Shown: piece after piece, positions 1 to 64,000 of the stretch
Position numbering within the stretch: position 1 is the first letter of the stretch
Layout of the letters: every line of letters begins with the position of its first letter
Origin: Caballeronia telluris
Lineage (GTDB): Bacteria; Pseudomonadota; Gammaproteobacteria; Burkholderiales; Burkholderiaceae
DNA length: 64,000 nucleotides
Direction of reading: 5' to 3'
Assembly: GCF_001544495.1 (NCBI RefSeq)
Contig: NZ_FCNZ02000003.1
Span: forward strand, 1-64,000
Program-made: the position numbers and the translations under genes
Notes under the pieces: generated by a model
Database searches by the model: none
What the model saw: only the letters and a program-made list of their open reading frames with translations
What the model was told of the DNA's origin: nothing

Positions 1-1
1 C

Positions 2-76
2 TGGCTCCATTACGCCGATCCTGCGCTGGCACCTATGCGCCGATCATCAATTGGCTCCTATACGGCGATCCGTGAC
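2..76. repeat. Three tandem 19-bp repeats, 25-bp period; possible transposable-element end
   Basis: Copies at 2-20, 27-45 and 52-70 follow the pattern TGGCtCCtAtaCGcCGATC, and the last is followed by GTGACA at 71-76. Several phased transposase-binding repeats close to a terminus ending in CA are what IS21-like elements show, so this may be the right end of an element lying mostly outside the window. Plasmid iterons are the other reading, given the DUF3987 gene nearby. The repeats are seen directly; their nature is inferred. Confidence 0.45.
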
Positions 77-406
77 ACTGCCATCGCCGCCCAGGGGTGC
101 GCAGGTCGAAGCAGGCCCGGACGATTGTGCTGCGGCTGACCAATTGCATACCGAATTTTCCACGCAATAACCCCTTTCCATAGGCGATGATGGCGCGGCA
201 AAGCCGCGCCGCTTTATGCCGTTCGAAGGCGAATCCGAAGGTATTCCTAAGGAAAGACGGAATTTTTAACAATCCGCATCACTACAGACCGTCGCGAACG
301 GTATCGATCGGGTCGGACATGGGTACGTATTTTCAACCTGTTCGGATGCAACGCGATACAGCTCGAGATCAAATCCGTGAGGCTGCATTTAAGGAAGAAA
401 CAAACC
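77..406. other. Non-coding stretch
   Basis: I see no convincing gene here. A GGCAAAGCCGCGCC stretch at 196-209 can form a short hairpin. The region probably holds the promoter for the small gene starting at 407, but no clear -35/-10 pair could be picked out. Confidence 0.4.
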
Positions 407-616
407 ATGACATCGCAATTCAACTCCAGCTTGTTCGGTTTCAATGAAGTGAAGGACGACGTCGACATGATCCACCGTAATGCACGTGCGAATTACGAAA
501 TTAACGTGAATGCGAACGTAAATGCCGACCTCGACGAGGATGACGACGAAGCGCCGGTTGACGATTTCCTCGAGCACTGCGCACGGCTCTACGAACTCGA
601 CGGGCTGCACCCCTGA
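407..616 (+). CDS. Small acidic hypothetical protein (69 aa)
   Basis: The ATG at 407 is chosen over the in-frame GTG at 377 because AAGGAAG at 391-397 is a well placed ribosome binding site. The product begins MTSQFNSSLFGFNEV and has an acidic middle (DLDEDDDEAPVDDFLEHC), with no membrane segment or signal peptide. I do not recognise a family. It lies 95 bp upstream of a small membrane-protein gene and a DUF3987 gene on the same strand, so it is probably part of a plasmid/ICE-type replication or maintenance operon. Function unknown. Confidence 0.6.
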   Translation: MTSQFNSSLFGFNEVKDDVDMIHRNARANYEINVNANVNADLDEDDDEAPVDDFLEHCARLYELDGLHP

Positions 617-711
617 GCGATTTGACTCGCTAGCCCGGCTTAGTGGCGACGGAGCACGCGTCAAGCGTGTTCCGTCGCATCGAGCTGGCATCGGGTCTTG
701 AGGAATTCATC

Positions 712-1758
712 ATGCAAAAAACTGAATTTAAAGAAGCGGATCCAAGTTGTGATGCACACGCAGCTGGAGAACCGGGCACTTCCACCCTTTTGTTTGGACC
801 CTTCCCACCTCTCAAAGCTCCCTGCACCACTGCTTTGCCATTGGCAATTGCGGCCACCGTGACGTCGCTCGGTATAGCAATGCGCGCCGGCTATCTCTAC
901 GGCAGCTCGCCGTCGGAGCAGCTCGTCTGCATCGCTTGGTCTGTAGCTGCGGTCCTGTGCGCCCATCTGCTGCCGGCGCTGTGCCGCTCGATGTCGCTTG
1001 CCATTCGTAGTATTGCGGCAGTTTTGTGGCTTATAAGCCTGGCGGTAGTGCTTACAGGGCAGATGTCGGTTTTCCTACTGGCACAGCGCTCTGCTGGGGA
1101 CCACCGGGCTGATGCCATTGTTGCAGTCGTGGCGCCACCGGCTGGCGCATCTACGGGACGTAGCCTTACGGTAATCGCTCAAGATCAGGCGAAGATCCAA
1201 TCCTCCCTGGCGATCATTGACAGCCGCCATTGCGCCGGCCGCTGCGGAGCCGTTCGTGCTCGCCAAGCGGGTTTGACGGCAGAGTTCGGTGCACTGACGG
1301 CGGAGGCTGACGAGGCGAAGCGTCGTGAAGCTGCGGAAGATCGTCAGGTGGCGCTCGCTGACGACTTGCGTCGTGCGCGCGACTCGTTGCGCGACGATCC
1401 CGTCACGTCGCTACTCGCGGAGTGGTCGGGTCTAGACGAAGCACACCTCAATCTGCTACTTGCGCTGGTTCGCGCGGTTGCGCTCGACGGCATGGCTAGT
1501 TTGACTTGGTATATCGCGTTTAAATCGCGTCGCACGACTGCTACTAATGCTAGCGATTCGGTAGTCACCCCTGGGGCGATTGACGCTCGGGGCCCCTGTT
1601 TTCGACGCACGTCGCTGCGCCGCCTTCTATACCCATACACTTATGTCGTTCGATTATTCACGGTGGTACACCCCACCACACTTAGAAAATCCGGTCGCAA
1701 TAAGCGCTTCACATCCGCCAGAAGGTTGGGGCCTCGACGGATTTTCCGATCCAGATGA
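712..1758 (+). CDS. Membrane protein with coiled coil (348 aa), unknown function
   Basis: The start at 712 follows GAGG at 700-703; an upstream ATG at 643 lacks such a site. Three hydrophobic segments are visible at about residues 40-63, 70-90 and 102-125. They are followed by a soluble, alanine/arginine-rich helical stretch at about 190-235 that looks like a coiled coil, and a fourth weakly hydrophobic segment near 260-275. The last 39 codons are arginine-rich and overlap the next gene by 116 bp, so the true C-terminus may lie earlier or the overlap may be real. Membrane proteins of this shape are common next to plasmid/ICE replication genes. No family recognised. Confidence 0.5.
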   Translation: MQKTEFKEADPSCDAHAAGEPGTSTLLFGPFPPLKAPCTTALPLAIAATVTSLGIAMRAGYLYGSSPSEQLVCIAWSVAAVLCAHLLPALCRSMSLAIRSIAAVLWLISLAVVLTGQMSVFLLAQRSAGDHRADAIVAVVAPPAGASTGRSLTVIAQDQAKIQSSLAIIDSRHCAGRCGAVRARQAGLTAEFGALTAEADEAKRREAAEDRQVALADDLRRARDSLRDDPVTSLLAEWSGLDEAHLNLLLALVRAVALDGMASLTWYIAFKSRRTTATNASDSVVTPGAIDARGPCFRRTSLRRLLYPYTYVVRLFTVVHPTTLRKSGRNKRFTSARRLGPRRIFRSR

Positions 1759-3229
1759 TTCGCCCCCAAGTGACATGCCGCCGACGGTGGCCGCTCTTGT
1801 CGATGAGCTTGGCGACCTGACAAGTCACGACGTGAGACCCATGATCAAAACCATGGTGCTCGGAAATCTTGCTATACCAGTGCAAGGCTCGTTCGATCAG
1901 GAACGGCCGAATTGTCAGCCAGGCCCATGCAGCGTGCTTGCTATTTCATTGGCAGAAACAAGCGCATTCAAAACGACCATCAGGAAGGAGTTGGAAAAAC
2001 CAGTAGTAGAAATGGAGCGGCAGCAGCAGGCTGAACTGGCGCAAGATGATGCCGGTACGAAAACCGCACATCGGGTCTGGGAGATCAAACTCGATAAGTG
2101 CGACGCCATGTTGAAGAAAGAGTGGGCGCGGCCGGCTCGCAGAAAGCGCCGGATTCGCCAGCACGAGTTGATTATGAGGAGGGAGCCCGGGAAAAAAAAG
2201 CCCTTGCAGTTGTTGTATGGGCACGCAACATGGCCAGGTGTGTACGATGGCATGGTCAACTATGGCCCAATCGCAGCACTGTACTTCGACGAAGCGAGCC
2301 GATTTACCAATGGGCCACTTACTTCTGGACTTGACCTGATGAATAGTGGTTGGGATGGTTCAGATTATCGTAGCAACCTGAAGACGACGGGTAACGTCAG
2401 GATTCGTGGCATTTGCCTGACGCTCGTAGCAGCAATTCAGACACGTCCGTTCCGTCGGTTTATCAAGAACAAGGGTGCGGATGCTGACGAACTTGGTTTC
2501 CTGGCACGTTGCCTTGTATCGCACTCGCCGAAGCCGGATCGCACTGGTATCGCCGGAAAAAAGGGGGTTCCCACGGCTGCGCGCGAGCACTATTGGGCAT
2601 GGTCAACACGGTTGCTTCAACGTCTTGGTGAGAAATTCCGTGCTGGCGATGTAAGCCGCAGGGCTGTGCCGATGCATCCCGATGCAGAGAAGCAGTGGAT
2701 CGCCACCTATGAGTGGCTGGCGCACTCGATTCGCCCGGGCGGTTGTTACGAGCCGATCGAGAACTACATAGCCAAGTGTGCAGAGAACATCGCGCGTATC
2801 GCGGTAATCTACGAAGTGGCTGAAAACGAAGAACCGAAAGAAGTGTCGCTCGCGAATATGCGCCGTGCGATTCGCATGTGTAAGTGGTTCACGGAGGAGT
2901 ACATTGAAATCTTCGGTTCAATGTATTTTCCGATCGTGGAGCAAGATGCAGTGCAGGCGGTGGCGTGGTTTCGCCACTATCATGAGAGGTCGGGCGGTAG
3001 TATGCAGGTCAGTACGCGTATTTTCCGCCAGTATTGCTGGGGCAGCCGTGAATTCCGCCACGATCGCAAACGCGTTGATGCAGTGCTGGAGTACCTTGAA
3101 GTCGAAGGCGTGATCGCGATTATTGGCTACGGCTCGCGCAAGTACATCAATCTCAACCCGCAACACTTTGGTATTACCGCTCACGCTGTTAGCACCCTCG
3201 GTGGCTCCAGCCTGTTCAACCCGAAGTAA
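1643..3229 (+). CDS. DUF3987 (YfjI-like) domain protein (528 aa)
   Basis: The product reads as a DUF3987 protein, a family of plasmid, phage and ICE genes distantly related to primase-helicase ATPases. Signs are the FDEASRFTNG segment (Walker-B-like, about residue 210), the SGWDGSDYR stretch after it, the RIRGICLTLVAAIQTRPF strand, the SHSPKPDRTG segment and a C-terminal winged-helix-like region ending near GSRKYINLNP. The Walker A equivalent (ISLAETSAFKTT) is degenerate, as is usual in this family. ATG 1643 is used rather than 1580 because the protein then begins MSFDYSRWY, which looks like a natural N-terminus. A role in replication of the element is inferred from context. Confidence 0.75.
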   Translation: MSFDYSRWYTPPHLENPVAISASHPPEGWGLDGFSDPDDSPPSDMPPTVAALVDELGDLTSHDVRPMIKTMVLGNLAIPVQGSFDQERPNCQPGPCSVLAISLAETSAFKTTIRKELEKPVVEMERQQQAELAQDDAGTKTAHRVWEIKLDKCDAMLKKEWARPARRKRRIRQHELIMRREPGKKKPLQLLYGHATWPGVYDGMVNYGPIAALYFDEASRFTNGPLTSGLDLMNSGWDGSDYRSNLKTTGNVRIRGICLTLVAAIQTRPFRRFIKNKGADADELGFLARCLVSHSPKPDRTGIAGKKGVPTAAREHYWAWSTRLLQRLGEKFRAGDVSRRAVPMHPDAEKQWIATYEWLAHSIRPGGCYEPIENYIAKCAENIARIAVIYEVAENEEPKEVSLANMRRAIRMCKWFTEEYIEIFGSMYFPIVEQDAVQAVAWFRHYHERSGGSMQVSTRIFRQYCWGSREFRHDRKRVDAVLEYLEVEGVIAIIGYGSRKYINLNPQHFGITAHAVSTLGGSSLFNPK

Positions 3230-3452
3230 GCAACTCGCACCGCAGTCTGGTGCTACGGTGCTACATGTAGCACCGTAGCACCGATTTGACGGGTGGATTG
3301 CCATTCATCAGGGCCGTCCGCCCTGACGCGATGGCAACTGCGGTGGGTAGCGACGCGCCTGTGGTGCTAACGTCATCACCCGAGGCCGGCTCCAGCCGGC
3401 CTCGTTTCTCTCGGCTCGTCCCGCTGTCCGCTGGCGTTTTCGGTATCGGGCT
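3230..3452. other. Intergenic region with a palindromic hairpin
   Basis: GTGCTACGGTGCTACATGTAGCACCGTAGCAC spans about 3251-3282. It is a near-perfect inverted repeat with 15-bp arms around AT, directly after the DUF3987 gene. It lacks a long T-tract, so it may be a factor-dependent terminator, a replication-arrest site or a binding site rather than a simple intrinsic terminator. The mobL gene converges from the other side. Confidence 0.55.
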
Positions 3453-4166
3453 TCATGCCTGCTGCTGGCGCTGTGCGCTGTACTGCTTCCGGTCATCCGC
3501 CGACATGCTGCGGACACGAGCCTGGCCGAGATGACGTTCGGGTTCCCGATCAATGCCCTGATCTTTCAGCGTACGATGATCGACACGGGCCGTATGGCCG
3601 TACTTTGCCAATGCCGCGTTTTGCAGATCGGCACACTTCTTTCGTGTTGCGATTAGCTCATCTCGCATCTGCATACTGTTCTTCCCGCCACTGTCTTTCC
3701 TGCGGCCACCACGCTCGGGGTGTTGCGGGTTGTAGCGCCGGAAGGTCTGCTCGGGTGAACGGTCAATACTGTCGTCCATGCGGTCGGAATACATCAGGTG
3801 GAGGTGGGTGTTCTCGCCGTCCCCGAGCGAGGCATGAGGGCCGTGGACTGCGTACTGAAACGGTTTGCTCCCAACCAGTTCGTAGGTAAGCTGGCCTGCC
3901 AGTTCGATCTGCTGTTCGCGTGTCAACTCGGATGGCAATGCGATTTCGTGTTCGCGATAGGCCGCCCCGTTGGCTCGTTCGTACTTGTCGCTTGCCTTCC
4001 AGAACACCGCCGGATCGTCCTGTGTCCACGGAGGCATATTGCCGTAAGCGAACGCGATTAGATCCTTTCGATCTCTATACTTTTTTGCATCACGCATGAT
4101 GTACTCGCGGTGATCTTCTGCAGAACCCCTCTTGCCACTTTTGACGCAATGATGAAAGCTTGCCAT
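3453..4166 (-). CDS. MobA/MobL-family relaxase (237 aa, relaxase domain only)
   Basis: This is a MOBQ-type relaxase that would nick the transfer origin and lead the strand during conjugative mobilisation. The start at 4166 gives MASFHHCVKSGKRGSAEDH, matching the typical MobA/MobL beginning, and the metal-binding HLH motif is present (ENTHLHLMYSDR, about residue 125). The protein ends soon after the relaxase domain, with no primase or C-terminal extension, so it is short for the family. Reading away from it on the other side is an RSF1010-like nic sequence (4279-4286), which supports a self-contained mobilisation unit. A terminator-like hairpin sits about 30 nt upstream of the start codon. Confidence 0.85.
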   Translation of the reverse strand: MASFHHCVKSGKRGSAEDHREYIMRDAKKYRDRKDLIAFAYGNMPPWTQDDPAVFWKASDKYERANGAAYREHEIALPSELTREQQIELAGQLTYELVGSKPFQYAVHGPHASLGDGENTHLHLMYSDRMDDSIDRSPEQTFRRYNPQHPERGGRRKDSGGKNSMQMRDELIATRKKCADLQNAALAKYGHTARVDHRTLKDQGIDREPERHLGQARVRSMSADDRKQYSAQRQQQA

Positions 4167-4193
4167 GTAACTACCCTTTCTCGTGCTGAAATG

Positions 4194-4220
4194 AAAAAGG
4201 CCAGCGCAAAGAGGCTGGCC
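4194..4220 (-). terminator. Intrinsic-terminator-like hairpin in the mobL leader
   Basis: Read on the minus strand, GGCCAGC (4214-4220) and GCTGGCC (4199-4205) form a 7-bp stem with an 8-nt loop, followed at once by TTTTT. It lies between the putative nic site and the mobL start, so it could stop read-through or attenuate mobL expression. Confidence 0.6.
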
Positions 4221-4267
4221 GCGAGCGAGATGGGCAATCAACGTGGCTTTGCTTGTTTTTTCACTTT

Positions 4268-4300
4268 GCGAGAAACGTTAAGTGCGCGTCCTTAATCCCC
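4268..4300 (+). other. Candidate oriT/nic region of MOBQ type
   Basis: TAAGTGCG at 4279-4286 is preceded by GAGAAACGT and followed by CGTCCTTAATCCCC. From memory the RSF1010/R1162 oriT core has GAGAAACCGG then TAAGTGCG, with nicking just before CCCTCC. The shared octamer, the shared upstream GAGAAAC and the adjacent MobA/MobL gene make this a credible transfer origin. The nic position itself is inferred. Confidence 0.55.
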
Positions 4301-4407
4301 CTCCTTCTATTAGGGCATGGAGTCGGACTGTCTCAAGCAGGACTACGACTATTACCAGTAGAAGAGGATTGATTGCTCATCTCATAGCATAGAGGGAGCA
4401 GTAGAAA

Positions 4408-4653
4408 ATGCACAAAATAGATCAATACAAAGAAGGGGAGAAGAGTAGATCACTTTCACCAAGAGCCATGCATCAAGCATGGCTTATAAAGAAGGTGAAC
4501 GACAGTGTTGATGTTTGTGTAATCCACCATTTAGTGAGTGGCAGCTCAATCTCTCTGAAACAGACATTGCAATATCAGCCGAAATGTCGTGGCTCGATCA
4601 CGTTGGACGATGTACAGAGACCTCGCGACAGATTCTTCAAGGCGCGCAGATAA
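4408..4653 (+). CDS. Possible small protein (81 aa), perhaps frameshifted
   Basis: ATG 4408 has AGGGAG upstream and the product starts MHKIDQYKEGEKSRS. The +1/+2 frame from 4515 (MCNPPFSEWQLNLSETDIA to 4706) reads at least as naturally, so an original longer gene may have suffered a frameshift near 4515. Neither reading matches a family I know. It sits beside the mobilisation region, where small accessory mob genes are often found. Low confidence that it is expressed. Confidence 0.3.
   Translation: MHKIDQYKEGEKSRSLSPRAMHQAWLIKKVNDSVDVCVIHHLVSGSSISLKQTLQYQPKCRGSITLDDVQRPRDRFFKARR
4464..4484. repeat. Perfect 8-bp inverted repeat
   Basis: AGCCATGC (4464-4471) and GCATGGCT (4477-4484) surround a 5-nt loop. 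It lies about 180 bp from the candidate nic site, so it may belong to the transfer origin or be a protein-binding site; inside the possible 4408 gene it would encode nothing special. Confidence 0.5.
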
Positions 4654-5255
4654 AACAAGTTGATGTCATGCATCAAGGCGTACGTATGGGCGACCGAGGA
4701 AGGTGAAGATACGGGATTTCACCTGCACGTGATCCTCTTCTGTCTGTCGGTGACGAGAGATGACGAGAGATGACGAGAGTCTTGCGAACCAGGTGGGAGA
4801 CTCCTGGTCGATATCGTCACGCAAGGTCGAAGAAAGTATTGGAACAGCAAACAGGATTGGTTGAAGGCGGCTATGAGATGAATGGCCATGGGGTCGGCGT
4901 AGGGCAGATTAACCGCAGCGACAGCAAGATGCGTCGATCGTTGCATGAGAATTTGCTCTATCTGGCGAAGGCTGAATAGCTACAGATCAAGGCAGAGGGT
5001 AAGGTTTGTACGTTCAGCATGAGCGATGTGCCGATGAAGCTGAAGAAAGGGGCTCCTCGTGATGGTAGCGCTGTTGATGCAGAGGACGATGGGTTTGACC
5101 AGTCCCAAGGCGTGCGGCGAGGAGGTTCTGTCGTGCAGCGAGGCTCTGTAACTACTGGTAAAAGCTCTGCAAGCCGCTTGTGCAAGTCGGGTGCGCGCTA
5201 CCCCTTCCGATTGAAGCAAGCCTGTCACTAGCGGGAAATCGACAGTGATGGCAAA
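4654..5255. other. Degenerate stretch without a supported gene
   Basis: Short open frames exist, for example 4770-4979 on the plus strand (MTRVLRTRWETPGRYRHARS...), but none has a good start signal or a family match. They may be fragments of a broken gene. The tandem repeat at 4751-4780 lies here. Confidence 0.35.
4751..4780. repeat. Three tandem copies of a 10-bp unit
   Basis: TGACGAGAGA occurs at 4751-4760 and 4761-4770 and, with one change, at 4771-4780. This is a short array of unknown role; it could be a slippage product in decaying DNA. Confidence 0.7.
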
Positions 5256-5283
5256 GAGAAGAGCCAAACACCCGGCTCTTCTC
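5256..5283 (-). terminator. Intrinsic terminator after the DUF4087 remnant
   Basis: Arms GAGAAGAGCC (5256-5265) and GGCTCTTCTC (5274-5283) form a perfect 10-bp stem with an 8-nt loop. On the minus strand it is followed by TTTGC and lies 17 nt past the stop at 5300-5302, as expected for the terminator of that gene. Confidence 0.7.
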
Positions 5284-5299
5284 GCTTGCGTAAGTCGTG

Positions 5300-5622
5300 T
5301 CAATGATTGCGAGCGATGAGAGCCAGCATCAACTTCTTGTCGGCATCGCACGCTTTCATGGACTTGAGTTTGCCGTGCGACGCTGGTGACGTGTGCGTTG
5401 CCGCATTGGTTATGCCAGCGACCCATCCGCATTGTTCACCCTGCTTGGTTGCGGGCACTTATCGGGCACCCCATCGGCATCGAGTTGGCATGACGTATCT
5501 CGATCGTCCAGCGTCAAATTGCCACCGGGAAGCGCGTTGGTGATGATGCCGCAGCGCGTTTCCGCGTTGGCGGTGAGCGAGAGCATTGCAAGCACGAGTG
5601 CTGCTGCAAGTTTGAATTTCAT
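5300..5622 (-). pseudogene. DUF4087-like exported protein, frameshifted
   Basis: The minus strand from 5622 starts with a clear signal peptide (MKFKLAAALVLAMLSLTANA) and then ETRCGIITNALPGGNLTLDD, which resembles the start of DUF4087 periplasmic proteins. That frame stops at 5410. The next frame continues with a natural-looking end (GEQCGWVAGI ... KLKSMKACDADKKLML, stop at 5300-5302) and reaches a proper terminator. A one-base shift near 5440-5460 would join both halves. So this is either a broken gene or a base-calling error in a gene of about 107 residues. DUF4087 is my recollection of the family; function unknown. Confidence 0.55.
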
Positions 5623-5707
5623 GGTGTCTTGTCTTGATAGAAGCCTCTGCGGAAATATTCGTTCATGTTGCCGCTAGGGCTTCCTCGTAGCCCTCATCGC
5701 AGCAGAG

Positions 5708-6540
5708 CTATGCGGAAGCGCTCCCCGACAGTTCGAGTTGCGGTTCGATCGATTTGCCAAGCTGGGTCAGCTTCTCGTATTCCGCCTGGATCATGGCCGC
5801 ACCGTATTTCCGCTCTAGGTGGCGTACAGTGAAGTGACCGCAGGCCATGTCTTGGAAGTGGTCGATGAACAAGGTAGCGATTGCGGCTCCGCTGGCGGCA
5901 CCGATTATAGGAATGAGTTGAGCGACTGCCTTCTCGCTGGCCACCACACCAAATCGTTGGCCAATTTGCCGAATCAACTGGATCAGAACAGGTCCGGCGG
6001 TGTCTGTTCCACCCTTAGCAAGGTAAGTAACGACGTCCGTGACCGCAGCAGCCATCGCTTGACGTACGGCGAAGTGACCGATCTCGGCTCCATCATCACT
6101 CTTGCTTTTGCCGCCAAATGCGAGGACCTCGACACATGCAACCTGTGTGTCGTGATCGGACAGGTTCTCCCCCACCGCTGCGTGCGATATCTGCGATCGA
6201 GCGCATCATGATGGTCGTTGAGATCGGCAGCTCGATGGCAATCGCAGCAAGTCCGAATGCGCCACCAACGGCCCCGCGGGGTGCCGATGCTGCCTTATGC
6301 CAGAAATTCGACGCCTTAGGAGGGCCGGCACTGACTTCAGGGGTATCACGTCCCGTCCCGAACGTGCCTCGACTACATCGCCGGCTGCCGACGCTGCCTT
6401 CTGCCACCATCTTGGTGCCTTGGGTTCGGCTTTGTTCCCGGGCGTGTCATAGTCCATTATCTTGAGCGCAACGTTAAGCGCGGCATGAATAGCTTTTTCC
6501 TGCGGCCGATACGCCCAACGTGAAAAAAGATCGGCGCACT
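5708..6540 (-). pseudogene. EcsC-family protein, at least two frameshifts
   Basis: Three frames together spell an EcsC-family protein. First comes KAIHAALNVALKIMDYDTPG...WWQKAASAAG (about 6500-6400), then a shift to GAVGGAFGLAAIAIELPIST...SIADIARS (about 6300-6190), then a shift to ENLSDHDTQVACVEVLAFGG...GHFTVRHLERKYG (6170-5708). The second shift falls in a run of five G (GGTGGGGGAG), where the loss or gain of one G restores the frame. The N-terminus upstream of about 6540 is not recognisable. EcsC proteins are membrane-associated and of poorly known role. A member of the palindrome set lies at 6813-6827, upstream of the expected start, so the gene was probably controlled with the other island modules. 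Confidence 0.75.
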
Positions 6541-6889
6541 GAAAACATGTTGTGCAGACCTTCCCTAGCGTTGGTCTGGGTTCATCCTGATTGCCGGGCG
6601 ATTTTCTTGCCAGGTGCCAGAATTAAAACATTGCTGGAGGGGCTACAATTCAGGGCATCGTTCCCATCCCTTCAGTGATTGTCGGCAGCAACTCAAAAAA
6701 AATGAATGAAGTTGCACATTGTGTTGGCGATATATCTGATTGGGATGTGGGCTGTTGTACAGCGTTGCACGATTGGCAGCCTTAGGTCCGGTTGCAGTCT
6801 AAATCGAGCTTTGGACAAATCGTGTCCCATCGCATACGTGTGCATAACGGATACGAATGAGGATGTCGGAGTGCGGATTGTCAGTCCGG
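6541..6889. other. Non-coding region upstream of the EcsC remnant
   Basis: No supported gene. A 64-codon frame at 6706-6900 is discounted because the palindromic operator at 6813-6827 lies inside it. The region presumably held the promoter and the lost N-terminal codons of the EcsC gene. Confidence 0.45.
6796..6827 (-). promoter_or_regulatory. Operator palindrome with -10-like box (site 1)
   Basis: GGACA-AATCG-TGTCC at 6813-6827. Read on the minus strand, towards the EcsC remnant, TAGACT (6796-6801) follows exactly 11 nt after the palindrome. This arrangement recurs at other sites in the island. Confidence 0.65.
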
Positions 6890-7225
6890 TTAGGGACTAG
6901 ATGTGTCATCGCTTTCTTCGAATGTCCCGCTGAAGTCCTCCCAGAGCTTGTCGTGTGTCTGGTTTGTCCATTCGACGATGTTTTGTTCGTCGGTTGTTAG
7001 CACGACTTCAACTAGGTCTCCTGGCTGGCTTTCGCGAATGCGCGAGACGATGAGGTGGGAGATTTTCGGCTCGACCATCGCTACTTGGGGTGATTGCCCC
7101 TGCACTCGGTATCGCACTTTGTAGCGGGGCGCGCGGTGACTTTCTGTTTGTCCTCGCCGTCGATATCGCGACGTCCGTATGTACTTTACGTTGACGAATT
7201 CCAGCGTGCCCGTAATTTTTGTCAT
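6890..7225 (-). CDS. Hypothetical protein (111 aa)
   Basis: The start at 7225 is set by AAGGAATC a few bases upstream and by the ATGA overlap with the stop of the preceding gene (7222). The product begins MTKITGTLEFVNVKYIRTSR and ends in an acidic tail (EESDDTSSP). A central part (HLIVSRIRESQPGDLVEVVL) reads like a beta-rich binding fold. No membrane segment, and I recognise no family. Translational coupling makes it the second gene of a two-gene unit whose promoter region holds a near-consensus copy of the island palindrome (7502-7516). Confidence 0.6.
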   Translation of the reverse strand: MTKITGTLEFVNVKYIRTSRYRRRGQTESHRAPRYKVRYRVQGQSPQVAMVEPKISHLIVSRIRESQPGDLVEVVLTTDEQNIVEWTNQTHDKLWEDFSGTFEESDDTSSP

Positions 7226-7449
7226 TTGATTCCTTGACTCGAAGCGGCAGTCTGCGCAACCTCGGACAGGAGTGCTCCCGTCCATGCGAGCGTCCCGTCC
7301 GGCGCTGGCAACGGTTTCAGCCGCATCTTTGCGAGAGATGCGTCGTATCCCCATAACCTCGGTGCGATGCAACGCGGCGCGTGAGCGAGCCGTGCGCTCG
7401 TTGCGCGCTGCATCACGACAGGCCTGTACACGTGGCCCTGCTTTGTCAT
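7222..7449 (-). CDS. Small hypothetical protein (75 aa)
   Basis: This frame (MTKQGHVYRPVVMQRATSAR...) has strong G/C third positions and ends in ATGA, overlapping the following start. Its own ribosome binding site is weak. An alternative frame from about 7476 (MRREVTNRYDK...) would fuse it with the next gene but is very arginine-rich and less likely. No family recognised. It lies 53 bp downstream of the palindrome at 7502-7516 and diverges from the Sir2 gene. Confidence 0.45.
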   Translation of the reverse strand: MTKQGHVYRPVVMQRATSARLAHAPRCIAPRLWGYDASLAKMRLKPLPAPDGTLAWTGALLSEVAQTAASSQGIK

Positions 7450-7484
7450 AGCGGTTAGTGACTTCCCGTCGCATTGAAGCGAGC

Positions 7485-7517
7485 AGCTTGCGCCGCGAAT
7501 GGGACAATCGCTGTCTC
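7485..7517 (-). promoter_or_regulatory. Operator palindrome, imperfect (site 2)
   Basis: GGGACA-ATCGC-TGTCTC at 7501-7517, one mismatch from the consensus, about 52 bp upstream of the minus-strand gene starting at 7449. The hexamer 11 nt downstream (CAAGCT) is a poor -10. Confidence 0.5.
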
Positions 7518-7618
7518 GATGCCACTGACTGGCGACTGGCGTGGGATTGGCGGAGTATCTTCGCTATTGCGGCGTGCAAGCGGGCTTTCGCGAGTGGTAT
7601 AGCAGGCCGAGTTCAGTC

Positions 7619-7651
7619 GGGACACGAACTGTCCCTACCTCGCCTTATAGT
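7619..7651 (+). promoter_or_regulatory. Operator palindrome with -10 box (site 3), Sir2 promoter
   Basis: GGGACA-CGAAC-TGTCCC at 7619-7635 is a perfect 17-bp palindrome. TATAGT at 7646-7651 lies 11 nt after TGTCC and fits a sigma-70 -10 box (5 of 6). The palindrome would cover the -35 position. Confidence 0.75.
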
Positions 7652-7727
7652 CTTTCCCGCGGCAGGGATTGACTATCATGCCGCGCGCCGGACTACGGCC
7701 GGAGCACATATGCCACAGGAAGAATTT

Positions 7728-8546
7728 ATGGAAGCACAGGCGCACGCAATTGCACGCGCAGCCGAATGGATTCGCAACGCCGACGCGCTCTTGATTACCG
7801 CGGGCGCAGGAATGGGCGTCGATTCGGGCCTTCCTGACTTTCGTGGCAACGAGGGGTTGTGGCGCGCCTATCCTGCGTTGGGGGCGTTGCAGCGCGGCTT
7901 TCAATCCATGGCGAATCCGGATGCATTCCGGGACGACCCCCTGCTTGCCTGGGGCTTCTATGGCCACCGCCTAGCGCGCTATCGCGAAGTCGAGCCGCAC
8001 GGCGGATTCGCGATACTTAAGCGTTGGGTGGCGCGCATGCCACACGGGGCGTTCGTTTATACGAGCAACGTCGATGGTCAATTCCAGAAGGCAGGTTTTT
8101 CGGAACGCTCCGTCGCGGAATGCCATGGATCGATCCACCATTTCCAGTGCGCGACGCCGTGCTGTGCGGACATCTGGCCGGCAACCGGATTCGAACCCGC
8201 GGTTGACGAGCAAGCCTGTCGAATGATCGGCGAATTGCCGCGTTGCGCACGGTGTGGTGGCCTCGCGCGTCCCAACATCCTGATGTTCTGGGACCATGCG
8301 TGGCTGGAAGAGCGGACAGAAGGTCAGATAGCGCATTTGCAGATGTGGATGAGTTCGGTCAAGCGTCTCGCGGTGATCGAGATCGGTGCCGGAACGGCGC
8401 TACCGACTATCCGTCGGTTCAGCGAGCGTCACGGACCTCGTTTTGTACGCATCAACAGTCGCGAACCCCAGATTGACCCGGCAGTGGGCCTCGGCATTCG
8501 GGGTGGAGCGCTTGAAACCTTGCTTGCCATTGATGCTGCGCTTTAG
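7728..8546 (+). CDS. Sir2-family NAD-dependent protein deacetylase (272 aa)
   Basis: The Sir2 signatures are in order: GAGMGVDSGLPDFRG (NAD-binding loop, about residue 23-37), TSNVDGQF (usual form TQN-D), ECHGS with the catalytic histidine (about 132), then zinc-ribbon cysteines C-x4-C and C-x2-C (about 140-185), and GTALP near the C-terminus. It would remove acyl groups from lysine using NAD, or act as an NADase as some defence Sir2 proteins do. ATG 7728 has AGGAAG at a 7-nt spacing; ATG 7710 is an alternative. The gene stands alone with its own palindrome-containing promoter, so it appears to be part of the island regulon. The change from Q to S in the TQN motif is unusual. Confidence 0.85.
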   Translation: MEAQAHAIARAAEWIRNADALLITAGAGMGVDSGLPDFRGNEGLWRAYPALGALQRGFQSMANPDAFRDDPLLAWGFYGHRLARYREVEPHGGFAILKRWVARMPHGAFVYTSNVDGQFQKAGFSERSVAECHGSIHHFQCATPCCADIWPATGFEPAVDEQACRMIGELPRCARCGGLARPNILMFWDHAWLEERTEGQIAHLQMWMSSVKRLAVIEIGAGTALPTIRRFSERHGPRFVRINSREPQIDPAVGLGIRGGALETLLAIDAAL

Positions 8547-8752
8547 CGCTCTTCTGCGAGGTGGGCAAGGCATCCAAGCCATTGCCGTTGACTGGTCGAA
8601 GCGCTTCGGGTAGGAGGCGTCCCGTTCGAAACTCTGACGGAATCGGAATGGCCTTGAGCGTTGGGCGGATCGCGCAGTACGCGAGCAATTCAAGATTCAG
8701 TCCAAATTGCCGATAACCCGACGACGGACTCTTACCTTGCCAGCGCTATCCC
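8547..8752. other. Intergenic region before the first WYL gene
   Basis: No gene and, notably, no copy of the island palindrome. The WYL gene therefore seems not to use the same operator. Confidence 0.4.
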
Positions 8753-9772
8753 ATGTCAGAACTCGATCGTGAAATCATGCGCGTCTTGCCCGATGGGGCA
8801 ACGCAGGGCAACTACCTCAGTACGCCAGAAATCCATCAGCGCGTCGTGCAGGATGCACTTGAACCCGTCACGGTCAGGACGATCAATCGCCATCTCACAC
8901 GGCTTGCGACAACCGGGCTTGTTGAGATGCAGGAGCGCGGCAACGCGCTCGAATGGCGCAGAAAGGCCGGTGCGAGCGGCATGGCGGCGCGCGCGGGTGC
9001 GATGATGACGTTCGACGAAGCGCTCGCGCTCCAGACCTTGCGGCGCTTCTCGTCGCGACAGATTCCCGGCCTCGTCGCTGACGCGTTGTCCTCGATGTTC
9101 GGGGTCGCCGAAGCGCGCTTGCAACGCCCCAACAGCCCGAACGAGCAGCACTATTCCCGATGGGCCAGCAAGGTCGCAGTCGAAAGCGGCGGCTTCGCCC
9201 TGAGCTATCCGGTAATCGACCGCGAGCTATTTGCCGTTGTTTCGAAGGCGCTCTTCGAAGAGCGCAAGCTGGAGATGGTCTATCGGCCTCGCCACAACGC
9301 CGATAACGAGACGCCGAAGGTAGTTCTTCCGCTCGGTCTTGTCGAAGTCGGTGGCCTCGTTTATCTCATTGGCGGCACCGAGGGCAAACAGGAGCCGACG
9401 ATGTACCGCATGGATCGGCTCTGGCAAGCGAAGGCGTTGCCCGAAGCGTTCTCTTATCCCGCGACATTCTCGCTCGAACAATATGTGAAGCAGCAGCGCC
9501 GTTTCGATTTCATGGTCGAAAAGGAAGTGCTCCTTAAGCTGAAATTCTTCGATAGCGCGGGCGACCATCTACTTGAAGCGCCGATGGCCATGGACCAGAA
9601 GGACTCGCGCAAGGGCGACGCGCTCTACGTGCAGGGCACGGTGATGTTGAGTCAGCGTTTGCGATGGTGGTTACGATCGTTTGGCCCGAACGTCGAAGTG
9701 CTCGGGCCAGCGAGCCTGCGCGCCGAGCTGGTGGCGGAAGCGGCGCGGCTTTACGGGATGTATGGAAACTAG
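8753..9772 (+). CDS. WYL-domain transcription factor (339 aa), copy 1, intact
   Basis: A winged-helix DNA-binding region (about residues 1-90, MSELDREIMRVLPDG... TVRTINRHLTRLATTG) is followed by a WYL domain (about 170-235, YRPRHN...VLPLGLVEVGGLVYLIGG...YRMDRL) and a WCX C-terminal part (RLRWWLRSFGPNVEVLGP). WYL regulators control defence islands and often sense nucleic acid or nucleotide ligands. This is the only intact WYL gene in the window and so the best candidate to bind the GGACA-N5-TGTCC palindromes; that link is inferred. A close relative (copy 2, 22497-23514) is frameshifted. A 191-residue gene follows 107 bp downstream. Confidence 0.9.
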   Translation: MSELDREIMRVLPDGATQGNYLSTPEIHQRVVQDALEPVTVRTINRHLTRLATTGLVEMQERGNALEWRRKAGASGMAARAGAMMTFDEALALQTLRRFSSRQIPGLVADALSSMFGVAEARLQRPNSPNEQHYSRWASKVAVESGGFALSYPVIDRELFAVVSKALFEERKLEMVYRPRHNADNETPKVVLPLGLVEVGGLVYLIGGTEGKQEPTMYRMDRLWQAKALPEAFSYPATFSLEQYVKQQRRFDFMVEKEVLLKLKFFDSAGDHLLEAPMAMDQKDSRKGDALYVQGTVMLSQRLRWWLRSFGPNVEVLGPASLRAELVAEAARLYGMYGN

Positions 9773-9879
9773 GCGGCACATCACGCGGCACGTTCCGTGC
9801 GGTGGCAGACCGGGCAAGACGCTGCTCGTGATGAGCGCGCCGGAAGACAATCGAAGGTATTAGGAAGGCTCCAGAATTG

Positions 9880-10455
9880 ATGAAAATTTCGGCTTACGAC
9901 GTTCGCCTCGGCGAAATCTACTATCGCTATCTGCTCGAGCTCGCGCGCGACAGCGGGGGCGCGACGATCCGTTATGGCAAACTGGTCGAGCGCGCCAAGC
10001 GTGACTTTCCGGATGACGAACTTGTGCAGAGCGCGATTCCGCTCTCGATCGGCAAGCGGCTTCTGATGATCGAGATGTTCTGTGCCAAGCACGAATTGCC
10101 GAATCTCGCATGCCTTGCGGTCAATGCGAGCGGCCAGCCTGGTCGGGGCTACAAGGCCAATTGGGAAGAAGAAAAAGAACGTGTCGCGAAATTCGACTGG
10201 GAAAGCTGCGAGCAGGACTGGGCGATGCATGTCAACGAGTGGCGCACCGCCGCACAAAGGCCGCCGAAGCTCGTCAAACGCTCGCGGGAGGACGCTGAAA
10301 CCGAATTCATGGCTCACTGGCATGCGGACGCGGTAAGCGAGAAGCCGCTCTACCCGAACCGTCTCGACAATCACATTAAGGAAGAAATCCTCAAGGCGCT
10401 TGTCAAAGGGCATTGGCCTGAGGATGCGTTCCAGGTGGCTGTCATCGACGCCTGA
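9880..10455 (+). CDS. Hypothetical protein (191 aa) next to WYL regulator
   Basis: ATG 9880 follows AGGAAGG (9862-9868). The product is soluble and slightly charged, begins MKISAYDVRLGEIYYRYLL and contains a stretch (KLVERAKRDFPDDELVQSAI) that looks helical; no membrane segment. No family recognised. It follows the WYL gene on the same strand and converges on the four-gene nuclease/helicase operon, so it may be a regulatory partner of WYL or an accessory protein of that operon. Confidence 0.65.
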   Translation: MKISAYDVRLGEIYYRYLLELARDSGGATIRYGKLVERAKRDFPDDELVQSAIPLSIGKRLLMIEMFCAKHELPNLACLAVNASGQPGRGYKANWEEEKERVAKFDWESCEQDWAMHVNEWRTAAQRPPKLVKRSREDAETEFMAHWHADAVSEKPLYPNRLDNHIKEEILKALVKGHWPEDAFQVAVIDA

Positions 10456-10528
10456 TCGATTGCAGGTTGGGACTGCGCCCAGGCCCGGCGCACGGCAATA
10501 TGATCTGTCGCCGCGCGCCGGGGCAGGC

Positions 10529-13500
10529 TTACGCGGCTGCGGCGCCGGTCATCGTTGGCTCGACGGCGACTATTGCGCCTGTCGTCACGAACACGATCAG
10601 ACCGCGCTCGGCGCCGGTGACGTCGAGATAGGCGCGAACCTGCGCGCGATAGTGCTCCACGGTCTTCACATCTGGCCGCACATCGCTTTTCCAGTCGATC
10701 ACGACGGCGGGGCGTCCATCGGCATCTAGCGTGACGGCATCGGCGATGCCGGCCGTTGCCGTTTCCTTGCCGCCGTCCTCCTGAGCGCGATAAACAGGGA
10801 ACTCCGGAACGAGCGCCGCCCTCAGTGGGGCGATCTCGGGCAATGCTAATGTCCGGGCGACGCAATCAGCGAGCTCGTGGGCAGACATCGCATTCACGGC
10901 GCCGCTTCGTTGGGGGTGCTGGAACACATCGATGAGCTCCTTCGCGCGCATGATGAGCGCCGCTGCATCGTCAGTTGTCTCTCCAGTCAGCACTTCCTCG
11001 AAGAGCTTGTGCAGGATGAGTCCGCGCTCGCGGCTCCCTTGGACCGTGCTGGCCAAGGTGGCGTCGAGCAAAGCTTCGATCCCCATTGATTCTTCCTGGG
11101 ACGCAGCTTGCAGCACCGGCCCGGACGTACTCTCGTCACGGCTTGGCGCCAACCACGTCAGCTTGTGCTGCAGTTCTGCGATGGCTCTTGCCTCGGCGGC
11201 GAACGCGTCGCGCGTCTGCGCGTTCTCCGGCTCGACGACGGCTGCTCCCGTGGCCGCCGCCAGATGCGTGACGTCGAGAGCCGGCAGCGCGCTGATCGCC
11301 AGATCGAGCAGCCCGATCCAGGAGTTCTTGGGTGCTGCCGCGTCGAGGCGCGGCAGGACGAGCAGTTCGCGGGCGCGAGTCGCAGCGACGTACCAGAGCC
11401 GGGTTCGCTCGCGGGCGAGCTCATTCTGCTCGGCTTCGCGAGCTGCCTCGTAGCCGAGCGGTGCGACGCCGAGAATCGGGCAGTAGAACGTTTCGGTCTG
11501 GCGCTCCGTGATCGCGCTGTCGGCGGCCATCACGCCAGTCATCGTGTTGACCGGAATGACGACCGGCCACTCGAGACCCTTCGACGCGTGCATGGTGAGC
11601 AGCGTGACCGCTTCTTCCTGAGCGTCCGCCTGGCCTTCGACCGCTTTGGCCTCGTCCTGCCAGGCGAGCGTCATCGCTTCGGCGAATGCCCGCAAGCCGC
11701 GTACCGCATAGCTGGCGGACAGCCCCAGATACAGATCGACGTTGACGAGCGCGCGCTCGGACTCGCGTCCGTGACGGCCGCGCAGAATATGCCGCACGCG
11801 CATGACGTCGATCGCCTGCGAAAGCAGATCGTGCGGCGTCGTGTGGTGGCTGCGACGCTCAAGCGCCTGGAGTGCCTCGATGACTTTGCGTGCAAGCGGA
11901 TGCGTGATGGCTTCGGCGTCCACGCCGAGGTCGAGTCGCGCGATGCAGTCGGGCGCGTCGGGGGCGCGCGGGAGCGTCCACGCGATATCGAGCAATGCCT
12001 CGTCCGTGAGGCCGACGAGCGGCCCGCGCAAAAGCGCGCCGAGCGCCAGCGTGTCCTTGCGGTCGGCGAGGACGCGCGTGAGCGCGATCAGGTCCTGAAT
12101 CTCCTGACGGCGAAAGAGGCCCTTGCCGGCCTGTGTCGCGACCGGGATGCCGCGGCGCTCCAGTGCCTCTTCGTAGCGCCAAAGGTCGCTGCCCGTCGGC
12201 GCGAGCAAGGCGATGTCGCCCGGCCTGCACGGACGTGTTTCGCCTGTGCGGCGATCGAGGACGGTCGCGTTGCCGACGAAGCGCGCGCACAAATCCGCGA
12301 CGGCTTCGGCTTCCGCATCGCGTTGCTGCGTGGTGTCGGCTGCGCCGCTTGCGTCTGCCACGGCGATGTCGAGCGCCGCCACGCACGCTTGCTCGCCGCG
12401 GTCGCCGTGGAATGCGTCGAGCGCGGTGAAGCCGGGCTGCCCGTCGCTCGAGAGCACATCTTCAAAGCGCTCGTTCACGTAGGCAAGGATGGGCGCACAT
12501 GAGCGGAAATTGGTCGAAATCGACAGCAGGCTCTGCGGGTCCTGTGCGCGAAACGCGTCGCGGGCCTGAACGTAGGCGCCGACGTCGGCGCCGCGAAAGC
12601 GGTAGATCGCCTGCTTCGGGTCGCCGACGAGGAACAGCGCGCCGGGACGGATGCGGAATTGCGTCCAGTCCGCGTTTAAGTGCCCGTCTGCCGGGTCGCC
12701 GCACAAACGCCAGAAAATCTCGGTCTGGAGCGGGTCAGTGTCTTGGAACTCGTCGACGAGCACATGAGCGAAGCGCGCGCCGAGCGCGCGGCGGACGTCA
12801 TCGTGATCGCGCAGCAGGTCGCGCGCGGCGAAGATCAGGTCGTCGAAATCGAGCAGCGCGGCGGTACGCTTGTAGTCGCGATAGCGTGCGAGGATCTCTC
12901 TTGCCTCGTCGACGAGCGACACCAGCACGTGACTCGCAGCAGCCTGAAGCAGTGCCGTCCACGTTTCGCTGCAGGCCTCGTAGCGATCGGTCGCGTCGTC
13001 GTTGAGCTGTTCGCCTTCTGCTTTGCTTAAGCCTTGCGCTCTCGCAGCCGCGACCCACTTGCCTTTGTAACGATAAACACGGAATTCGCCCGTCTTCGTG
13101 CGAATGTCCGAGTGGAGACGCGTCGTGAGAAGGCGGACAAGGCCCGCGGGCGTCGCCGGACCGGGGCCTGCTGACAGCGTAGCCGCCAGTTCTTTCAGGT
13201 GATCCACGATGCGCGCCGTTTCCGGTTCCATTGTTGGCGTGCCGTGTGCGAAGGCGCCGAAGGCCGCCGTCGCTTGCTGGAATGCCTGAAAGGGGCTGCG
13301 GAGCGCCGCGACGTTGGGCGCGCGAAGCGTGCGTCGGCGCCGCAGGCTTCCGGCGATCTTCCGTACGAGCGCCACCGCCTCGGCAGGCTTGTGCAGCACC
13401 AACTCGGCGAGCACGCCAGCCTGCGTGCCGCCGAGCCGCTCGCGCAACCAGCCGTCGACGATCTCATCGAACACGAGATCGGCCTGGTTGCGGTCCATCA

Positions 13501-13930
13501 CACGTGCGCCGGGATCGAGATCCGCTTCGACAGGGTATGGCTTGATCAGGCGCTGGCAGAACCCGTGGATCGTCGAGCAGGTGATCTCGTCGAGGGCCGT
13601 CGACGATGCCGCGAGATTCGCCCGTTGTGCTGGCGACAAGCCGTCTGGCAGCGCAATTCTGAGCTCGGCGCCGATTCGGCCCACCGAGAGCTCGGCAACG
13701 AATTCGCGCACCCGTGAAACGAGCTCACTGGCGGCTAGTTCGGTAAACGTGACCGCCGCGATCGAGCGCGGCGCGACGCCTTCGGCCAGCATGAGCGCGA
13801 TGCGCCCCGCCATGATGGCAGTCTTTCCGGACCCCGCGCCGGCTTCGACGAGTATCGACCGGTCATGCACGCAAATCGCGGTGCGGCGCGCGTTGTCGTC
13901 GTTGAGAGCTTTTGTCTTGCCGTGCATCAT
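10529..13930 (-). CDS. UvrD/AddA-like helicase-nuclease (1133 aa)
   Basis: An SF1A helicase of the AddA/RecB kind. Walker A is VEAGAGSGKTAI (about residue 26), Walker B is VLVDEFQDTDP (about 400), then VGDPKQAIYRFRGAD (motif III), TMHASKGLEW (motif V) and YVAATRARELLV (motif VI). The C-terminus has a RecB-type nuclease core (GIADAVTLDADGRPAVV, then IDWKSD). So it should unwind DNA from ends and degrade it. The start ATG at 13930 overlaps the stop of the AddB-like gene (ATGA), which implies translational coupling into one complex. It is the last gene of a four-gene operon with a double AAA+ ATPase and a second nuclease, so it is not the housekeeping RecBCD/AddAB locus by context. Confidence 0.85.
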   Translation of the reverse strand: MMHGKTKALNDDNARRTAICVHDRSILVEAGAGSGKTAIMAGRIALMLAEGVAPRSIAAVTFTELAASELVSRVREFVAELSVGRIGAELRIALPDGLSPAQRANLAASSTALDEITCSTIHGFCQRLIKPYPVEADLDPGARVMDRNQADLVFDEIVDGWLRERLGGTQAGVLAELVLHKPAEAVALVRKIAGSLRRRRTLRAPNVAALRSPFQAFQQATAAFGAFAHGTPTMEPETARIVDHLKELAATLSAGPGPATPAGLVRLLTTRLHSDIRTKTGEFRVYRYKGKWVAAARAQGLSKAEGEQLNDDATDRYEACSETWTALLQAAASHVLVSLVDEAREILARYRDYKRTAALLDFDDLIFAARDLLRDHDDVRRALGARFAHVLVDEFQDTDPLQTEIFWRLCGDPADGHLNADWTQFRIRPGALFLVGDPKQAIYRFRGADVGAYVQARDAFRAQDPQSLLSISTNFRSCAPILAYVNERFEDVLSSDGQPGFTALDAFHGDRGEQACVAALDIAVADASGAADTTQQRDAEAEAVADLCARFVGNATVLDRRTGETRPCRPGDIALLAPTGSDLWRYEEALERRGIPVATQAGKGLFRRQEIQDLIALTRVLADRKDTLALGALLRGPLVGLTDEALLDIAWTLPRAPDAPDCIARLDLGVDAEAITHPLARKVIEALQALERRSHHTTPHDLLSQAIDVMRVRHILRGRHGRESERALVNVDLYLGLSASYAVRGLRAFAEAMTLAWQDEAKAVEGQADAQEEAVTLLTMHASKGLEWPVVIPVNTMTGVMAADSAITERQTETFYCPILGVAPLGYEAAREAEQNELARERTRLWYVAATRARELLVLPRLDAAAPKNSWIGLLDLAISALPALDVTHLAAATGAAVVEPENAQTRDAFAAEARAIAELQHKLTWLAPSRDESTSGPVLQAASQEESMGIEALLDATLASTVQGSRERGLILHKLFEEVLTGETTDDAAALIMRAKELIDVFQHPQRSGAVNAMSAHELADCVARTLALPEIAPLRAALVPEFPVYRAQEDGGKETATAGIADAVTLDADGRPAVVIDWKSDVRPDVKTVEHYRAQVRAYLDVTGAERGLIVFVTTGAIVAVEPTMTGAAAA

Positions 13931-16575
13931 TCGGCCTCCCAGACCGCGGTGAACTCGCCGAGCCGCTCGATAGCGGCCGGCGTCTTGCGCTTGCAATACG
14001 TTGCGCTCGCATTCGCGGGCAGGGCGAATGCGAGGTCGTCGGTGTTCGAGCCGGCGTCGGGGCCGGGCAACGCCGCGCCTGCGGCGAAGCTCTCACGTGC
14101 GGCTTTGAGGTGGCCGGCGATCTCGTCGAGTACGGCGTCCGCGTTCTCGAGCACGAGGTTTTTGGCATCGCGCAGATAGAACAGCGAGGCGCTGATCGAT
14201 ACGTCGTCGCCGAGGAGTACCTTAACTGCGAACGCATAGAGGCAGCGCTGCAACTCGCGGCCGCCGTCGACCTGAATTGTCTCTTTTGGCGTCTGCCCGC
14301 TCTTGTAGTCACGCACGCGCGCGCGCGTGCCGTCGCCGGCAATGTCGAGCCGGTCAATATATCCGGCGATGTTGAATCCCGTGTCGGGGATCGAGACGGT
14401 TGCTTGTGCATCCCACGGGAGATCGGCGTCCGATTTGGGCGCGGAACCGCCGAACGGGACTTCGCCCCAGGCGCGCGCGCCGGGCAGCGTGTCGTCGTGC
14501 CAACCCAGAGCGACGCGTGCCATCGAGCGCGTGTCGTCGAGCGTCCGGCGCCAGATGACGCCCGGCGGCAACGCGCACTCATTTTCCCATTGGGCGGCGA
14601 CGGTCGTCGCCGCACGCTCCACGGCCGCCGCGATCGTTTCGGCATCGGACTTCGCGACGCCGTTCGCACGCTCGAGATCGCGCAGCGCGAGATCGAGCAC
14701 TTCGTGAACTAGGTTGCCGACGCTGGGCGCGTCGAGCATGAGCGGTTCGGCGTCGCTTTCCTGTTCACGCCAGCCGAACGCATAGAGCCACAGATAACCG
14801 AGCGGATTGCGCAGCAGGCGCCGCAGCGAACTAGCCGACTGGGTACGCGTGAGGATTGCAAGTACGAGTGGGTGGTCGGCGCGCACGAGGCCGTCATGCG
14901 CGGTGATCTCGGCGCGCTGCCAGTCGTTCCAGCACGCGCGTGCGCTGGCCGCTTGCGGCAAGGAGCGAAATTCCGCCGGTCGGCCCATGAGCCGGTCCGT
15001 TTCGGAGAAGGCGTGGACGGGGGCGGTATAGCGGCCGAGAAATGTCTCCGCGCCGTATGCGTTCAGCAGGGGACTGCGCCCCAGCTGACGCCCGTCGCCG
15101 TTGCGGCGCGCGCGCGACAGCACGGCTTCACTGGCTGTTGTTGCCAGAATGGTCTCGAAGTCCAGGCGATCTGCGGCGCTCACGTGCAGCGGATTGAATT
15201 CGGCGGCCGGAATGATGTGTTCGGGAACCAGCGCGTCCTCGGCATTGCTGCGTGGCCAACGCGAGGCGTTGAGGCCGAGCAGCCGCACGAAGCGGCGCGG
15301 CGAGCCCGCGAGCGCGCTGGCGGGCATCCACGCAACGCTCACGCATGGGTCGTGCTCATCGCTTTGCCTGGAGCTTTCCAGCGTGATGTCGATTGACGTG
15401 GCCGGGCCGGCGAGCAGCGCCGAGCGCCAGATCGCGAGCGCGCGGCCCCTTAACATGGCCTCGCCGATTTCGGGCGCGGCGTCCGGGCCGCCCGTGAGGC
15501 GCTCGACAAGCGCACGCATGGCCGCGCCGTGATCGTGGCCGTCGGGCCAGTCTTTGGCGCTCAGGCGGGCGAGCAACCGCTCCCATGCGTGCAGCGAAGA
15601 AAGCGGTGCGTCGGGCGGCATGATTCGCATCCAGCCCTTCGGCAAAGCTTCGAACAGCGCCGAATCCCGGCATAGCGACGCGAGGCGCCGCAGGCGCGAC
15701 TGCGAAAGGCCGCGCACGACGATCTGCGCCAACGCCGCGGCGGCTTGCCCGTCGCGGGTCGCCACACTGCGGATGCCATGGACGAAATGCAGATCGAGAT
15801 TGGCGTCGGCGCTCAAGGTCAGAAGAAAGTCGTCGTAGTCGGTCGTGGACGCGCTCGCGATCGCGATTTCCGAGGGGACGGCTTGCCCGGACGCAAGCAG
15901 TGACCGCACCCAGCGCATCGCTTCGATCGCTTCGTGGTAAGGCGTCGCGGCGCTCACGCCCGTTACCGTGGGCGTCGCGCACGCCGTCTGCGACACGGCG
16001 ACAGCGCCTGCGTAGAGCCACTTCGGCATCGCGCGCGGCCCGGCGGACCATTGCAGCTCGACGTGCTGCGCCAGCGCGAAAAGCATCGGTCGCCAGCACG
16101 GATCGAGATCGGTCAGCCCGGCGATTTCCACTCGCCCGAGGACAGCCGGCGCGTGAGCGATACGACGCACGGCCGCTGCGACGAGATCCGCGGGGCGCAT
16201 CATGCCCGGCGGCAGTTGCGCAAGCACGGCCGCCTCGAGCCTCGCGACGGCATCGAGGCGTGGATGGTCAGCGGCGCGCGCAGCGAGGTCGATGTCAGCG
16301 CGCCAGGCCCTTTGCAGGGTCCCGGCAGCGGCGTCGATCATGCCGGGCAGCGACTTGATGCTTTCGAGCTCGCCAATTGGCGTCGTTGGCAGCGCCGCCT
16401 TGAGCGCGCCACGCAGGCTCTCGACGTCGATCGGACGCGTGAAGCCGCCAGCGAGCCGCGCCGCCAGTTGGTCGACGGTCATGACCTGCAAGCCGTGCTG
16501 TTGACGGCGCGCCGCCGCAAGGCGGCTCGCGCGCACGGCGAGATGGTCCTGTACTACCAGTGTGCTGCGGGCCAT
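13927..16575 (-). CDS. AddB-like PD-(D/E)XK nuclease (882 aa)
   Basis: The start at 16575 has AGAGGAAA upstream and gives MARSTLVVQDHLAVRASRLA. The C-terminal third carries the RecB-type nuclease core: GYIDRLDI with the metal-binding aspartate, then VRDYKSG (the D-x-K pair), then Q of the ELQRCLYAFA helix. The N-terminal two thirds are like an inactivated helicase, as in AddB, with no clear Walker A. It should pair with the following AddA-like protein to process DNA ends. It follows the PDDEXK_4 gene by 74 bp. A classic AddB Fe-S cluster is not evident from cysteines near the nuclease core. Confidence 0.8.
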   Translation of the reverse strand: MARSTLVVQDHLAVRASRLAAARRQQHGLQVMTVDQLAARLAGGFTRPIDVESLRGALKAALPTTPIGELESIKSLPGMIDAAAGTLQRAWRADIDLAARAADHPRLDAVARLEAAVLAQLPPGMMRPADLVAAAVRRIAHAPAVLGRVEIAGLTDLDPCWRPMLFALAQHVELQWSAGPRAMPKWLYAGAVAVSQTACATPTVTGVSAATPYHEAIEAMRWVRSLLASGQAVPSEIAIASASTTDYDDFLLTLSADANLDLHFVHGIRSVATRDGQAAAALAQIVVRGLSQSRLRRLASLCRDSALFEALPKGWMRIMPPDAPLSSLHAWERLLARLSAKDWPDGHDHGAAMRALVERLTGGPDAAPEIGEAMLRGRALAIWRSALLAGPATSIDITLESSRQSDEHDPCVSVAWMPASALAGSPRRFVRLLGLNASRWPRSNAEDALVPEHIIPAAEFNPLHVSAADRLDFETILATTASEAVLSRARRNGDGRQLGRSPLLNAYGAETFLGRYTAPVHAFSETDRLMGRPAEFRSLPQAASARACWNDWQRAEITAHDGLVRADHPLVLAILTRTQSASSLRRLLRNPLGYLWLYAFGWREQESDAEPLMLDAPSVGNLVHEVLDLALRDLERANGVAKSDAETIAAAVERAATTVAAQWENECALPPGVIWRRTLDDTRSMARVALGWHDDTLPGARAWGEVPFGGSAPKSDADLPWDAQATVSIPDTGFNIAGYIDRLDIAGDGTRARVRDYKSGQTPKETIQVDGGRELQRCLYAFAVKVLLGDDVSISASLFYLRDAKNLVLENADAVLDEIAGHLKAARESFAAGAALPGPDAGSNTDDLAFALPANASATYCKRKTPAAIERLGEFTAVWEAE

Positions 16576-16648
16576 GACGGCTTTCCTCTCTATCGGGATG
16601 TGCTGACGCTGGTCTCGCGTCGAGGTCAGCGCGTTTGCGGGTGGCTTG

Positions 16649-18079
16649 TCAGGCCGCGGCAAGCTCGTCTCCTTCTCCGAAGCGGCCGAGGTATTCCTCG
16701 ATCTGCTTCGACGTTTTGGAGACGAACTCATTCAGCTTCTCGGCGAAGTGCGCCGCGTCGGGCGCTTCGATGTCGCATGTGATGCCCGTGCTCACGAGCG
16801 TCTGCACCTTCTGGTTTAATTGCTCCTTGGGCTTGCGCCGCGCGAACAGGCGCGGGAAGTCGTTGACGCGGTCATTCCTCTGAATGTCCCGCACCATCAA
16901 GTTGCGTTCCTCGAGATACACCTCGTCTTTGTACACGTTGCCGTCGAGCAGCCAGATCTGCAGGGCGACGAAGACCTTGTGCGGCTGCTTCGAGTCGTTG
17001 CGAATTTCGTACAGCACACGCGGCAACCGCTCATCCGACGGCTCGAAGATGCGCGGAAAGCGCTGCGCCCAGTCCGTGACGATGAAGCGCACGTACGAGT
17101 TGTCACTCTTGACCTTGCGGAGGCCGGGCGTACTGAGCGCCTTGTCGATCATCTTGGCCCGCGCCTCGAAGCCCAGATCGACATACTCCAGCAGCGGGTC
17201 GAGCAAGCGCTTGTTGCGCTCGTAGAGCACGATCCAGTCCGCCGGATGCGGCGCATTCTGGCTCGACGCCTTGATCGCTTCCTTCAGGCACCGCAGCGCC
17301 GTGGTGTGGTGGGTGGCGAGCTCGGAGAGCGCGCAGTTGACGAAGCCATCGGCATCGTCGGCGACGTCGCTCAGAATGTCGAGGTAGCTTGCGAGGAACG
17401 CGTGCTGCTGGTCGCCCAGTTGCGCTGATTCTCCCGATGCAGCGAGCACCGTGCGAAGCGGCTGCGCAACCGCCTTGCTCCATTGCGCGTTGATCCAGTC
17501 GTCGCCTTTGATATCTTGCTCGTCGATCGTCAGGTAGACGAGCAGCAACTCGCGGCCGGTTCGTTGCGCCCACAGTTGTAGCGGCACGCGATAGGCGTTG
17601 AGTTGTCCCTCGCCTTCGGTGGCACCGATCTTTGCTTCGATCGCGACGGCCCAGCCTTGTCCTTCTACGAGCACGTCGATGCGGCGCTTGCCGCGCTCGC
17701 TGTCGGCATTTGCGGGCACGTCGGAATATCGATCGTCGTCGAAGTCGGGAACGATGCGGTCGCCCTGCACCTTCTGCATCTGCAGCTCGGAATGCACGCG
17801 GACGATGGCGTCGTTGTCGGTTTCGTAGCGGAGCAGCGTGGTGTGATCGCTGGCCGCTTCGCACACGCTCTTCAGGAACCCGCGCAGGAAATGGTCGCCC
17901 AGGCCGTGATTCTCGCGGGGATCGAGCAACCACGCCAACGTCGTCGTATGGCGCAGTTCGCGCTTTTCTACCTTGAGGACGCGGAACGGGTTGAACGATT
18001 TCCAGCGTGCTCGCAGCCTGACGGCGAGCGGATCATGCAGCACATCGAGGAGGCTTTTGATATCAGCGAAATCGGGCAT
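16649..18079 (-). CDS. PD-(D/E)XK nuclease family protein, PDDEXK_4 type (476 aa)
   Basis: The N-terminal half contains the nuclease core: a conserved NPFRVLKVEKRELRHTTTLAWLL opening typical of PDDEXK_4 proteins, RRIDVLVEG with the metal-binding aspartate (about residue 135), then AIEAKIGATEG supplying E-x-K. The C-terminal half is helical and unrecognised. Such proteins are common in phage-defence islands and are thought to cut DNA. It stands between the AAA+ ATPase and the AddB-like gene on the same strand, 122 bp after the former, so it is the second gene of the module. Confidence 0.8.
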   Translation of the reverse strand: MPDFADIKSLLDVLHDPLAVRLRARWKSFNPFRVLKVEKRELRHTTTLAWLLDPRENHGLGDHFLRGFLKSVCEAASDHTTLLRYETDNDAIVRVHSELQMQKVQGDRIVPDFDDDRYSDVPANADSERGKRRIDVLVEGQGWAVAIEAKIGATEGEGQLNAYRVPLQLWAQRTGRELLLVYLTIDEQDIKGDDWINAQWSKAVAQPLRTVLAASGESAQLGDQQHAFLASYLDILSDVADDADGFVNCALSELATHHTTALRCLKEAIKASSQNAPHPADWIVLYERNKRLLDPLLEYVDLGFEARAKMIDKALSTPGLRKVKSDNSYVRFIVTDWAQRFPRIFEPSDERLPRVLYEIRNDSKQPHKVFVALQIWLLDGNVYKDEVYLEERNLMVRDIQRNDRVNDFPRLFARRKPKEQLNQKVQTLVSTGITCDIEAPDAAHFAEKLNEFVSKTSKQIEEYLGRFGEGDELAAA

Positions 18080-18201
18080 GGCGTTGTTGTGGTCTTCCGG
18101 AACCGTGGATCGTGGCGCGGGCTACGCCAGCTTGCGGGCGGCGAACGGCATGACACCGTCTCATGGCTATCGGCACAAAGGCCGCTTTCTTTAGCAGCAC
18201 G

Positions 18202-20358
18202 TCAGCGCAGAAAGCCGATCGGTGCCGATCCTCGCTGGCGGGAACTGCATTCGCTTTCGAGTGCCTCGGCAAACTCGAGCGCGCTTTTCAACGGGTGGAA
18301 CCGGTGGCGCCGGATCACGGCCGCGAAATCGCCCGGCGTCAGCGCGGCGAGGCGCGAAAGTACGCGATCGATCGCGGCATCCGGCGCTGCGAGCCCGAGC
18401 GCCTCGCAGCGTCGCGCGAAGAATGCCGCGGCCTGCGTGGGCTTCAGATAGCCGAAACGCAGCTTGGCGTCGAAGCGGCGCAACGCGGCTTCGTCGAGCG
18501 AACCCAACAGGTTGGTCGACATGACGAGCACGCCGTCGAAGTACTCGATCTGCGTGAGCATTTCGTTGACGGCCGTGACCTCCCAGCTGTGCTGGCTTGT
18601 GGCGCGCTCGCGCAGGAAGCTGTCGGCCTCGTCGATCAGTAGGAGCGCGCGTTCGCGCGCGGCTTCGCGAAACACGTGCGCGATATTCTGCTCGGTTTCG
18701 CCGACGTAGGGCGAAATCATGTCGGAGGCGCGGCGCAGCAACAGCGGGCATTGGATCTCTTGCGCGAGCCACGTCCCAAACGCGGTCTTGCCGGTTCCCG
18801 GCGGACCGTACAGGCAGAGGCGCGCCGAGCGCGTGCTCGCGATGTTTTGCGCGAGCACGGCGAGGTCGACGTCGACGCTTACAAGGCACGGGTCGAAGCC
18901 CCCCGTGACATCGGGCGCGCCGTGGAGTGCGAGCGGCGTATGGCCCTGCGCTTCCAGCGTGTCATTGACGATCCGCTCGAGCGCGTCGCCGAAGCTTTGC
19001 GGGGTCCAGTCGTCGGCGACGTGATGCAGTACTTGGGCGGCGCGCGCGACCACGCCGGGCGTGAGCGCCGGATGCGCCGACAAACGATGCAGGCTGGCTT
19101 CAGACACACGGTTCTCGCAGGCTCGGGAAATGATGCGGGTGCGTACGCGCGCCGGCGGCACGGGCAGGTTCAGCACCAGGTCGAAGCGGCGTACGAACGC
19201 GGGATCGATGCCCCCGACAGAATTCGAGAGCCAGAGCGTCGGCACGGGGTTTTCTTCTAGCGCGCGATTGAGCCAGGCCTTGTGCGCCTGCGCAACGCTA
19301 CGCTCGCCCGGCTCGCCACTGGTGAAGACGTCCTCGGCTTCGTCGAGCACCATCAGCGCGCGACGCTCGGCAAAAAAAGCCTGCGACGCACGAAATGCGC
19401 GCAGGCGCTGCGCGCCGGGCACAGCGTCGCCGTCGGCGTTCTCGCCCGTGACTTCATAAAGGCTCAATTGCATCGCGCGAGCCAGCACGCGCGTCAACTC
19501 CGTCTTGCCAGTGCCCGGCGCGCCATGCACGAGAATGTTCACGCCGCGCCGCTGCGTCAGCGAGGCGCGTTTGAGCCAGGCGCAAATCAAGCTGACCTGT
19601 TGCTCCACGTGAGAGAAATCGGTGAGCGTCAGCGTGGGCGGCGAGGCGAGCGCGACCAGCCCGCGCAGGAGTTCGAGCGTATCGACCGCGTCCGACACGA
19701 TGCGATCGGCGAATTCGCTTGAAAGCAGGTCGAGTTTCGCCGCGAGCGTCCAGCGCTGCTTGCGATCGACGTTCAGCAGGCCCGAGCGCGCGAGCGTGCC
19801 TTGAGGCGAAAGCGCGCGGCGCACCGCCTGTTCGTCTATGCCGAGCACGGCACCCAATGCGTAATAAAGGCCGGCCGACGTCAGTTCGCCGATCCAGTCG
19901 CTCAGCTTGTCGAGAACTCGATCGGTATGCACGAGCACCGCGAACATCAGGATGCGAGACTCGACGTCCGTGAGGCCGACCAGCGCCTGGAGCTTGCCGA
20001 TGTTCTGCGCAACGACCGCCGGCGCGTTCGCAGCCAACGGATTGGTTTCGACTGCGGCGAGGCGTTCCTTCAGGAGCGTGCGCGCGGACCGCGTGTCGAA
20101 CAGGCGATCGGTGGCCTCGGTCGCATCGTCTTCCTCGATGTCGAATTCCACAGTGAGGGCGCGCGGCGCGCCGGGCAGTCGCAGGTCCGGCAGCGCGAGC
20201 GCCTGGGAGATCAGATCGCTGGCCCAGCCGCTCGGCTTGATCAAGTATCGGTGCAATTCCAAGTTCACAAGGAACCGCAGCGACCAGAGTTCGACGACAG
20301 GCTCCACGTTGCTGATTCCATCAGGTGAGGACTCCGGGAGGAGAAAGCGATGCGTCAT
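18202..20358 (-). CDS. Double AAA+ ATPase (718 aa)
   Basis: Two AAA+ modules are visible. The first has Walker A HGAPGTGKTELTR (about residue 275) and Walker B LMVLDEAEDVF (about 335). The second has YGPPGTGKTAFGTW (about 515), LLLIDEADSFL (about 575) and an arginine-finger-like AALRRFDAKL. The N-terminal 240 residues are a helical region probably used for partner binding. The second module is of the SpoVK/ClpX-like unfoldase kind. It is the first gene of the operon, and the palindrome with a CATACT box lies 37-68 bp upstream. In this setting it may sense phage or remodel the nuclease complex; that is inference. Confidence 0.85.
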   Translation of the reverse strand: MTHRFLLPESSPDGISNVEPVVELWSLRFLVNLELHRYLIKPSGWASDLISQALALPDLRLPGAPRALTVEFDIEEDDATEATDRLFDTRSARTLLKERLAAVETNPLAANAPAVVAQNIGKLQALVGLTDVESRILMFAVLVHTDRVLDKLSDWIGELTSAGLYYALGAVLGIDEQAVRRALSPQGTLARSGLLNVDRKQRWTLAAKLDLLSSEFADRIVSDAVDTLELLRGLVALASPPTLTLTDFSHVEQQVSLICAWLKRASLTQRRGVNILVHGAPGTGKTELTRVLARAMQLSLYEVTGENADGDAVPGAQRLRAFRASQAFFAERRALMVLDEAEDVFTSGEPGERSVAQAHKAWLNRALEENPVPTLWLSNSVGGIDPAFVRRFDLVLNLPVPPARVRTRIISRACENRVSEASLHRLSAHPALTPGVVARAAQVLHHVADDWTPQSFGDALERIVNDTLEAQGHTPLALHGAPDVTGGFDPCLVSVDVDLAVLAQNIASTRSARLCLYGPPGTGKTAFGTWLAQEIQCPLLLRRASDMISPYVGETEQNIAHVFREAARERALLLIDEADSFLRERATSQHSWEVTAVNEMLTQIEYFDGVLVMSTNLLGSLDEAALRRFDAKLRFGYLKPTQAAAFFARRCEALGLAAPDAAIDRVLSRLAALTPGDFAAVIRRHRFHPLKSALEFAEALESECSSRQRGSAPIGFLR

Positions 20359-20394
20359 GGGCGGGTTGGGATCTCCGGCAATTCAGACGTATCA

Positions 20395-20426
20395 AGTATG
20401 AGCGTACATCAGGACATTTCGTGTCC
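20395..20426 (-). promoter_or_regulatory. Operator palindrome with -10-like box (site 4), AAA+ operon promoter
   Basis: GGACA-TTTCG-TGTCC at 20412-20426. On the minus strand CATACT (20395-20400) follows after 11 nt. The first gene starts at 20358. Confidence 0.7.
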
Positions 20427-20465
20427 CGATTCCGGTCGCGATGCCTTGCGCGCGGGCAAACCAGA

Positions 20466-20918
20466 TCAGCACGGTGCGCGCTCAAGCCGTGTGCGTGCCT
20501 CATTGTGATTGCGTGCGCCCCAGGCACTGATCTGGTTGAGCGCATAGGCATACTCGCGAGCGAAGAACCAGCGCGTGCGGCTGAGTTCCCACGAGTAGCC
20601 GAAGCAATCGTGACTGTCGACGATGAAATACGGTTGCCGTGCCTGCACGAGAAAACCGATTTCGAGCTTCCACACGACCTTCGCGAGCCAATGCTCAAGG
20701 TCGTCGAACGTGGCGGCCTGTTCGATATGGCGGAAATTCAATCCGCCTGCTACCAATGCTTCGCGCACTTGATCGAAGTCATTCTGTAGCAGGTCGCGAG
20801 CTGGGCCAAAAAAAACGTCGTCGCAGAGCGATGCGTCGATATGAACGATATGTTCGACTCGCAAGGCGTGCACGAAGAAGCGCCGATGGATCGATGGCTC
20901 AGCCGAGGTGCGCGGCAT
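20466..20918 (-). CDS. Hypothetical protein (150 aa), third gene of a small operon
   Basis: The start at 20918 has a perfect AAGGAGAT with a 5-nt spacing. The product (MPRTSAEPSIHRRFFVHALR...) has an aromatic- and histidine-rich mixed alpha/beta character (ARQPYFIVDSHDCFGYSWEL) and no membrane segment. I do not recognise it. It overlaps the end of the preceding gene by 20 bp, so the three genes 21725 to 20466 form one unit under a shared palindrome promoter, and its downstream end faces the AAA+ operon promoter. Confidence 0.65.
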   Translation of the reverse strand: MPRTSAEPSIHRRFFVHALRVEHIVHIDASLCDDVFFGPARDLLQNDFDQVREALVAGGLNFRHIEQAATFDDLEHWLAKVVWKLEIGFLVQARQPYFIVDSHDCFGYSWELSRTRWFFAREYAYALNQISAWGARNHNEARTRLERAPC

Positions 20919-21219
20919 GGAGATCTCCTTTCAATTGAGGATGTCGTGATGTTTGACGCGGTTCGTTTGCGGCCTGCGTGGCGCGATCGAGTCGTTTCCG
21001 CAGCGTGTGCAGCCGGCGGAGTTGCGCGGGCATGACACCAGGCGTTGCCTCGACCTGCTGAATACGCGAACGCCAATAGGTCGGCCCAAAAATCGCGAGG
21101 GCGTTAGCGTTGGCCATGACTCGCTCGAGATGCAAGATCGCGGCATCAAGGTTGCGAATCGTGTACGGGCTGATGCCACGCGCTGACGTCGCGTTCCTCT
21201 TTGCAGGATTAGTTGTCAT
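20899..21219 (-). CDS. Hypothetical protein (106 aa), second gene of a small operon
   Basis: The ATG at 21219 overlaps the previous stop in ATGA. The product begins MTTNPAKRNATSARGISPYT and contains a helical middle (NLDAAILHLERVMANANALA) and a basic C-terminus, so it may bind nucleic acid. No family recognised. Overlaps on both sides indicate coupled translation with its neighbours. Confidence 0.6.
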   Translation of the reverse strand: MTTNPAKRNATSARGISPYTIRNLDAAILHLERVMANANALAIFGPTYWRSRIQQVEATPGVMPAQLRRLHTLRKRLDRATQAANEPRQTSRHPQLKGDLHAAHLG

Positions 21220-21725
21220 TGCCGGCATGACGCTTCGCGACGATCCATCAGTCGATGACCATGCGACATTTCGACGGAGATCTCGCCGATTCGAACCAGA
21301 GCGTCCCAGTTGCGTTGAGCGCCGTGTTCGTAAAGAGCGCGGAACAGGTGGCACAGACGCATGTCTGGCATCGAACGGGACGTTTGATCGTGAAGGTCGT
21401 TGCCTGTGTCGAAATGCTCGGCCGTGTCCGCATTCAGGATGGCACGGCCATCGAGCCTCGCAACGATGTTGTGGCTATCACGGTCGAAGTGCGGATCGCA
21501 CTCGCGCAGGGCGCAACATACTTCAACGCGAAGGTCTGAATCATGTGACGCATGCTCGCCGACTTTCGAGGCTCGCTCGACAAACGGTTCGTCGCGCAGT
21601 CGCGCGGCGTTGCAGCGAATCCAATATTCGGCCTTTGAAAGACCGTTGTTGAGCATTCGAATATCCACGAGTTCGCTAACGGACAAGTCGGCAAGACGTC
21701 GGTGGCCATATGGCGAAGCGGTCAT
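21216..21725 (-). CDS. Hypothetical protein (169 aa), first gene of a small operon
   Basis: The ATG at 21725 follows AGGGGAG. The product begins MTASPYGHRRLADLSVSELV and is rich in H, D and R (DPHFDRDSHNIVARLDGRAI), without membrane segments. I recognise no family. The palindrome at 21772-21786 is 47 bp upstream, the same distance range as at the other regulated genes, so the operon of three unknown genes belongs to the island regulon. Confidence 0.6.
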   Translation of the reverse strand: MTASPYGHRRLADLSVSELVDIRMLNNGLSKAEYWIRCNAARLRDEPFVERASKVGEHASHDSDLRVEVCCALRECDPHFDRDSHNIVARLDGRAILNADTAEHFDTGNDLHDQTSRSMPDMRLCHLFRALYEHGAQRNWDALVRIGEISVEMSHGHRLMDRREASCRQ

Positions 21726-21771
21726 GCGCTCCCCTTTGTAGCGGTGATGACGCAATGGTGAGAGAGGGTTG

Positions 21772-21786
21772 GGACAGACCGTGTCC
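21772..21786 (-). promoter_or_regulatory. Operator palindrome (site 5)
   Basis: GGACA-GACCG-TGTCC, 47 bp upstream of the gene starting at 21725. The hexamer 11 nt downstream on the minus strand (CACCAT) is a weak -10. Its centre is 55 bp from that of site 6, which faces the other way. Confidence 0.65.
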
Positions 21787-21825
21787 TGACGCGTTCAGGC
21801 AAACAGCTTCGATCTTCGAGCGCAT

Positions 21826-21858
21826 GGGACACGCTTTGTCCCGATACGTGCTCATACT
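21826..21858 (+). promoter_or_regulatory. Operator palindrome with -10-like box (site 6)
   Basis: GGGACA-CGCTT-TGTCCC at 21826-21842 is perfect over 17 bp, and CATACT at 21853-21858 follows TGTCC by 11 nt. The spacer resembles that of site 4 (GAT..ACG..CTCATACT). It would drive the plus-strand gene near 21934. Confidence 0.7.
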
Positions 21859-21933
21859 GGCTTCGCGTCAGGGTCCGGTCGCTGGCTATAAGAAGCGCTT
21901 GCGCTATCACCACAATCTTGCGAGGCAGAACAG

Positions 21934-22305
21934 ATGGCACTCTAATATTTGCGCGACGATGCGCTCTGCGCTGCGCTCGAATACTGCGGCATCCAGGCGA
22001 ACGTCGAGTCGCGGGAACGGCACGCGCTGATACATGGTCGGCGACTGTCGATCCACTTCACCGACGGCACGCAGGTAAGCGTAGTTACAGACGAGGGCAT
22101 GTCGTACTGGACCGTGCCTCAGGCGCTGATGCGTCAGAGCGTGGTCGGCTTCGACATGGACGGTGTGTCGGCCGGGCAGCTCGGCGAAACGCTTGCCGAG
22201 ATTCGCATCAGCGTCGCAGGAAGCGACTTGCCAACGCTCATCTCGACCGACCGAACCACACAGACGAGTGGCACCGAACCGAGTGAACTGGTCGACGCGG
22301 GCTAA
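21934..22305 (+). pseudogene. Small hypothetical protein with TAA at codon 4, or TTG start at 21949
   Basis: ATG 21934 has GAGGCAG upstream, but the frame reads M-A-L-stop-Y-L-R-D-D-A-L; the TAA at 21943-21945 could be a C-to-T change from CAA. The remaining frame can start at TTG 21949 and gives 118 residues (MRDDALCAALEYCGIQANVE...), with a beta-rich stretch (SIHFTDGTQVSVVTDEGMSY). No family recognised. Either a freshly broken gene, a reinitiation arrangement, or a TTG-start gene. It has a palindrome promoter (21826-21858) and a good terminator at 22316. Confidence 0.55.
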
Positions 22306-22315
22306 GGCGCGAATT

Positions 22316-22350
22316 CGCCCGCCCCCGCTCCCCGGCGGGCGTTGTTTTTT
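22316..22350 (+). terminator. Intrinsic terminator
   Basis: CGCCCGCC (22316-22323) pairs with GGCGGGCG (22334-22341), followed by TTGTTTTTT. It lies 11 nt past the stop at 22305. Confidence 0.8.
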
Positions 22351-22496
22351 ATACTCGCAAGGACCGCCGTACCAAAGTGCGGCTTCCGGGTGCGGGGGAT
22401 CGCTGTCATCGGCGTTGTGAAACCGCGGTCTAAAGAATTTCGAAAATGTGCCGTTAAGGCAGGCTTGACCAGTTTTACCCCGAGTCCACTTCCGAC

Positions 22497-23514
22497 ATGC
22501 TGGATCGAGAAATCATGCAGGTCTTGCCCGACGCTGCCAAGGGCGAGGAGCCAATTTCCACTCCCGACGTACATCGCAAGCTCAGCGTCATGCTGCTCGA
22601 TGCGCCGGTTGTGAAGACCGTGCAGCGACGGCTCGAAGAGATGCTCAGAGATTCGCTTGTTGTCATGGAGCAGCGCGGGAGGGCCAAGTATTGGCTCAAG
22701 GTCGCAGGAGCGAGCGGCCTCGCAGCGAAGGCTGCCGGCAGCATGACACACGACGAGGCGCTGGCGCTCCAGACGTTGCGTCGTTTTTCGACTTGGCGTA
22801 TTCCGAAGTTGGTAGCGGACACGTTAGCCCCGCTGTTCGATGTGGCCGGCAAGCGGCTGGCTGCTGTCAATAGCGAGCATGAGCGGCGCTACCGCAAATG
22901 GATCGACAAGATCGAGGTAGAGGTCGGCAGCTTCACGCTGCAATATCCGGTGGTCGATTCCGACGTCTTCGCTGAAGTTTCGCAAGCGGTCTTTTACGAG
23001 CAGCAGCTTGAAATCGTTTACCAGCCACGCACGAAGGTCGATAACACCGATGCAAAGGTCGTCCACCCGCTTGGGGTTGGTTGAGGTGGGCGGGCTGGTT
23101 TATCTCGTGGCGGCGATGCCTCGCCATCCGAACCCGGCGATGTACCGGCTCGATCGTCTCCTGCGCGCCACCATCTTGCCCGAGTCGTTTGCATATCCGC
23201 GCGGGTTCAGGCTCTCGGAGTATGTACGGGAACAGCGTCAGTTCGACTTTATGGTCGAAGGTGTGGTTCATCTGAGGCTGCGGTTCACGAACGGCGCAGG
23301 CCATCATTTGCTGGAAGCGCCGCTGTCCGAGGATCAGCAGATCAGTCAGAGCGGCGACACACGTGAGGTGCACGGCACGGTGCTGTTGAGCCAGCGCTTA
23401 CGGTGGTGGTTACGGGCATTTGGGCCGAACGTCGAGGTATTGGCGCCGGAGGGGCTGCGCTCCGAGTTGGCAGCAGAAGCGAGGGCACTGGCTGGGATTT
23501 ACGAAGGCGGGTGA
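22497..23514 (+). pseudogene. WYL-domain transcription factor copy 2, frameshifted
   Basis: From ATG 22497 the product (MLDREIMQVLPDAAKGEEPI...) parallels WYL copy 1 throughout: winged helix, then KAAGSMTHDEALALQTLRRF, then the WYL strand YQPRTKVDNTDAKVVHPLG. There a run of four G (CTTGGGGTTGG, about 23069-23079) has one G too many. The next frame resumes with LGLVEVGGLVYLVAAM...YRLDRL and the WCX end RLRWWLRAFGPNVEVLAP, stopping at 23514. Removing one G gives a full-length protein of about 338 residues. It directly precedes the Eleos-like genes, so it was or is their local regulator. Decay and base-calling error cannot be told apart from this sequence alone. Confidence 0.85.
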
Positions 23515-23609
23515 GATTATGAAAAGCGCAGTGCCGATGCATGAACTGATTGCAGAGTATGTGAAGCAACGCCGTCGCGCGGCTAGATCGGTATTTCTCG
23601 AGGGCGTTT

Positions 23610-23641
23610 GGACATGATTTGTCTGAAGGTGCGGTTAAGTT
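23610..23641 (+). promoter_or_regulatory. Operator palindrome, imperfect (site 7), Eleos-region promoter
   Basis: GGACA-TGATT-TGTCT at 23610-23624 has one mismatch. TAAGTT (23636-23641) follows after 11 nt. The next start codon is 23693. Confidence 0.55.
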
Positions 23642-23692
23642 GATAGGGCGGCCTATCGATGCCGTCCTTTTACACCTCTCTCAGGAGAAAAC

Positions 23693-23827
23693 ATGTTCAC
23701 GAATTGCAATTCCTCCCCGCTGCAACATCTGGCCGCGTTTGCGATTGTCTTCGTTGCAGCCGTGATGGGAACTGTAGCCGTAGGAGCGTATGTCGATTCG
23801 GTAACGAGCGATGCGCAACGCGGATGA
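23693..23827 (+). CDS. 44-aa single-pass membrane protein
   Basis: ATG 23693 follows AGGAG (23683-23687) at good spacing. The product is MFTNCNSSPLQHLAAFAIVF with a hydrophobic helix spanning about residues 13-33 (AAFAIVFVAAVMGTVAVGAY) and a short polar tail. It is the first gene after the palindrome promoter at 23610 and is followed by a zinc-ribbon gene and the dynamin-like pair, so it may be a membrane partner of those GTPases. No family known to me. Confidence 0.55.
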   Translation: MFTNCNSSPLQHLAAFAIVFVAAVMGTVAVGAYVDSVTSDAQRG

Positions 23828-23899
23828 ATGACTTGTGTCGGGTAGCTGGTGAGCTTGAGGTCGCCCGCTACACATAACAAACAAACTACCAGAAGTGAT

Positions 23900-24106
23900 A
23901 TGACAGTACGCCCAGCGCCCTTTACGTTGGAATGTAATCAGTGCGGTTGGAAACATACGTTTGCCCCGCGTAGCGATGTCCTGATGCCGAACGCGGATAT
24001 TCGTTCGCGTTGCCCGCGATGTGGCGCGTCTACATTGATTCGGTCACAGCCGAATTTGATCGAACGGATTTCCGCCCAATTCAAGCAGGTTTTGCAGCGC
24101 AAGTGA
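23900..24106 (+). CDS. Small zinc-ribbon protein (68 aa)
   Basis: The product begins MTVRPAPFTLECNQCGWKHT. It holds two C-x2-C pairs (ECNQCGW at about residue 11, RCPRCGA at about 42), typical of a zinc ribbon, and a basic C-terminal helix. Such small proteins often bind nucleic acid or act as adaptors. It lies between the 44-residue membrane protein and leoBC on the same strand. The start ATG 23900 is preferred because the zinc ribbon then starts near the N-terminus. Confidence 0.6.
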   Translation: MTVRPAPFTLECNQCGWKHTFAPRSDVLMPNADIRSRCPRCGASTLIRSQPNLIERISAQFKQVLQRK

Positions 24107-24250
24107 TTGCAGCACAACGCACATGGGAATGGTTTGCCAGACCGTGAGCGAGTTAAGGCATGACCCGTGCAGTGAGCATCCGTCGTGTCAGTTCGATCAA
24201 TTTTTAAGAACTTCATGGCAGGTTTTCTATGTCTATCGAGTTGGGGCGAT

Positions 24251-26452
24251 ATGCAACAAACTGACGGTACATCATCGATTGGCCTACACAAGGCAGTATT
24301 GAACGAAATCGACGATTTGCTTAGGCAGCTCAAGCCCGATGCGACTGCCCCGCGTGTTGCGAGCACGATGAAGCAGGTCGTCGATCTCGTCGCTCCAATT
24401 CATGACGATCTTGCGAAGCGCATAGAGGCCTTGCAACGGCACGCGCGCTGGGACACGTTCACGATTGCGTTTTATGGCGAAACGAACGCGGGCAAGTCGA
24501 CGATCATCGAAACGCTGCGTATCCTGCTGCAAGAGCGAACGAAGACGGAGGCGCGCTCCGCGTTTCGCGTGAAAGAGGCCGAGTTCGGCATCAGCGAAGC
24601 ATCGCTGGCGGCGCGTGCCGAGTCAATCGAGGTGAGCCGCGCGACGCTCGACGCGCAGCGCGAGCAAGTCGCCGAACGTAAAGCGCAACTCGACGCCGAT
24701 CGCGATGCGCTCCAACAGGAACTGAATGGGCTGCGTCTCGCGATTGAGGCGAAGAAGCGGGCCGCATCGTTGTGGCAAAAGCTCGTGTGGCTGTTCAGCA
24801 AGCTGCCGGAGCAACTCGAATTCGCGCGTACGGGGCAGCAGCAGCGCGAACTTGTGGTTGCGCACGAGGTGGAGCGCGCACGGCTCGATGCGCAGCTCGA
24901 CAACGCGCAAACGGCGCTTCAGTCGCTCGAAGCCCAGCAGGCGAAGGCGCATGCGATGCTCGACAGCCTCGTGCCGTTCGCGGACGGCCAGATTATCGGC
25001 ACGGGCCGCTCCGACTACACGCTCGACGCACACGGCTACGAATTCGATGCGAACGGTCAGCGGTTCGAACTGCTCGACGTGCCCGGCATCGAGGGCAAGG
25101 AAGCACGCGTCATTGACAGCATTCTTGGCGCGGTGAAGGCCGCACACGCGGTGTTCTATGTAACCGGCAAGCCTTCGGCACCGCAGACCGGCGACAAGGA
25201 CGGGCAAGGCACGCTCGAAAAGATTCGCGAGCATCTCGGCGATCAAACCGAAGTCTGGTCGATTTTCAACAAGCGCATCACGAATCCGATCCAGCTCGAA
25301 AAAGGGGATTTGCTGAACCAGGGCGAACGGGCGAGCCTTGCCGTGCTCGATGAGACGATGCGCGAGCATCTGGGCAACAACTATCAGCGTTACATCGCGT
25401 TGAGCGCGCAGCCTGCGTTTCTGGCGGCGGCCGATTGTCTTGTGCCGGGCTCGGACGCCGCGCGCGGCCGCGAGAAGTTCCTTGCGAAGGCGAGTCCCGC
25501 GGACGTGCTCGCGAGGTCAGGTTTCCAGTCGTTTCTCGACTGGCTGAGCCGAGGCATGGTGACCGATAGCGATGCGCGTATCCGTGCCTCGAACGTTCAT
25601 AAAGTGCGCAGCGCCGTGCGGACGGCAGCCGGCACGATCGCGCTGATCCAGCGTGACAAGGTCGCGCCACTTGCGGCGGACGTTCAGCGCGACTGGGCCC
25701 ACGTCAGCGAGCAGCTGGAACTCGCGGTGAGCGCGCTCGGCCCCGCGTTGCAAACGCATGCGGACGCCGCGATCCGGACGTTCGAAACGCGCGTGCGCGA
25801 GCAGATTTACGAGCGGATCAAGGACGGCATCGATAACGACGACGTGAAGGACGCGCTGAGTGCGGCGATGAGGCGCGAGCAGGCGAAGCTTGAATCGGCC
25901 CTGCCGACGCTGATGGAGAGGGAACTCGCGCGTTTCCAGCGGGACGTGAGCGATACGCTTGAACGCTTCCAGCGGCGCATCGAGGAACTACAGGATGCGT
26001 ATCGATCAATCGACACGCCGACACTCGGTAGCTTCGAATTGAACATGAAGTTCGATAGCGGCGTAAATTACATATCGCTAATTGCGGCGCTCGCAGGGGG
26101 GCTAATGATGATCTGGAATCCCGCCGGCTGGGTGTCGCTTGCCATCGGCGGAGTGACGCTTGTCGTGAGTATCGCGAAAGCAGTCTGGGGCTTCTTCGAC
26201 AGTGATTACAAGAAATCGCAGCAGCGCAAGGCCGCGAACGAGAACATCGGGCGCGTCGTCGGCCGCATGGAAGACGCGATGAAAAGCAGTTGCGACAAGG
26301 CGATGGAGAGCGTTAAGACGCGCATCGACGAGATTGCTGCCGAAGTCGAGCGATCGGTCAATCAGGTGGCGCAAATCAATTCAACGCTGATCCGCGTTAG
26401 CGCGAATCTCGCGCAATTGTCTACAACGATTTCCGAAACAGAGGCAGTGTAA
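24251..26452 (+). CDS. leoBC: Dynamin-like GTPase, LeoBC-type (733 aa), Eleos-like system
   Basis: The GTP-binding P-loop GETNAGKST is at about residue 77, with the G3 motif LLDVPGIEG at about 277. A long coiled coil (about 100-230) is inserted between them, with a hydrophobic segment (LIAALAGGLMMIWNPAGW, SLAIGGVTLVVSIAKAV) near 610-650 that could touch membrane, then more helices. This matches bacterial dynamin-like proteins. With the LeoA-like protein encoded next (TAATG overlap) it forms the two-gene arrangement described as the Eleos anti-phage system. ATG 24251 is used; GTG 24185 and ATG 24215 are alternatives. Confidence 0.75.
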   Translation: MQQTDGTSSIGLHKAVLNEIDDLLRQLKPDATAPRVASTMKQVVDLVAPIHDDLAKRIEALQRHARWDTFTIAFYGETNAGKSTIIETLRILLQERTKTEARSAFRVKEAEFGISEASLAARAESIEVSRATLDAQREQVAERKAQLDADRDALQQELNGLRLAIEAKKRAASLWQKLVWLFSKLPEQLEFARTGQQQRELVVAHEVERARLDAQLDNAQTALQSLEAQQAKAHAMLDSLVPFADGQIIGTGRSDYTLDAHGYEFDANGQRFELLDVPGIEGKEARVIDSILGAVKAAHAVFYVTGKPSAPQTGDKDGQGTLEKIREHLGDQTEVWSIFNKRITNPIQLEKGDLLNQGERASLAVLDETMREHLGNNYQRYIALSAQPAFLAAADCLVPGSDAARGREKFLAKASPADVLARSGFQSFLDWLSRGMVTDSDARIRASNVHKVRSAVRTAAGTIALIQRDKVAPLAADVQRDWAHVSEQLELAVSALGPALQTHADAAIRTFETRVREQIYERIKDGIDNDDVKDALSAAMRREQAKLESALPTLMERELARFQRDVSDTLERFQRRIEELQDAYRSIDTPTLGSFELNMKFDSGVNYISLIAALAGGLMMIWNPAGWVSLAIGGVTLVVSIAKAVWGFFDSDYKKSQQRKAANENIGRVVGRMEDAMKSSCDKAMESVKTRIDEIAAEVERSVNQVAQINSTLIRVSANLAQLSTTISETEAV

Positions 26453-28161
26453 TGGAACAGACACTCAAGTCTTTCAAGGAACGGCAGGCGGAAACGTTGA
26501 AGGTGCTCAGCGATCTGCGATCGTTCCTCGCGCAAGGCGAAGCGTTCGGTATCGACACCGACACGAACGTCAAGACGAAGCTCGACAATGCGATCCGCAG
26601 CATGGAGGAGGACAAGCTGCGCGTCGTGCTGATCGGCGGTTTTTCCGAAGGCAAGACGGCGATCGCGGCCGCGTGGCTCGAACGGCTCGACAAGTCGACA
26701 ATGAAAATCAGCCATGAGGAATCGTCGAATGCAGTGACGGTCTATGAGGCGAGCCCCGATTGCCTGTTGATCGACACGCCGGGTCTGTTCGGCTTCAAGG
26801 AGCAGTTCGACGCGCAAACCAATACGCTCGAAAAGTACAAGGAACTCACGCGCAAGTACGTGAGCGAGGCGCATCTCGTGGTCTACGTGATGGACCCGAC
26901 GAACCCGATCAAGGAGAGCCATCGAGACGATCTCACCTGGCTGTTCCGCTCGCTGAACTTGCTGCCGCGCACGGTCTTCGTGCTGAGCCGCTTCGACGCG
27001 GTCGCGGATGTCGAGGACGAGCACGAATATGCGAAGCTCTTCTCGATCAAAAAAGACAGCGTGGCGGGCCGCCTGCGCGATCTGATCGCGCTGACCGACG
27101 CGGAGGCCGCGGAGCTCGCCGTGGTGGCCGTCGCTGCCGATCCGTTCGAGATGGGCACCGAATACTGGCTTGCGGACCTCGAGCGTTTTCGCGCACTCTC
27201 GCGCATCGAGCTGCTTCAGCACGCGACGTCGGAAAAAGTTTCGGCGGCGGGAGGCATCGCGGCCGTCGTCGACGAAACGCGGCGCAGTATCGTGCGCGAC
27301 GTGCTTGGCAAGCAATTGCCTATTGCCGTCCATAACGATGACCGCATTGCGCAGGAAGTGAACCGCCTCGAAACGATGAACAACCAGTTACGCAAGCAAC
27401 TGATTTCATCCGATGCACGTATCAACGATGTGCGCATTGGTCTGCGCAGCTTTCTGACAGACTTCTTCACCGATCTGATCCTGCAGGCGCGTGGTCAGTC
27501 GATGGACACGTTCGCGGAATTCTTCGAGCGCAATATTGGTTCCGACGGGGTGGTGCTCAACGCGAATCTGCAAAACGCGTTCGATCAGCAGATGCGCTCG
27601 GTGAAATTCGAGGTCAGCAAGATGGCCGTCGGTTTCGACGCGGAGGTGAATCATTTCAACGCGAGCGTGCGTGCGTACGGTAAGCAGGGAATCGATTACG
27701 TAGTCAAGAGCGGCCTGATCAACAACACGTCGGTGCTGGCGGCGCGCGATGGTATTGTCGGTGTCGCGAAGGTGGTCGGTCTCGATCTCGGCAAGATGTT
27801 GAAGTTCAAGCCGTGGGGCGCCGTCAATCTCGCGAAGGGGCTTAACGGCCTGCTGTCGGCGTTCGGGCTCGCGCTCGAAATCTGGGACTCGGTGGAGCAG
27901 ATGAAGCGCGAACAGGCGTTTCGCAAAGTGCTCGACAAGATGGTCGAGAACTTTGAGAACCAGCGCGCGGAATTGCTGGGTTTGGTCGGCGGATCGCATT
28001 TCGAGGATCAGTTTTTCCCGGAACTCGTCGATTTGCGCGCCAACGTAACGGCGGTCGAGCAAAGCGTCGTAGTGGGACGCGAGAAGCGCGAGCAGTTCCA
28101 TCGCTGGCGCGATCAGGGCGAAGCGATCGATGCGGAGTTCCGGATGCTGGATGAAGTTTGA
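26452..28161 (+). CDS. leoA: LeoA-like dynamin GTPase (569 aa), Eleos-like system
   Basis: The P-loop is IGGFSEGKTAIAAAW (about residue 62), the G3 motif IDTPGLFGF (about 108), the G4-like region LSRFDAVADVEDEHEY (about 180) and helical bundles to the C-terminus. Overall it agrees closely with LeoA of enterotoxigenic E. coli as I remember it, a dynamin-like protein tied to membrane vesicles and later to phage defence. Its start codon shares one base with the stop of leoBC, so both proteins are made together. The products probably act at the membrane as a hetero-oligomer. Assignment to Eleos rests on recall and gene order. Confidence 0.8.
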   Translation: MEQTLKSFKERQAETLKVLSDLRSFLAQGEAFGIDTDTNVKTKLDNAIRSMEEDKLRVVLIGGFSEGKTAIAAAWLERLDKSTMKISHEESSNAVTVYEASPDCLLIDTPGLFGFKEQFDAQTNTLEKYKELTRKYVSEAHLVVYVMDPTNPIKESHRDDLTWLFRSLNLLPRTVFVLSRFDAVADVEDEHEYAKLFSIKKDSVAGRLRDLIALTDAEAAELAVVAVAADPFEMGTEYWLADLERFRALSRIELLQHATSEKVSAAGGIAAVVDETRRSIVRDVLGKQLPIAVHNDDRIAQEVNRLETMNNQLRKQLISSDARINDVRIGLRSFLTDFFTDLILQARGQSMDTFAEFFERNIGSDGVVLNANLQNAFDQQMRSVKFEVSKMAVGFDAEVNHFNASVRAYGKQGIDYVVKSGLINNTSVLAARDGIVGVAKVVGLDLGKMLKFKPWGAVNLAKGLNGLLSAFGLALEIWDSVEQMKREQAFRKVLDKMVENFENQRAELLGLVGGSHFEDQFFPELVDLRANVTAVEQSVVVGREKREQFHRWRDQGEAIDAEFRMLDEV

Positions 28162-28394
28162 TCAGGCCTTGCGTTAATTCCACGGTCCGCCGCTGGTCAT
28201 GCCGCCCGCAGTCTGGGCGGTGTGCGATTCCCGTACGTTGCCCGTCGTTCTGTTCAGCGTTCGGAAAAGTAGTATCTCAAGCCGCTTGCCAGATTGGCCG
28301 TTTTTTGCACCTACACTTTAGACTGACCCAAGAAGCGCTCGTGCGAGTAACACTGCATTGCGTGAATTCTCTTCAATGCGACGCACCGCATGAC
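28162..28394. other. Short intergenic region after leoA
   Basis: No gene seen. It separates leoA from the C-terminal end of the convergent WYL remnant. Confidence 0.4.
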
Positions 28395-28970
28395 TCAGGC
28401 TGTCGTGCCGTAGCGCTTTGCCAACGCGCCCCCGTCGCGCGCAAACTCATCCCGAAGCGTGGTTGGCGCCAGGATTTCCGCCGCAGGGCCAAGCGAGCGA
28501 AGCCACCGTCGCAGTTTCACGCTGGGGACCACCGTCCCGATCACCTTCATGCGACCATCGGAAAGCCGCTCAAACGTTTAGTCTTTCGACATACGCCGCT
28601 CTTTCAGTCGCTTCGCCTCTATCGGTTCCAGCGCAAGCTCCAGTACAACTGGGGCCTCCGGGCAAAAACTCGAAAACCTGATCGTTTGTAATCGTGTCAT
28701 GCAGCCGGAAATCGCGCGGATACGCAGACTTATCCCCGGAATCGACCGCCGAAATGATTCGGTCCAGCCTGAACAAAGTTCTAAGCCAATTGGGCTTGCC
28801 TTCGTCGTCGGGCCTTGGCGGGTGTTCCGCACTCTGGGCGATCATGTACATGAGTCCGGCTGACTCGACCAGCGCGAGCGGCCAAAGTCGCCGCAGCTTG
28901 AAGTCGTCCGTCTTCTCCTCCCTATAGGCTTGGCGATATCGCACATGCAGTGCGCGCTATTCGGATGCGT
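28395..28970 (-). pseudogene. WYL-domain regulator copy 3, N-terminally truncated and broken
   Basis: Read from about 28970 down, the minus strand gives ALHVRYRQAYREEKTDDFKL then LRRLWPLALVESAGLMYMIA and LFRLDRI, a WYL domain. A frameshift near 28640-28660 leads to LELALEPIEAKRLKERRMSK, and then an in-frame TAA (where CAA would fit) precedes [17 protein letters not shown] and the WCX end [18 protein letters not shown], stopping at 28395-28397. The winged-helix N-terminus is missing; an in-frame stop lies just upstream. This copy is from a different WYL subfamily than copies 1 and 2. It is clearly inactive. Confidence 0.75.
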
Positions 28971-29051
28971 GGGCTGGGACCAGAACCGGAACCTCAGGGC
29001 ACTTCGGTCGTTTACTCAACACGGCCGACACAACTCAGACGGAGCAACGAG

Positions 29052-29843
29052 ATGTCTTTTAGTGTTACCGATGACACGGCAGCTCTCACAGCGGCGATCA
29101 ATGGTTTCAACGCGGCGTACCATGTGGATTACTTCACGGTCCGTACCAAGGCAGTAGACTATCTCTCGGAGCCGCCATCTACCGTGTCCGCAAGCCGGTT
29201 GGCACTCGCTCTCATAAAGGTGTTGGAAAGCTGGGGCACAGGTAAGCGCGGCGCACCGGCTTGTCGCCCAGTGGATTCTGCAACAGAGGCGCTATGCAAT
29301 CCGGCGATCCACCAGAAACTGACGAATCTGGCGAATAGCTTTGAATTTCTATCCGTGGCCAATGGCACACGAAGCCTCAAGGTCGACTCCCCATTCGAGA
29401 CCGTCGATGAGTTTGATGGTTGCCTGATTGAAAGCCTGAATGAACTAGCGGCCGGCTTGCTGGTGGGTAACACGAATGTAACCTATCCCATGAAAGCCTT
29501 GCTGCTGATTACCGGGCTGATGCCCGCGTACGATAGTCAGGTGAGGGGCGGCTTGGCCGTCGCTGGCGTGTCCGGCGTTAATAGGACGCGCTATCTCCTA
29601 CCGGTTCAAGACTGCCCGGACGCCAAGAAAATTTGCGTCTTGCCGTTTTATATCGGTGATTGTATTTCTCGTACGCTCCCCATCCTCAACAAGGCTATCG
29701 AGAACAGCAGCTATCCCATGCTGAAAGGTCAGCATGGCCGCCTATTTGACGTACTACTTTTTGTGCAACGCAACCTCACATCGGAGGCGGCCCTAATTAG
29801 CTTCTCCGCAGCACAATCTTCTCGGCGGTGGTACGCGATTTAA
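29052..29843 (+). CDS. Hypothetical protein (263 aa)
   Basis: ATG 29052 follows GGAG at 29041-29044. The product (MSFSVTDDTAALTAAINGFN...) is mostly helical and soluble, with a hydrophobic central helix (PMKALLLITGLMPAY) and no membrane topology. I do not recognise it. It stands alone between the broken WYL gene and the end of the helicase operon; no palindrome lies upstream. It could be a leftover cargo gene or a short defence gene of unknown kind. Confidence 0.65.
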   Translation: MSFSVTDDTAALTAAINGFNAAYHVDYFTVRTKAVDYLSEPPSTVSASRLALALIKVLESWGTGKRGAPACRPVDSATEALCNPAIHQKLTNLANSFEFLSVANGTRSLKVDSPFETVDEFDGCLIESLNELAAGLLVGNTNVTYPMKALLLITGLMPAYDSQVRGGLAVAGVSGVNRTRYLLPVQDCPDAKKICVLPFYIGDCISRTLPILNKAIENSSYPMLKGQHGRLFDVLLFVQRNLTSEAALISFSAAQSSRRWYAI

Positions 29844-30209
29844 AGTCCGAGACCCGCACAAAAGCCTCGGGCCATGGGTTGTCGCGGTTGTAACCGTCCA
29901 ATTCCCGACGTGGCACGACCGGCTTCTAAAGCCAGGTTGAGCGTACCGGTCGTCGGGCACCTGTCGGAACAGAAGCCGTCGTTCAAGCGGCTGTCCCGGC
30001 GAATCCACGAGGAATTACTCTTGGCTAGCTACCTGCCTCACGCGGATGTCGCTGCGCGACCCGTTGCAGCTAGTCGCGCGGTCAGGGGGTAACGGCAGGT
30101 ACCCGCCGGCGCATACCTGACATTCGCACGCCGAAACGAGCGAGCGCCACGTTTCACGAATAACGTGAGCACGTGCGCTAACCGCGTCTCGACCAAGGCG
30201 CGTCGAGCT
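29844..30209. other. Non-coding stretch
   Basis: About 370 bp without a supported gene; a 72-codon plus-strand frame (29874-30092) has no start signal and no resemblance to known proteins. Confidence 0.4.
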
Positions 30210-33200
30210 TTATTTCTCCGCACCAGGCAATTGATCGTCGTGCGACGCGAATGGATTGATATCGAACGTCCCGTTCGCATCGTCCTCGTGCGCGGAGAAC
30301 GACTTGGTCACCATGATCGCGGTGTCGTCGGCGGGAATCTCGATCGGATCGGAGGCCGCATGCAGGTAGTTCAGCGGCGCGAGGTCGATCATCAGCTTGC
30401 GCTGGATCTCGGCAATTTCCGCGGCGTCGAATTCGCGGCACAACAGATTTTCGAGCAGTTCCTGTTGACGCGGCTGGCCGAACGCGAGCCGGTACAGCGA
30501 GAGGATTTTCAGCAATTCGTCGAGGCGCGTGGCTTCGCGGCTCATCGGCAAGTACGGTACGAATCGCTCGATGCGAGCCTGCCCGACCGGCATGTGCCAG
30601 TATGGTACTAGGTCGCTTGAGCGTGCGTTTGCCGCGAGGCGGCGCGCGGATTTCGCGTGCCCGAACCATGCGGCCCACACATCGCCGCCATCCGCAGCAA
30701 CCGGCGTATTGGCGATGTACTCGGCGACGCGGCGACGCACCACCAGGGATTTGTAGCGGTTCACGCGTCCTTCGCGCTGCTCCAGGTCGATTGGATTCGC
30801 TGGCAGATTCCAGTGGACAACGCGCGAGCAATACCAGTGGAAGTCCAGCCCCTCCTGACCAATCGACGTGGAGTTCAGCATGAACGGCCAGAACGGCGAG
30901 TTGAATGCATCGCGCACGTTGCTTATCCGCTCGACAGCCTGCTGGTCGGTGCTGCGCTGATTGCTGATCGAAACCGCATAGTGGCAGCGGAACCGGACTG
31001 CGGCGCCATTGATGCGCTGGACCTGCGCCGTCACGCTGCCCGCGCGCAAACGTGTTGTTTCGTTGAGCCGGGCCATCGCTTCAGCCGCGTCGAGACCACT
31101 CGAGTGGAGCAGATGCAGGTATTCGTCGAACATCGCCTGAACATTGCCGCTCACGCAGTAATCCAGCGCGGCCATCCAGAACGGGATTTGCCGGTCGCGT
31201 CGGCTCTTCTTCAGGATGCGCCGTCCTTCCGGGTTGTTAAACACCTGAACGAAGTCGATTGCGCCGACGCCCGCGCGCCGTGCCAACTCGCGGTCGCCCT
31301 TGCTCCATATGCGCTCGAGGCTGGTCAGCACACTCACGGCAGGTCCGGCGATTGCCAGTTTCGCAAGAAAGCAGGGCAGATCGTCGGGCATCGGGCCGAG
31401 ATCGAGCGCCGGCTCGTCGAGCCGCCCACGCAAGATGTCGATAACGTCGCGCCGGCCGGACGCGTCAGCCGACTGGCCCGCATTACACCGGAAGTCATCG
31501 AGCCACTGCTCGCACGCGGCGCGTGGCGACAGTACGTTGCGGCCGGCATCTGCACCGGTGGAGTCGGTCCAGTCGAGCAAGAACGGCGCGAGCGCATACC
31601 ACAGATCGGGATGACGCGGCGCGGGTCCGGCGAAGCGTTGCAGTCGTTGCAAACCGTCCGCCAGAAGATTCTTCATTTCGTTGACGAGTGTCTCCGAACT
31701 CTTGCCCAAAGCCTCGTCGCGCACCGGCGCGAGATCGCAGAGCGTCCTCGACGGATAGACGAAGCCCCAAGGCGCGAGCGTCTTCGGGTTGTCGAAGCGG
31801 ATGATGTCACCGGTCGGTCGATCCTCGAAATACTTGGCATTGTCTCCCGCAGCGCGCAGCAGACGACGTTCGGCCTCATAGGAAATGAGACCGCTCAGCG
31901 CTCGCGGCGCGAGTAGCAAGCTTGAGAACAGCAGCGTTTTTGTGAACTGTGCATTGGTGGCGAACGATCCTTCGTGGTTGTAGTAAGGTCGGCTCGGAGG
32001 AATCCACAGCAGCATTTCGGCGCCGTTTCCGAACACAGCTCTCGTCACTTCGCGCAACCTGGCGTGCGGCGCGTCTTTATCCAGCTTGACTGCATAGGCG
32101 TCCAGCCTGTCGCGCGGGATCCATGCCGCTTTGGCCCGGCTCAGCGCGGCTTTCACTTCAGGAACGTTTTTGTGCGACTCGATGTACGTGCGCAGCTTGT
32201 AATCGCCAAGAAACGACAGCGGCCACGGCGCCGATTTATAGAACTCCATCAACGGCAAGTGATGGATGGTCGGCTGCACGTCGTGCAGAACCTGACCGAC
32301 CTTGTCGAAAGCAACGAACGCGTCGATCTCGGTGCGAGTGAACGTCGAGCTGCACGGCAGATGCCTCGCGTGCGTCACGTTCTCTACACCGCACCCGATC
32401 GATGCACGTTCGGTCCGGCATATGTAAGGGCGCAGCGCGGACTCGACAGCATTCTTCGGCTGCCCGTCGAGGTCGGCGGGCCGTACCGACGGATCGCGCA
32501 GGAGCAGGATCTCCTTGAGCAGTGCTTCGCGCGCCTTCGTGTACCTTTCCCATGGCGCGGTTTCGCCGCTCGCGATGAAACGCAGCAGGTGCTGGAGCTG
32601 CTCGGCGTGTGCATCTTCTTCGTCGTCGATATGTGTGAGCGCCTTATACGGCGTGGCCGACAGGAGCAGGATCTTGCCGGCGCCCTCGCGTGTCTCATCG
32701 AACACCTTGTGGGCGATGATGCCGTCCTCACTGTCGTCGTTGCGGCCGAGCAGCTCCTTGAAACGCTGAAACTCGTCAAGGATGAACAGATCGGCTTCGA
32801 GATTGCCCGCGCACGCGTGCATGAACCGCAGACGCAACTCGGTGAGGATGCGGTTGAATGCCTGTGGACAAGCTGCTTTGTTGCACGCATACAGCGTCGC
32901 GCAGCCGCGCAGTAGTTCGAACCAGTCGCCATATGGCACGTGCGCCTTGTTGAGCTCGGCGAGGTCGTCGCGCGCTAGCGGTGCTGCGCCGTTCAACGAC
33001 GCATGAAACGCGTCACGCACGCTGCGCACGATACCGCCCTCACGCGGCCAGCCGTCGTCATTGGGCCTCCACGAATCGCCCACTTCCTGCCGGAAGAAGT
33101 CCTCCAGCGCGCCGAGGTCCGAGCCGCAGAGCTGCGGATGCTCGGCCAGCGCACGGAAAATGATGTAGCGTTCCTTGGCATTGCCCTTGCCTCGACGCTT

Positions 33201-33629
33201 CACTCCGAACGACGTCGCCGGCGTTAGCGTACACACCTCGATCAGCTTGCCGCGACCATCGTGATCGCGCGCGACGCCGAGTTCGGCGAGTCGCCAGAAA
33301 GTTGGAGCCTGCACGTAGGTGGCCGCGTCCTTGTCCGGGAAAATAGCGAGCTTTCGGCGGTTTTCGTTGGCAAGCGTCTGATTTGAGCAGATGTAAGTCA
33401 CGCGCAGCGGCCTCGCGGGCTCGTCGCCATGCATCGTCAGATGGCGCAGCAGCATCCTGGCGATCACACCGCGCGCAACCACCGTCTTGCCGAGCCCGAC
33501 CTCGTCGGCCACCAGCAAGCGGTTCTGCTGTGCTTTGTCGAAGCGTTGCATTACCGCATCGACCGTCGCCCGCTGGAAATCGGTGAGCTTGGCGAAAGAG
33601 GCTGCGATCAATTCCCGTTTCCTGCTCAT
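30210..33629 (-). CDS. SF2 helicase (1139 aa), probable Azaca ZacC
   Basis: The start at 33629 overlaps the previous stop (ATGA). SF2 motifs are clear: Walker A ADEVGLGKTVVARG (about residue 40), a DEAH-like box LFILDEFQRF (about 270), motif III LLLSATPYKA (about 310) and motif VI DLEQREGRVNRY (about 980). A large insertion between the two helicase lobes is typical of SNF2-like or ERCC3-like defence helicases. The operon order DUF6361, phospholipase-D-like nuclease, helicase matches the Azaca anti-phage system (zacA, zacB, zacC) as I remember it. I could not check the family models. Confidence 0.75.
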   Translation of the reverse strand: MSRKRELIAASFAKLTDFQRATVDAVMQRFDKAQQNRLLVADEVGLGKTVVARGVIARMLLRHLTMHGDEPARPLRVTYICSNQTLANENRRKLAIFPDKDAATYVQAPTFWRLAELGVARDHDGRGKLIEVCTLTPATSFGVKRRGKGNAKERYIIFRALAEHPQLCGSDLGALEDFFRQEVGDSWRPNDDGWPREGGIVRSVRDAFHASLNGAAPLARDDLAELNKAHVPYGDWFELLRGCATLYACNKAACPQAFNRILTELRLRFMHACAGNLEADLFILDEFQRFKELLGRNDDSEDGIIAHKVFDETREGAGKILLLSATPYKALTHIDDEEDAHAEQLQHLLRFIASGETAPWERYTKAREALLKEILLLRDPSVRPADLDGQPKNAVESALRPYICRTERASIGCGVENVTHARHLPCSSTFTRTEIDAFVAFDKVGQVLHDVQPTIHHLPLMEFYKSAPWPLSFLGDYKLRTYIESHKNVPEVKAALSRAKAAWIPRDRLDAYAVKLDKDAPHARLREVTRAVFGNGAEMLLWIPPSRPYYNHEGSFATNAQFTKTLLFSSLLLAPRALSGLISYEAERRLLRAAGDNAKYFEDRPTGDIIRFDNPKTLAPWGFVYPSRTLCDLAPVRDEALGKSSETLVNEMKNLLADGLQRLQRFAGPAPRHPDLWYALAPFLLDWTDSTGADAGRNVLSPRAACEQWLDDFRCNAGQSADASGRRDVIDILRGRLDEPALDLGPMPDDLPCFLAKLAIAGPAVSVLTSLERIWSKGDRELARRAGVGAIDFVQVFNNPEGRRILKKSRRDRQIPFWMAALDYCVSGNVQAMFDEYLHLLHSSGLDAAEAMARLNETTRLRAGSVTAQVQRINGAAVRFRCHYAVSISNQRSTDQQAVERISNVRDAFNSPFWPFMLNSTSIGQEGLDFHWYCSRVVHWNLPANPIDLEQREGRVNRYKSLVVRRRVAEYIANTPVAADGGDVWAAWFGHAKSARRLAANARSSDLVPYWHMPVGQARIERFVPYLPMSREATRLDELLKILSLYRLAFGQPRQQELLENLLCREFDAAEIAEIQRKLMIDLAPLNYLHAASDPIEIPADDTAIMVTKSFSAHEDDANGTFDINPFASHDDQLPGAEK

Positions 33630-35503
33630 CGGCGATTCCTTGCGAGAGGCGCAAAGTGGCGCCACAGATTGAAAAAGACTTCCGGCACAACCATCTTCAG
33701 CTTGTCCAACCGCTTGACGAGCTGGCCGACGCGCTCCAGATGCTCGGGATTACGCGCCGCCGCCAGCATCAACTGTTCGAACAGCGCGTCGCTGCCGTCG
33801 AAGCCGAACATGTCGGAGACATCGTTGCCTTGACGGTCGGCGCGCAACACCCGGCGTTTATCGGGCGACGGGTCCAGCAGCATGCGTACGTAGTTGAGGA
33901 ACTTCTCAGGCGTGTCCACAAGTTCGCGCACCACGGCATCCTCGCGATTGACGCCAGCCGGCAGGACAAGACGCGCCTGGATGACCAGTGATTCCTTGAC
34001 CGCGCCGTCTTGCCCGCAGATTTGTAGCGGCACGAGCGCGCTCAGCTGCGTCAGCGCGAGATCGTTCCATTCGACGCCGTTCAACAGCGGCTTCCAGACG
34101 CCCAACCGGCTCAGCAGACCCACATTCACATGCAAGCCGTCCGGAACGTCAGACAGCGCGAAGTTCGTCGCCAGCACGAGACGATAGCGGCCGGTCTGGT
34201 CCGCGCGCGCGTCGAGCTTCCAGTCGGAGGCGATCAAGCGGTGCGCAAGCATGCGCAGCTTTTGCCGGTCCGACTCCTGTTCGCTGACGTCGAGCGGCGT
34301 GAACGTATGCGGCACCACGAAGTGGTTGCCTTCATCGCCGGTCCATTGCCGCAACAGCACGTCAATGCCGACCTTCGCTTCGGCGCCGCTCAGCCGCAAC
34401 ATGAATTCGGTGTTGCGTGGCGTGTCCGCAAGCGATCCGCCCAGTGCGGCAATCGTCGCGTTCGCCGAACCGAGGTGCCAGTGCGCGGTCTGTCCGCTGT
34501 GGCTCACGATCAGCTTCGCATGAAGATTCTGGCTGCGCGCGTGCTCCTCCTCGCGCTGCTCCTCGCCATCGACAATGCGATCGTTCAGCGCGTAGCAGTC
34601 CCAGCCCGAGAGCGCCTGCTGCCCGAGCGCATCCAGCGAGTCGCTACGGCTCAGCAGCATGCGCCTGCCTTTCACATCGCTGCCAAGCCAGTCAAGCGCC
34701 TTCTTCTCCGATGCATCGAGAAACGGCGACACGACAAGCAGCTCGTCCTTCGCATCGCCGAAGTTCAGCGGAGTGCCGAAGCGTTCGTCGGGGTCTGCGA
34801 TGTGCGCACCGCCGCCAGGCAACATGCGCGGGTCGCGGAACGGCTGCGGTGGCTCCCACTGCATGCGCCGGAGATCGCGGATCATCGATTTCAGTGGCTC
34901 GAAGCCTGGTGCATACGGTTGCAGCGATTCGACGAACCACGCAAGCGCGTCGTCGCTGCGCGCCGACTGGGCAGACGGTTGGCCGTCGAGGCTCGCCGTC
35001 ACATCCCAACTGCGGTCGAACGTCAAGTTGCGGCTCATGACGAGCAGCCTGTATCTGCGCTCCGGATCGGGCGTGGTCGATCCGCGCCAGTCTTTTCGCA
35101 CGTAGCGCAGTAGCCACAGCTTAGGATGAAACGACGAAAATGCCGCGCTGCGCTCGCTGTCCTGAGCGGTCGGTACGATTGGAGCGAGCATGGGCTCCAG
35201 CAGACCGAAGAGCCGGTTGAACTCCGGTGGCACGTGGATGTTGCCGCGCTGATAGAACACCTTCAGCTTGCCGCCCAGTTGGCTGATCGCGTCGAGCAGC
35301 GCAATTTTCTCGCCGGCGAGATCACCTTCGAGCGTGTTGCCGAGCACTAGCGACACGGGCAGCACCAGCAGCGCGTCGAGGTCGAGCGAATAGGTTGTCG
35401 CAATTGCCGCGTCGAGCTCATACGCGACACCGCCGGTCTCGTCAGGCGGGGGAGGCCGCAGCAGGTGACCGTAGTCGCAGCGACTGGATGCGGGATTCAG
35501 CAT
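33626..35503 (-). CDS. Phospholipase-D-like nuclease (625 aa), probable Azaca ZacB
   Basis: One HKD-type motif is visible near residue 325-350: LHAKLIVSHSG then HLGSANATIAALGG, i.e. H-x-K followed by G-S-x-N. The N-terminal part (CDYGHLLRPP...DLDALLVLPVSL) resembles other PLD-family proteins of restriction or defence loci. PLD proteins of this kind cut nucleic acid, often as dimers, since one HKD motif is half an active site. The gene overlaps the DUF6361 gene upstream by 7 bp and the helicase downstream by 4 bp, so the three are made together. Confidence 0.75.
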   Translation of the reverse strand: MLNPASSRCDYGHLLRPPPPDETGGVAYELDAAIATTYSLDLDALLVLPVSLVLGNTLEGDLAGEKIALLDAISQLGGKLKVFYQRGNIHVPPEFNRLFGLLEPMLAPIVPTAQDSERSAAFSSFHPKLWLLRYVRKDWRGSTTPDPERRYRLLVMSRNLTFDRSWDVTASLDGQPSAQSARSDDALAWFVESLQPYAPGFEPLKSMIRDLRRMQWEPPQPFRDPRMLPGGGAHIADPDERFGTPLNFGDAKDELLVVSPFLDASEKKALDWLGSDVKGRRMLLSRSDSLDALGQQALSGWDCYALNDRIVDGEEQREEEHARSQNLHAKLIVSHSGQTAHWHLGSANATIAALGGSLADTPRNTEFMLRLSGAEAKVGIDVLLRQWTGDEGNHFVVPHTFTPLDVSEQESDRQKLRMLAHRLIASDWKLDARADQTGRYRLVLATNFALSDVPDGLHVNVGLLSRLGVWKPLLNGVEWNDLALTQLSALVPLQICGQDGAVKESLVIQARLVLPAGVNREDAVVRELVDTPEKFLNYVRMLLDPSPDKRRVLRADRQGNDVSDMFGFDGSDALFEQLMLAAARNPEHLERVGQLVKRLDKLKMVVPEVFFNLWRHFAPLARNRR

Positions 35504-36762
35504 GCGAGCCCCTCCCGAATGTCCGTGAGGATCTGCCTTGCCTGCGGCCAGCGATATTGCAGCGTATAGATGCCAACCCAGCCCGTGTCCGCGGGCAGCG
35601 AGCGTTGTAAAAGCGAACGGTTGCCCTTGTTGGCGTTCGCTTGTTCGCGCACCAGTGCGTCGAGTTGTTGTGTCGGCGTGTTATCAGCGCTCATGGATTC
35701 ATGCCAACGCCGGATGAAGCGGCGCGTGTTGGTACTGACGCCAACCTGCAACGCGATGGACGGCGATAACCATTCGTCGATGGCCTGTGCATTGAAGAGA
35801 TCGTCGTCTATTGCTTCGGCGTGCCATTCGTCGAATTCCTGACTCAGCTCTTCTGCGCGCTCAGTCTGTTCGAGCTTCGCCGCGATCAGATAGTTGAATC
35901 GCAGATGCGCGCCGAGAAATGCCTTGCTGAAGCGGGCTGCATTGCGCGCGGTCGCACGGCAGATTTCAGACACTTGCGGTAACGCTTGAAGGGCGTGGCT
36001 GAGCGCTTCGAAATTTTCGGCGCCTAGCAGTGTGCCGTCGCGAAACAGATCCGTGTTGATCAGTTGGGCGGGGACGCTGTGCTTTAGCGCTTCAACGTAA
36101 CGGAGTTTGTTGTAGAGCAGTTCGGCTTCCGGGCGCGTTAGCGCGATCCGAATGTCTTCGTGCCAGTCGTGGCTGCGGCGCGGCACGGTGGCAACGAGGC
36201 GCCGGCGCTTCATCACATCGTCGTCTTCACCGATGTCGATCTCGGCGTCGTCGCGCAGCAGACGGTCGGCCGTTTGCTGCTCGCTTGCGCTGCGGCAGAA
36301 TTCGGCGATCGACAGCTCGGTATCGACGAGGCCGAACTTCCGCAGGCCGGCCCAGTACGCCGACGACGGCCGCCGCGAAGCTCCGCCCTTGCCGACCCGC
36401 TCTCTGCCGATGATGCCGACCGGAAACGGTTCGCCTTGCTCCCTCTGATCCGTCTCGTGGTTGTGCACCAGTCGTTCGGCCAGATGGTCTTCCGATTCTT
36501 TCAGATACGACTCCAGCGAGCGGCGGCGCCGCTCCTTCGGCGTCAGCACCCAATAGTCGGCGAAAATCTGCGGCACGGTAACGAAGTATTTCGCCCGCGT
36601 CTGAACGGTCGAGAAACCTGGGAAAAGACTATCCGAGAAAGCGTCGCGCAACTGACCAATACCGAGTTCGTCGAGCGTGCCGGCTTCACTCAAGAGCGCA
36701 AGTACGCCATTCACCCGTTCGCGATCGGTCGAAGAGAAATCAATCCATCCAACGCTGCTCAA
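35497..36762 (-). CDS. DUF6361 family protein (421 aa), probable Azaca ZacA
   Basis: TTG 36762 is used, with GGGAGG four bases upstream, giving MSSVGWIDFSSTDRERVNGV. The opening and the segment DELGIGQLRDAFSDSLFPG, then STVQTRAKYFVTVPQIFADY, fit DUF6361 as I remember it. The function is unknown; in this setting it may recognise the target for the helicase and PLD nuclease. It is the first gene of the operon. The nearest regulatory element is the perfect palindrome at 37102-37118, about 340 bp upstream. Confidence 0.7.
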   Translation of the reverse strand: MSSVGWIDFSSTDRERVNGVLALLSEAGTLDELGIGQLRDAFSDSLFPGFSTVQTRAKYFVTVPQIFADYWVLTPKERRRRSLESYLKESEDHLAERLVHNHETDQREQGEPFPVGIIGRERVGKGGASRRPSSAYWAGLRKFGLVDTELSIAEFCRSASEQQTADRLLRDDAEIDIGEDDDVMKRRRLVATVPRRSHDWHEDIRIALTRPEAELLYNKLRYVEALKHSVPAQLINTDLFRDGTLLGAENFEALSHALQALPQVSEICRATARNAARFSKAFLGAHLRFNYLIAAKLEQTERAEELSQEFDEWHAEAIDDDLFNAQAIDEWLSPSIALQVGVSTNTRRFIRRWHESMSADNTPTQQLDALVREQANANKGNRSLLQRSLPADTGWVGIYTLQYRWPQARQILTDIREGLAC

Positions 36763-37085
36763 TACGCCTCCCGTGACAGATCGTTATTCAAGTTAAGACA
36801 GTTCGCTGGCCGATCAACTCATGGCCAACGCAGCGACGTAGCCGCATCGGCAAACAGAATGAAACTGACGGGAAGCGTCAGTGTTTCTTCAAAACTGCTT
36901 GCAGTCCACATGTCATCCATGTTCGCGCGCGCCATTCAGCGATGCGTGTTGTACGGCAATGGGCGCAAAAACTTTAGCACTAGACGGCGCGACAACTTTT
37001 CGAAGCACGATCCGCTATCGATCTAGCCGTCTTCTAACGGTTGTAGTCGCATCATTCCACCCAGACGCGGGTGCTCTGCAGGTCG

Positions 37086-37118
37086 ATTATCAATGCAGGT
37101 TGGGACATTTCCTGTCCC
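37086..37118 (-). promoter_or_regulatory. Operator palindrome with -10 box (site 8)
   Basis: GGGACA-TTTCC-TGTCCC at 37102-37118 is perfect over 17 bp. On the minus strand GATAAT (37086-37091, 5 of 6) follows after 11 nt. It points towards the DUF6361/PLD/helicase operon. Confidence 0.75.
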
Positions 37119-37353
37119 ATGAGTGGAAAGAAAATGACCCGAATTGTCGCGCGGCCAAGAGACCGCGGTCGATGACGCGACCGGAGAGATTCCCCGATGG
37201 AATGTCTCTTAGGCAGAGTGATACGGGCGTTCGGATCACAGAATAGCCGAACGACTATCCCTTGTTTAGGCAGCGGGCGTTCCCATCACGGCCCGGGTCT
37301 GCCCTTGTTTCCGATCTGCGACCGCCAGGAAAGGCCGTGCTTCAGCGGTTCAA

Positions 37354-37388
37354 TGTGCCCACCTTGACCGTGGTGTGCCCCTTTTGAC
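37354..37388. repeat. Two 15-bp direct repeats, 20-bp period
   Basis: TGTGCCCACCTTGAC (37354-37368) and TGTGCCCCTTTTGAC (37374-37388), the second followed by AC. Repeats of this type ending in GACA resemble the inner ends of IS21-like elements, so this may be a leftover transposon terminus. Confidence 0.35.
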
Positions 37389-37557
37389 ACGTTTTTGCTC
37401 GCGCTACCGGGTATGCACTGCGCCGGATGGGACGAAGTTATCCGGGCACCTGCAAAAAAAATGGCACTGGAGTGAGCGAGCGCCCCAAGGGCGCTTGCGC
37501 TTAGACGAGACGAGCATGGATTCTCAATCCTGCTGGTACGCCTTTACCGTCATCGTG

Positions 37558-37851
37558 TCAGTAATCGTCGGGCAGCATGATCGTCGTCGCCGAGCGGTCC
37601 GCCTCGGTGATGATCCACACTTTCCCGCCACCTGGCAGCGCGTAGCTCGACAGCAGACGCTTGCCGGTCAGTACGGCCAGTTCGTTTGCCGCCAGGTCTT
37701 CTACGTGCAGATCACCCCAGTCCCCGTGAATATGCCTTGCCAGCAGCAGAACGGAAAGAATACCAGCTGCATCGAGCGCGGCTTGCGCCGCGGGTGTGAT
37801 GGCAAGTTCGCCCATCGGAAACCGCGCGCCGTTCTTCGTATGCCGGCTCAT
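37558..37851 (-). CDS. Hypothetical protein (97 aa), paralogue of upstream gene
   Basis: The start at 37851 gives MSRHTKNGARFPMGELAITP. It is clearly homologous to the gene just upstream (37854-38231): both share GELAITPAA/GKLLITPAA, an AGILSVLLLARHIHGDWG / VISIMLRHIAGDWG segment, LRLLS-Y-LP and WIITEADRSATTI / LVITEWDRSNTTI. Proteins of this type are common on Burkholderia plasmids and ICEs and are of unknown function. The two genes are separated by 2 bp. Confidence 0.75.
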   Translation of the reverse strand: MSRHTKNGARFPMGELAITPAAQAALDAAGILSVLLLARHIHGDWGDLHVEDLAANELAVLTGKRLLSSYALPGGGKVWIITEADRSATTIMLPDDY

Positions 37852-37853
37852 GG

Positions 37854-38231
37854 TCAGATTCCCTCCACGTAGTCGGGGGCCGGCCACTTGGGATAGCCGC
37901 GACCGGACTTTGAAGTACGCCGTGCCTCGCTACCGACCACGACTTCATCGAATCTCTCGATCGTGGTGTTCGAGCGATCCCATTCCGTGATCACGAGAAT
38001 TCGCGTGTGGTCCGGCAGGCGGTAGATGGACAGCAGCCGCAGGCCGGCTGCGATCGACAGATCGTTCTGCGCCTTGTCGTCGCCGGAAACAATGCCCCAG
38101 TCGCCAGCAATGTGACGCAGCATGATGCTGATGACTGGAACGCCGTTCCCGCGCAATACGGCAAGCGCAGCGGGCGTGATGAGCAACTTGCCCGGATGAA
38201 ACAACGGTTTGAGACGTGTGGGCTGATTCAT
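37854..38231 (-). CDS. Hypothetical protein (125 aa), paralogue of downstream gene
   Basis: ATG 38231 follows AGGAG. The product (MNQPTRLKPLFHPGKLLITP...) is a longer version of the next protein, with an extra C-terminal tail (SEARRTSKSGRGYPKWPAPD). The common core of about 80 residues suggests a tandem duplication followed by divergence. The upstream leader carries a hairpin element also seen before two other genes of this module (38251-38290). Confidence 0.75.
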   Translation of the reverse strand: MNQPTRLKPLFHPGKLLITPAALAVLRGNGVPVISIMLRHIAGDWGIVSGDDKAQNDLSIAAGLRLLSIYRLPDHTRILVITEWDRSNTTIERFDEVVVGSEARRTSKSGRGYPKWPAPDYVEGI

Positions 38232-38250
38232 ATGACAGCTCCTGAAAATG

Positions 38251-38290
38251 GACGAGCACGCCCCTCCGGAGCGAGCCGGATGCGTGCGCG
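38251..38290 (-). promoter_or_regulatory. Shared leader hairpin, copy 1
   Basis: GACGAG, then CACGC (38257-38261), CCGG (38266-38269), CCGG (38276-38279) and GCGTG (38282-38286) make a two-part stem. It lies just upstream of the start at 38231. Confidence 0.45.
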
Positions 38291-38348
38291 TGGGAAATGA
38301 GTAAGTGAGAGCCGACGACGGGCGCCGGGGATGGGAAGGTCGGTAGTC

Positions 38349-38609
38349 TTAAGGCTTGTCGTTGCCCGGTGCCGGCGGCATGGGTCTGCCGAGCGCGGCG
38401 AGCAGCATCTCGGCGTTGGTGTGCAGCGCAGGCAGAATGCTTGCAGCACCGGGCATCGACGCGAGCGAACGAATCAGCTCGCGCTTGCGATACTGCTCGC
38501 AGCACAGGGCGGCCGCGATGCTGACTGCCGTGACGCCTGCCACGATACCAAGGCCTTTCAGCAGGCTGGCAGACCGCGGCAGGCGATAAATAACATCGGT
38601 TTGAGGCAT
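38349..38609 (-). CDS. Small membrane protein (86 aa)
   Basis: ATG 38609 follows GGAG. One transmembrane helix is evident at about residues 15-35 (LLKGLGIVAGVTAVSIAAAL), followed by a cysteine pair (LCCEQYRKRE) and a soluble tail ending PMPPAPGNDKP. No family recognised. It belongs to the ICE-type maintenance block and has the shared leader hairpin upstream. Confidence 0.6.
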   Translation of the reverse strand: MPQTDVIYRLPRSASLLKGLGIVAGVTAVSIAAALCCEQYRKRELIRSLASMPGAASILPALHTNAEMLLAALGRPMPPAPGNDKP

Positions 38610-38626
38610 GGACTTCTCCAGATGAC

Positions 38627-38660
38627 GGACGAGCGCGCGCCTCCGGATAGACCGGACGCG
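38627..38660 (-). promoter_or_regulatory. Shared leader hairpin, copy 2
   Basis: GGACGAGCGCGCGC, CTCCGG (38641-38646), then CCGGACGCG (38652-38660) form a stem like copy 1. It lies 18-50 nt upstream of the start at 38609. Confidence 0.45.
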
Positions 38661-38710
38661 GTGCCCGTGACGGGAAAGGAAAAAACAGGATGGCCGGTCG
38701 CAGGCCCGGC

Positions 38711-39601
38711 TTATACCGTTAGGGAACGTTCGGCGAGCTCGCGGCGGAGAGCCGCCGCCCTTGCCTGCGAGCACCCGAGGTAACGGCGAATGTCGGCCAC
38801 GGTCGGGCGTAGGTGACCGGCCGCGATGTCGCGAACGAGCCGGGTCATTTCGTCATCGGGCGAAGACTCACTCGGTAACGGTGTGACGGGATCGCCGCGC
38901 GGGGCGTGACCGCCAGTGACAGTTGTGCGATCACGCGTTACAGCTTCGCAGCCGACAGTCTGATCGACGTGACTTGCCGTTACCTCGCGTTGAGGCATGA
39001 CCGTAAAGTTCGTGAACGGCGGGGCGTTGGTTGGAATGGCTTCAGTCACTGCTGGCCCGGGAGCCGGTAATAACGGTGGCCGAAGTGCGACTGTCCACAG
39101 CAGGCATGCGACACCTTCCAGAACTGCCGCGAACGCGAGCCCCGAGAGCACATCGACACGCCACAGATGCACACCGAATTTGCCTGCCGTCTTGCACTCG
39201 AGTAACTGCACGTCACGATTACCGACGATTTCGCGATCGACGTTGGCCAGCATGAAGGCGATCGTCGGATGCTGAAGCACGGCATTGACCCGCCGAACTT
39301 TGTTGCCAGTCTGCTTCGTGTACGACGCTGCAACGATCGGTTCCAGCAGCGTTCCCCAGTACACCGGCTCCGTCGTGTCGTCGGGATTGGGGCGACGCAG
39401 GTTCGCATCGCGCCCGGTCTTGATGAGCCACAGTTCGAGCGGGCTCATGTACGGACTGAGCCCCACGGCAGCGGCGGCATCCGAACCGCCAATTCCGTTC
39501 TTTCTCACCGATAGCCACTCATCGCGCGACAGGTCTTTCGTTTCCACGAGTCGTAATGCCGGACGGTTTCTGCCCCGGCTAGCCAGTTCAGCTTGCGACA
39601 C
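38711..39601 (-). CDS. Chimeric protein: YqaJ nuclease core fused to a membrane segment and DNA-binding-like end (296 aa)
   Basis: The GTG at 39601 with GGAGG upstream is the preferred start; the in-frame ATG at 39652 would lie inside a terminator. Residues 1 to about 140 are a YqaJ (lambda-exonuclease-like) recombinase nuclease: GIGGSDAAAAVGLSPY with the aspartate, LEPIVAASY, MLANVDRE and LLECKTA giving E-x-K. Right after GKFGVHLW the sequence changes to VDVLSGLAFAAVLEGVACLL, a membrane helix, then a proline-rich linker and a helix-turn-helix-like end (ADIRRYLGCSQARAAALRRE). Normal YqaJ proteins continue with more helices instead. This looks like an in-frame fusion of two genes after a deletion. 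The catalytic residues remain. Confidence 0.75.
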   Translation of the reverse strand: MSQAELASRGRNRPALRLVETKDLSRDEWLSVRKNGIGGSDAAAAVGLSPYMSPLELWLIKTGRDANLRRPNPDDTTEPVYWGTLLEPIVAASYTKQTGNKVRRVNAVLQHPTIAFMLANVDREIVGNRDVQLLECKTAGKFGVHLWRVDVLSGLAFAAVLEGVACLLWTVALRPPLLPAPGPAVTEAIPTNAPPFTNFTVMPQREVTASHVDQTVGCEAVTRDRTTVTGGHAPRGDPVTPLPSESSPDDEMTRLVRDIAAGHLRPTVADIRRYLGCSQARAAALRRELAERSLTV

Positions 39602-39619
39602 AATCACCTCCAGATGTGA

Positions 39620-39654
39620 AAATGCCCGGCGGGGGAAACCCCGGCCGGGCATTT
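39620..39654 (-). terminator. Strong hairpin terminator (works both ways)
   Basis: AAATGCCCGGC (39620-39630) pairs with GCCGGGCATTT (39644-39654), an 11-bp stem, with A and T at both ends. It lies 28 nt after the DUF932 stop. Confidence 0.8.
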
Positions 39655-39681
39655 ATGACGTAAAAACAGGGAATGAAAACT

Positions 39682-40665
39682 TCATGCGACGAGCTTCATC
39701 GCTTCGTCCCATGCGCGCTGCTTGAGCGTGGCGCCTGCACCGAACCACGCGGCATCGCGCCGGTGATCGTCGCTGCGCGCGCGCCGCTGGTGATCGACAA
39801 ATTCGGTGATCGAATTTACGAGCCCCCATGCAGTACCTGCAGCAGAGGGAAGCGTGGCGCCCTTGCCGCGACCGGTGTACAGCGCCTGCACAGCTTTGAT
39901 TGCGCTGTCGTTGGTGGCCGGCGCCGGCATGTTCGGGCCGCCTGCCGTATACGTGAGCACACGGCGGAAGAACGCGTCCGCGGAGGTATCGCTCACCTTA
40001 CGTTCCGAAAGCGCCTTCATTCGCACCATGAACGCGTCCCATGACGACACAGCGATGCCGAGCTGACGCTTGACGGCCCGCGCGTCGAACTGCGAGCGAT
40101 GTGGGACCTTCACGGCGCCGGCACCGGCGCCGTCTCCTAGCGCGATCTGCAGCGTGTTATTGCAGACCACACGCACTGACGTGAATTGGGCAGTGGTCGC
40201 AAGGGTGCCGTCGCAGGCGGTGGCGAGCAGCAGGTAGCCGTTGACCTGGTCCTTGCCCTTGAGTGCAACACCCTGACCGGTACGGGCGAGCGCCCAAAGC
40301 TTTTTGCCGTCCTTGAGGACGCCCGCAGTCTCCAGCTCGAAGCCGCCGACCTCGGTTAAATCCCTGTAGAACTCTAAGATTTCTCGAGGTTGAACGACCT
40401 GGTAGCGCGACGACACGACGGACAGCGGTTCCTTAGTATCCGAGCGATACAGCACGCGCTGTTCGGGAAAGGCATGGATCGAGCCGATGCTGTTGCCAGA
40501 TCCGCTGGAACCATCAGCAACGTATCGAACCTCAGCGGTTTCGATGGTCCAGTCCATCCCCGCTTCGCGCGCCCAGACTTCAATCGCTTGGCGCGGGGAG
40601 AGCTGATTGCCAAGACCATGCCAGGGCGTTTCACCGACATAGGCCATGTTGCGAACGAGATGCAT
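39682..40665 (-). CDS. DUF932 domain protein (327 aa)
   Basis: The product begins MHLVRNMAYVGETPWHGLGN, the usual start of DUF932 proteins, and includes SSRYQVVQPREILEFYRDL, TAQFTSVRVVCNNTLQIAL and a C-terminal helical end. DUF932 genes are carried by plasmids, phages and ICEs beside recombination genes such as the YqaJ type; their role is unknown. The start at 40665 is preceded by a good ribosome site and the third copy of the leader hairpin. Confidence 0.85.
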   Translation of the reverse strand: MHLVRNMAYVGETPWHGLGNQLSPRQAIEVWAREAGMDWTIETAEVRYVADGSSGSGNSIGSIHAFPEQRVLYRSDTKEPLSVVSSRYQVVQPREILEFYRDLTEVGGFELETAGVLKDGKKLWALARTGQGVALKGKDQVNGYLLLATACDGTLATTAQFTSVRVVCNNTLQIALGDGAGAGAVKVPHRSQFDARAVKRQLGIAVSSWDAFMVRMKALSERKVSDTSADAFFRRVLTYTAGGPNMPAPATNDSAIKAVQALYTGRGKGATLPSAAGTAWGLVNSITEFVDHQRRARSDDHRRDAAWFGAGATLKQRAWDEAMKLVA

Positions 40666-40684
40666 GATTGACTCCTTGGGAAAA

Positions 40685-40724
40685 ACGAGCGCATACGGCC
40701 CGGCACACGGCCGGGCAAAAGCGC
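40685..40724 (-). promoter_or_regulatory. Shared leader hairpin, copy 3
   Basis: ACGAGCGC, then GCCCGGC (40698-40704), ACACG loop, GCCGGGC (40710-40716), then AAAAGCGC. It lies 20-60 nt upstream of the DUF932 start and has the same ACGAGCGC edge as the other copies. Confidence 0.5.
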
Positions 40725-40762
40725 ATTAACGGGAAGAAACAGCGAAGGGGAAAGGCGACGGT

Positions 40763-41227
40763 TCAGGCAGATGCTTTGGGCCGACTGAATGTGTGGCCAC
40801 AGGCGTGACAGCGGAAGTTGTCCAGCACCTTGTCGTCGACGATCTCGCCGAAGACCGAGCCCGTCGCGCAGCCTGCGGCGCCGCCGATCAATCCAGCGAT
40901 CACGGCGCCGGCAATCGCGCCGCACACGGCGCCAGCCGGGCCAGCCAGCACGCCGACCGTTGCACCGGTTTCTGCGCCGGAGAGCGCGAACGCGATGCCA
41001 CTGGTGGTGCCAGCGACGGTGCCGATCGCACCACCGGTCCTGCGGGCCAGATTGCGGGCATCGACACGGCTCGACTGGCATTTCGGGCAAGGTGGGATGC
41101 CGGCCGAGGATGCGGTAAGCTGGACAGGCGGCGAAGACAAGCCGGGTTCGACGGGTTCGCGCATGCCGTCGCCCATGTACATGTCGGCTGGGCCGAAAGA
41201 CTCTTGATGCGGGAACGGGTTATGCAT
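40763..41227 (-). CDS. Zinc-ribbon protein with inserted glycine zipper (154 aa)
   Basis: The start at 41227 gives MHNPFPHQESFGPADMYMGD. Two C-x2-C pairs (PPCPKCQS at about residue 46 and FRCHACGH at about 140) would form one zinc ribbon. Between them lies a long, glycine- and alanine-rich stretch (GGAIGTVAGTTSGIAFALSG, ETGATVGVLAGPAGAVCGAI, GLIGGAAGCATGSVFGEI) with GxxxG repeats, typical of a glycine zipper that inserts in membranes. Function unknown; it belongs to the ICE block. The gene overlaps the tiny membrane-protein gene upstream by 8 bp. Confidence 0.7.
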   Translation of the reverse strand: MHNPFPHQESFGPADMYMGDGMREPVEPGLSSPPVQLTASSAGIPPCPKCQSSRVDARNLARRTGGAIGTVAGTTSGIAFALSGAETGATVGVLAGPAGAVCGAIAGAVIAGLIGGAAGCATGSVFGEIVDDKVLDNFRCHACGHTFSRPKASA

Positions 41228-41354
41228 GGCGCGTAGCCTCCCGGCGGACTTTCTCAGTGTATTGGCGCAATCCAACGGATGTCAGCACGCCGGCCGTAAA
41301 GACGACCGCGAAAACGATCAGGAATTCGAGGGGAGATGAGGTGGTAGGCATCAT
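41220..41354 (-). CDS. 44-aa single-pass membrane protein
   Basis: Two adjacent ATG codons (41354 and 41351) open the frame MMPTTSSPLEFLIVFAVVFT, with one hydrophobic helix (about residues 10-28) and a basic tail (RQYTEKVRREATRHA). The stop at 41220 overlaps the next gene by 8 bp, which suggests coupled translation. The topology resembles a small holin-like or regulatory membrane peptide. Confidence 0.55.
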   Translation of the reverse strand: MMPTTSSPLEFLIVFAVVFTAGVLTSVGLRQYTEKVRREATRHA

Positions 41355-41531
41355 TCGCTCCGATGGTTTCGCCAGCGCGGGATTGCAGTGGCGGAGCGGC
41401 AGGCTGTTGCCTTTGCTCGGGGCGGTGATATGTGGTTAAGATTTTTTTGAATCTTCTATTGAAGGGGCTGGCAAGGCAGCCTGCAATGTTCTCGTGCTAT
41501 CGGACGCCGACAGTGGGTGCGTGCGATTGCT

Positions 41532-42184
41532 TTAGGACCCCATCTCGTTGCTGCCAGCTGTAAGCTGCGCATCATAGATCTGTTTAGCGCGCAAGTATCT
41601 GCCATAGGACCCGAAGAATCCCGCACCCACTGTTTCGACCAAGCCGCCAGACTCGAAAATCAAACCCTTGTGCCGAAGCAGTGCAGCATGATATTCGCCG
41701 GCCTCAGCCGGATGAAAGATTCCGAGGGATCGTGCATCTTCGAACGCAAGCTGCGCCTCGTCGCCCAGTGCGATCCGGACGAATAGCACCTCTTTTGCAT
41801 CGTGTAGTTTCCAGGCGACGTACTCCTGCTGATAGTCTGCTGATAGCTTCTTCAGAAAGTTTTTCAGTCGACCGGAATCGTCGCCTTCCCTGCCGATCAC
41901 CATGTATGCCCGGTCGATTACTGCTTTGCGTTGGTCCGGGTGCCGCGAATCGATAAAACTGCTATCGATGCGTCGGAAGCCGAATCCCCCGATGGATATA
42001 TCGGCCTGAAGCGCTCGGCGTCTGCGTAAGCTCTCATCGGCCCTGCAATCGGACCGGTGTGAGGTGACGAAGCCGATGTTTTGACGCCGGGTACGCTGTT
42101 CGATCTCATGCAAAGCGGTTTCGTCGAGCCTCGACAGCGCTCCTGATCCATTTCGTCTCTGATCTGCTGTAGTGACTTGATCAT
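41532..42184 (-). pseudogene. Hypothetical protein, apparent frameshift near the N-terminus
   Basis: From ATG 42184 the frame reads MIKSLQQIRDEMDQ, then a shift by one base leads to GALSRLDETALHEIEQRTRR...(to 41532), giving about 217 residues. The switch is at ATGGATCAGGAGCG (about 42135-42150), where one more G would keep the frame. The long part includes FGFRRIDSSFIDSRHPDQRK, RAYMVIGREGDDSGRLKNFL and YVAWKLHDAKEVLFVRIALG. No family recognised. As elsewhere in this island the indel is at a G-rich position. If real, translation could only start inside, for example at ATG 42113. Confidence 0.55.
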
Positions 42185-42206
42185 CTTGTTCTCTCGCAAC
42201 TGAGCG

Positions 42207-43184
42207 TTAATTTCGTTGCTCAAGGCTACCCGATGCATCGGCCGCAAACGCTACCAGTAATGGTGCCACGAGCTCATATCCGCGTAGCGCTCCGACCCAG
42301 CGCGCGGGAACGCCAGCAAGGCCGAACCGGATGCCAGCGAGGCCACCTGCCACCGCGGCAGTGGTGTCCGTATCGTGGCCAAACAGGATCGCGGTCCGGA
42401 CGACGTCCTCGAATGAGCTTTCTTCCAATGCCCTTCTTGCAGACCAGAGGGTGTCGATGACGTACCCTGTCCCACGCGGCCGATCGGTCTTCGGAAACCT
42501 TCGCAGCACGTTCAACTCCGAGAGAAACACCGTTTTTTCCTCTTCGCGCGGCCACGCTTCATAGATTGCTTCCAGACGCTCATCGGCCCACGACCACGGG
42601 TCGCCCAGGTTTCGCAGGTAGCCCCTCGCCAGAAGGCAGTAGAACGCACACGCGACCAGCGAGCGAGGATGGGCATGAGTCGGTAGCGATTGCAGATGAG
42701 CATCCTTGACCAGCGCCTCATCGGTGCCCGCGTGCCAGATAGCCAGCGGCAGAACCCGCATCAGCGAGCCATTGCCGTTGTCCATTTCGGACGCACCGCC
42801 CGATTCGCGCGGCGACACTCCGTCGCCTATGTTGCGCAACGCTTCGCCCGTCTGAATGCCGACGTCGAACACGTCACCGTCGATGGCCATGTAGCCATGA
42901 TTCAACCACCGTACAAGCCGGCCTGCAAAATCAGTCAGCGAAAGTGTCCCGCATTCAAGCAGGCTGGCGAGCAGACAGAGTGCCTGAGCGCCATCGTCGG
43001 ACCACGTGCCAGCAGGCACGCCTGCATGTGAGCGCCTGAATTCGGCGGGCGTGACCATTTCTATCTGATCGCGCGAAGGAAGCCGCTCCGGCGGACGAAA
43101 CTCATAACCGACGCCGACGGCATCGCCGACCAGCAACCCAACAACCCCTCCCAGTTCGGCGTTGAATTCGTTGTGCTGCCGCAT
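42207..43184 (-). CDS. ADP-ribosylglycohydrolase family protein (325 aa)
   Basis: The DraG/ADP-ribosylglycohydrolase fold is shown by GLLVGDAVGVGYEF near the start, GTWSDDGAQALC (metal-binding T-D-D, about residue 60), EMDNGNGSLMRVLP (about 130) and GHDTDTTAAVAGGLAGI (metal-binding D-x-D-T, about 265). It would remove ADP-ribose from proteins, nucleic acid or small molecules. ATG 43184 is preferred; a TTG at 43211 is possible. It is encoded downstream of metK and DUF3293, all on the minus strand. Confidence 0.85.
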   Translation of the reverse strand: MRQHNEFNAELGGVVGLLVGDAVGVGYEFRPPERLPSRDQIEMVTPAEFRRSHAGVPAGTWSDDGAQALCLLASLLECGTLSLTDFAGRLVRWLNHGYMAIDGDVFDVGIQTGEALRNIGDGVSPRESGGASEMDNGNGSLMRVLPLAIWHAGTDEALVKDAHLQSLPTHAHPRSLVACAFYCLLARGYLRNLGDPWSWADERLEAIYEAWPREEEKTVFLSELNVLRRFPKTDRPRGTGYVIDTLWSARRALEESSFEDVVRTAILFGHDTDTTAAVAGGLAGIRFGLAGVPARWVGALRGYELVAPLLVAFAADASGSLEQRN

Positions 43185-43312
43185 TGAAGTAAAGTCGTTC
43201 CCAATTGACAAGTTCGCTCTCCCCGAATGTAAGACAATGGATCACGTGCGACAGTACCGACGTATCCATCACGTCATTGATGTTTAAGTGAGTGTGGCAC
43301 TCTGCGTCTGCG

Positions 43313-44461
43313 TCATTGCACGACTTCCCAAGGCAGGTTGAGATCATCGCGACCAAAATGCCCATAAGCGGCGGTCGGGTAGTAGATCGGGCGCAGCAGA
43401 TCGAGTGTGTCGATAATCCCTTGCGGGCGCAGATCGAACTCGCGCCCGAGTTCGGCGGCGACATTTCGCGGGCGCCCAGTTTCAGTTCCGAACGTCTCGA
43501 CGACGAAGCTCACGGGTTCAGCGACACCGATCGCATACGCCAGTTGCACCAGAGCCCGTCTGGCCCAGCCGCGTGCCACGACCTGTTTGGCAAGAAACCG
43601 AGCCATGTAAGCGGCCGACCGATCCACTTTGGATGGATCCTTGCCCGAGAAAGCGCCTCCGCCATGTGGGGCAGCGCCGCCGTAAGTGTCGACGATGATC
43701 TTACGACCCGTCAGCCCGGCATCACCCTTAGGCCCGCCTGTGACAAAACGTCCGGTAGGGTTAATCAGCGTGCGGAAGGACGTAGAGCGGAGATTCTCAG
43801 GAATGACCGCGTCGATGAGATGTCGTTGGATGGCTTCCCGCAATGTGTCGAGTTCAATGCCGTCATCGTGTTGGGTCGAAAGCACGACGGCGTCGACGGT
43901 CGTCGGTCGACCATCGACATAACTGAACGTGACCTGCGATTTCGCGTCCGGTTGCAGCCACGGCAGCGCGCCACTTTTCCTGAGTTCAGCCTGCCGGCGT
44001 ACCAGTCGATGCGCATAGACGATGGGGGCAGGCATGAGTTCCGGTGTCTCGTCGGTGGCGTAACCGAACATCAATCCCTGATCACCGGCGCTCAGAACGC
44101 CATCGGCACGATCGACGCCCTGGTTGATATCCTGCGATTGGCCGTTGAAACGGATCTGGACCTCGCATTGATCGGGCGCGATGCCAGTATCGGCATTGCT
44201 GTAGCCGGTTTCGCGAAGTACCTGGCGCACGAGGGACGCCGCGGATTCACGCACAGCATGGAAATCTTCGATGCGTCTCGTCTTGAATTCTCCCGCGACG
44301 ATCACGCACTGATCCGCGAGAAGGGTCTCGCAGGCAACGCGTGCGTGCGGATCTCTTGCGAGGAACGCATCGAGGATGCGATCGGAAATCGCGTCAGCAA
44401 GCTTGTCGGGATGGCCCTCGGAAACGGATTCCGAGGAAAAAAGCCCGTTTTGAATTGACAT
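43313..44461 (-). CDS. metK: S-adenosylmethionine synthetase (methionine adenosyltransferase, 382 aa)
   Basis: The enzyme joins ATP and methionine to make SAM. The signature [20 protein letters not shown] with the catalytic histidine is at about residue 10-30, then [32 protein letters not shown] and [20 protein letters not shown] with the ATP-binding loop. The length is that of housekeeping enzymes. ATG 44461 has AGGAG six bases upstream; ATG 44467 would be too close. A metK inside an accessory island is unusual. Here it lies between an ADP-ribosylglycohydrolase and a DUF3293 gene and next to a type III methyltransferase, which uses SAM. It may be a second, island-specific copy. Confidence 0.95.
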
Positions 44462-44578
44462 CGTCATCTCCTGTTTAGCCGCGTTCGACAAATCGTCGGG
44501 GGCGGCAATCCGGATCAAATCCCCCCCGGTTCTTTCCTGTATAGGGCGGCGAACCAGCCGAATCAAATCAACGACGAC

Positions 44579-45007
44579 TCATCTCAACAGGACAAGCTGC
44601 GGCGTAGCGTCAGCGTCGGACCAGACAATTGCGTTCTGACCATATCGCGTACCAAGCGCCTTTGCGAGTTCAAGTGAGACTCCCCGTACAAGGAAGCTCG
44701 CTTCGCCAGGCCAATTGTTCGATGGGTGCTGACCGACACCATCGATAAAGGTCAGACCAAGCTGCTTCAGCTCGTCCGCCAGTGCCTGTTGTCTGGCCGC
44801 ATTGAGCTCGTCACTAGAATGCTGACTGAAGGGGTTGCAGGCGGTGATGAAAGCACTGCATTCGCTGCCATGCGCTTTATGCAGCGTTGACAGTGCCGGA
44901 TTGGTTTCGCCGACCTTCAATGTCGTTGGCGTGTCGCCGTGGACACGGTAGTGCGTTTCCAGATAGGCCTGGATCGTTTCGCGAGGAATGGTTGAGTCAG
45001 AAAACAA
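44579..45007 (-). CDS. DUF3293 domain protein (142 aa)
   Basis: The protein reads TIPRETIQAYLETHYRVHGD near the N-terminus and SAFITACNPFSQHSSDELNA, then LGLTFIDGVGQHPSNNWPGE, which fits DUF3293. Function unknown. The only in-frame start is TTG at 45007, preceded by GGAGGG at ideal spacing. That GGAGGG is also the 3' arm of the terminator hairpin 45011-45027, so folding of the leader would both end transcription and hide the ribosome site. It is the first gene of the DUF3293-metK-ADP-ribosylglycohydrolase set. Confidence 0.75.
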   Translation of the reverse strand: MFSDSTIPRETIQAYLETHYRVHGDTPTTLKVGETNPALSTLHKAHGSECSAFITACNPFSQHSSDELNAARQQALADELKQLGLTFIDGVGQHPSNNWPGEASFLVRGVSLELAKALGTRYGQNAIVWSDADATPQLVLLR

Positions 45008-45122
45008 AAACCCTCCGTTAAGGAGGGTCGACGCGTTATCCGTTTGCTTGCTCGCTCAGGAGCCACATCCGCTTTCGCGATCCACCTTGCCCGGAAAGGC
45101 AGGTTGGCTTGGGCGTCGACCC
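45006..45122 (-). promoter_or_regulatory. Riboswitch-like structured leader with overlapping terminator
   Basis: On the minus strand the leader begins with GGGTCGACGC (45113-45122) and, 78 nt later, its perfect 10-bp partner GCGTCGACCC (45025-45034). Between them are CCTGCC/GGCAAGG pairing, a CGC-GAAA-GCG hairpin and AGCCA/TGGCT pairing. The last CCC of the closing stem is also the first CCC of the terminator CCCTCC-TTAAC-GGAGGG (45011-45027) followed by TTTTT. The two folds exclude each other, as in transcription-controlling riboswitches. It matches no riboswitch class I can recall (SAM-I, SAM-II, SAH, TPP and B12 were compared from memory). Confidence 0.65.
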
Positions 45123-45140
45123 AATTCAAAATGCGAAGGC

Positions 45141-45169
45141 AGTAGAGCACGCGCCTCGACACATGTCAA
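45141..45169 (-). promoter_or_regulatory. Sigma-70 promoter of the DUF3293-metK set
   Basis: On the minus strand TTGACA (45164-45169) and TCTACT (45141-45146) are 17 nt apart. Transcription would begin near 45134, about 12 nt before the closing stem of the structured leader. Confidence 0.75.
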
Positions 45170-45618
45170 GTCGATCTCGATATTGAAGATCGGGGTAAGT
45201 CAAATATCGAAGATAAGATTCGTCAGTAGCCTCGCGTTTTTATCGTAATGAAGGCGGTATACACATGCACGAGGAATAGACGGCCAGACATATCTCTCCC
45301 AAGGTAGCGGAGGCGGCTAACGGATAGCGGGGAGCGGCCAACGCCCCCTTCTTCATGAGTTACCTCTCCTGTTGGGCAGTAACCCGAATGTGAAAGAACA
45401 CTTGCAGTGCGCTTGAGTCCGCCCTACGTGCACTTTGCGTGTCCGACGAGTCCGGAGAGTTAGAAGGGAGCCGTGCTACAGGCGGGTATCGCGTACGTTC
45501 GATGTGCATTCTGATGTTGCTGCTGGGTTGTCGATCAAAAAATGCGAGGCTAGTAGCAACAATGATGCCGACGCTGATATTCTGTTCGCTTTTCGACAAA
45601 TACCGAGTAAGAGGGCAA
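45170..45618. other. Divergent upstream region of the type III system
   Basis: About 450 bp without a convincing gene; the frame of mod is open back to 45439 but the only well supported start is 45619. No copy of the island palindrome is found. Confidence 0.45.
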
Positions 45619-48405
45619 ATGGCGACCCGTCGCAGCACTTCGAGTTCAGGCAGTGTACAGACCACCAACTACAAGCACAGCCAGAAGGCCGTACAGCGGC
45701 CGGAAGTGGGTGTGCAGGACCAGTTCAACACCAAGAAGTCACCTCGAACCTATCGTTACGACAGCAGCCTTGACCCTGCCTTGAGCTGGGACGAGAATCG
45801 TGACCGCGAGCTGGCTGAGTGGCTGATTCAACTAGTGCAGCGGTGCGCTGTCGACGGAGAAGCGGCGACGTTTGCACAGCCTCAGGCTTGGGCGGGAGGG
45901 GGTGTCCAAGTGCAGTCCTTGAAGGCTGCCGCCGACCTGTTGAAGGCCTTGAGTCAGCCCTTTCTGAATTGGACGGGCAAGGCAGAGCGGCATCAGATAT
46001 CGGTGCCTACCGTGCCTCTTTTCGTGCACGAGCAGCACTCGACCAAAGCCATCCTGGACGGTATCAAACATCGGAAAGCCAAGGGAACCACCTTCGACCT
46101 GTTTGGCGACGGGGGCGGTTTGGACGTAACTGACAAGCTGGACGCCTACGAGCATAAGGGACCTTGGCAAAACCGGATGGTTCTGGGCGACAGCTTGCAG
46201 GTGATGAATTCACTGCTGGAATTCGAGGGGCTGGGTGGTCAAGTTCAAATGGTCTATATAGACCCACCTTACGGCGTTAAGTACGGGTCGAACTTCCAAC
46301 CATTTGTTCGCAAGAGAGATGTGAAGCATGGCGGTGACTCCGACATGACTCGCGAACCAGAAATGGTGAAAGCATATCGGGACACCTGGGAGTTGGGGCT
46401 TCACTCCTACTTAACATATTTACGTGACCGATTCCTGTTAACGCGGGAACTCTTGAGTAGAAGCGGGAGCATTTTTGTCCAGATTTCTGACGAAAATCTT
46501 CACCACGTACGCGAACTAATGGACGAAGTATTTGGCCCGCAGAATTTTGTCGCAATCATCACTTACGCAAAAACAACGTCAACGACCAGCGAAGACCTAT
46601 CGGTAGTGAACGACTACATAATCTGGTACGCACGTGACAAAGAAGCGACTAAGAAGAGGATGCTGTACAAGACCAAGCGCGCAGGAGAGGTAGGTGGGAC
46701 GGGTTACACGAAGGTGTTTCTCCCTAATGGTGAAGTTCGCCCAATATCTGATTATCCAGATGACTTGCCCGCCAATGCCAAGCTATGCGCAACTGGCGAC
46801 CTGACTTCCTCTAAGCCTCCCGGTGATTTCCCAGTCGAGTTTAAAGGCAAGCAATGGCGACCGACCAAGGGCTATTGGAAAACTGGCCACGATGGCATGA
46901 AGAGGCTGTTAGAAGCAAAACGGGTATACGCTGGTAAAACCACTCTGGGATACATCCGACTTTTGGATGATTTTCCTTGCTTTGAACTAAATAATATCTG
47001 GACGGACACAGTTGGCCAGAATCAATTCGGTCCGGATGGCAAAGTGTATGCGGTACAAACTGCCAATATCGCAATTCAGCGCTGTATGCTCATGTGTACG
47101 GAACCAGGCGACTTGGTGTTTGACCCGACTTGTGGCTCTGGCACGACCGCATACGTCGCCGAGCAGTGGGGGCGTCGTTGGATTACCTGTGACACATCGC
47201 GTGTACCTTTGGCTCTCGCACGCCAGCGGCTACTAACGGCGACGTTCCCCTATTATGAGTTGAAGGATCCCCAGACGGGGCCGCAGGGCGGCTTTGTGTA
47301 CAAGCGCAGGCAGAATCGCAAGGGCGAGGAAGTCGGCGGGTTGGTGCCGCACATCACGTTGAAGTCCATCGCCAACGACGAACAGCCCGTCATGGAAGTG
47401 TTGGTTGACCGTCCCGAGGTCAATGACAATGTAACCAGGGTCGCGGGGCCGTTCGTGGTTGAGGCTACCATCGCCCCGGCTCAGACGGTTGATCCCGATG
47501 GCGGCGAAGCTACGGTACCGGTTAAGAGCATGGACGGCGCGCTCGGCGATGCCGACGCCGCTAACAGTGCTTTGCCACATACTGCGACTGAGTCGGTGGC
47601 CCGTTACGGCGACCCGGCGACCCACATCGAACGCATGACGCAAGTGTTGCGGCAGTCCAAGACGCTGCGCTTACCTGGTAACCGGGAGCTGGTACTGGCC
47701 GACATCCGGCGTATGGCCGATAGCGACGCTCTGCACGCTGAAGGGCTAGATGCTGAAGGCAACCGCATCGCAGTGGTATTTGGTCCAGAGGATGGCGCGA
47801 TAACCTCTGACCTCGTATTTGAGGCCGCGCGCGAAGCGTACTTCCTGAAGTTTCCGCACCTCTATTTCTTCGGCTTTGCGATACAGGCAAAGGCGCGCGA
47901 ACTGCTGGAGGACCGCAACAAGCTGCGGGTGCCATGCACTTATGTCACGGTCACGCCGGACGTGGCCATGAGCGACCTACTTAAGACCAGCCGAGCGAGT
48001 GAAATTTTCTCAGTCACCGGCCTGCCAGACGTAGCCGTGCGCAAGACTGGCAAAAAGAACGATGACGGAGCCGAGCTGTTCGAGGTCGAGTTGAACGGCC
48101 TCGATATCTTCAACCCCGCCACTATGAAGCAGGAAGCCATCGAGGGCCAAAGCGTGCCCGCGTGGATGCTGGACACGGACTACGACGGCATGTGCTTCTA
48201 TGCCACCCAAGTGTTCTTCCCGAAGACGGCCGCGTGGGACAACCTACGGAAGTCGCTCAAGGCCGAGTTTGTCCCGTCGGTGTGGGAACATCTCGCGGGT
48301 ACCGTGAGCGAGCCGTTCCCCATGGGTTCCAAACGCCGGGTGGCGGTCAAGGTGATTGACGAGCGGGGTAACGAGCTGATGCGAGTGGTTGAGGTGAAGG
48401 TATGA
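45619..48405 (+). CDS. mod: Type III restriction-modification methyltransferase Mod (928 aa)
   Basis: The start at 45619 has GAGGG upstream. A beta-class DNA amino-methyltransferase: motif IV YIDPPYGVKYGSNF (about residue 215) comes first, then motif I VFDPTCGSGTTAYVAEQWGR (about 500). The region between holds the target-recognition part, and the long C-terminal 350 residues are typical of large Mod subunits that bind Res. It methylates one strand of an asymmetric site using SAM. The stop overlaps the start of res by 4 bp (ATGA). Confidence 0.9.
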   Translation: MATRRSTSSSGSVQTTNYKHSQKAVQRPEVGVQDQFNTKKSPRTYRYDSSLDPALSWDENRDRELAEWLIQLVQRCAVDGEAATFAQPQAWAGGGVQVQSLKAAADLLKALSQPFLNWTGKAERHQISVPTVPLFVHEQHSTKAILDGIKHRKAKGTTFDLFGDGGGLDVTDKLDAYEHKGPWQNRMVLGDSLQVMNSLLEFEGLGGQVQMVYIDPPYGVKYGSNFQPFVRKRDVKHGGDSDMTREPEMVKAYRDTWELGLHSYLTYLRDRFLLTRELLSRSGSIFVQISDENLHHVRELMDEVFGPQNFVAIITYAKTTSTTSEDLSVVNDYIIWYARDKEATKKRMLYKTKRAGEVGGTGYTKVFLPNGEVRPISDYPDDLPANAKLCATGDLTSSKPPGDFPVEFKGKQWRPTKGYWKTGHDGMKRLLEAKRVYAGKTTLGYIRLLDDFPCFELNNIWTDTVGQNQFGPDGKVYAVQTANIAIQRCMLMCTEPGDLVFDPTCGSGTTAYVAEQWGRRWITCDTSRVPLALARQRLLTATFPYYELKDPQTGPQGGFVYKRRQNRKGEEVGGLVPHITLKSIANDEQPVMEVLVDRPEVNDNVTRVAGPFVVEATIAPAQTVDPDGGEATVPVKSMDGALGDADAANSALPHTATESVARYGDPATHIERMTQVLRQSKTLRLPGNRELVLADIRRMADSDALHAEGLDAEGNRIAVVFGPEDGAITSDLVFEAAREAYFLKFPHLYFFGFAIQAKARELLEDRNKLRVPCTYVTVTPDVAMSDLLKTSRASEIFSVTGLPDVAVRKTGKKNDDGAELFEVELNGLDIFNPATMKQEAIEGQSVPAWMLDTDYDGMCFYATQVFFPKTAAWDNLRKSLKAEFVPSVWEHLAGTVSEPFPMGSKRRVAVKVIDERGNELMRVVEVKV

Positions 48406-51400
48406 GCCAAATCAAAGCCGTTGAAGCCCCCATCATCAACTTCCCCTACGACGAGCCGCAGCACCATTGGCATATCGAGGAAGGGAAACCGCCGGAAAAG
48501 CGGTCAGGTCGTCGCCTGGCCTCGTATTTTTTTCGGGTGCCCGACCGCGCAGCGCGAGGCCGCAAGACTAAAGGCCAACAGTCGATATTCGATGACTCAT
48601 CGAAGGGGCAGGAATACCTGTTAGACCTGGCCAATCTGATACGTCAGCGCCTGAAGGAATGGCGTGACCGTGAATACGCCGGGGCCACCAAGGTAACACG
48701 GGAACTGCTGGAACTGTGGCATTCGCCCGACAGGGCGCAGCGGCTGTTCTTCGCTCAGCTGGAGGCGGTGGAAACCGTACTGTTTCTGGTGGAGGGGCCG
48801 GACGACCTAAAGCAGGGTGTTACCGTTCCCACGGATGAGCCTGGCGATGATGCGAAGGCTGAGGGTTATAAGGCTTTTGCACGTTATGCACTCAAAATGG
48901 CGACCGGTAGCGGCAAGACTACCGTAATGGGCATGCTGTCCGCATGGTCCATTTTGAACAAAGTGGCGCAGCCGCAGGCAGCGGCGTATTCGGACACGGT
49001 GCTCATCGTCTGCCCGAACGTGACGATCCGCGACCGTCTTCGCGAGTTGGACCCGAATCTGGATGAACTGAGTCTTTACCGCACGCGCCAGCTGGTGCCG
49101 CTGCATCGTATGCCCGACCTGCGCCGCGGCGAAGTTTTCATCACCAACTGGCACAATCTGGAGCGACGCGAGTTGGGTGACGTCAACGGAACGTCGGCTA
49201 GGGTGGTCAAGCGCGGCGTGCCAGTGGAAAAGCTGCGCACCGTTAAGCTGGGAGGCAAGGACTCGCTGACCGACGCCGATATTCGCCAGCAAGCGTTAAC
49301 CGGAGCCTTCGATATTGTGCGTGAACTGCGCGACAACAAGGACCAGCTCACCGGCTTTGAGGTCAAGGAGGTGCGCTACTACGAGAGCGACGCGGCGTTT
49401 CTGCGACGCGTGCTCGGCAATCGCAAAGGGCGTAGTTCTGCCATCTTGGTGATGAACGACGAGGCTCACCACGCCTATCGGCGTGGCAAGCTCGACGCCG
49501 ACGACACCTTTGCCATTGACGAGGAAACCGCCGAGGTGGACGCCCGCGAGGCCACGGTCTGGATTGAAGGACTGGACCGCATCAATAATGCTTTGGGCGG
49601 ACGCAGCAACGGCATCCGCCTGTGCGTCGATTTGTCGGCGACGCCGTTCTACATCCAGGGTAGCGGCAACGAGGTGGGCAAGCCTTTCCCGTGGGTGGTA
49701 ACCGACTTTAGCCTTCTTGAGGCTATCGAGGCTGGGCTGGTGAAGATTCCGCAACTGCCAACGCAAGACATCGGCGGCACAGAGACGCCGGCCTATTTCA
49801 ATGTGTGGCGGTGGGTGCAGGAGATAGCGGAGAAGGAGGGGCATAGTGGCAAGCTCACGCCAGACTTGCTGATGCGCTACGCGACTCAACCTATCTCGCA
49901 GTTGGCTGACGAGTGGCGCAAGACGGCCAAGCAGTGGAGCAGTCAGTATGCGGCTGGGCACCGCAAGAGCGATGTGCCACCTGTGTTCATCATCGTATGC
50001 CGTGATACCGCGCTAGCGAAGGAGCTGTATGAATGGTTGGCCAACGGTAACAGCGCTTACGGCGCCGCTCCAGAACAGTTCCGCAACGCACCAGGCCGCG
50101 AATGGACCGTGCGGGTAGATAGCAAGGTAGCCGAAGACATTGCCCAAGGTGGGGGGAAGAACAACGAGGCTCGCCGCCTGCGTTTCGTGCTGGAGACTAT
50201 CGGCAAAACCTCGTGGCCCGGCAACCACGTACCCGAAGAATACGTGGCCATGGTAGAGAAGCACAACCACAAGGTCCTTGATGACGAGAGCAGCGGGCTT
50301 ATGACCATCGATGCAAGCGTCCCGCCGGGTCGAGACGTGCGTTGCATCATTAGCGTCGCCATGCTTTCCGAGGGATGGGACGCAACCACCGTCACACATG
50401 TGGTGGGCCTGCGGCCGTTCGGCTCTCAACTCTTGTGCGAGCAGGTGGTCGGTCGAGCGCTCCGTCGCACTTCATACGCTGTAGACGAAGCCACCGGTTT
50501 CTTCCGGGAAGAAACGGCCAAGGTCTTTGGTGTGCCGTTTGAGTTAATTCCGTTCAAGGTGGAAGGCGGGGCACAGCAATCGCCGTCACCGCCGGCCAAT
50601 CAGATTTACGCTGTCGCCTCTAAGGCACAGTACGAAATCCGTTTTCCGGTCGCAGAGGGGTACACCGACCCTGGAATGACCCGCCTGACCGTCGACTGGC
50701 CTAAGGTGCCATCGCTGGAACTGAACCCCATGAGCGTGCCTGATACCACGTTGATGAAGGGGTTGACCACAGCGGACGGTACGCTTGCCGCCTATGGGCC
50801 GGGCATTGCCGATGTTGTGAATCTGGACCAGTGGCGGGCCGCTGTGCGTGTACAGCAGGTGGCCTTCACGATGGCGAAGGTGCTCTCGCAGCAGTGGATA
50901 AACGAGCGAGGTGACATCATACCCACGCATCGTTTGTTCCCCCAGATGCTTGGTTATGCGCAGCGGTTTCTCGCGGGCAAGCTGGCGTGTCATGGTAACC
51001 GCGCGCCGCAGGATGTAGCACTAAACCCGTACTTTCAGCAAGCCGTGGGCATCTTGTTTGATTCGCTCATCCCAGTGGACGAGAGCGGCAAGAGCCGGGA
51101 GCGTCCCATCGTTGCACCAGGCGCAGCCGGTGAGCGGTCGACGCGCCATGTTGAATTTTTCACTGGGCGGCAGCTGTGGCCGGTGCAGAAGTGCCATCTG
51201 AATGCCATGGTGGCCGACACAAAAACGTGGGAGCAAGCCGCAGCTACAGCCCTCGACGCCCACGATGCTGTTGCACGGTGGGTCAAGAATGACCATCTTG
51301 GCTTCATTGTGCCTTACCGCAAGGACGGCGTGCGCCGCCGCTATTTGCCCGATTTCATTGTTGAATTGACGAACGGTGAACGGCTGATGGTGGAAATTAA

Positions 51401-51566
51401 AGGGCAGACCGGCGATGCTGAGGTTAAGGCAGCCGCCGCGCATCGCTGGTGTAACGCGGTCAACAATGACGGCCGGTTCGGCTGTTGGAGTTACCATCTG
51501 GTGCGCCAGCCGCCTGACCTGATGAAGTTGCTGGACTCATTCGTGACATGCGTCGTGGCCGCCTAA
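48402..51566 (+). CDS. res: Type III restriction endonuclease Res (1054 aa)
   Basis: An SF2 translocase with nuclease end. Walker A is MATGSGKTTVMGML (about residue 165), the DEAH-type box MNDEAHHAYR (about 350), motif III DLSATPF (about 408), and motif VI region CEQVVGRALRRTSY (about 682). The C-terminal nuclease has YLPDFIVELTNG then LMVEIKGQTG, i.e. PD...E-x-K. It cuts unmethylated DNA after ATP-driven movement, together with Mod. The length and motif order fit a complete enzyme. Confidence 0.92.
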   Translation: MSQIKAVEAPIINFPYDEPQHHWHIEEGKPPEKRSGRRLASYFFRVPDRAARGRKTKGQQSIFDDSSKGQEYLLDLANLIRQRLKEWRDREYAGATKVTRELLELWHSPDRAQRLFFAQLEAVETVLFLVEGPDDLKQGVTVPTDEPGDDAKAEGYKAFARYALKMATGSGKTTVMGMLSAWSILNKVAQPQAAAYSDTVLIVCPNVTIRDRLRELDPNLDELSLYRTRQLVPLHRMPDLRRGEVFITNWHNLERRELGDVNGTSARVVKRGVPVEKLRTVKLGGKDSLTDADIRQQALTGAFDIVRELRDNKDQLTGFEVKEVRYYESDAAFLRRVLGNRKGRSSAILVMNDEAHHAYRRGKLDADDTFAIDEETAEVDAREATVWIEGLDRINNALGGRSNGIRLCVDLSATPFYIQGSGNEVGKPFPWVVTDFSLLEAIEAGLVKIPQLPTQDIGGTETPAYFNVWRWVQEIAEKEGHSGKLTPDLLMRYATQPISQLADEWRKTAKQWSSQYAAGHRKSDVPPVFIIVCRDTALAKELYEWLANGNSAYGAAPEQFRNAPGREWTVRVDSKVAEDIAQGGGKNNEARRLRFVLETIGKTSWPGNHVPEEYVAMVEKHNHKVLDDESSGLMTIDASVPPGRDVRCIISVAMLSEGWDATTVTHVVGLRPFGSQLLCEQVVGRALRRTSYAVDEATGFFREETAKVFGVPFELIPFKVEGGAQQSPSPPANQIYAVASKAQYEIRFPVAEGYTDPGMTRLTVDWPKVPSLELNPMSVPDTTLMKGLTTADGTLAAYGPGIADVVNLDQWRAAVRVQQVAFTMAKVLSQQWINERGDIIPTHRLFPQMLGYAQRFLAGKLACHGNRAPQDVALNPYFQQAVGILFDSLIPVDESGKSRERPIVAPGAAGERSTRHVEFFTGRQLWPVQKCHLNAMVADTKTWEQAAATALDAHDAVARWVKNDHLGFIVPYRKDGVRRRYLPDFIVELTNGERLMVEIKGQTGDAEVKAAAAHRWCNAVNNDGRFGCWSYHLVRQPPDLMKLLDSFVTCVVAA

Positions 51567-51682
51567 ATGGAAACGTTGGTCCGCCCTTGAGGTGGACCGC
51601 AGTCTTTCACGGCCGACAAGCCAGCAGGCCAATGGGACGCAGCGAACACCCGAAAACTACCATCTTCTGACGTTCAAGAGCC

Positions 51683-52069
51683 ATGACTTCGAAGACTAAT
51701 CGCTCTGCCGCAGGTGTGGGGGATACCATCATCATTGCCGCCCTGGACGAGAGCTTCCATAAAGTCTTCTTAGGTGAACGGTGCTGGTATCCGATACGGC
51801 TTGGGGACGAACGCAAGAAGGCAATCAAATGGATAGCTGTCTATCGAGGGCAGCCAGTCAGCGCGATCACGTGTTACGCAAGAATTGAAAGCATCGACAA
51901 GTATTTGGAGACTGGTCGATACAAGATCGTCTTTGGCGAGCCGCTAGACCTCGATCATGCGATTGGAAGCGGAATGCCGAACAATCAGGCCATTCAGGGC
52001 CATCGCTACACCACCTTGGCGAAGCTCAAGCTAGCAAGAGTCCTTGATGACTTGAAGCCATGGGACTGA
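51683..52069 (+). CDS. Small protein (128 aa) linked to the type III system
   Basis: It reads HKVFLGERCWYPIRLGDERK, then IKWIAVYRGQPVSAITCYAR with a following IESIDKYLETGRYKIVF, a short beta-rich fold that resembles PUA/EVE-like domains seen in defence loci. It may bind modified bases or RNA; this is inference from appearance. It follows res by 116 bp on the same strand and is the last gene before the island edge. I know similar genes next to restriction systems, but not a confirmed role. Confidence 0.6.
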   Translation: MTSKTNRSAAGVGDTIIIAALDESFHKVFLGERCWYPIRLGDERKKAIKWIAVYRGQPVSAITCYARIESIDKYLETGRYKIVFGEPLDLDHAIGSGMPNNQAIQGHRYTTLAKLKLARVLDDLKPWD

Positions 52070-52262
52070 GATTGAGATATCGCTGCTTGCTCATGAACAT
52101 GATGAACAAAACGCCCGGCGCAGCGTCACGATCCGGCGACCAGACAGGCGGCGACGCCTGAGTGTATTATTTTCACAACGGTGGCGCCGCGACGCGTTCG
52201 CGTCAGGATCGCTGAAAGGCGACCAAAGGAGTCTATCGGACGGTCGCAGGAAGGAAGCGCAA

Positions 52263-52283
52263 TTGGGGGCAACAATGGGGGCA
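52263..52283. repeat. Two 9-bp direct repeats near the island edge
   Basis: TTGGGGGCA (52263-52271) and ATGGGGGCA (52275-52283). Motifs of this kind are found beside the attachment sites of P4-type integrase islands, so they may be arm-type integrase sites or their remains. Confidence 0.4.
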
Positions 52284-52345
52284 TCTCTGACTGGCTGCAC
52301 ACCAAAGTGATTGCCCATGGCGCAATCGGACGGTTAGTTTGGTAG

Positions 52346-52359
52346 TCCTCCTCCCACCA
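52346..52359 (+). other. Possible att site: tRNA-acceptor-like end
   Basis: TCCTCCTCCCACCA looks like the last bases of a tRNA gene including CCA, followed 15 nt later by a strong terminator, but the rest of a tRNA (T-arm, anticodon arm) is not present upstream. This is what remains at the far end of an island inserted in a tRNA 3' end. The tRNA identity cannot be read. Confidence 0.35.
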
Positions 52360-52374
52360 CGGATCCAATAAGAA

Positions 52375-52407
52375 GCGCACGACATCACAAGATGCCGTGC
52401 GCTTTTT
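52375..52407 (+). terminator. Strong intrinsic terminator at island edge
   Basis: GCGCACG (52375-52381) pairs with CGTGCGC (52396-52402), with an inner CATC/GATG pair, then TTTTTGCTTTT. No complete gene ends just before it, so it probably terminated the gene or tRNA split by the island. Confidence 0.8.
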
Positions 52408-52848
52408 GCTTTTCGGTCTCCGATGCCCGATGTCCCTCGGTGCACTTGCCGCCGGCACACAAACCAACCCCGCCTCCCCATCGCGACCCAACTCCACCGC
52501 CAAACCCATTGCGCAAAAAAAAACCGCTCAGCGCCGGGTGGCAGTGAGCGGACAAGATCGGAGAGTTACAACGACAACATGCGCATACATGGAATGCACA
52601 TGCGAAAAAGCATACGTGGCCCCGTCGCGCCGTCCCATACGAATTCTCCTAAAAAAATGAAAGCCGTATGCATGCTGCCTTTCAGCCCCATTTCGGCACA
52701 TATTTCCCACTTCGTATTCCCATCATTCAGCGCTTAAGAATCCGCTGAATAAGGCCGTAAAGCGTCTGTGCGCGATACAGATTTCGCCAGAACCATCCGA
52801 TTCAATTCGTCGAATCCATCGGCGGGCGTCGGATCATGGGAGAGAGCA

Positions 52849-54408
52849 ATGAAATGGTTTGACCGGCTGTCCGTGATGAACAAGCTGTTGCTGTCGTTCG
52901 CGGTCGTCATCGTGATTACGGCGTGCGTCGGCGGAACGGGCGTGCTGGCCCTCTCGAAGATGCACGCGCTCACCGAGGAAATCGGCGCGCGCCATCTCGA
53001 CGGCATCTTTTGGGTCGAGGAAGCGAACAAGCACAAACTGAACACGGACCTCGCCGCCGCCAACCTCACTTTCGCCGACGACGCCGGCAAGGAAAAGCTG
53101 AAGCAGGGCATGGCGGCATCGCTCACGAGCATGCACCACGCGCTCGAGAACACCCGCGCGACGATCCTCTCCGCCGACGGCATCGCGCTCTACGACGCCG
53201 CCATCAAGCGCGCAGCGACGTGGGAAGACATCGTGCAGATGCAGATCGGCGCGAAGCCGATGCCCGTCTCGCTCGACCAGATGGGCCTGATCCAGCAGGC
53301 GATCGCCGCGAGCGAGGAAACGCGCAGCGCGTTCGAGCATCTCGTCGACTTCAAGCGCAGCCGCGCCACGGCCGCGCTTCAGGCATCGACCGCCGAATAC
53401 GAATCGATGCGCCTCGTGCTCGTCTCGCTCGTGCTCGGCGCGATCGTCGCCGCGGGTTTGCTCGCGACGCTGATCGCCCGGCGCCTCTCGGCGCAACTCG
53501 GCGGCGAGCCGGAGTACGCGGCGCAGATCGCGGATCGGATCGCGTCCGGCGACCTCTCGACGCGCGTCGCGCTGCGCGAAGGCGACAGCCACAGCATGCT
53601 GCACAGCCTCGCGGGCATGAGCGTGAAACTCGCGGACATCGTCGGCGGGATCCGGCAGTCGAGCGACTCGATCCTGCTCGCCTCGCGCGAAATCGCGCAG
53701 GGCAACGTCGATCTTTCGCAGCGCACCGAGGAACAGGCGGCGTCGCTGGAGGAAACGGCGTCGAGCATGGAGGAACTCACCTCGACCGTGCACCAGAACG
53801 CGGAAAGCGCCGAGCAGGCGAGCGGCCTCGCGCGCGGGGCGTCGGAAGTGTCCGCGAAGGGGAGCGAACTGGTCGGCGATGTCGTCGAGACGATGCGCGA
53901 TCTGGCCGCCGGCTCGAAGCGCATGACCGACATCATCGCCGTGATCGAAGGCATCGCGTTCCAGACCAACATTCTGGCGCTCAACGCGGCCGTCGAAGCG
54001 GCGCGCGCGGGCGAAGAAGGGCGCGGCTTCGCGGTGGTCGCGGGCGAAGTGCGTTCGCTCGCGCAGCGGAGCGCGCTGTCGGCGAAGGAAATCAAGGAGC
54101 TGATCGAGACGTCGACGTCGCGCGTGGACAGCGGCGCGGAACTCGCCGAGCGCGCCGGTCTCACGATGGCGGAGGTCACACAGGCGGTGCAGCGCGTGAC
54201 CGACATCATGGAGCAGATCTCGGCGGCGTCGCTCGAACAGAGCACGGGCATCGAGCAGGTGAATCGCGCGGTCGCGCAAATGGACCAGGTGACGCAGCAG
54301 AACGCGGCGCTCGTCGAGCAGGCCGCCGCCGCGGCCGGCGCGATGGCCGATCAGGCCGAGCAACTGAAAGGCGCGGTCGCGGTGTTCGAGCTGGAGCGCG
54401 CGAAGTAA
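52849..54408 (+). CDS. Methyl-accepting chemotaxis protein (519 aa)
   Basis: A transmembrane chemoreceptor. The N-terminal helix (residues 9-31, [19 protein letters not shown]) and a second one (about 187-207, [20 protein letters not shown]) enclose a short four-helix periplasmic sensor. A HAMP region follows, then methylation helices ([20 protein letters not shown]) and the signalling tip [20 protein letters not shown], then [23 protein letters not shown] 52849 has GGAGAGAG upstream. No C-terminal CheR/CheB pentapeptide is evident. Ligand unknown. It is the first gene of the ordinary chromosomal block. Confidence 0.93.
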
Positions 54409-54539
54409 AGGTAGCCGATCGGCCAGCTTGTCAGCGCGAGGTGCACTCCGTACACTCGCGCCTAATTTCCAAGACAAGCCCGCGACGAGCGCGCCGGACG
54501 GCCGTGCGGCGTCGTCGAAAACCGAGAAGGAGTGCGCCC

Positions 54540-55844
54540 ATGTCCGATTCCTATTTTCCGCGCTGGCGGACCCAGCCGAGCGCGGACGCGGGACGCGTCG
54601 TCGCGCCCGATGAGCGGCTGCCCTGGCCGCAGATGTTCGCGATGGGCGTCCAGCACGTCGTCGCGATGTTCGGCTCGACGGTGCTTGCGCCGCTCCTGAT
54701 GGGCTTCGATCCGAACCTCTGCATCTTCATGTCGGGCATCGGCACACTGCTGTTCTTCGTGCTGGTGGGCGGGCGCGTGCCGAGCTATCTCGGATCGAGC
54801 TTCGCGTTCATCGGGCTCGTCATCGCGGTGACGGGCTACGGCGGGCACGGCCCGAACATGAACATCCCGCTTGCGCTCGGCGGGATCATCGCGTGCGGTG
54901 TGCTGTACGCAATCATCGGCCTGATCGTTGCGGCAATCGGCACGAAATGGATCGAAACGCTGATGCCGCCGGTCGTGACGGGCGCGATCGTCGCGGTGAT
55001 CGGGCTGAATCTCGCGCCCATCGCCGTGAAGGGCGTGAGCGACAGCAACTTCGATTCGTGGATGGCGCTCGTGACCGTGTTGTGCGTCGGCGGCGTGGCG
55101 GTGTTCGCGCGCGGCATGGCGCAGCGGCTCCTGATCCTGATCGGCCTCGCCATCGCCTACGTGATCTACGCGGTGCTCACGAACGGCATGGGAATGGGCG
55201 GCAAGCCGATCGACTTCTCGATCGTCGCGAACGCCGCGTGGTTCGGCATGCCGCACTTCACGGCGCCCGTCTTCGACGGCCAGGCGATGACGCTCCTCGC
55301 GCCCATCGCGATCATCCTCGTCGCGGAGAATCTCGGGCACATCAAGGCGGTCGGCGCGATGACCGGGCAGAGCCTCGATCGCTACATCGGCCGGGCGTTC
55401 ATCGGCGACGGCCTCGCGACCATCGCGTCGGGTTTCGCGGGCGGCACGGGCGTCACGACCTACGCGGAAAACATCGGCGTGATGGCCGTCACGAAAATCT
55501 ACTCGACGCTCGTCTTCGTGATCGCGGCGGTGATCGCGATCGTGCTCGGCTTCTCGCCGAAATTCGGCGCGGTGATCCAGACGATTCCGGGGCCGGTGCT
55601 GGGCGGCGTGTCGATCGTCGTGTTCGGGCTGATCGCGGTGACGGGCGCGCGCATCTGGGTCGTCAACAAGGTCGATTTCTCCGACAACCGTAATCTGATC
55701 GTGGCGGCCGTAACGCTCGTGCTCGGCGCCGGCGACTTCACGCTGAAGCTCGGCGGATTCGCGCTCGGCGGCATCGGCACCGCGACGTTCGGCGCGATCA
55801 TCCTCTATGCGCTCTTGCGCCGGCGTGGTTCTGGCGTGGTTTGA
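54540..55844 (+). CDS. Uracil-xanthine permease, NCS2 family (434 aa)
   Basis: A polytopic nucleobase transporter of the UraA/NCS2 type that imports uracil or xanthine with protons. The N-terminal QHVVAMFGSTVLAPLLMGFD, the AENLGHIKAVGAMTG segment of the substrate site (about residue 265) and GGTGVTTYAENIGVMAVTKI (about 300) are characteristic; about twelve to fourteen membrane helices are visible. ATG 54540 follows AAGGAG. It stands alone, 132 bp after the chemoreceptor, and converges with the antiporter gene. Confidence 0.92.
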   Translation: MSDSYFPRWRTQPSADAGRVVAPDERLPWPQMFAMGVQHVVAMFGSTVLAPLLMGFDPNLCIFMSGIGTLLFFVLVGGRVPSYLGSSFAFIGLVIAVTGYGGHGPNMNIPLALGGIIACGVLYAIIGLIVAAIGTKWIETLMPPVVTGAIVAVIGLNLAPIAVKGVSDSNFDSWMALVTVLCVGGVAVFARGMAQRLLILIGLAIAYVIYAVLTNGMGMGGKPIDFSIVANAAWFGMPHFTAPVFDGQAMTLLAPIAIILVAENLGHIKAVGAMTGQSLDRYIGRAFIGDGLATIASGFAGGTGVTTYAENIGVMAVTKIYSTLVFVIAAVIAIVLGFSPKFGAVIQTIPGPVLGGVSIVVFGLIAVTGARIWVVNKVDFSDNRNLIVAAVTLVLGAGDFTLKLGGFALGGIGTATFGAIILYALLRRRGSGVV

Positions 55845-55919
55845 GGCTCGGCGCGCGGGGGGCGCGTCGTTTGATTTCGATGCGCTTGCGCAAAAACGCA
55901 AGCGCTCCCCGAAGCGCCT

Positions 55920-57590
55920 CTATCCGCCCGCTCCACGCCTGCGCGTGACGATCGCCGTCTCCGACAAGTCGATCTCGCGCATCAGCTTGTTCAGCGTTTC
56001 GTCGTTGATCGTCTGGTCGGCGCGCATCTTCAGCAACTCCGCGCGCTCGGCCCTGAGCGCCGACATCTTCAGTTTCGTTTCCACCACCTCGCTCTGCCGC
56101 GCGGCCTTGCGCGACGACTCTTCCTCGCCGTAAGCCTCCAGCCGCCGCCGATAAAGGTTCATCACGCGCGCGGTGGTATCCGCGCAACGCGCCGAGCCCG
56201 CTTCGTCCATTTCGTTCGTGAGCCTTTCGTGCGTATCGTCGATGGCGCGGATCGCGGCCTGCGCCGCGCGAACCCGTGCGACGCGCTCCTCGGCCGCATT
56301 CGGATTGCGCCTGCGCGTGAGCCCGCGCAAGAGCACCGGCAAGCCGACGACCGCCACCAGCAAGGACACGAGAATCGCCCCCGACGCGATGAAAATCGCA
56401 AGATCGCGGCCGGGCAGCGGCGTCCCGTCGCCGAGCGTGACGGGTAGCGCGAGGACACCCGCGAGCGTCACCGCGCCGCGCACGCCGCTGACCGTCGTCA
56501 CGGCGAGCGTGCGCGCGCCGCCCGCCGCGGCGCTTTCGATGCCCTGCTTCGCGGCGCCGCGGCTCGCGAACCAGCGCAGCAGGTACACCCACACGAAGCG
56601 CAGCGCGTAGAGCACGACCATCACGGCCGCCACGTAGCCGAGCAACAGGCCCACCTGCTCGTTGCCGTCGCGATGCGCCTCGATCAGCGCCCGTCCGAGG
56701 ATGTGCGGAAATTGCAGCCCGAGCAGGATGAACACCATGCCGTTGAAGACGAATTCGATCATCGTCCAGGTGCTCGTCATGCGCATGCGCACGACCGTCG
56801 GAATGCCTTCGCGCAGGCTCTGGATGTTCATCACCATGCCCGCCGAGACCGCCGCGAGAATGCCCGAGCAGCCGGCGTGCTCCGCGATCAGGTAGGCGGC
56901 GAACGGAATCAGCAGCGTGAGGACGACGCCGGCGGCGGGGTCGTCGTCTTCGGAAAACTTCAGGAGCCGCGACGGAATCTCGGTGACGATCCAGCTGATC
57001 GCCGCGCCGATCGCGAGGCCGCCCGCCGCGATGATCACGAAGCTCACGGCGGCGTCGCGCAACGAAAACACGCCGGTGAGCGCGGCCGCGATCGCGAACT
57101 TCAGCGCGACGAGGCCGGACGCGTCGTTCATCAGCGCCTCGCCTTCGAGGATGTGCATCAGGTTCGCCGGAATCTTGCCGCGCCCGGCGATGCCGGTGAG
57201 CGCGACGGCGTCGGTCGGCGAGAGTACGGCGGCGAGCGCGAACGCGACCGGCAGCGGCATCGCCGGGATCATCGCGTGCAGGAAGTAGCCGAGCGCGCCG
57301 ACCGTGATGAAAACGAGCCCCAGCGCGAGCATCAGGATCGCGCGGCGCTGCATGAAGAGTTCGCGCTTCGGAATGCGCCAGCCGTCCGCGAAAAGCAGCG
57401 GTGGAATGAAAAGCAGCAGAAAGATGTCGGGATCGAACGTGACGTGCAGGCCGAAACCCGGCCACGCGAGCAGCGCGCCGAGCGCGATCTGGATGAGCGG
57501 CAAGGGCAGCTTGAACGGCAACAGACTCAGGCCGACGCCCGACAGCGCGACCACGAGCAACAGGATCAGAACGGTAAAGACGATTTCCAT
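55920..57590 (-). CDS. Na+/H+ antiporter, CPA1 family (556 aa)
   Basis: An inner-membrane monovalent cation/proton antiporter of the CPA1/NhaP type. About twelve membrane helices fill the first 410 residues, with the conserved FALAAVLSPTDAVALTGIAG and EGEALMNDASGLVALKFAIA segments carrying the ion-binding aspartates. The C-terminal 130 residues are a soluble, helical tail (ERVARVRAAQAAIRAIDDTH) that may be regulatory. The start at 57590 is followed by MEIVFTVLILLLVVAL; the ribosome site is weak. Confidence 0.92.
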   Translation of the reverse strand: MEIVFTVLILLLVVALSGVGLSLLPFKLPLPLIQIALGALLAWPGFGLHVTFDPDIFLLLFIPPLLFADGWRIPKRELFMQRRAILMLALGLVFITVGALGYFLHAMIPAMPLPVAFALAAVLSPTDAVALTGIAGRGKIPANLMHILEGEALMNDASGLVALKFAIAAALTGVFSLRDAAVSFVIIAAGGLAIGAAISWIVTEIPSRLLKFSEDDDPAAGVVLTLLIPFAAYLIAEHAGCSGILAAVSAGMVMNIQSLREGIPTVVRMRMTSTWTMIEFVFNGMVFILLGLQFPHILGRALIEAHRDGNEQVGLLLGYVAAVMVVLYALRFVWVYLLRWFASRGAAKQGIESAAAGGARTLAVTTVSGVRGAVTLAGVLALPVTLGDGTPLPGRDLAIFIASGAILVSLLVAVVGLPVLLRGLTRRRNPNAAEERVARVRAAQAAIRAIDDTHERLTNEMDEAGSARCADTTARVMNLYRRRLEAYGEEESSRKAARQSEVVETKLKMSALRAERAELLKMRADQTINDETLNKLMREIDLSETAIVTRRRGAGG

Positions 57591-58049
57591 GTTTTTTTAG
57601 AATCCGCGCGACGCACACATGGAAGTCGGACGATCCGGCGTCTAGGATTATTTTGAGACAAGCGCGAAGTTTAGCCCGACCAAGCGCCATCCCGCGCGAT
57701 TCGCAACGGCTCATGCGCCCGCCATTTTGTCCGACCGATTGCACCCGGCTGGTGCGCACCGCCCGCGTGCCTGGGCACCGATGGCGTTCATCGCGCGTCG
57801 CCGGTGCAAAAACCCGACAAAACCACGCTGGTCCGCGAGCACGGAGCTTGCTTTAACGAAAGCCACGGGACGCCATGATCCCCGATTAGATCAAGAGGGC
57901 CGTTGCATGAACAGCGAATCGGTGGAAACGGGCGCGCGTCGGGGCAGAGGCCCGGTAGCAGGCGAAAGCGCCGGCAGAATGCTCGTCGCGAAAGCGCGGA
58001 GAGGACTCTGGACGGTCTTTCAGACGCGGATGCAGGCGAGGATGCAGAG
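57591..58049. other. Intergenic region between antiporter and EAL gene
   Basis: About 460 bp holding the divergent promoters. Frames that run through it (for example from 57903) lack a start signal, so no gene is called. Confidence 0.4.
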
Positions 58050-59369
58050 ATGGTGATCGCGAACCCCGAAAAAACCACGATCTCCGCGCGCAATTTCGAA
58101 CTGAGCGTGTCTTCCGGGTTCGACCGGTACTCGGTCGACCACGGGGAACTGACGCTCTCCAGCATGTTTCAGCCGGTTTTCAGCCTCTCGCATATGCGCG
58201 CGGTCGGTTACGAAGGGCTCTTGCGCGCGCACGACACGCTCGATCGGCCGGTGTCGCCGCTCGACGTGTTCGGTCAGGCAGCGCGCGTCGGCGAGGCGTT
58301 GCAGATCGACCGGCTCTCGCAGGCGCTGCATCTCGAAAACTTCAAGATGCTCGGCGCGCAAACCGAGTGGCTCTTTCTGAACGTGCATCCGGGCGCGCTG
58401 ACCGAGCCGTATCACGCGGCCGCGCTGCTCGCGAACCTGAAGCGCCTGAAGATCGAGCCGCGCCGCGTCGTGCTGGAAGTGCTGGAGCAGCGCGCGGAAG
58501 ACATCGAGCGTCTCGCCGAAGCCGTGCAGCAATTCCGTGAGCACGGTTTCCTGATCGCGCTCGACGACTTCGGCGCCGGCCATTCGAACATCGAACGTAT
58601 CTGGCAGCTCGATCCCGATCTCGTGAAGCTCGACCGCGTGATGCTCTCGCATGCGGGGCACAACGTCCACGCGGCCGCGACGGCGCGCTGGGCCAAGCAG
58701 CGGCGCAACATGGAGGCAGTGCTCTCGGGGATCGTTTCGCTGCTGCACGAGGCGGGCAAGCTGGTGCTGATCGAAGGCGTGGAGACGGAGCACGAGGCGC
58801 AACTCGCGCTCGCGAGCGGTGCGGATTTCGTGCAGGGTTTTTTCTTCGCGCGCCCGAGCCCCGGTCTTGCCGACAGCGTGCACGCGCAGACGATCATCAG
58901 CGACCTGACGGAGCGGTATCGACTGCAGACGGAAGCGCGCGAACGGCGCGTCGCGACGCGGCTGCAGCCGTATGTGCGCGCGTTCGAGCGCGCGGCCGAG
59001 CGGCTCGCCGCCGGCGAGCCGCTGGAAGAGGTGTGCTGGAATTTCCTCGCGCTCGATAACGCCGCGCGCTGCTTCCTGCTCGACCAGAACGGCCGTCAGG
59101 CGGGCCGCAACGTCGTGCTGCGCGCGGACCGAGCGGCGCACGAGGCGCGCTTCATGCCGCTCGTCGATGCACAGGGCGCGAACTGGCTGCGCCGGCCGTA
59201 TTTCCGCGCGGCGCTCGGCGACCCCGAACGCGTGCATGTGACGACGCCGTATCTGTCGATCAACGAGGCGCTGCCGTGCGTGACGCTCTCGGTGGAGACG
59301 CGCGCGGGCGGCAAGCGCTGCGTGCTGTGCGGCGATCTCGACTGGCTCGCGGAGGACGACGAAGAGTAG
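58050..59369 (+). CDS. EAL-domain protein with C-terminal sensor domain (439 aa)
   Basis: A probable cyclic-di-GMP phosphodiesterase. The EAL region (about residues 30-275) has YEGLLRAHD (EAL position reads EGL), FLNVHPG, EVLEQ, ALDDFGAGHSN with metal-binding DD, KLDRVMLS and IEGVETEHE. The C-terminal 150 residues look like the YkuI-type sensor domain (DNAARCFLLDQNGRQAGRNV). With the metal-binding residues kept, it should be active. ATG 58050 is chosen because the conserved fold begins shortly after; an upstream in-frame start at 57903 would add an arginine-rich stretch. Confidence 0.88.
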   Translation: MVIANPEKTTISARNFELSVSSGFDRYSVDHGELTLSSMFQPVFSLSHMRAVGYEGLLRAHDTLDRPVSPLDVFGQAARVGEALQIDRLSQALHLENFKMLGAQTEWLFLNVHPGALTEPYHAAALLANLKRLKIEPRRVVLEVLEQRAEDIERLAEAVQQFREHGFLIALDDFGAGHSNIERIWQLDPDLVKLDRVMLSHAGHNVHAAATARWAKQRRNMEAVLSGIVSLLHEAGKLVLIEGVETEHEAQLALASGADFVQGFFFARPSPGLADSVHAQTIISDLTERYRLQTEARERRVATRLQPYVRAFERAAERLAAGEPLEEVCWNFLALDNAARCFLLDQNGRQAGRNVVLRADRAAHEARFMPLVDAQGANWLRRPYFRAALGDPERVHVTTPYLSINEALPCVTLSVETRAGGKRCVLCGDLDWLAEDDEE

Positions 59370-59380
59370 GCGACGAATGC

Positions 59381-62300
59381 CTACTTCGCGACCACGACCG
59401 GAATGCCCTTGAGGCTCGCCGCGCCCTTCATCTCGTCGAGCGATGCCCGCACGGCCGCGCCCGTCGCCGCTTCGATGCCGAGCGTCGCGGCCAGATCGCG
59501 CTCGCGGCGCTTCACCATCGCGAGGTTCGCAAGCTTCACATGACCGTAGCCGCGCACGCGCTCGAACAACGCGGCGAGCGCTTCCACGTCTTTCGCGTTG
59601 TCCGCGTTCAGCGCGCGCAAGGCGCGTGACATCGTCGTTTCGTAGTCGTCGGCGAGTTCACGTTCCATGCGTCGTTCGAGCGTCTTGCCGAACGGATCGA
59701 GCAGGCCGCCGCGCAGTGCCCGGAATTTCGCCATCGTGCCGAGCACCGGCCACAGCCACTGGCCGAACGTCATCTTGCGCGGCGCGCCGCCGTTCTTCGC
59801 CTTCGACAACACCGGCGGCGCGAGATTGAACTTCACCGCGAAATCCTGGCCCGCCGTGCCTTCGAACTGCGCTTCGAGCGCCGCGCGGAAGGCCGGATCG
59901 GCGTGCAGGCGCGCGACTTCGTATTCGTCCTTCACCGCGAGCAGCTTGTAGAACGTCGTCGCGACCGCGCGCGTGATCGCGTCGTTGTGCGACGCCGCTG
60001 CGGCGTTCACCAGCTTGCGATACCGCTCGACGTACTTCGCACCGCCGTATTCCGCGAGACGCCGCTCGCGATCCGAGATCAGCGCGGGCAACGGCATCGC
60101 GTTCATGTCGACGCGCGGCGCCTGCGCCGTCTTGCGCAGCGCATCGAGCGCCGGAAGATCGGCGGCGGCGAGGCGGCCGATCGCGAACGCGAGCTTGTTC
60201 ATCGGCACGGCGACGTTGTTCAGTTCGATCGCGCGCATCATCGCCGCGAGCGACACCGGCACGAGCCCAAGCTGCCAGGTTAGCCCAAGCATTAGGATGT
60301 TCGCGCCGATCGTATCGCCGAGAAAACGCGTCGCGAGTGCCTGCGCGTCGCAGGTCTGCATGCGCTCGGCGCCCGCCGCGTGCGCCATCTTGTCGAGAAG
60401 CGCGTCGGCGTGAAGATTTGCGTCCGGGTTCGTGACGAAGGTCGCGTTCGGAATCGCGTGCGTGTTCACGACGATCCGCGTGCGCCCGTGTCGCACCGTC
60501 TGCAACGCGTCCGCGCTCGCGCCGACGACCATGTCGCAGGCGAGCAGCACGTCGGCCTGCTGGGTGTCGATGCGCACCTGGTTCAAGAGCGCGTCGGTCG
60601 CGGCGAAGCGCACGAACGACAGCACCGAGCCGCCCTTTTGCGCGAAGCCCATGAAGTCGAGCACGGACGCGCTCTTGCCTTCGAGGTGCGCCGCCATGCT
60701 GATGAGCGCGCCGACCGTCACGACGCCCGTGCCGCCGACGCCGGTAATCAGGATGTCGTAGGGCGCGTTGTCGAGATGCAGGGCCGGCATGGGCAGTGCG
60801 TCGACGTGCCGCGCGAGTGCTTCGGGATCGAACGCGTTGCCGGCCGCTTTTTTGAGCTTGGCGCCTTCGAGCGTGACGAAGCTCGGGCAGAAGCCGTTGA
60901 CGCACGAATAGTCCTTGTTGCACGACGACTGGTCGATGCGGCGCTTGCGTCCGAGTTCTGTTTCGACCGGCTCGACCGACAAGCAATTCGACTGCACGCC
61001 GCAGTCGCCGCAGCCTTCGCAGACGGCTTCGTTGATAAAAAGACGCTTGTCCGGGTCGGGAAACTCGCCTTTCTTCCGGCGACGACGCTTTTCCGCCGCG
61101 CACGTCTGGTCGTAGATCAGCACGGTGACGCCCGGCGTGTCGCGCAGACGCCGCTGCACGGCGTCGAGTTCGCCGCGATGGTGGAACGTCGTGCCGCGCG
61201 GGAACTGGTCTTCGTGGCCTTCGTACTTTTCGGGTTCGTCGCTGACCACGACGAGCAACGCGATGCCTTCGGCTTCCACTTGCCGCGCGATCTGCGGCAC
61301 GGAAATGCTGCCGTCGACCGGCTGGCCGCCCGTCATCGCGACGGCGTCGTTGTAGAGGATCTTGTAGGTGATGTTCGCTTTCGCCGCGACCGCCTGGCGG
61401 ATCGCGAGAATGCCCGAGTGGAAATACGTGCCGTCGCCGAGATTCTGGAAGACGTGCGGCGTCTTCGTGAACATCGAATGCGACGCCCAATCGACGCCTT
61501 CGCCGCCCATCTGGATGAGGCCGGTGGTGTCGCGCTCCATCCACGACGCCATGAAGTGGCAGCCGATGCCCGCCTGCGCGATCGAGCCTTCCGGCACCTT
61601 CGTCGACGTGTTGTGCGGACAGCCCGAGCAGAAGTACGGCGTGCGTTTCACCGAGTCAGCGACGTTCGAGAGAATTTGCGGCGCGACGAGATCAACCACC
61701 TTTTCGCGACGATCGAGCGCCGGCTTGTGGCGCGCGAGCCAGTCGGCGAAGACCGGCAGCACGCGCGACGGACGCAGTTCCCCAAGCGACGACAGCAGCA
61801 TCGCGCCATCCTGCGCCGCCTTGCCGATCACGACGGGCCGCGCGCCCGAACTGCGGTTGTAGAGATGATCCTTGATCTGCTGCTCGATGATTGGACCCTT
61901 TTCCTCGATCACGAGCACTTCCGACAGCCCTTCGACGAACGCATCGAGCCGCGTCATTTCGAGCGGAAACGACAGCCCGACCTTGTAGATGCGCACGCCG
62001 GCGCTTTCCAGATCCTCGACCGTCAGTTCCAGCCGGCGCAGCGCTTCCATCAGGTCCAGATGCGCCTTGCCGCAGGTCACGATGCCCACGTTCGCGTGCG
62101 CGCTCGGCGCGATCCACTTGTCGATGCTGTTTGCGCGCGCGAAGTGGCGCGCGGCGTCGAGCTTGGCGGCGAGGCGCGCTTCGATCGTGAGGCTCGGCAG
62201 ATCGGGCCAGCGGTTGTGCAGGCCGCCCGCGGGCGCGACGAAATCCTCCGGCGCTTTCCACGACGTCGCAATCGCATCGAGATCGACGGTCGAGCCGGAT

Positions 62301-62986
62301 TCCACTGTCTCCGAGATCGCCTTGAAGCCGACCCACGCGCCCGAAAAGCGCGACAGCGCCCAGCCGTACAAGCCGAATTCGAGCATGTCCGCGATATTCG
62401 ACGGGTTCACGACCGGCATGCTCCACGCGATCATCGCCTGATCGCTCTGATGCGGCATCGACGACGACACGCAGCCGTGGTCGTCGCCCGCCACGACCAG
62501 CACGCCGCCGTGCGGCGACGAGCCGTAGGCGTTGCCGTGCTTGAGCGCGTCGCCCGCGCGATCGACGCCCGGGCCCTTGCCGTACCACATCGCGAACACG
62601 CCATCGACGGTGCGTTCTTCGTCCGATTCCACCCGCTGCGTGCCGAGCACGGCGGTGCCGCCGAGTTCCTCGTTGATCGCGGGCAGAAAGCGCACGTCAT
62701 GCGACGCGAGCAGTTTCTTCGCCTTCCACAGTTGCTGATCGACCATGCCGAGCGGCGAACCGCGATAGCCGCTGATGAAGCCCGCCGTGTTCAGGCTCGC
62801 GGCGCGGTCGAGTTCGCGCTGCATCAAGACGAGCCGCACGAGCGCCTGCGTGCCGGTCAGGAAAATGCGGCCGCGCGTGGCCGAGAGATTGTCGGTGAGC
62901 TTGTAGTCGGACAGGGCGGGCGGCAGGCCGCTTTGAGCATTGTCCTGCGTGTTCTGGATCGCATCGAGGGGAACGCGCGCGTTCAT
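59381..62986 (-). CDS. Indolepyruvate ferredoxin oxidoreductase family protein, fused type (1201 aa)
   Basis: A large fused 2-oxoacid:ferredoxin oxidoreductase that would decarboxylate indolepyruvate or related aryl 2-oxoacids to acyl-CoA with thiamine diphosphate and Fe-S clusters. The N-terminal part has the pyrimidine-binding region (GYRGSPLGMVDQQLW, GTQRVES). The middle has CSGCPHNTS and the diphosphate-binding GDGTYFHSG, then Fe-S cysteines (CEGCGDCGVQSNC, CSCVNGFC-like). The C-terminal gamma part is ITGVGGTGVVTVGALIS. The start at 62986 follows GGAGAC. Long fused forms are usual in Burkholderia-type bacteria. Confidence 0.9.
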   Translation of the reverse strand: MNARVPLDAIQNTQDNAQSGLPPALSDYKLTDNLSATRGRIFLTGTQALVRLVLMQRELDRAASLNTAGFISGYRGSPLGMVDQQLWKAKKLLASHDVRFLPAINEELGGTAVLGTQRVESDEERTVDGVFAMWYGKGPGVDRAGDALKHGNAYGSSPHGGVLVVAGDDHGCVSSSMPHQSDQAMIAWSMPVVNPSNIADMLEFGLYGWALSRFSGAWVGFKAISETVESGSTVDLDAIATSWKAPEDFVAPAGGLHNRWPDLPSLTIEARLAAKLDAARHFARANSIDKWIAPSAHANVGIVTCGKAHLDLMEALRRLELTVEDLESAGVRIYKVGLSFPLEMTRLDAFVEGLSEVLVIEEKGPIIEQQIKDHLYNRSSGARPVVIGKAAQDGAMLLSSLGELRPSRVLPVFADWLARHKPALDRREKVVDLVAPQILSNVADSVKRTPYFCSGCPHNTSTKVPEGSIAQAGIGCHFMASWMERDTTGLIQMGGEGVDWASHSMFTKTPHVFQNLGDGTYFHSGILAIRQAVAAKANITYKILYNDAVAMTGGQPVDGSISVPQIARQVEAEGIALLVVVSDEPEKYEGHEDQFPRGTTFHHRGELDAVQRRLRDTPGVTVLIYDQTCAAEKRRRRKKGEFPDPDKRLFINEAVCEGCGDCGVQSNCLSVEPVETELGRKRRIDQSSCNKDYSCVNGFCPSFVTLEGAKLKKAAGNAFDPEALARHVDALPMPALHLDNAPYDILITGVGGTGVVTVGALISMAAHLEGKSASVLDFMGFAQKGGSVLSFVRFAATDALLNQVRIDTQQADVLLACDMVVGASADALQTVRHGRTRIVVNTHAIPNATFVTNPDANLHADALLDKMAHAAGAERMQTCDAQALATRFLGDTIGANILMLGLTWQLGLVPVSLAAMMRAIELNNVAVPMNKLAFAIGRLAAADLPALDALRKTAQAPRVDMNAMPLPALISDRERRLAEYGGAKYVERYRKLVNAAAASHNDAITRAVATTFYKLLAVKDEYEVARLHADPAFRAALEAQFEGTAGQDFAVKFNLAPPVLSKAKNGGAPRKMTFGQWLWPVLGTMAKFRALRGGLLDPFGKTLERRMERELADDYETTMSRALRALNADNAKDVEALAALFERVRGYGHVKLANLAMVKRRERDLAATLGIEAATGAAVRASLDEMKGAASLKGIPVVVAK

Positions 62987-63228
62987 GGAGTCTCCGGCGT
63001 TGTTATGTGGCGTGGGGTTTCGCGAGGACTCCATTTTTGGCCAACAAAACCGGAATATTTTTGCGGACTCGCCGTTCGCTTCGCTGAGTCGAACAAGAAT
63101 CCGCTTGTTTTCGGGATCGCGGAGTGAGATCGCCCTCGGCGCGCGGCGTCATCGCGTATACCCGAACCTTTGGCCGGGCGCGTTGCGGTAATCTGAACGC
63201 TGCCGATTCACCCAGGGACGACCCGCCG

Positions 63229-63873
63229 ATGAAGCTCTATTACTGGCCGAAAACCCGCGCCTTTCGCGCGCTGTGGATGCTCGAAGAACTGCGCGCTTCC
63301 TACGAACTCGCGTTCGTGAACATCCGCGCGGGCGATCAGAACGAACCGGCGTTCTGCCGCGTCAATCCGATGTCGAAGCTGCCCGCGCTCGACGACGACG
63401 GCGTGACGGTAGCCGAGTCGGGCGCCGTGCTGCTCTATCTCGCCGACAAATTCCCCGACGCGAAGCTCGGCGTACCGCACGGCGAACCGCTGCGCGGGCG
63501 CTTCCTGCAGTGGCTCTTCTTTACCGGCGCGTGTCTGGAGCCGGCGATGGCCGAGCGCATGACGGGCGCGCCGGGCAACACCGTGAGCTTCGGCTGGGGC
63601 GATCTGGGGCGCGTCGAGCATGCGGTCGAAGGCGCGCTGAAGGACGGTCCGTGGCTCGTCGGCGAGCGCTTCACCGCCGCCGACATTCTGGTCGCGAGCA
63701 CGCTGCAGATCGCGTACATGGCGAAGCTGATCGAGCCGGGCGGCGCGCTGTCCGACTATGTCGATCGGGCGGTCGCGCGCGAAGGGCACGCGCGCGCGGC
63801 GGCGATCGATCACCGCGAGGCCGAGCGGCTCGCGCTTAAAGCGCACACGGGAACGGCCAGCGTGAAGGTCTGA
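63229..63873 (+). CDS. Glutathione S-transferase family protein (214 aa)
   Basis: A cytosolic glutathione transferase. The thioredoxin-like N-terminal domain starts MKLYYWPKTRAFRALWMLEE, with NPMSKLPALDDDGVTVAESG giving the cis-proline and the ES glutathione-binding pair (about residues 48-67). The helical C-terminal domain includes WLVGERFTAADILVASTLQI with the N-capping box. ATG 63229 is the natural start; the open frame upstream is non-coding. Substrate unknown. Confidence 0.92.
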   Translation: MKLYYWPKTRAFRALWMLEELRASYELAFVNIRAGDQNEPAFCRVNPMSKLPALDDDGVTVAESGAVLLYLADKFPDAKLGVPHGEPLRGRFLQWLFFTGACLEPAMAERMTGAPGNTVSFGWGDLGRVEHAVEGALKDGPWLVGERFTAADILVASTLQIAYMAKLIEPGGALSDYVDRAVAREGHARAAAIDHREAERLALKAHTGTASVKV

Positions 63874-63887
63874 GCGGCGCGGCCGCT

Positions 63888-64000
63888 TCAGGGAAACGCG
63901 CGTGGCTTCGGAATGCCGGCGCCGGCTTCGATGTCGGCGACGGCCTGCTTGTGCGCCAGATCGATCGCCTCGGCGGCGTTCGCCAGGCCGCCATCGCCGC
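63888..64000 (-). CDS. Partial coding region, C-terminal end only
   Basis: The minus strand has an open frame that runs off the window edge and ends at 63888-63890 (…AIDLAHKQAVADIEAGAGIP then KPRAFP). Base use matches the neighbouring genes, so it is probably real; 36 residues are too few to name the product. It converges on the glutathione transferase gene. Confidence 0.5.
   Translation of the reverse strand, partial: GDGGLANAAEAIDLAHKQAVADIEAGAGIPKPRAFP

Follow-up and report, generated by a model that had tools for sequence, protein, structure and literature searches.

Genes and palindromes of the island

The window analysed here, a 64,000-nucleotide stretch of a Caballeronia telluris contig (NZ_FCNZ02000003.1), carries two WYL genes located as in the original prediction, one intact at 8753 and one with a broken frame beside the Eleos genes (22497–23514). 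The surroundings of the intact gene, WYL-1, are defence systems, namely Eleos and Zac (model matches) and helicase/nuclease modules.

5708–6410, minus strand: EcsC-family remnant, two overlapping ORFs, downstream of operator-promoter 1
7710–8546, plus strand: Sir2-family gene, 206 nt upstream of WYL-1
8753–9772, plus strand: WYL-1, intact, 339 aa, WYL and WCX domains, N-terminal wHTH in the structure model
10529–20358, minus strand: AAA+/nuclease/helicase operon with AAA+ ATPase (18202–20358), PDDEXK_4 nuclease (16649–18079), PDDEXK_1 nuclease (13927–16731) and UvrD-type helicase (10529–13996)
22497–23514, plus strand: WYL-2, the other WYL gene, broken into two reading frames whose pieces are 51% and 61% identical to WYL-1
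23849–24106, plus strand: small zinc-ribbon-like protein, Pfam matches below cut-off only
24185–28161, plus strand: Eleos-type operon, LeoBC (24185–26452) and LeoA (26452–28161)
30210–36762, minus strand: Zac operon, ZacA (DUF6361; 35497–36762), ZacB (33626–35503) and ZacC (30210–33665)

A scan of the window for GGACA-N5-TGTCC, allowing up to two mismatches, recovers the six perfect palindromes (6813, 7620, 20412, 21772, 21827 and 37103) and the two with one mismatch (7502 and 23610) that had been described between 6.8 and 37.1 kb; five of the coordinates first given were right and three (7619, 21826 and 37102) were each 1 nt low. All eight positions are intergenic according to our own gene calls, which come from a home-made gene finder that misses small genes. 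With their downstream hexamers, the sites are as follows.

Operator-promoter 1, 6796–6827, minus strand: palindrome 6813–6827, -10-like TAGACT 6796–6801, leftward to the EcsC remnant, 35.2 bits
Operator-promoter 2, 7485–7516, minus strand: one-mismatch palindrome 7502–7516, CAAGCT 7485–7490, leftward to a small gene (6890–7225), 22.5 bits
Operator-promoter 3, 7620–7651, plus strand: palindrome 7620–7634, -10-like TATAGT 7646–7651, before Sir2, 30.4 bits
Operator-promoter 4, 20395–20426, minus strand: palindrome 20412–20426, -10-like CATACT, before the AAA+/nuclease/helicase operon, 32.0 bits
Operator-promoter 5, 21755–21786, minus strand: palindrome 21772–21786, hexamer CACCAT, leftward to an ORF (21216–21725), 27.3 bits
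Operator-promoter 6, 21827–21858, plus strand: palindrome 21827–21841, -10-like CATACT, before a small ORF (21949–22305) and then WYL-2, 31.5 bits
Operator-promoter 7, 23610–23641, plus strand: one-mismatch palindrome 23610–23624, hexamer TAAGTT, between WYL-2 and the zinc-ribbon/Eleos genes, 25.1 bits
Operator-promoter 8, 37086–37117, minus strand: palindrome 37103–37117, -10-like GATAAT, before the DUF6361 (ZacA)-ZacB-ZacC operon, 33.7 bits

Genome-wide, eight perfect sites occur in 7.06 Mb, six of them in one 30.3-kb stretch of the window, while the other two (L007 and L008) lie inside genes as called by our gene finder; with the site matrix L007 nonetheless reaches 19 bits. When xAxxxT is required at offset 11, six genome matches are left, all in the window. 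The signal is confined to strong sites, since the 26 two-mismatch matches in the window are no more than chance would give (shuffled mean 22.1, with 26 attained in 18 of 100 shuffles) and one-mismatch matches across the genome number 133 versus 59 for the reversed pattern.

Promoter anatomy of the sites

The five -10 hexamers originally named (TAGACT, TATAGT, CATACT, CATACT and GATAAT) do stand 11 nt after their palindromes, and the remaining three sites, in orientations chosen by us, also have xAxxxT at this offset (CAAGCT at 7502, CACCAT at 21772 and TAAGTT at 23610). Perfect sites carry the signal at offset 11 in 40 of 108 orientations, compared with 0–5 at every other offset from 0 to 39, and one-mismatch sites in 37 of 128, compared with at most 5 at other offsets from 5 to 19; both counts are free of selection by -10 score. 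The palindrome does cover the -35 position, and no -35 hexamer is found there, as 50 oriented sites, read with a 17-nt spacer, match TTGACA at a mean of 0.82 of 6 positions and at 2 at most. These 50 sites were picked for a -10 score of at least 2 on the better side, and their -10 columns are therefore partly selected. The -10 scoring used general -10 base frequencies.

Outside the arms the sites are weakly palindromic, the first three outer pairs being complementary in 15, 28 and 25 of the 50 sites, and the 11-nt spacer is slightly more alike between sites than after shuffling (0.32 versus 0.255). Flanks are only 26–27% identical between sites, which rules out recent copying of one cassette.

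The motif at WYL loci and across the genus

The 45 WYL loci searched contain 50 perfect palindromes in 859,147 bases (0.859 Mb), and 58 genus genomes, including our own, contain 256 versus 118 for the reversed pattern. Over the window and the 45 loci, 54 of 55 distinct perfect sites are intergenic, although 73.5% of the bases are coding. A leave-one-locus-out matrix gives 118 matches of at least 16 bits versus none in one order-1 Markov shuffle per sequence, with some leakage from near-identical or overlapping loci (L052/L055/L056; L039/L060). At gap 5 no arm is as common as GGACA (49, versus a mean of 1.5 per arm), and this is the highest count over gaps 0–12. Taken together, the genome, WYL-locus, arm and shuffle counts rule out chance palindromes. 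Palindromes rich in GC likewise reach high counts at gaps other than 5 (GCGCG, 44 at gap 1; CGCGC, 46 at gap 10).

Twenty arbitrary 20-kb regions (400 kb) hold neither a perfect palindrome nor a matrix match, and the site is absent from two Eleos operons that have no WYL gene close by. It is present in 29 of 32 loci whose WYL protein has at least 45% identity and in 7 of 13 at 36% or below. The loci were chosen by WYL, so that the recurrence of WYL among them is no proof in its own right. No site of at least 16 bits was found at L043, L065, L072, L075, L078, L079, L080, L082 and L083, among which L043 encodes a WYL protein 74% identical yet is site-free across 21 kb, L065 is a 4.8-kb contig and L078 has AGACA-N5-TGTCT variants. 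In several loci the sites lie directly beside the WYL genes and point outwards, Sir2 homologues adjoin the WYL genes of many relatives, and in 13 of the 45 loci searched a relative of the zinc-ribbon-like protein comes after the WYL gene. The genes behind the sites are not all defence genes and include an AraC regulator, a GGDEF protein, a UDP-sugar dehydrogenase, a 5'-nucleotidase and a resolvase. The search of viral contigs found no encoded WYL relative, and the plasmid search returned one record.

Searching the 58 genomes for the palindrome plus the A and T of the -10 box gave 76 matches, 27 of them no more than 30 kb from a WYL match (21 if our own genome is left out; about 0.8% expected), where three of the 27 are a second reading of one palindrome. 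In the genus the motif is not restricted to islands: relatives also carry it before other genes, and in some of these genomes no WYL gene was detected. Among the 49 matches away from WYL, 20 are of an S53-protease type, 10 SLATT-like, 3 recC-like, 2 of a next-to-lexA type, 1 Sir2 and 13 unclassified. A repeated genus sequence with CGCCGGAACTGCAT is not coding but intergenic, and lies upstream of an S53-type protease gene. The S53 site is found in 18 of 42 genomes with a WYL match and 2 of 16 without (one-sided Fisher p 0.027, uncorrected for kinship). SLATT-like promoters, taken from the 30 of 32 matches given as loci, have an upstream site in 24 of 27 WYL-bearing genomes other than our own (19 of these score at least 16 bits, the other five between 5.8 and 15.4) and none in G042, G013 and G001; of two WYL-less genomes, G045 has the site and G032 does not, and our own genome's SLATT-like promoter has none. 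The recC-like gene is no general target, because a close relative exists in only 8 of 58 genomes, with more distant ones in most others; upstream regions were scanned for the close relatives.

A candidate WYL activator and its rivals

WYL-1 has the wHTH-WYL-WCX architecture, with Pfam matches to WYL and WCX and with model residues 1–72 aligning to winged-helix domains. Foldseek with this model, which is of moderate quality (pLDDT 76.8, pTM 0.43), ranks DriD first (E 2.7e-16), followed by PafBC (5.9e-13), BrxR (2.8e-7) and CapW (3.9e-6); identity to DriD is about 20% in the Foldseek alignment, and sequence similarity is found only in the WYL-WCX part. By VIA-align the DriD Z-score of 13.8 (rmsd 9.2, 188 aligned, C-domain) is little above the 10.9–11.8 of CapW and BrxR. 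A PDB sequence search with WYL-1 lists DriD and PafBC chains and neither BrxR nor CapW, from which exclusion of the latter two does not follow.

We consider it probable that the palindromes are the sites of a family of wHTH-WYL-WCX activators, of which WYL-1 is the intact member here, controlling a DriD-like, probably ssDNA-responsive inducible regulon, and we propose WYL-1 as their predicted owner. The original idea of a shared element over unrelated modules, tied to the WYL family, is supported by the strong clustering at WYL homologues in other species and by the absence from the 20 arbitrary regions and the two WYL-less Eleos operons. A spacing fixed at 11 nt and the lack of a -35 hexamer argue for an activator of the DriD kind more than for a blocking operator. 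Computation shows the sites, their intergenic placement, spacing and lack of a -35 hexamer, and their association with WYL homologues; binding by a WYL protein, activation, the ligand and a Sir2–WYL-1 transcript are inferred. A predicted dimer would sit on GGACA-N5-TGTCC and the weaker outer bases TCG...CGA, centred near -31 in the place of -35, at target promoters that have a -10 box and no -35 hexamer. By analogy with DriD, the bound regulator would help RNA polymerase to use these weak promoters when its WYL domain holds a signal, most likely single-stranded DNA from DNA damage or phage replication, so that the modules with the element (Sir2, AAA+/nuclease/helicase, Eleos, Zac and small genes) would join one inducible regulon. 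Operator-promoter 3 would provide feedback if Sir2 and WYL-1 share one transcript.

The actinobacterial PafBC motif has a GTC at a distance from -10 like that here. PafBC is a WYL-domain activator, itself activated by ssDNA, with which the housekeeping polymerase uses -26-motif promoters; it differs in being a heterodimer with a non-palindromic site, and the available descriptions mention no defence-island regulon (PMC11804915, PMC6789036). DriD, a WYL activator with a wHTH, binds ATACGAC-N7-GTCGTAT sites whose GAC-N7-GTC core lies over the -35 position at a constant distance from -10 in several promoters with poor -35 elements (didA, bapE, recJ and dnaG; PMC12340889). Our palindromes contain the same GAC-N7-GTC core, likewise over -35 and at a constant distance from -10. 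The outer arms of the DriD site are ATAC...GTAT rather than the weak TCG...CGA found here, and the targets here include defence modules. In two of three printed DriD promoters the half-site lies 15 nt from -10, which would match the spacing here, in an orientation that we chose with the paper's G at -14; the two strands of the near-palindrome give similar scores, and no alignment was obtained for bapE. The mycobacterial SiwR is likewise a WYL activator, responding to genotoxic stress, with a palindrome upstream of -10, but that palindrome is imperfect, 19 bp long and located between -35 and -10 of one operon (PMC10693628).

Known WYL regulators of defence islands suggest the reverse sign, with a BrxR/CapW-like repressor that blocks polymerase until a ligand releases it, derepressing all modules together; WYL-1 appears to share their family fold, and both are described as repressing or thought to repress (PMC9122601, PMC9122588, PMC9122589). 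BrxR, a BREX regulator, binds R-BOX1 and R-BOX2 with half-sites 5 nt apart (PMC9122601, PMC9122589), and the Acinetobacter site, for which repression is thought, overlaps -35 (PMC9122589). In E. fergusonii BrxR represses, which is also its presumed role in Acinetobacter; it has two boxes rather than eight, of other sequence and position. CapW, too, binds a palindrome at a defence promoter as a WYL dimer, but its palindrome covers -10 of the CBASS operon only, where repression was demonstrated (PMC9122588). A repressor requires neither a constant -10 distance nor the loss of -35, whereas here the spacing is exact and -35 absent, and the centre near -31 is that of DriD by our own measurement, unlike Acinetobacter BrxR (-51 to -27) or CapW. 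We favour a DriD-like activator and regard repression as unlikely.

The owner of the motif could also lie elsewhere. A motif that belongs to a different transcription factor or to an alternative sigma factor, with WYL genes merely co-located, would fit the six matches in the 16 genus genomes lacking a WYL match at E 1e-30, two of which are of the S53-protease type and the others (G003, G021, G029 and G047) unclassified or core, with the proviso that some such assemblies are fragmented or incomplete (G027, 60%). These six compare with 64 in the 41 other genomes that have a WYL match; starting from the motif, WYL matches lie far nearer than expected, sites flank WYL genes directly and point outwards in several loci, and the symmetric arms are unlike a sigma promoter, leaving this reading very improbable. 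A third possibility, that the genus's core-type WYL (about 35% identity to WYL-1, frequently next to Sir2) is the main owner and island WYLs only modulate the motif, draws on the motif at relatives' non-island promoters and on similar recognition helices (RTINRHL in WYL-1, KTVQRRL or KTIHRHL in others, KKVQRHL in the core type). Our own genome, however, has no core-type WYL match and yet keeps eight sites, with its SLATT-like promoter site-free, and of 10 fetched loci carrying the YTKKVQRHL helix 5 show no site of 14 bits, making this alternative rather improbable.

Under the favoured activator reading, one short, exactly placed promoter element ties many modules of unrelated kinds, across several genera, to a single WYL family, in contrast to BrxR, CapW and RptR, published as repressors of one or two promoters. 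RptR is similarly a single regulator at a defence island, but a non-WYL protein with TAGCTA sites that represses its own promoter (PMC12255303). The element is common to unrelated modules and therefore predicts candidate defence genes behind it, and it allows the idea of bacterial immunity as an induced regulon to be tested. The analysis suggests that one regulator may turn on whole defence islands together, which would join the fields of WYL DNA-damage activators and phage defence. More tentatively, Burkholderiales may possess a DriD-like WYL regulon that senses DNA damage or ssDNA, with defence islands as plug-in extensions. On this reading the element would be the ticket that admits a module to an inducible immune regulon: the processing of phage DNA would jointly induce every immune module that carries GGACA-N5-TGTCC-N11-(-10), and the WYL signal may be fed or tuned by Sir2. 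WYL factors have been tied to NAD chemistry, though not to this Sir2 pair, in a paper on ADP-ribose systems (PMC9503650). The WYL genes of this wider regulon would often be Sir2-paired, and its other promoters would stand at recC-like, S53 protease and SLATT-like genes.

Palindromes and promoter geometry in the window

A pattern scan of the window recovers six perfect GGACA-N5-TGTCC palindromes (6813, 7620, 20412, 21772, 21827 and 37103) and two with one mismatch (7502 and 23610), in agreement with the eight palindromes of the original prediction. Its claim that a -10-like hexamer starts exactly 11 nt on also holds, as all eight sites have an xAxxxT hexamer at this offset on one side. The C. 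telluris assembly (7.06 Mb, 163 contigs) contains eight perfect copies, six of them in the window and two within genes called by a gene finder written for this analysis; when the A and T of the -10 hexamer are demanded at offset 11, six matches are left, all inside the window. A matrix scan of the type III restriction-modification genes (45439-51566) found no site of 12 bits.

Genes behind the window sites
Sir2 gene (7710-8546), then the intact WYL regulator gene WYL-1 (8753-9772, + strand, 339 aa)
AAA+/PDDEXK/PDDEXK/UvrD operon
Small ORF, then the split WYL-2 gene (22497-23514)
Zinc-ribbon-like protein (23849-24106) and Eleos operon
ZacABC operon (DUF6361 is ZacA)
EcsC remnant
Small ORFs

WYL-2 is split across two reading frames, yet the flanking sites on both of its sides persist. 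In 13 of the 45 WYL loci from relatives, the WYL gene is followed by a relative of the small zinc-ribbon-like protein.

Enrichment and constant spacing at WYL loci

WYL-1 and 24 homologues were aligned, and two peptide patterns from the alignment were used in a single scan of GTDB genomes, yielding at least 45 WYL loci, each with up to 10 kb per side. In forty-five such loci, which total 859,147 bases, 50 perfect palindromes occur against 0.8 predicted by uniform chance, and GGACA ranks top among all 5-base arms at a gap of 5 (count 49, mean 1.5). Across 58 Caballeronia genomes, that of C. telluris included, the background is 256 perfect palindromes (0 to 10 per genome), and the reversed pattern occurs 118 times. 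The palindromes had been described as intergenic, and this extends to the relatives: 54 of the 55 distinct perfect sites in the window and 45 loci lie between genes although 73.5% of the bases are coding, as do 66 of the 72 one-mismatch sites of the loci. Twenty 20-kb regions taken arbitrarily from nine genomes of the genus contain neither a perfect palindrome nor a site reaching 14 bits.

A composite matrix, scored with the tested locus left out, gave 118 matches of at least 16 bits in the window and 45 loci, a procedure that is not wholly clean because the loci include overlapping and nearly identical ones; one order-1 Markov shuffle per sequence gave none. These matches correspond to 111 positions, with a gene on the correct strand within 1.2 kb at 84 and within 400 nt at 57. 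The site is present in 29 of the 32 loci whose WYL protein shares 45% identity or more with WYL-1, and in 7 of the 13 at 36% or below.

The 54 intergenic perfect sites, read in both orientations, have a good -10 hexamer at offset 11 in 40 of 108 cases, where every other offset between 0 and 39 has 0 to 5; for one-mismatch sites the figure is 37 of 128, with at most 5 at other offsets from 5 to 19. Flanks are only about 0.26-0.27 identical between sites, which rules out mere copying as the source of this constancy. Outer bases are weakly conserved, the majority being TCG before the palindrome and C-(A/G)-A after it. A -35 hexamer is absent from 50 oriented sites: with a 17-nt spacer, TTGACA is matched at 0.82 of 6 positions on average and at 2 at most, and across spacers of 15-19 nt one site of the 50 reaches 4.

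The WYL protein as candidate regulator

WYL regulators had been named as the natural candidate for the shared regulator, and co-occurrence favours this proposal. Palindrome plus -10 A and T gives 76 matches in the 58 genus genomes, of which 27 (24 palindromes; 21 without C. telluris) have a WYL match no more than 30 kb away, compared with about 0.8% expected. The motif is rarer where no WYL match is found, yet present: 6 matches in 16 genomes without a WYL match against 64 in 41 genomes with one, C. telluris excluded. Two other Eleos operons of the genus, whose contigs lack a WYL match (L184, L185), showed no such promoter, the sole one-mismatch match falling inside leoA. Five loci (L051, L054, L057, L058, L064) have outward-pointing sites on either side of the WYL gene, one about 160-180 nt ahead of the gene and the other no more than about 110 nt behind it; in L064 the upstream one reaches only 14.5 bits. 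A Herbaspirillum locus (L078; WYL 45% identical) carries AGACA/TGTCT arms and keeps the spacing to the -10 A and T, a single case that is as expected if site and regulator had changed jointly. Counting against WYL ownership, L043, whose WYL protein is 74% identical to WYL-1, has no site.

WYL-1 combines WYL and WCX domains with a predicted winged-helix N-terminus. Chains of DriD and PafBC are among the matches of a PDB sequence search, and Foldseek orders DriD first, then PafBC, BrxR and CapW; because the structure model is moderate, this order ranks relatives and proves no mechanism. According to excerpts of PMC12340889, the DriD site, ATACGAC-N7-GTCGTAT, lies over the -35 at a constant distance to the -10, and DriD promoters combine a poor -35 with a G conserved at -14. 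GGACA-N5-TGTCC likewise reads GAC-N7-GTC. In the didA and driD promoters, with the orientation chosen for G at -14, hexamers CAAGGT and CAATCT are 15 nt away from the half-site G, which equals the distance in the present sites and would put the palindrome centre near -31 in both systems; the opposite orientation scores alike, and bapE did not align. The chief rival reading is that the WYL protein is a repressor; in the excerpts available, the site of Acinetobacter BrxR spans -51 to -27 and that of CapW covers the -10, both unlike the present geometry. By analogy with DriD, a WYL activator is the most likely owner of the element and would act at its promoters, with ssDNA as candidate ligand from DriD and PafBC (excerpts of PMC12340889, PMC11804915).

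Defence islands with WYL regulators and WYL activators linked to DNA damage are both already known, and CapK/CapS, through which DNA damage controls immune operons, is related in theme (excerpts of PMC13373217). The original prediction knew of no regulon with this motif; likewise, among the matches listed from open PubMed Central papers, the excerpts describe neither the motif, nor a regulon in which a WYL activator spans several defence modules, nor a WYL-Sir2 pair.

Genes behind the element in relatives

Downstream genes form 73 clusters, from which 34 representative proteins were searched in Pfam, PADLOC or both. Behind sites are Sir2, dynamin-like and LeoA/LeoB-like GTPases, NERD and UvrD-type helicases, PDDEXK nucleases, and BnzB-like, PLD-like, DISARM-like helicase and RecC-like proteins, and also an AraC regulator, a GGDEF protein, a UDP-sugar dehydrogenase, a resolvase and a 5'-nucleotidase; 9 of 30 representatives have no Pfam match. 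The element is therefore common to many unrelated genes, as proposed, but part of them are not known defence genes. A 137-aa family without Pfam match (L041:8585-8998 and others) recurs both near WYL genes and behind sites.

Of the genus matches, 49 are far from WYL; they comprise 20 of an S53-protease type (five translated, the rest by shared sequence), 10 with a SLATT-like gene downstream (by coordinates), 3 with a recC-like gene at 70 to 474 nt (L085, L087, L101), 2 of a type adjoining lexA (one translated), 1 upstream of Sir2 and 13 unclassified, the S53, SLATT and LexA labels being readings of translated sequences rather than the outcome of a search. Putative S53 (kumamolisin-like) protease genes have the element upstream in L089, L093, L096, L107 and L109. 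The recC-like gene has close relatives in 8 of the 58 genus genomes, with the element upstream in three. The SLATT-like promoter carries a site in 24 of the 27 WYL-match genus genomes given as loci (19 of at least 16 bits); putative SLATT-like genes with the palindrome and -10 geometry are found in L084, L088, L091, L098 and L134-L163. C. telluris has no match to the core-type WYL (about 35% identical to WYL-1) and no site at its SLATT-like promoter.

Among the 62 WYL entries examined, 27 have Sir2 no more than 3 kb away, a tally that counts repeated loci and partial matches. In at least 17 genus genomes (by coordinates; L114-L126) a homologue of the window's Sir2 directly adjoins a core-type WYL gene, as a WYL-Sir2 two-gene unit.
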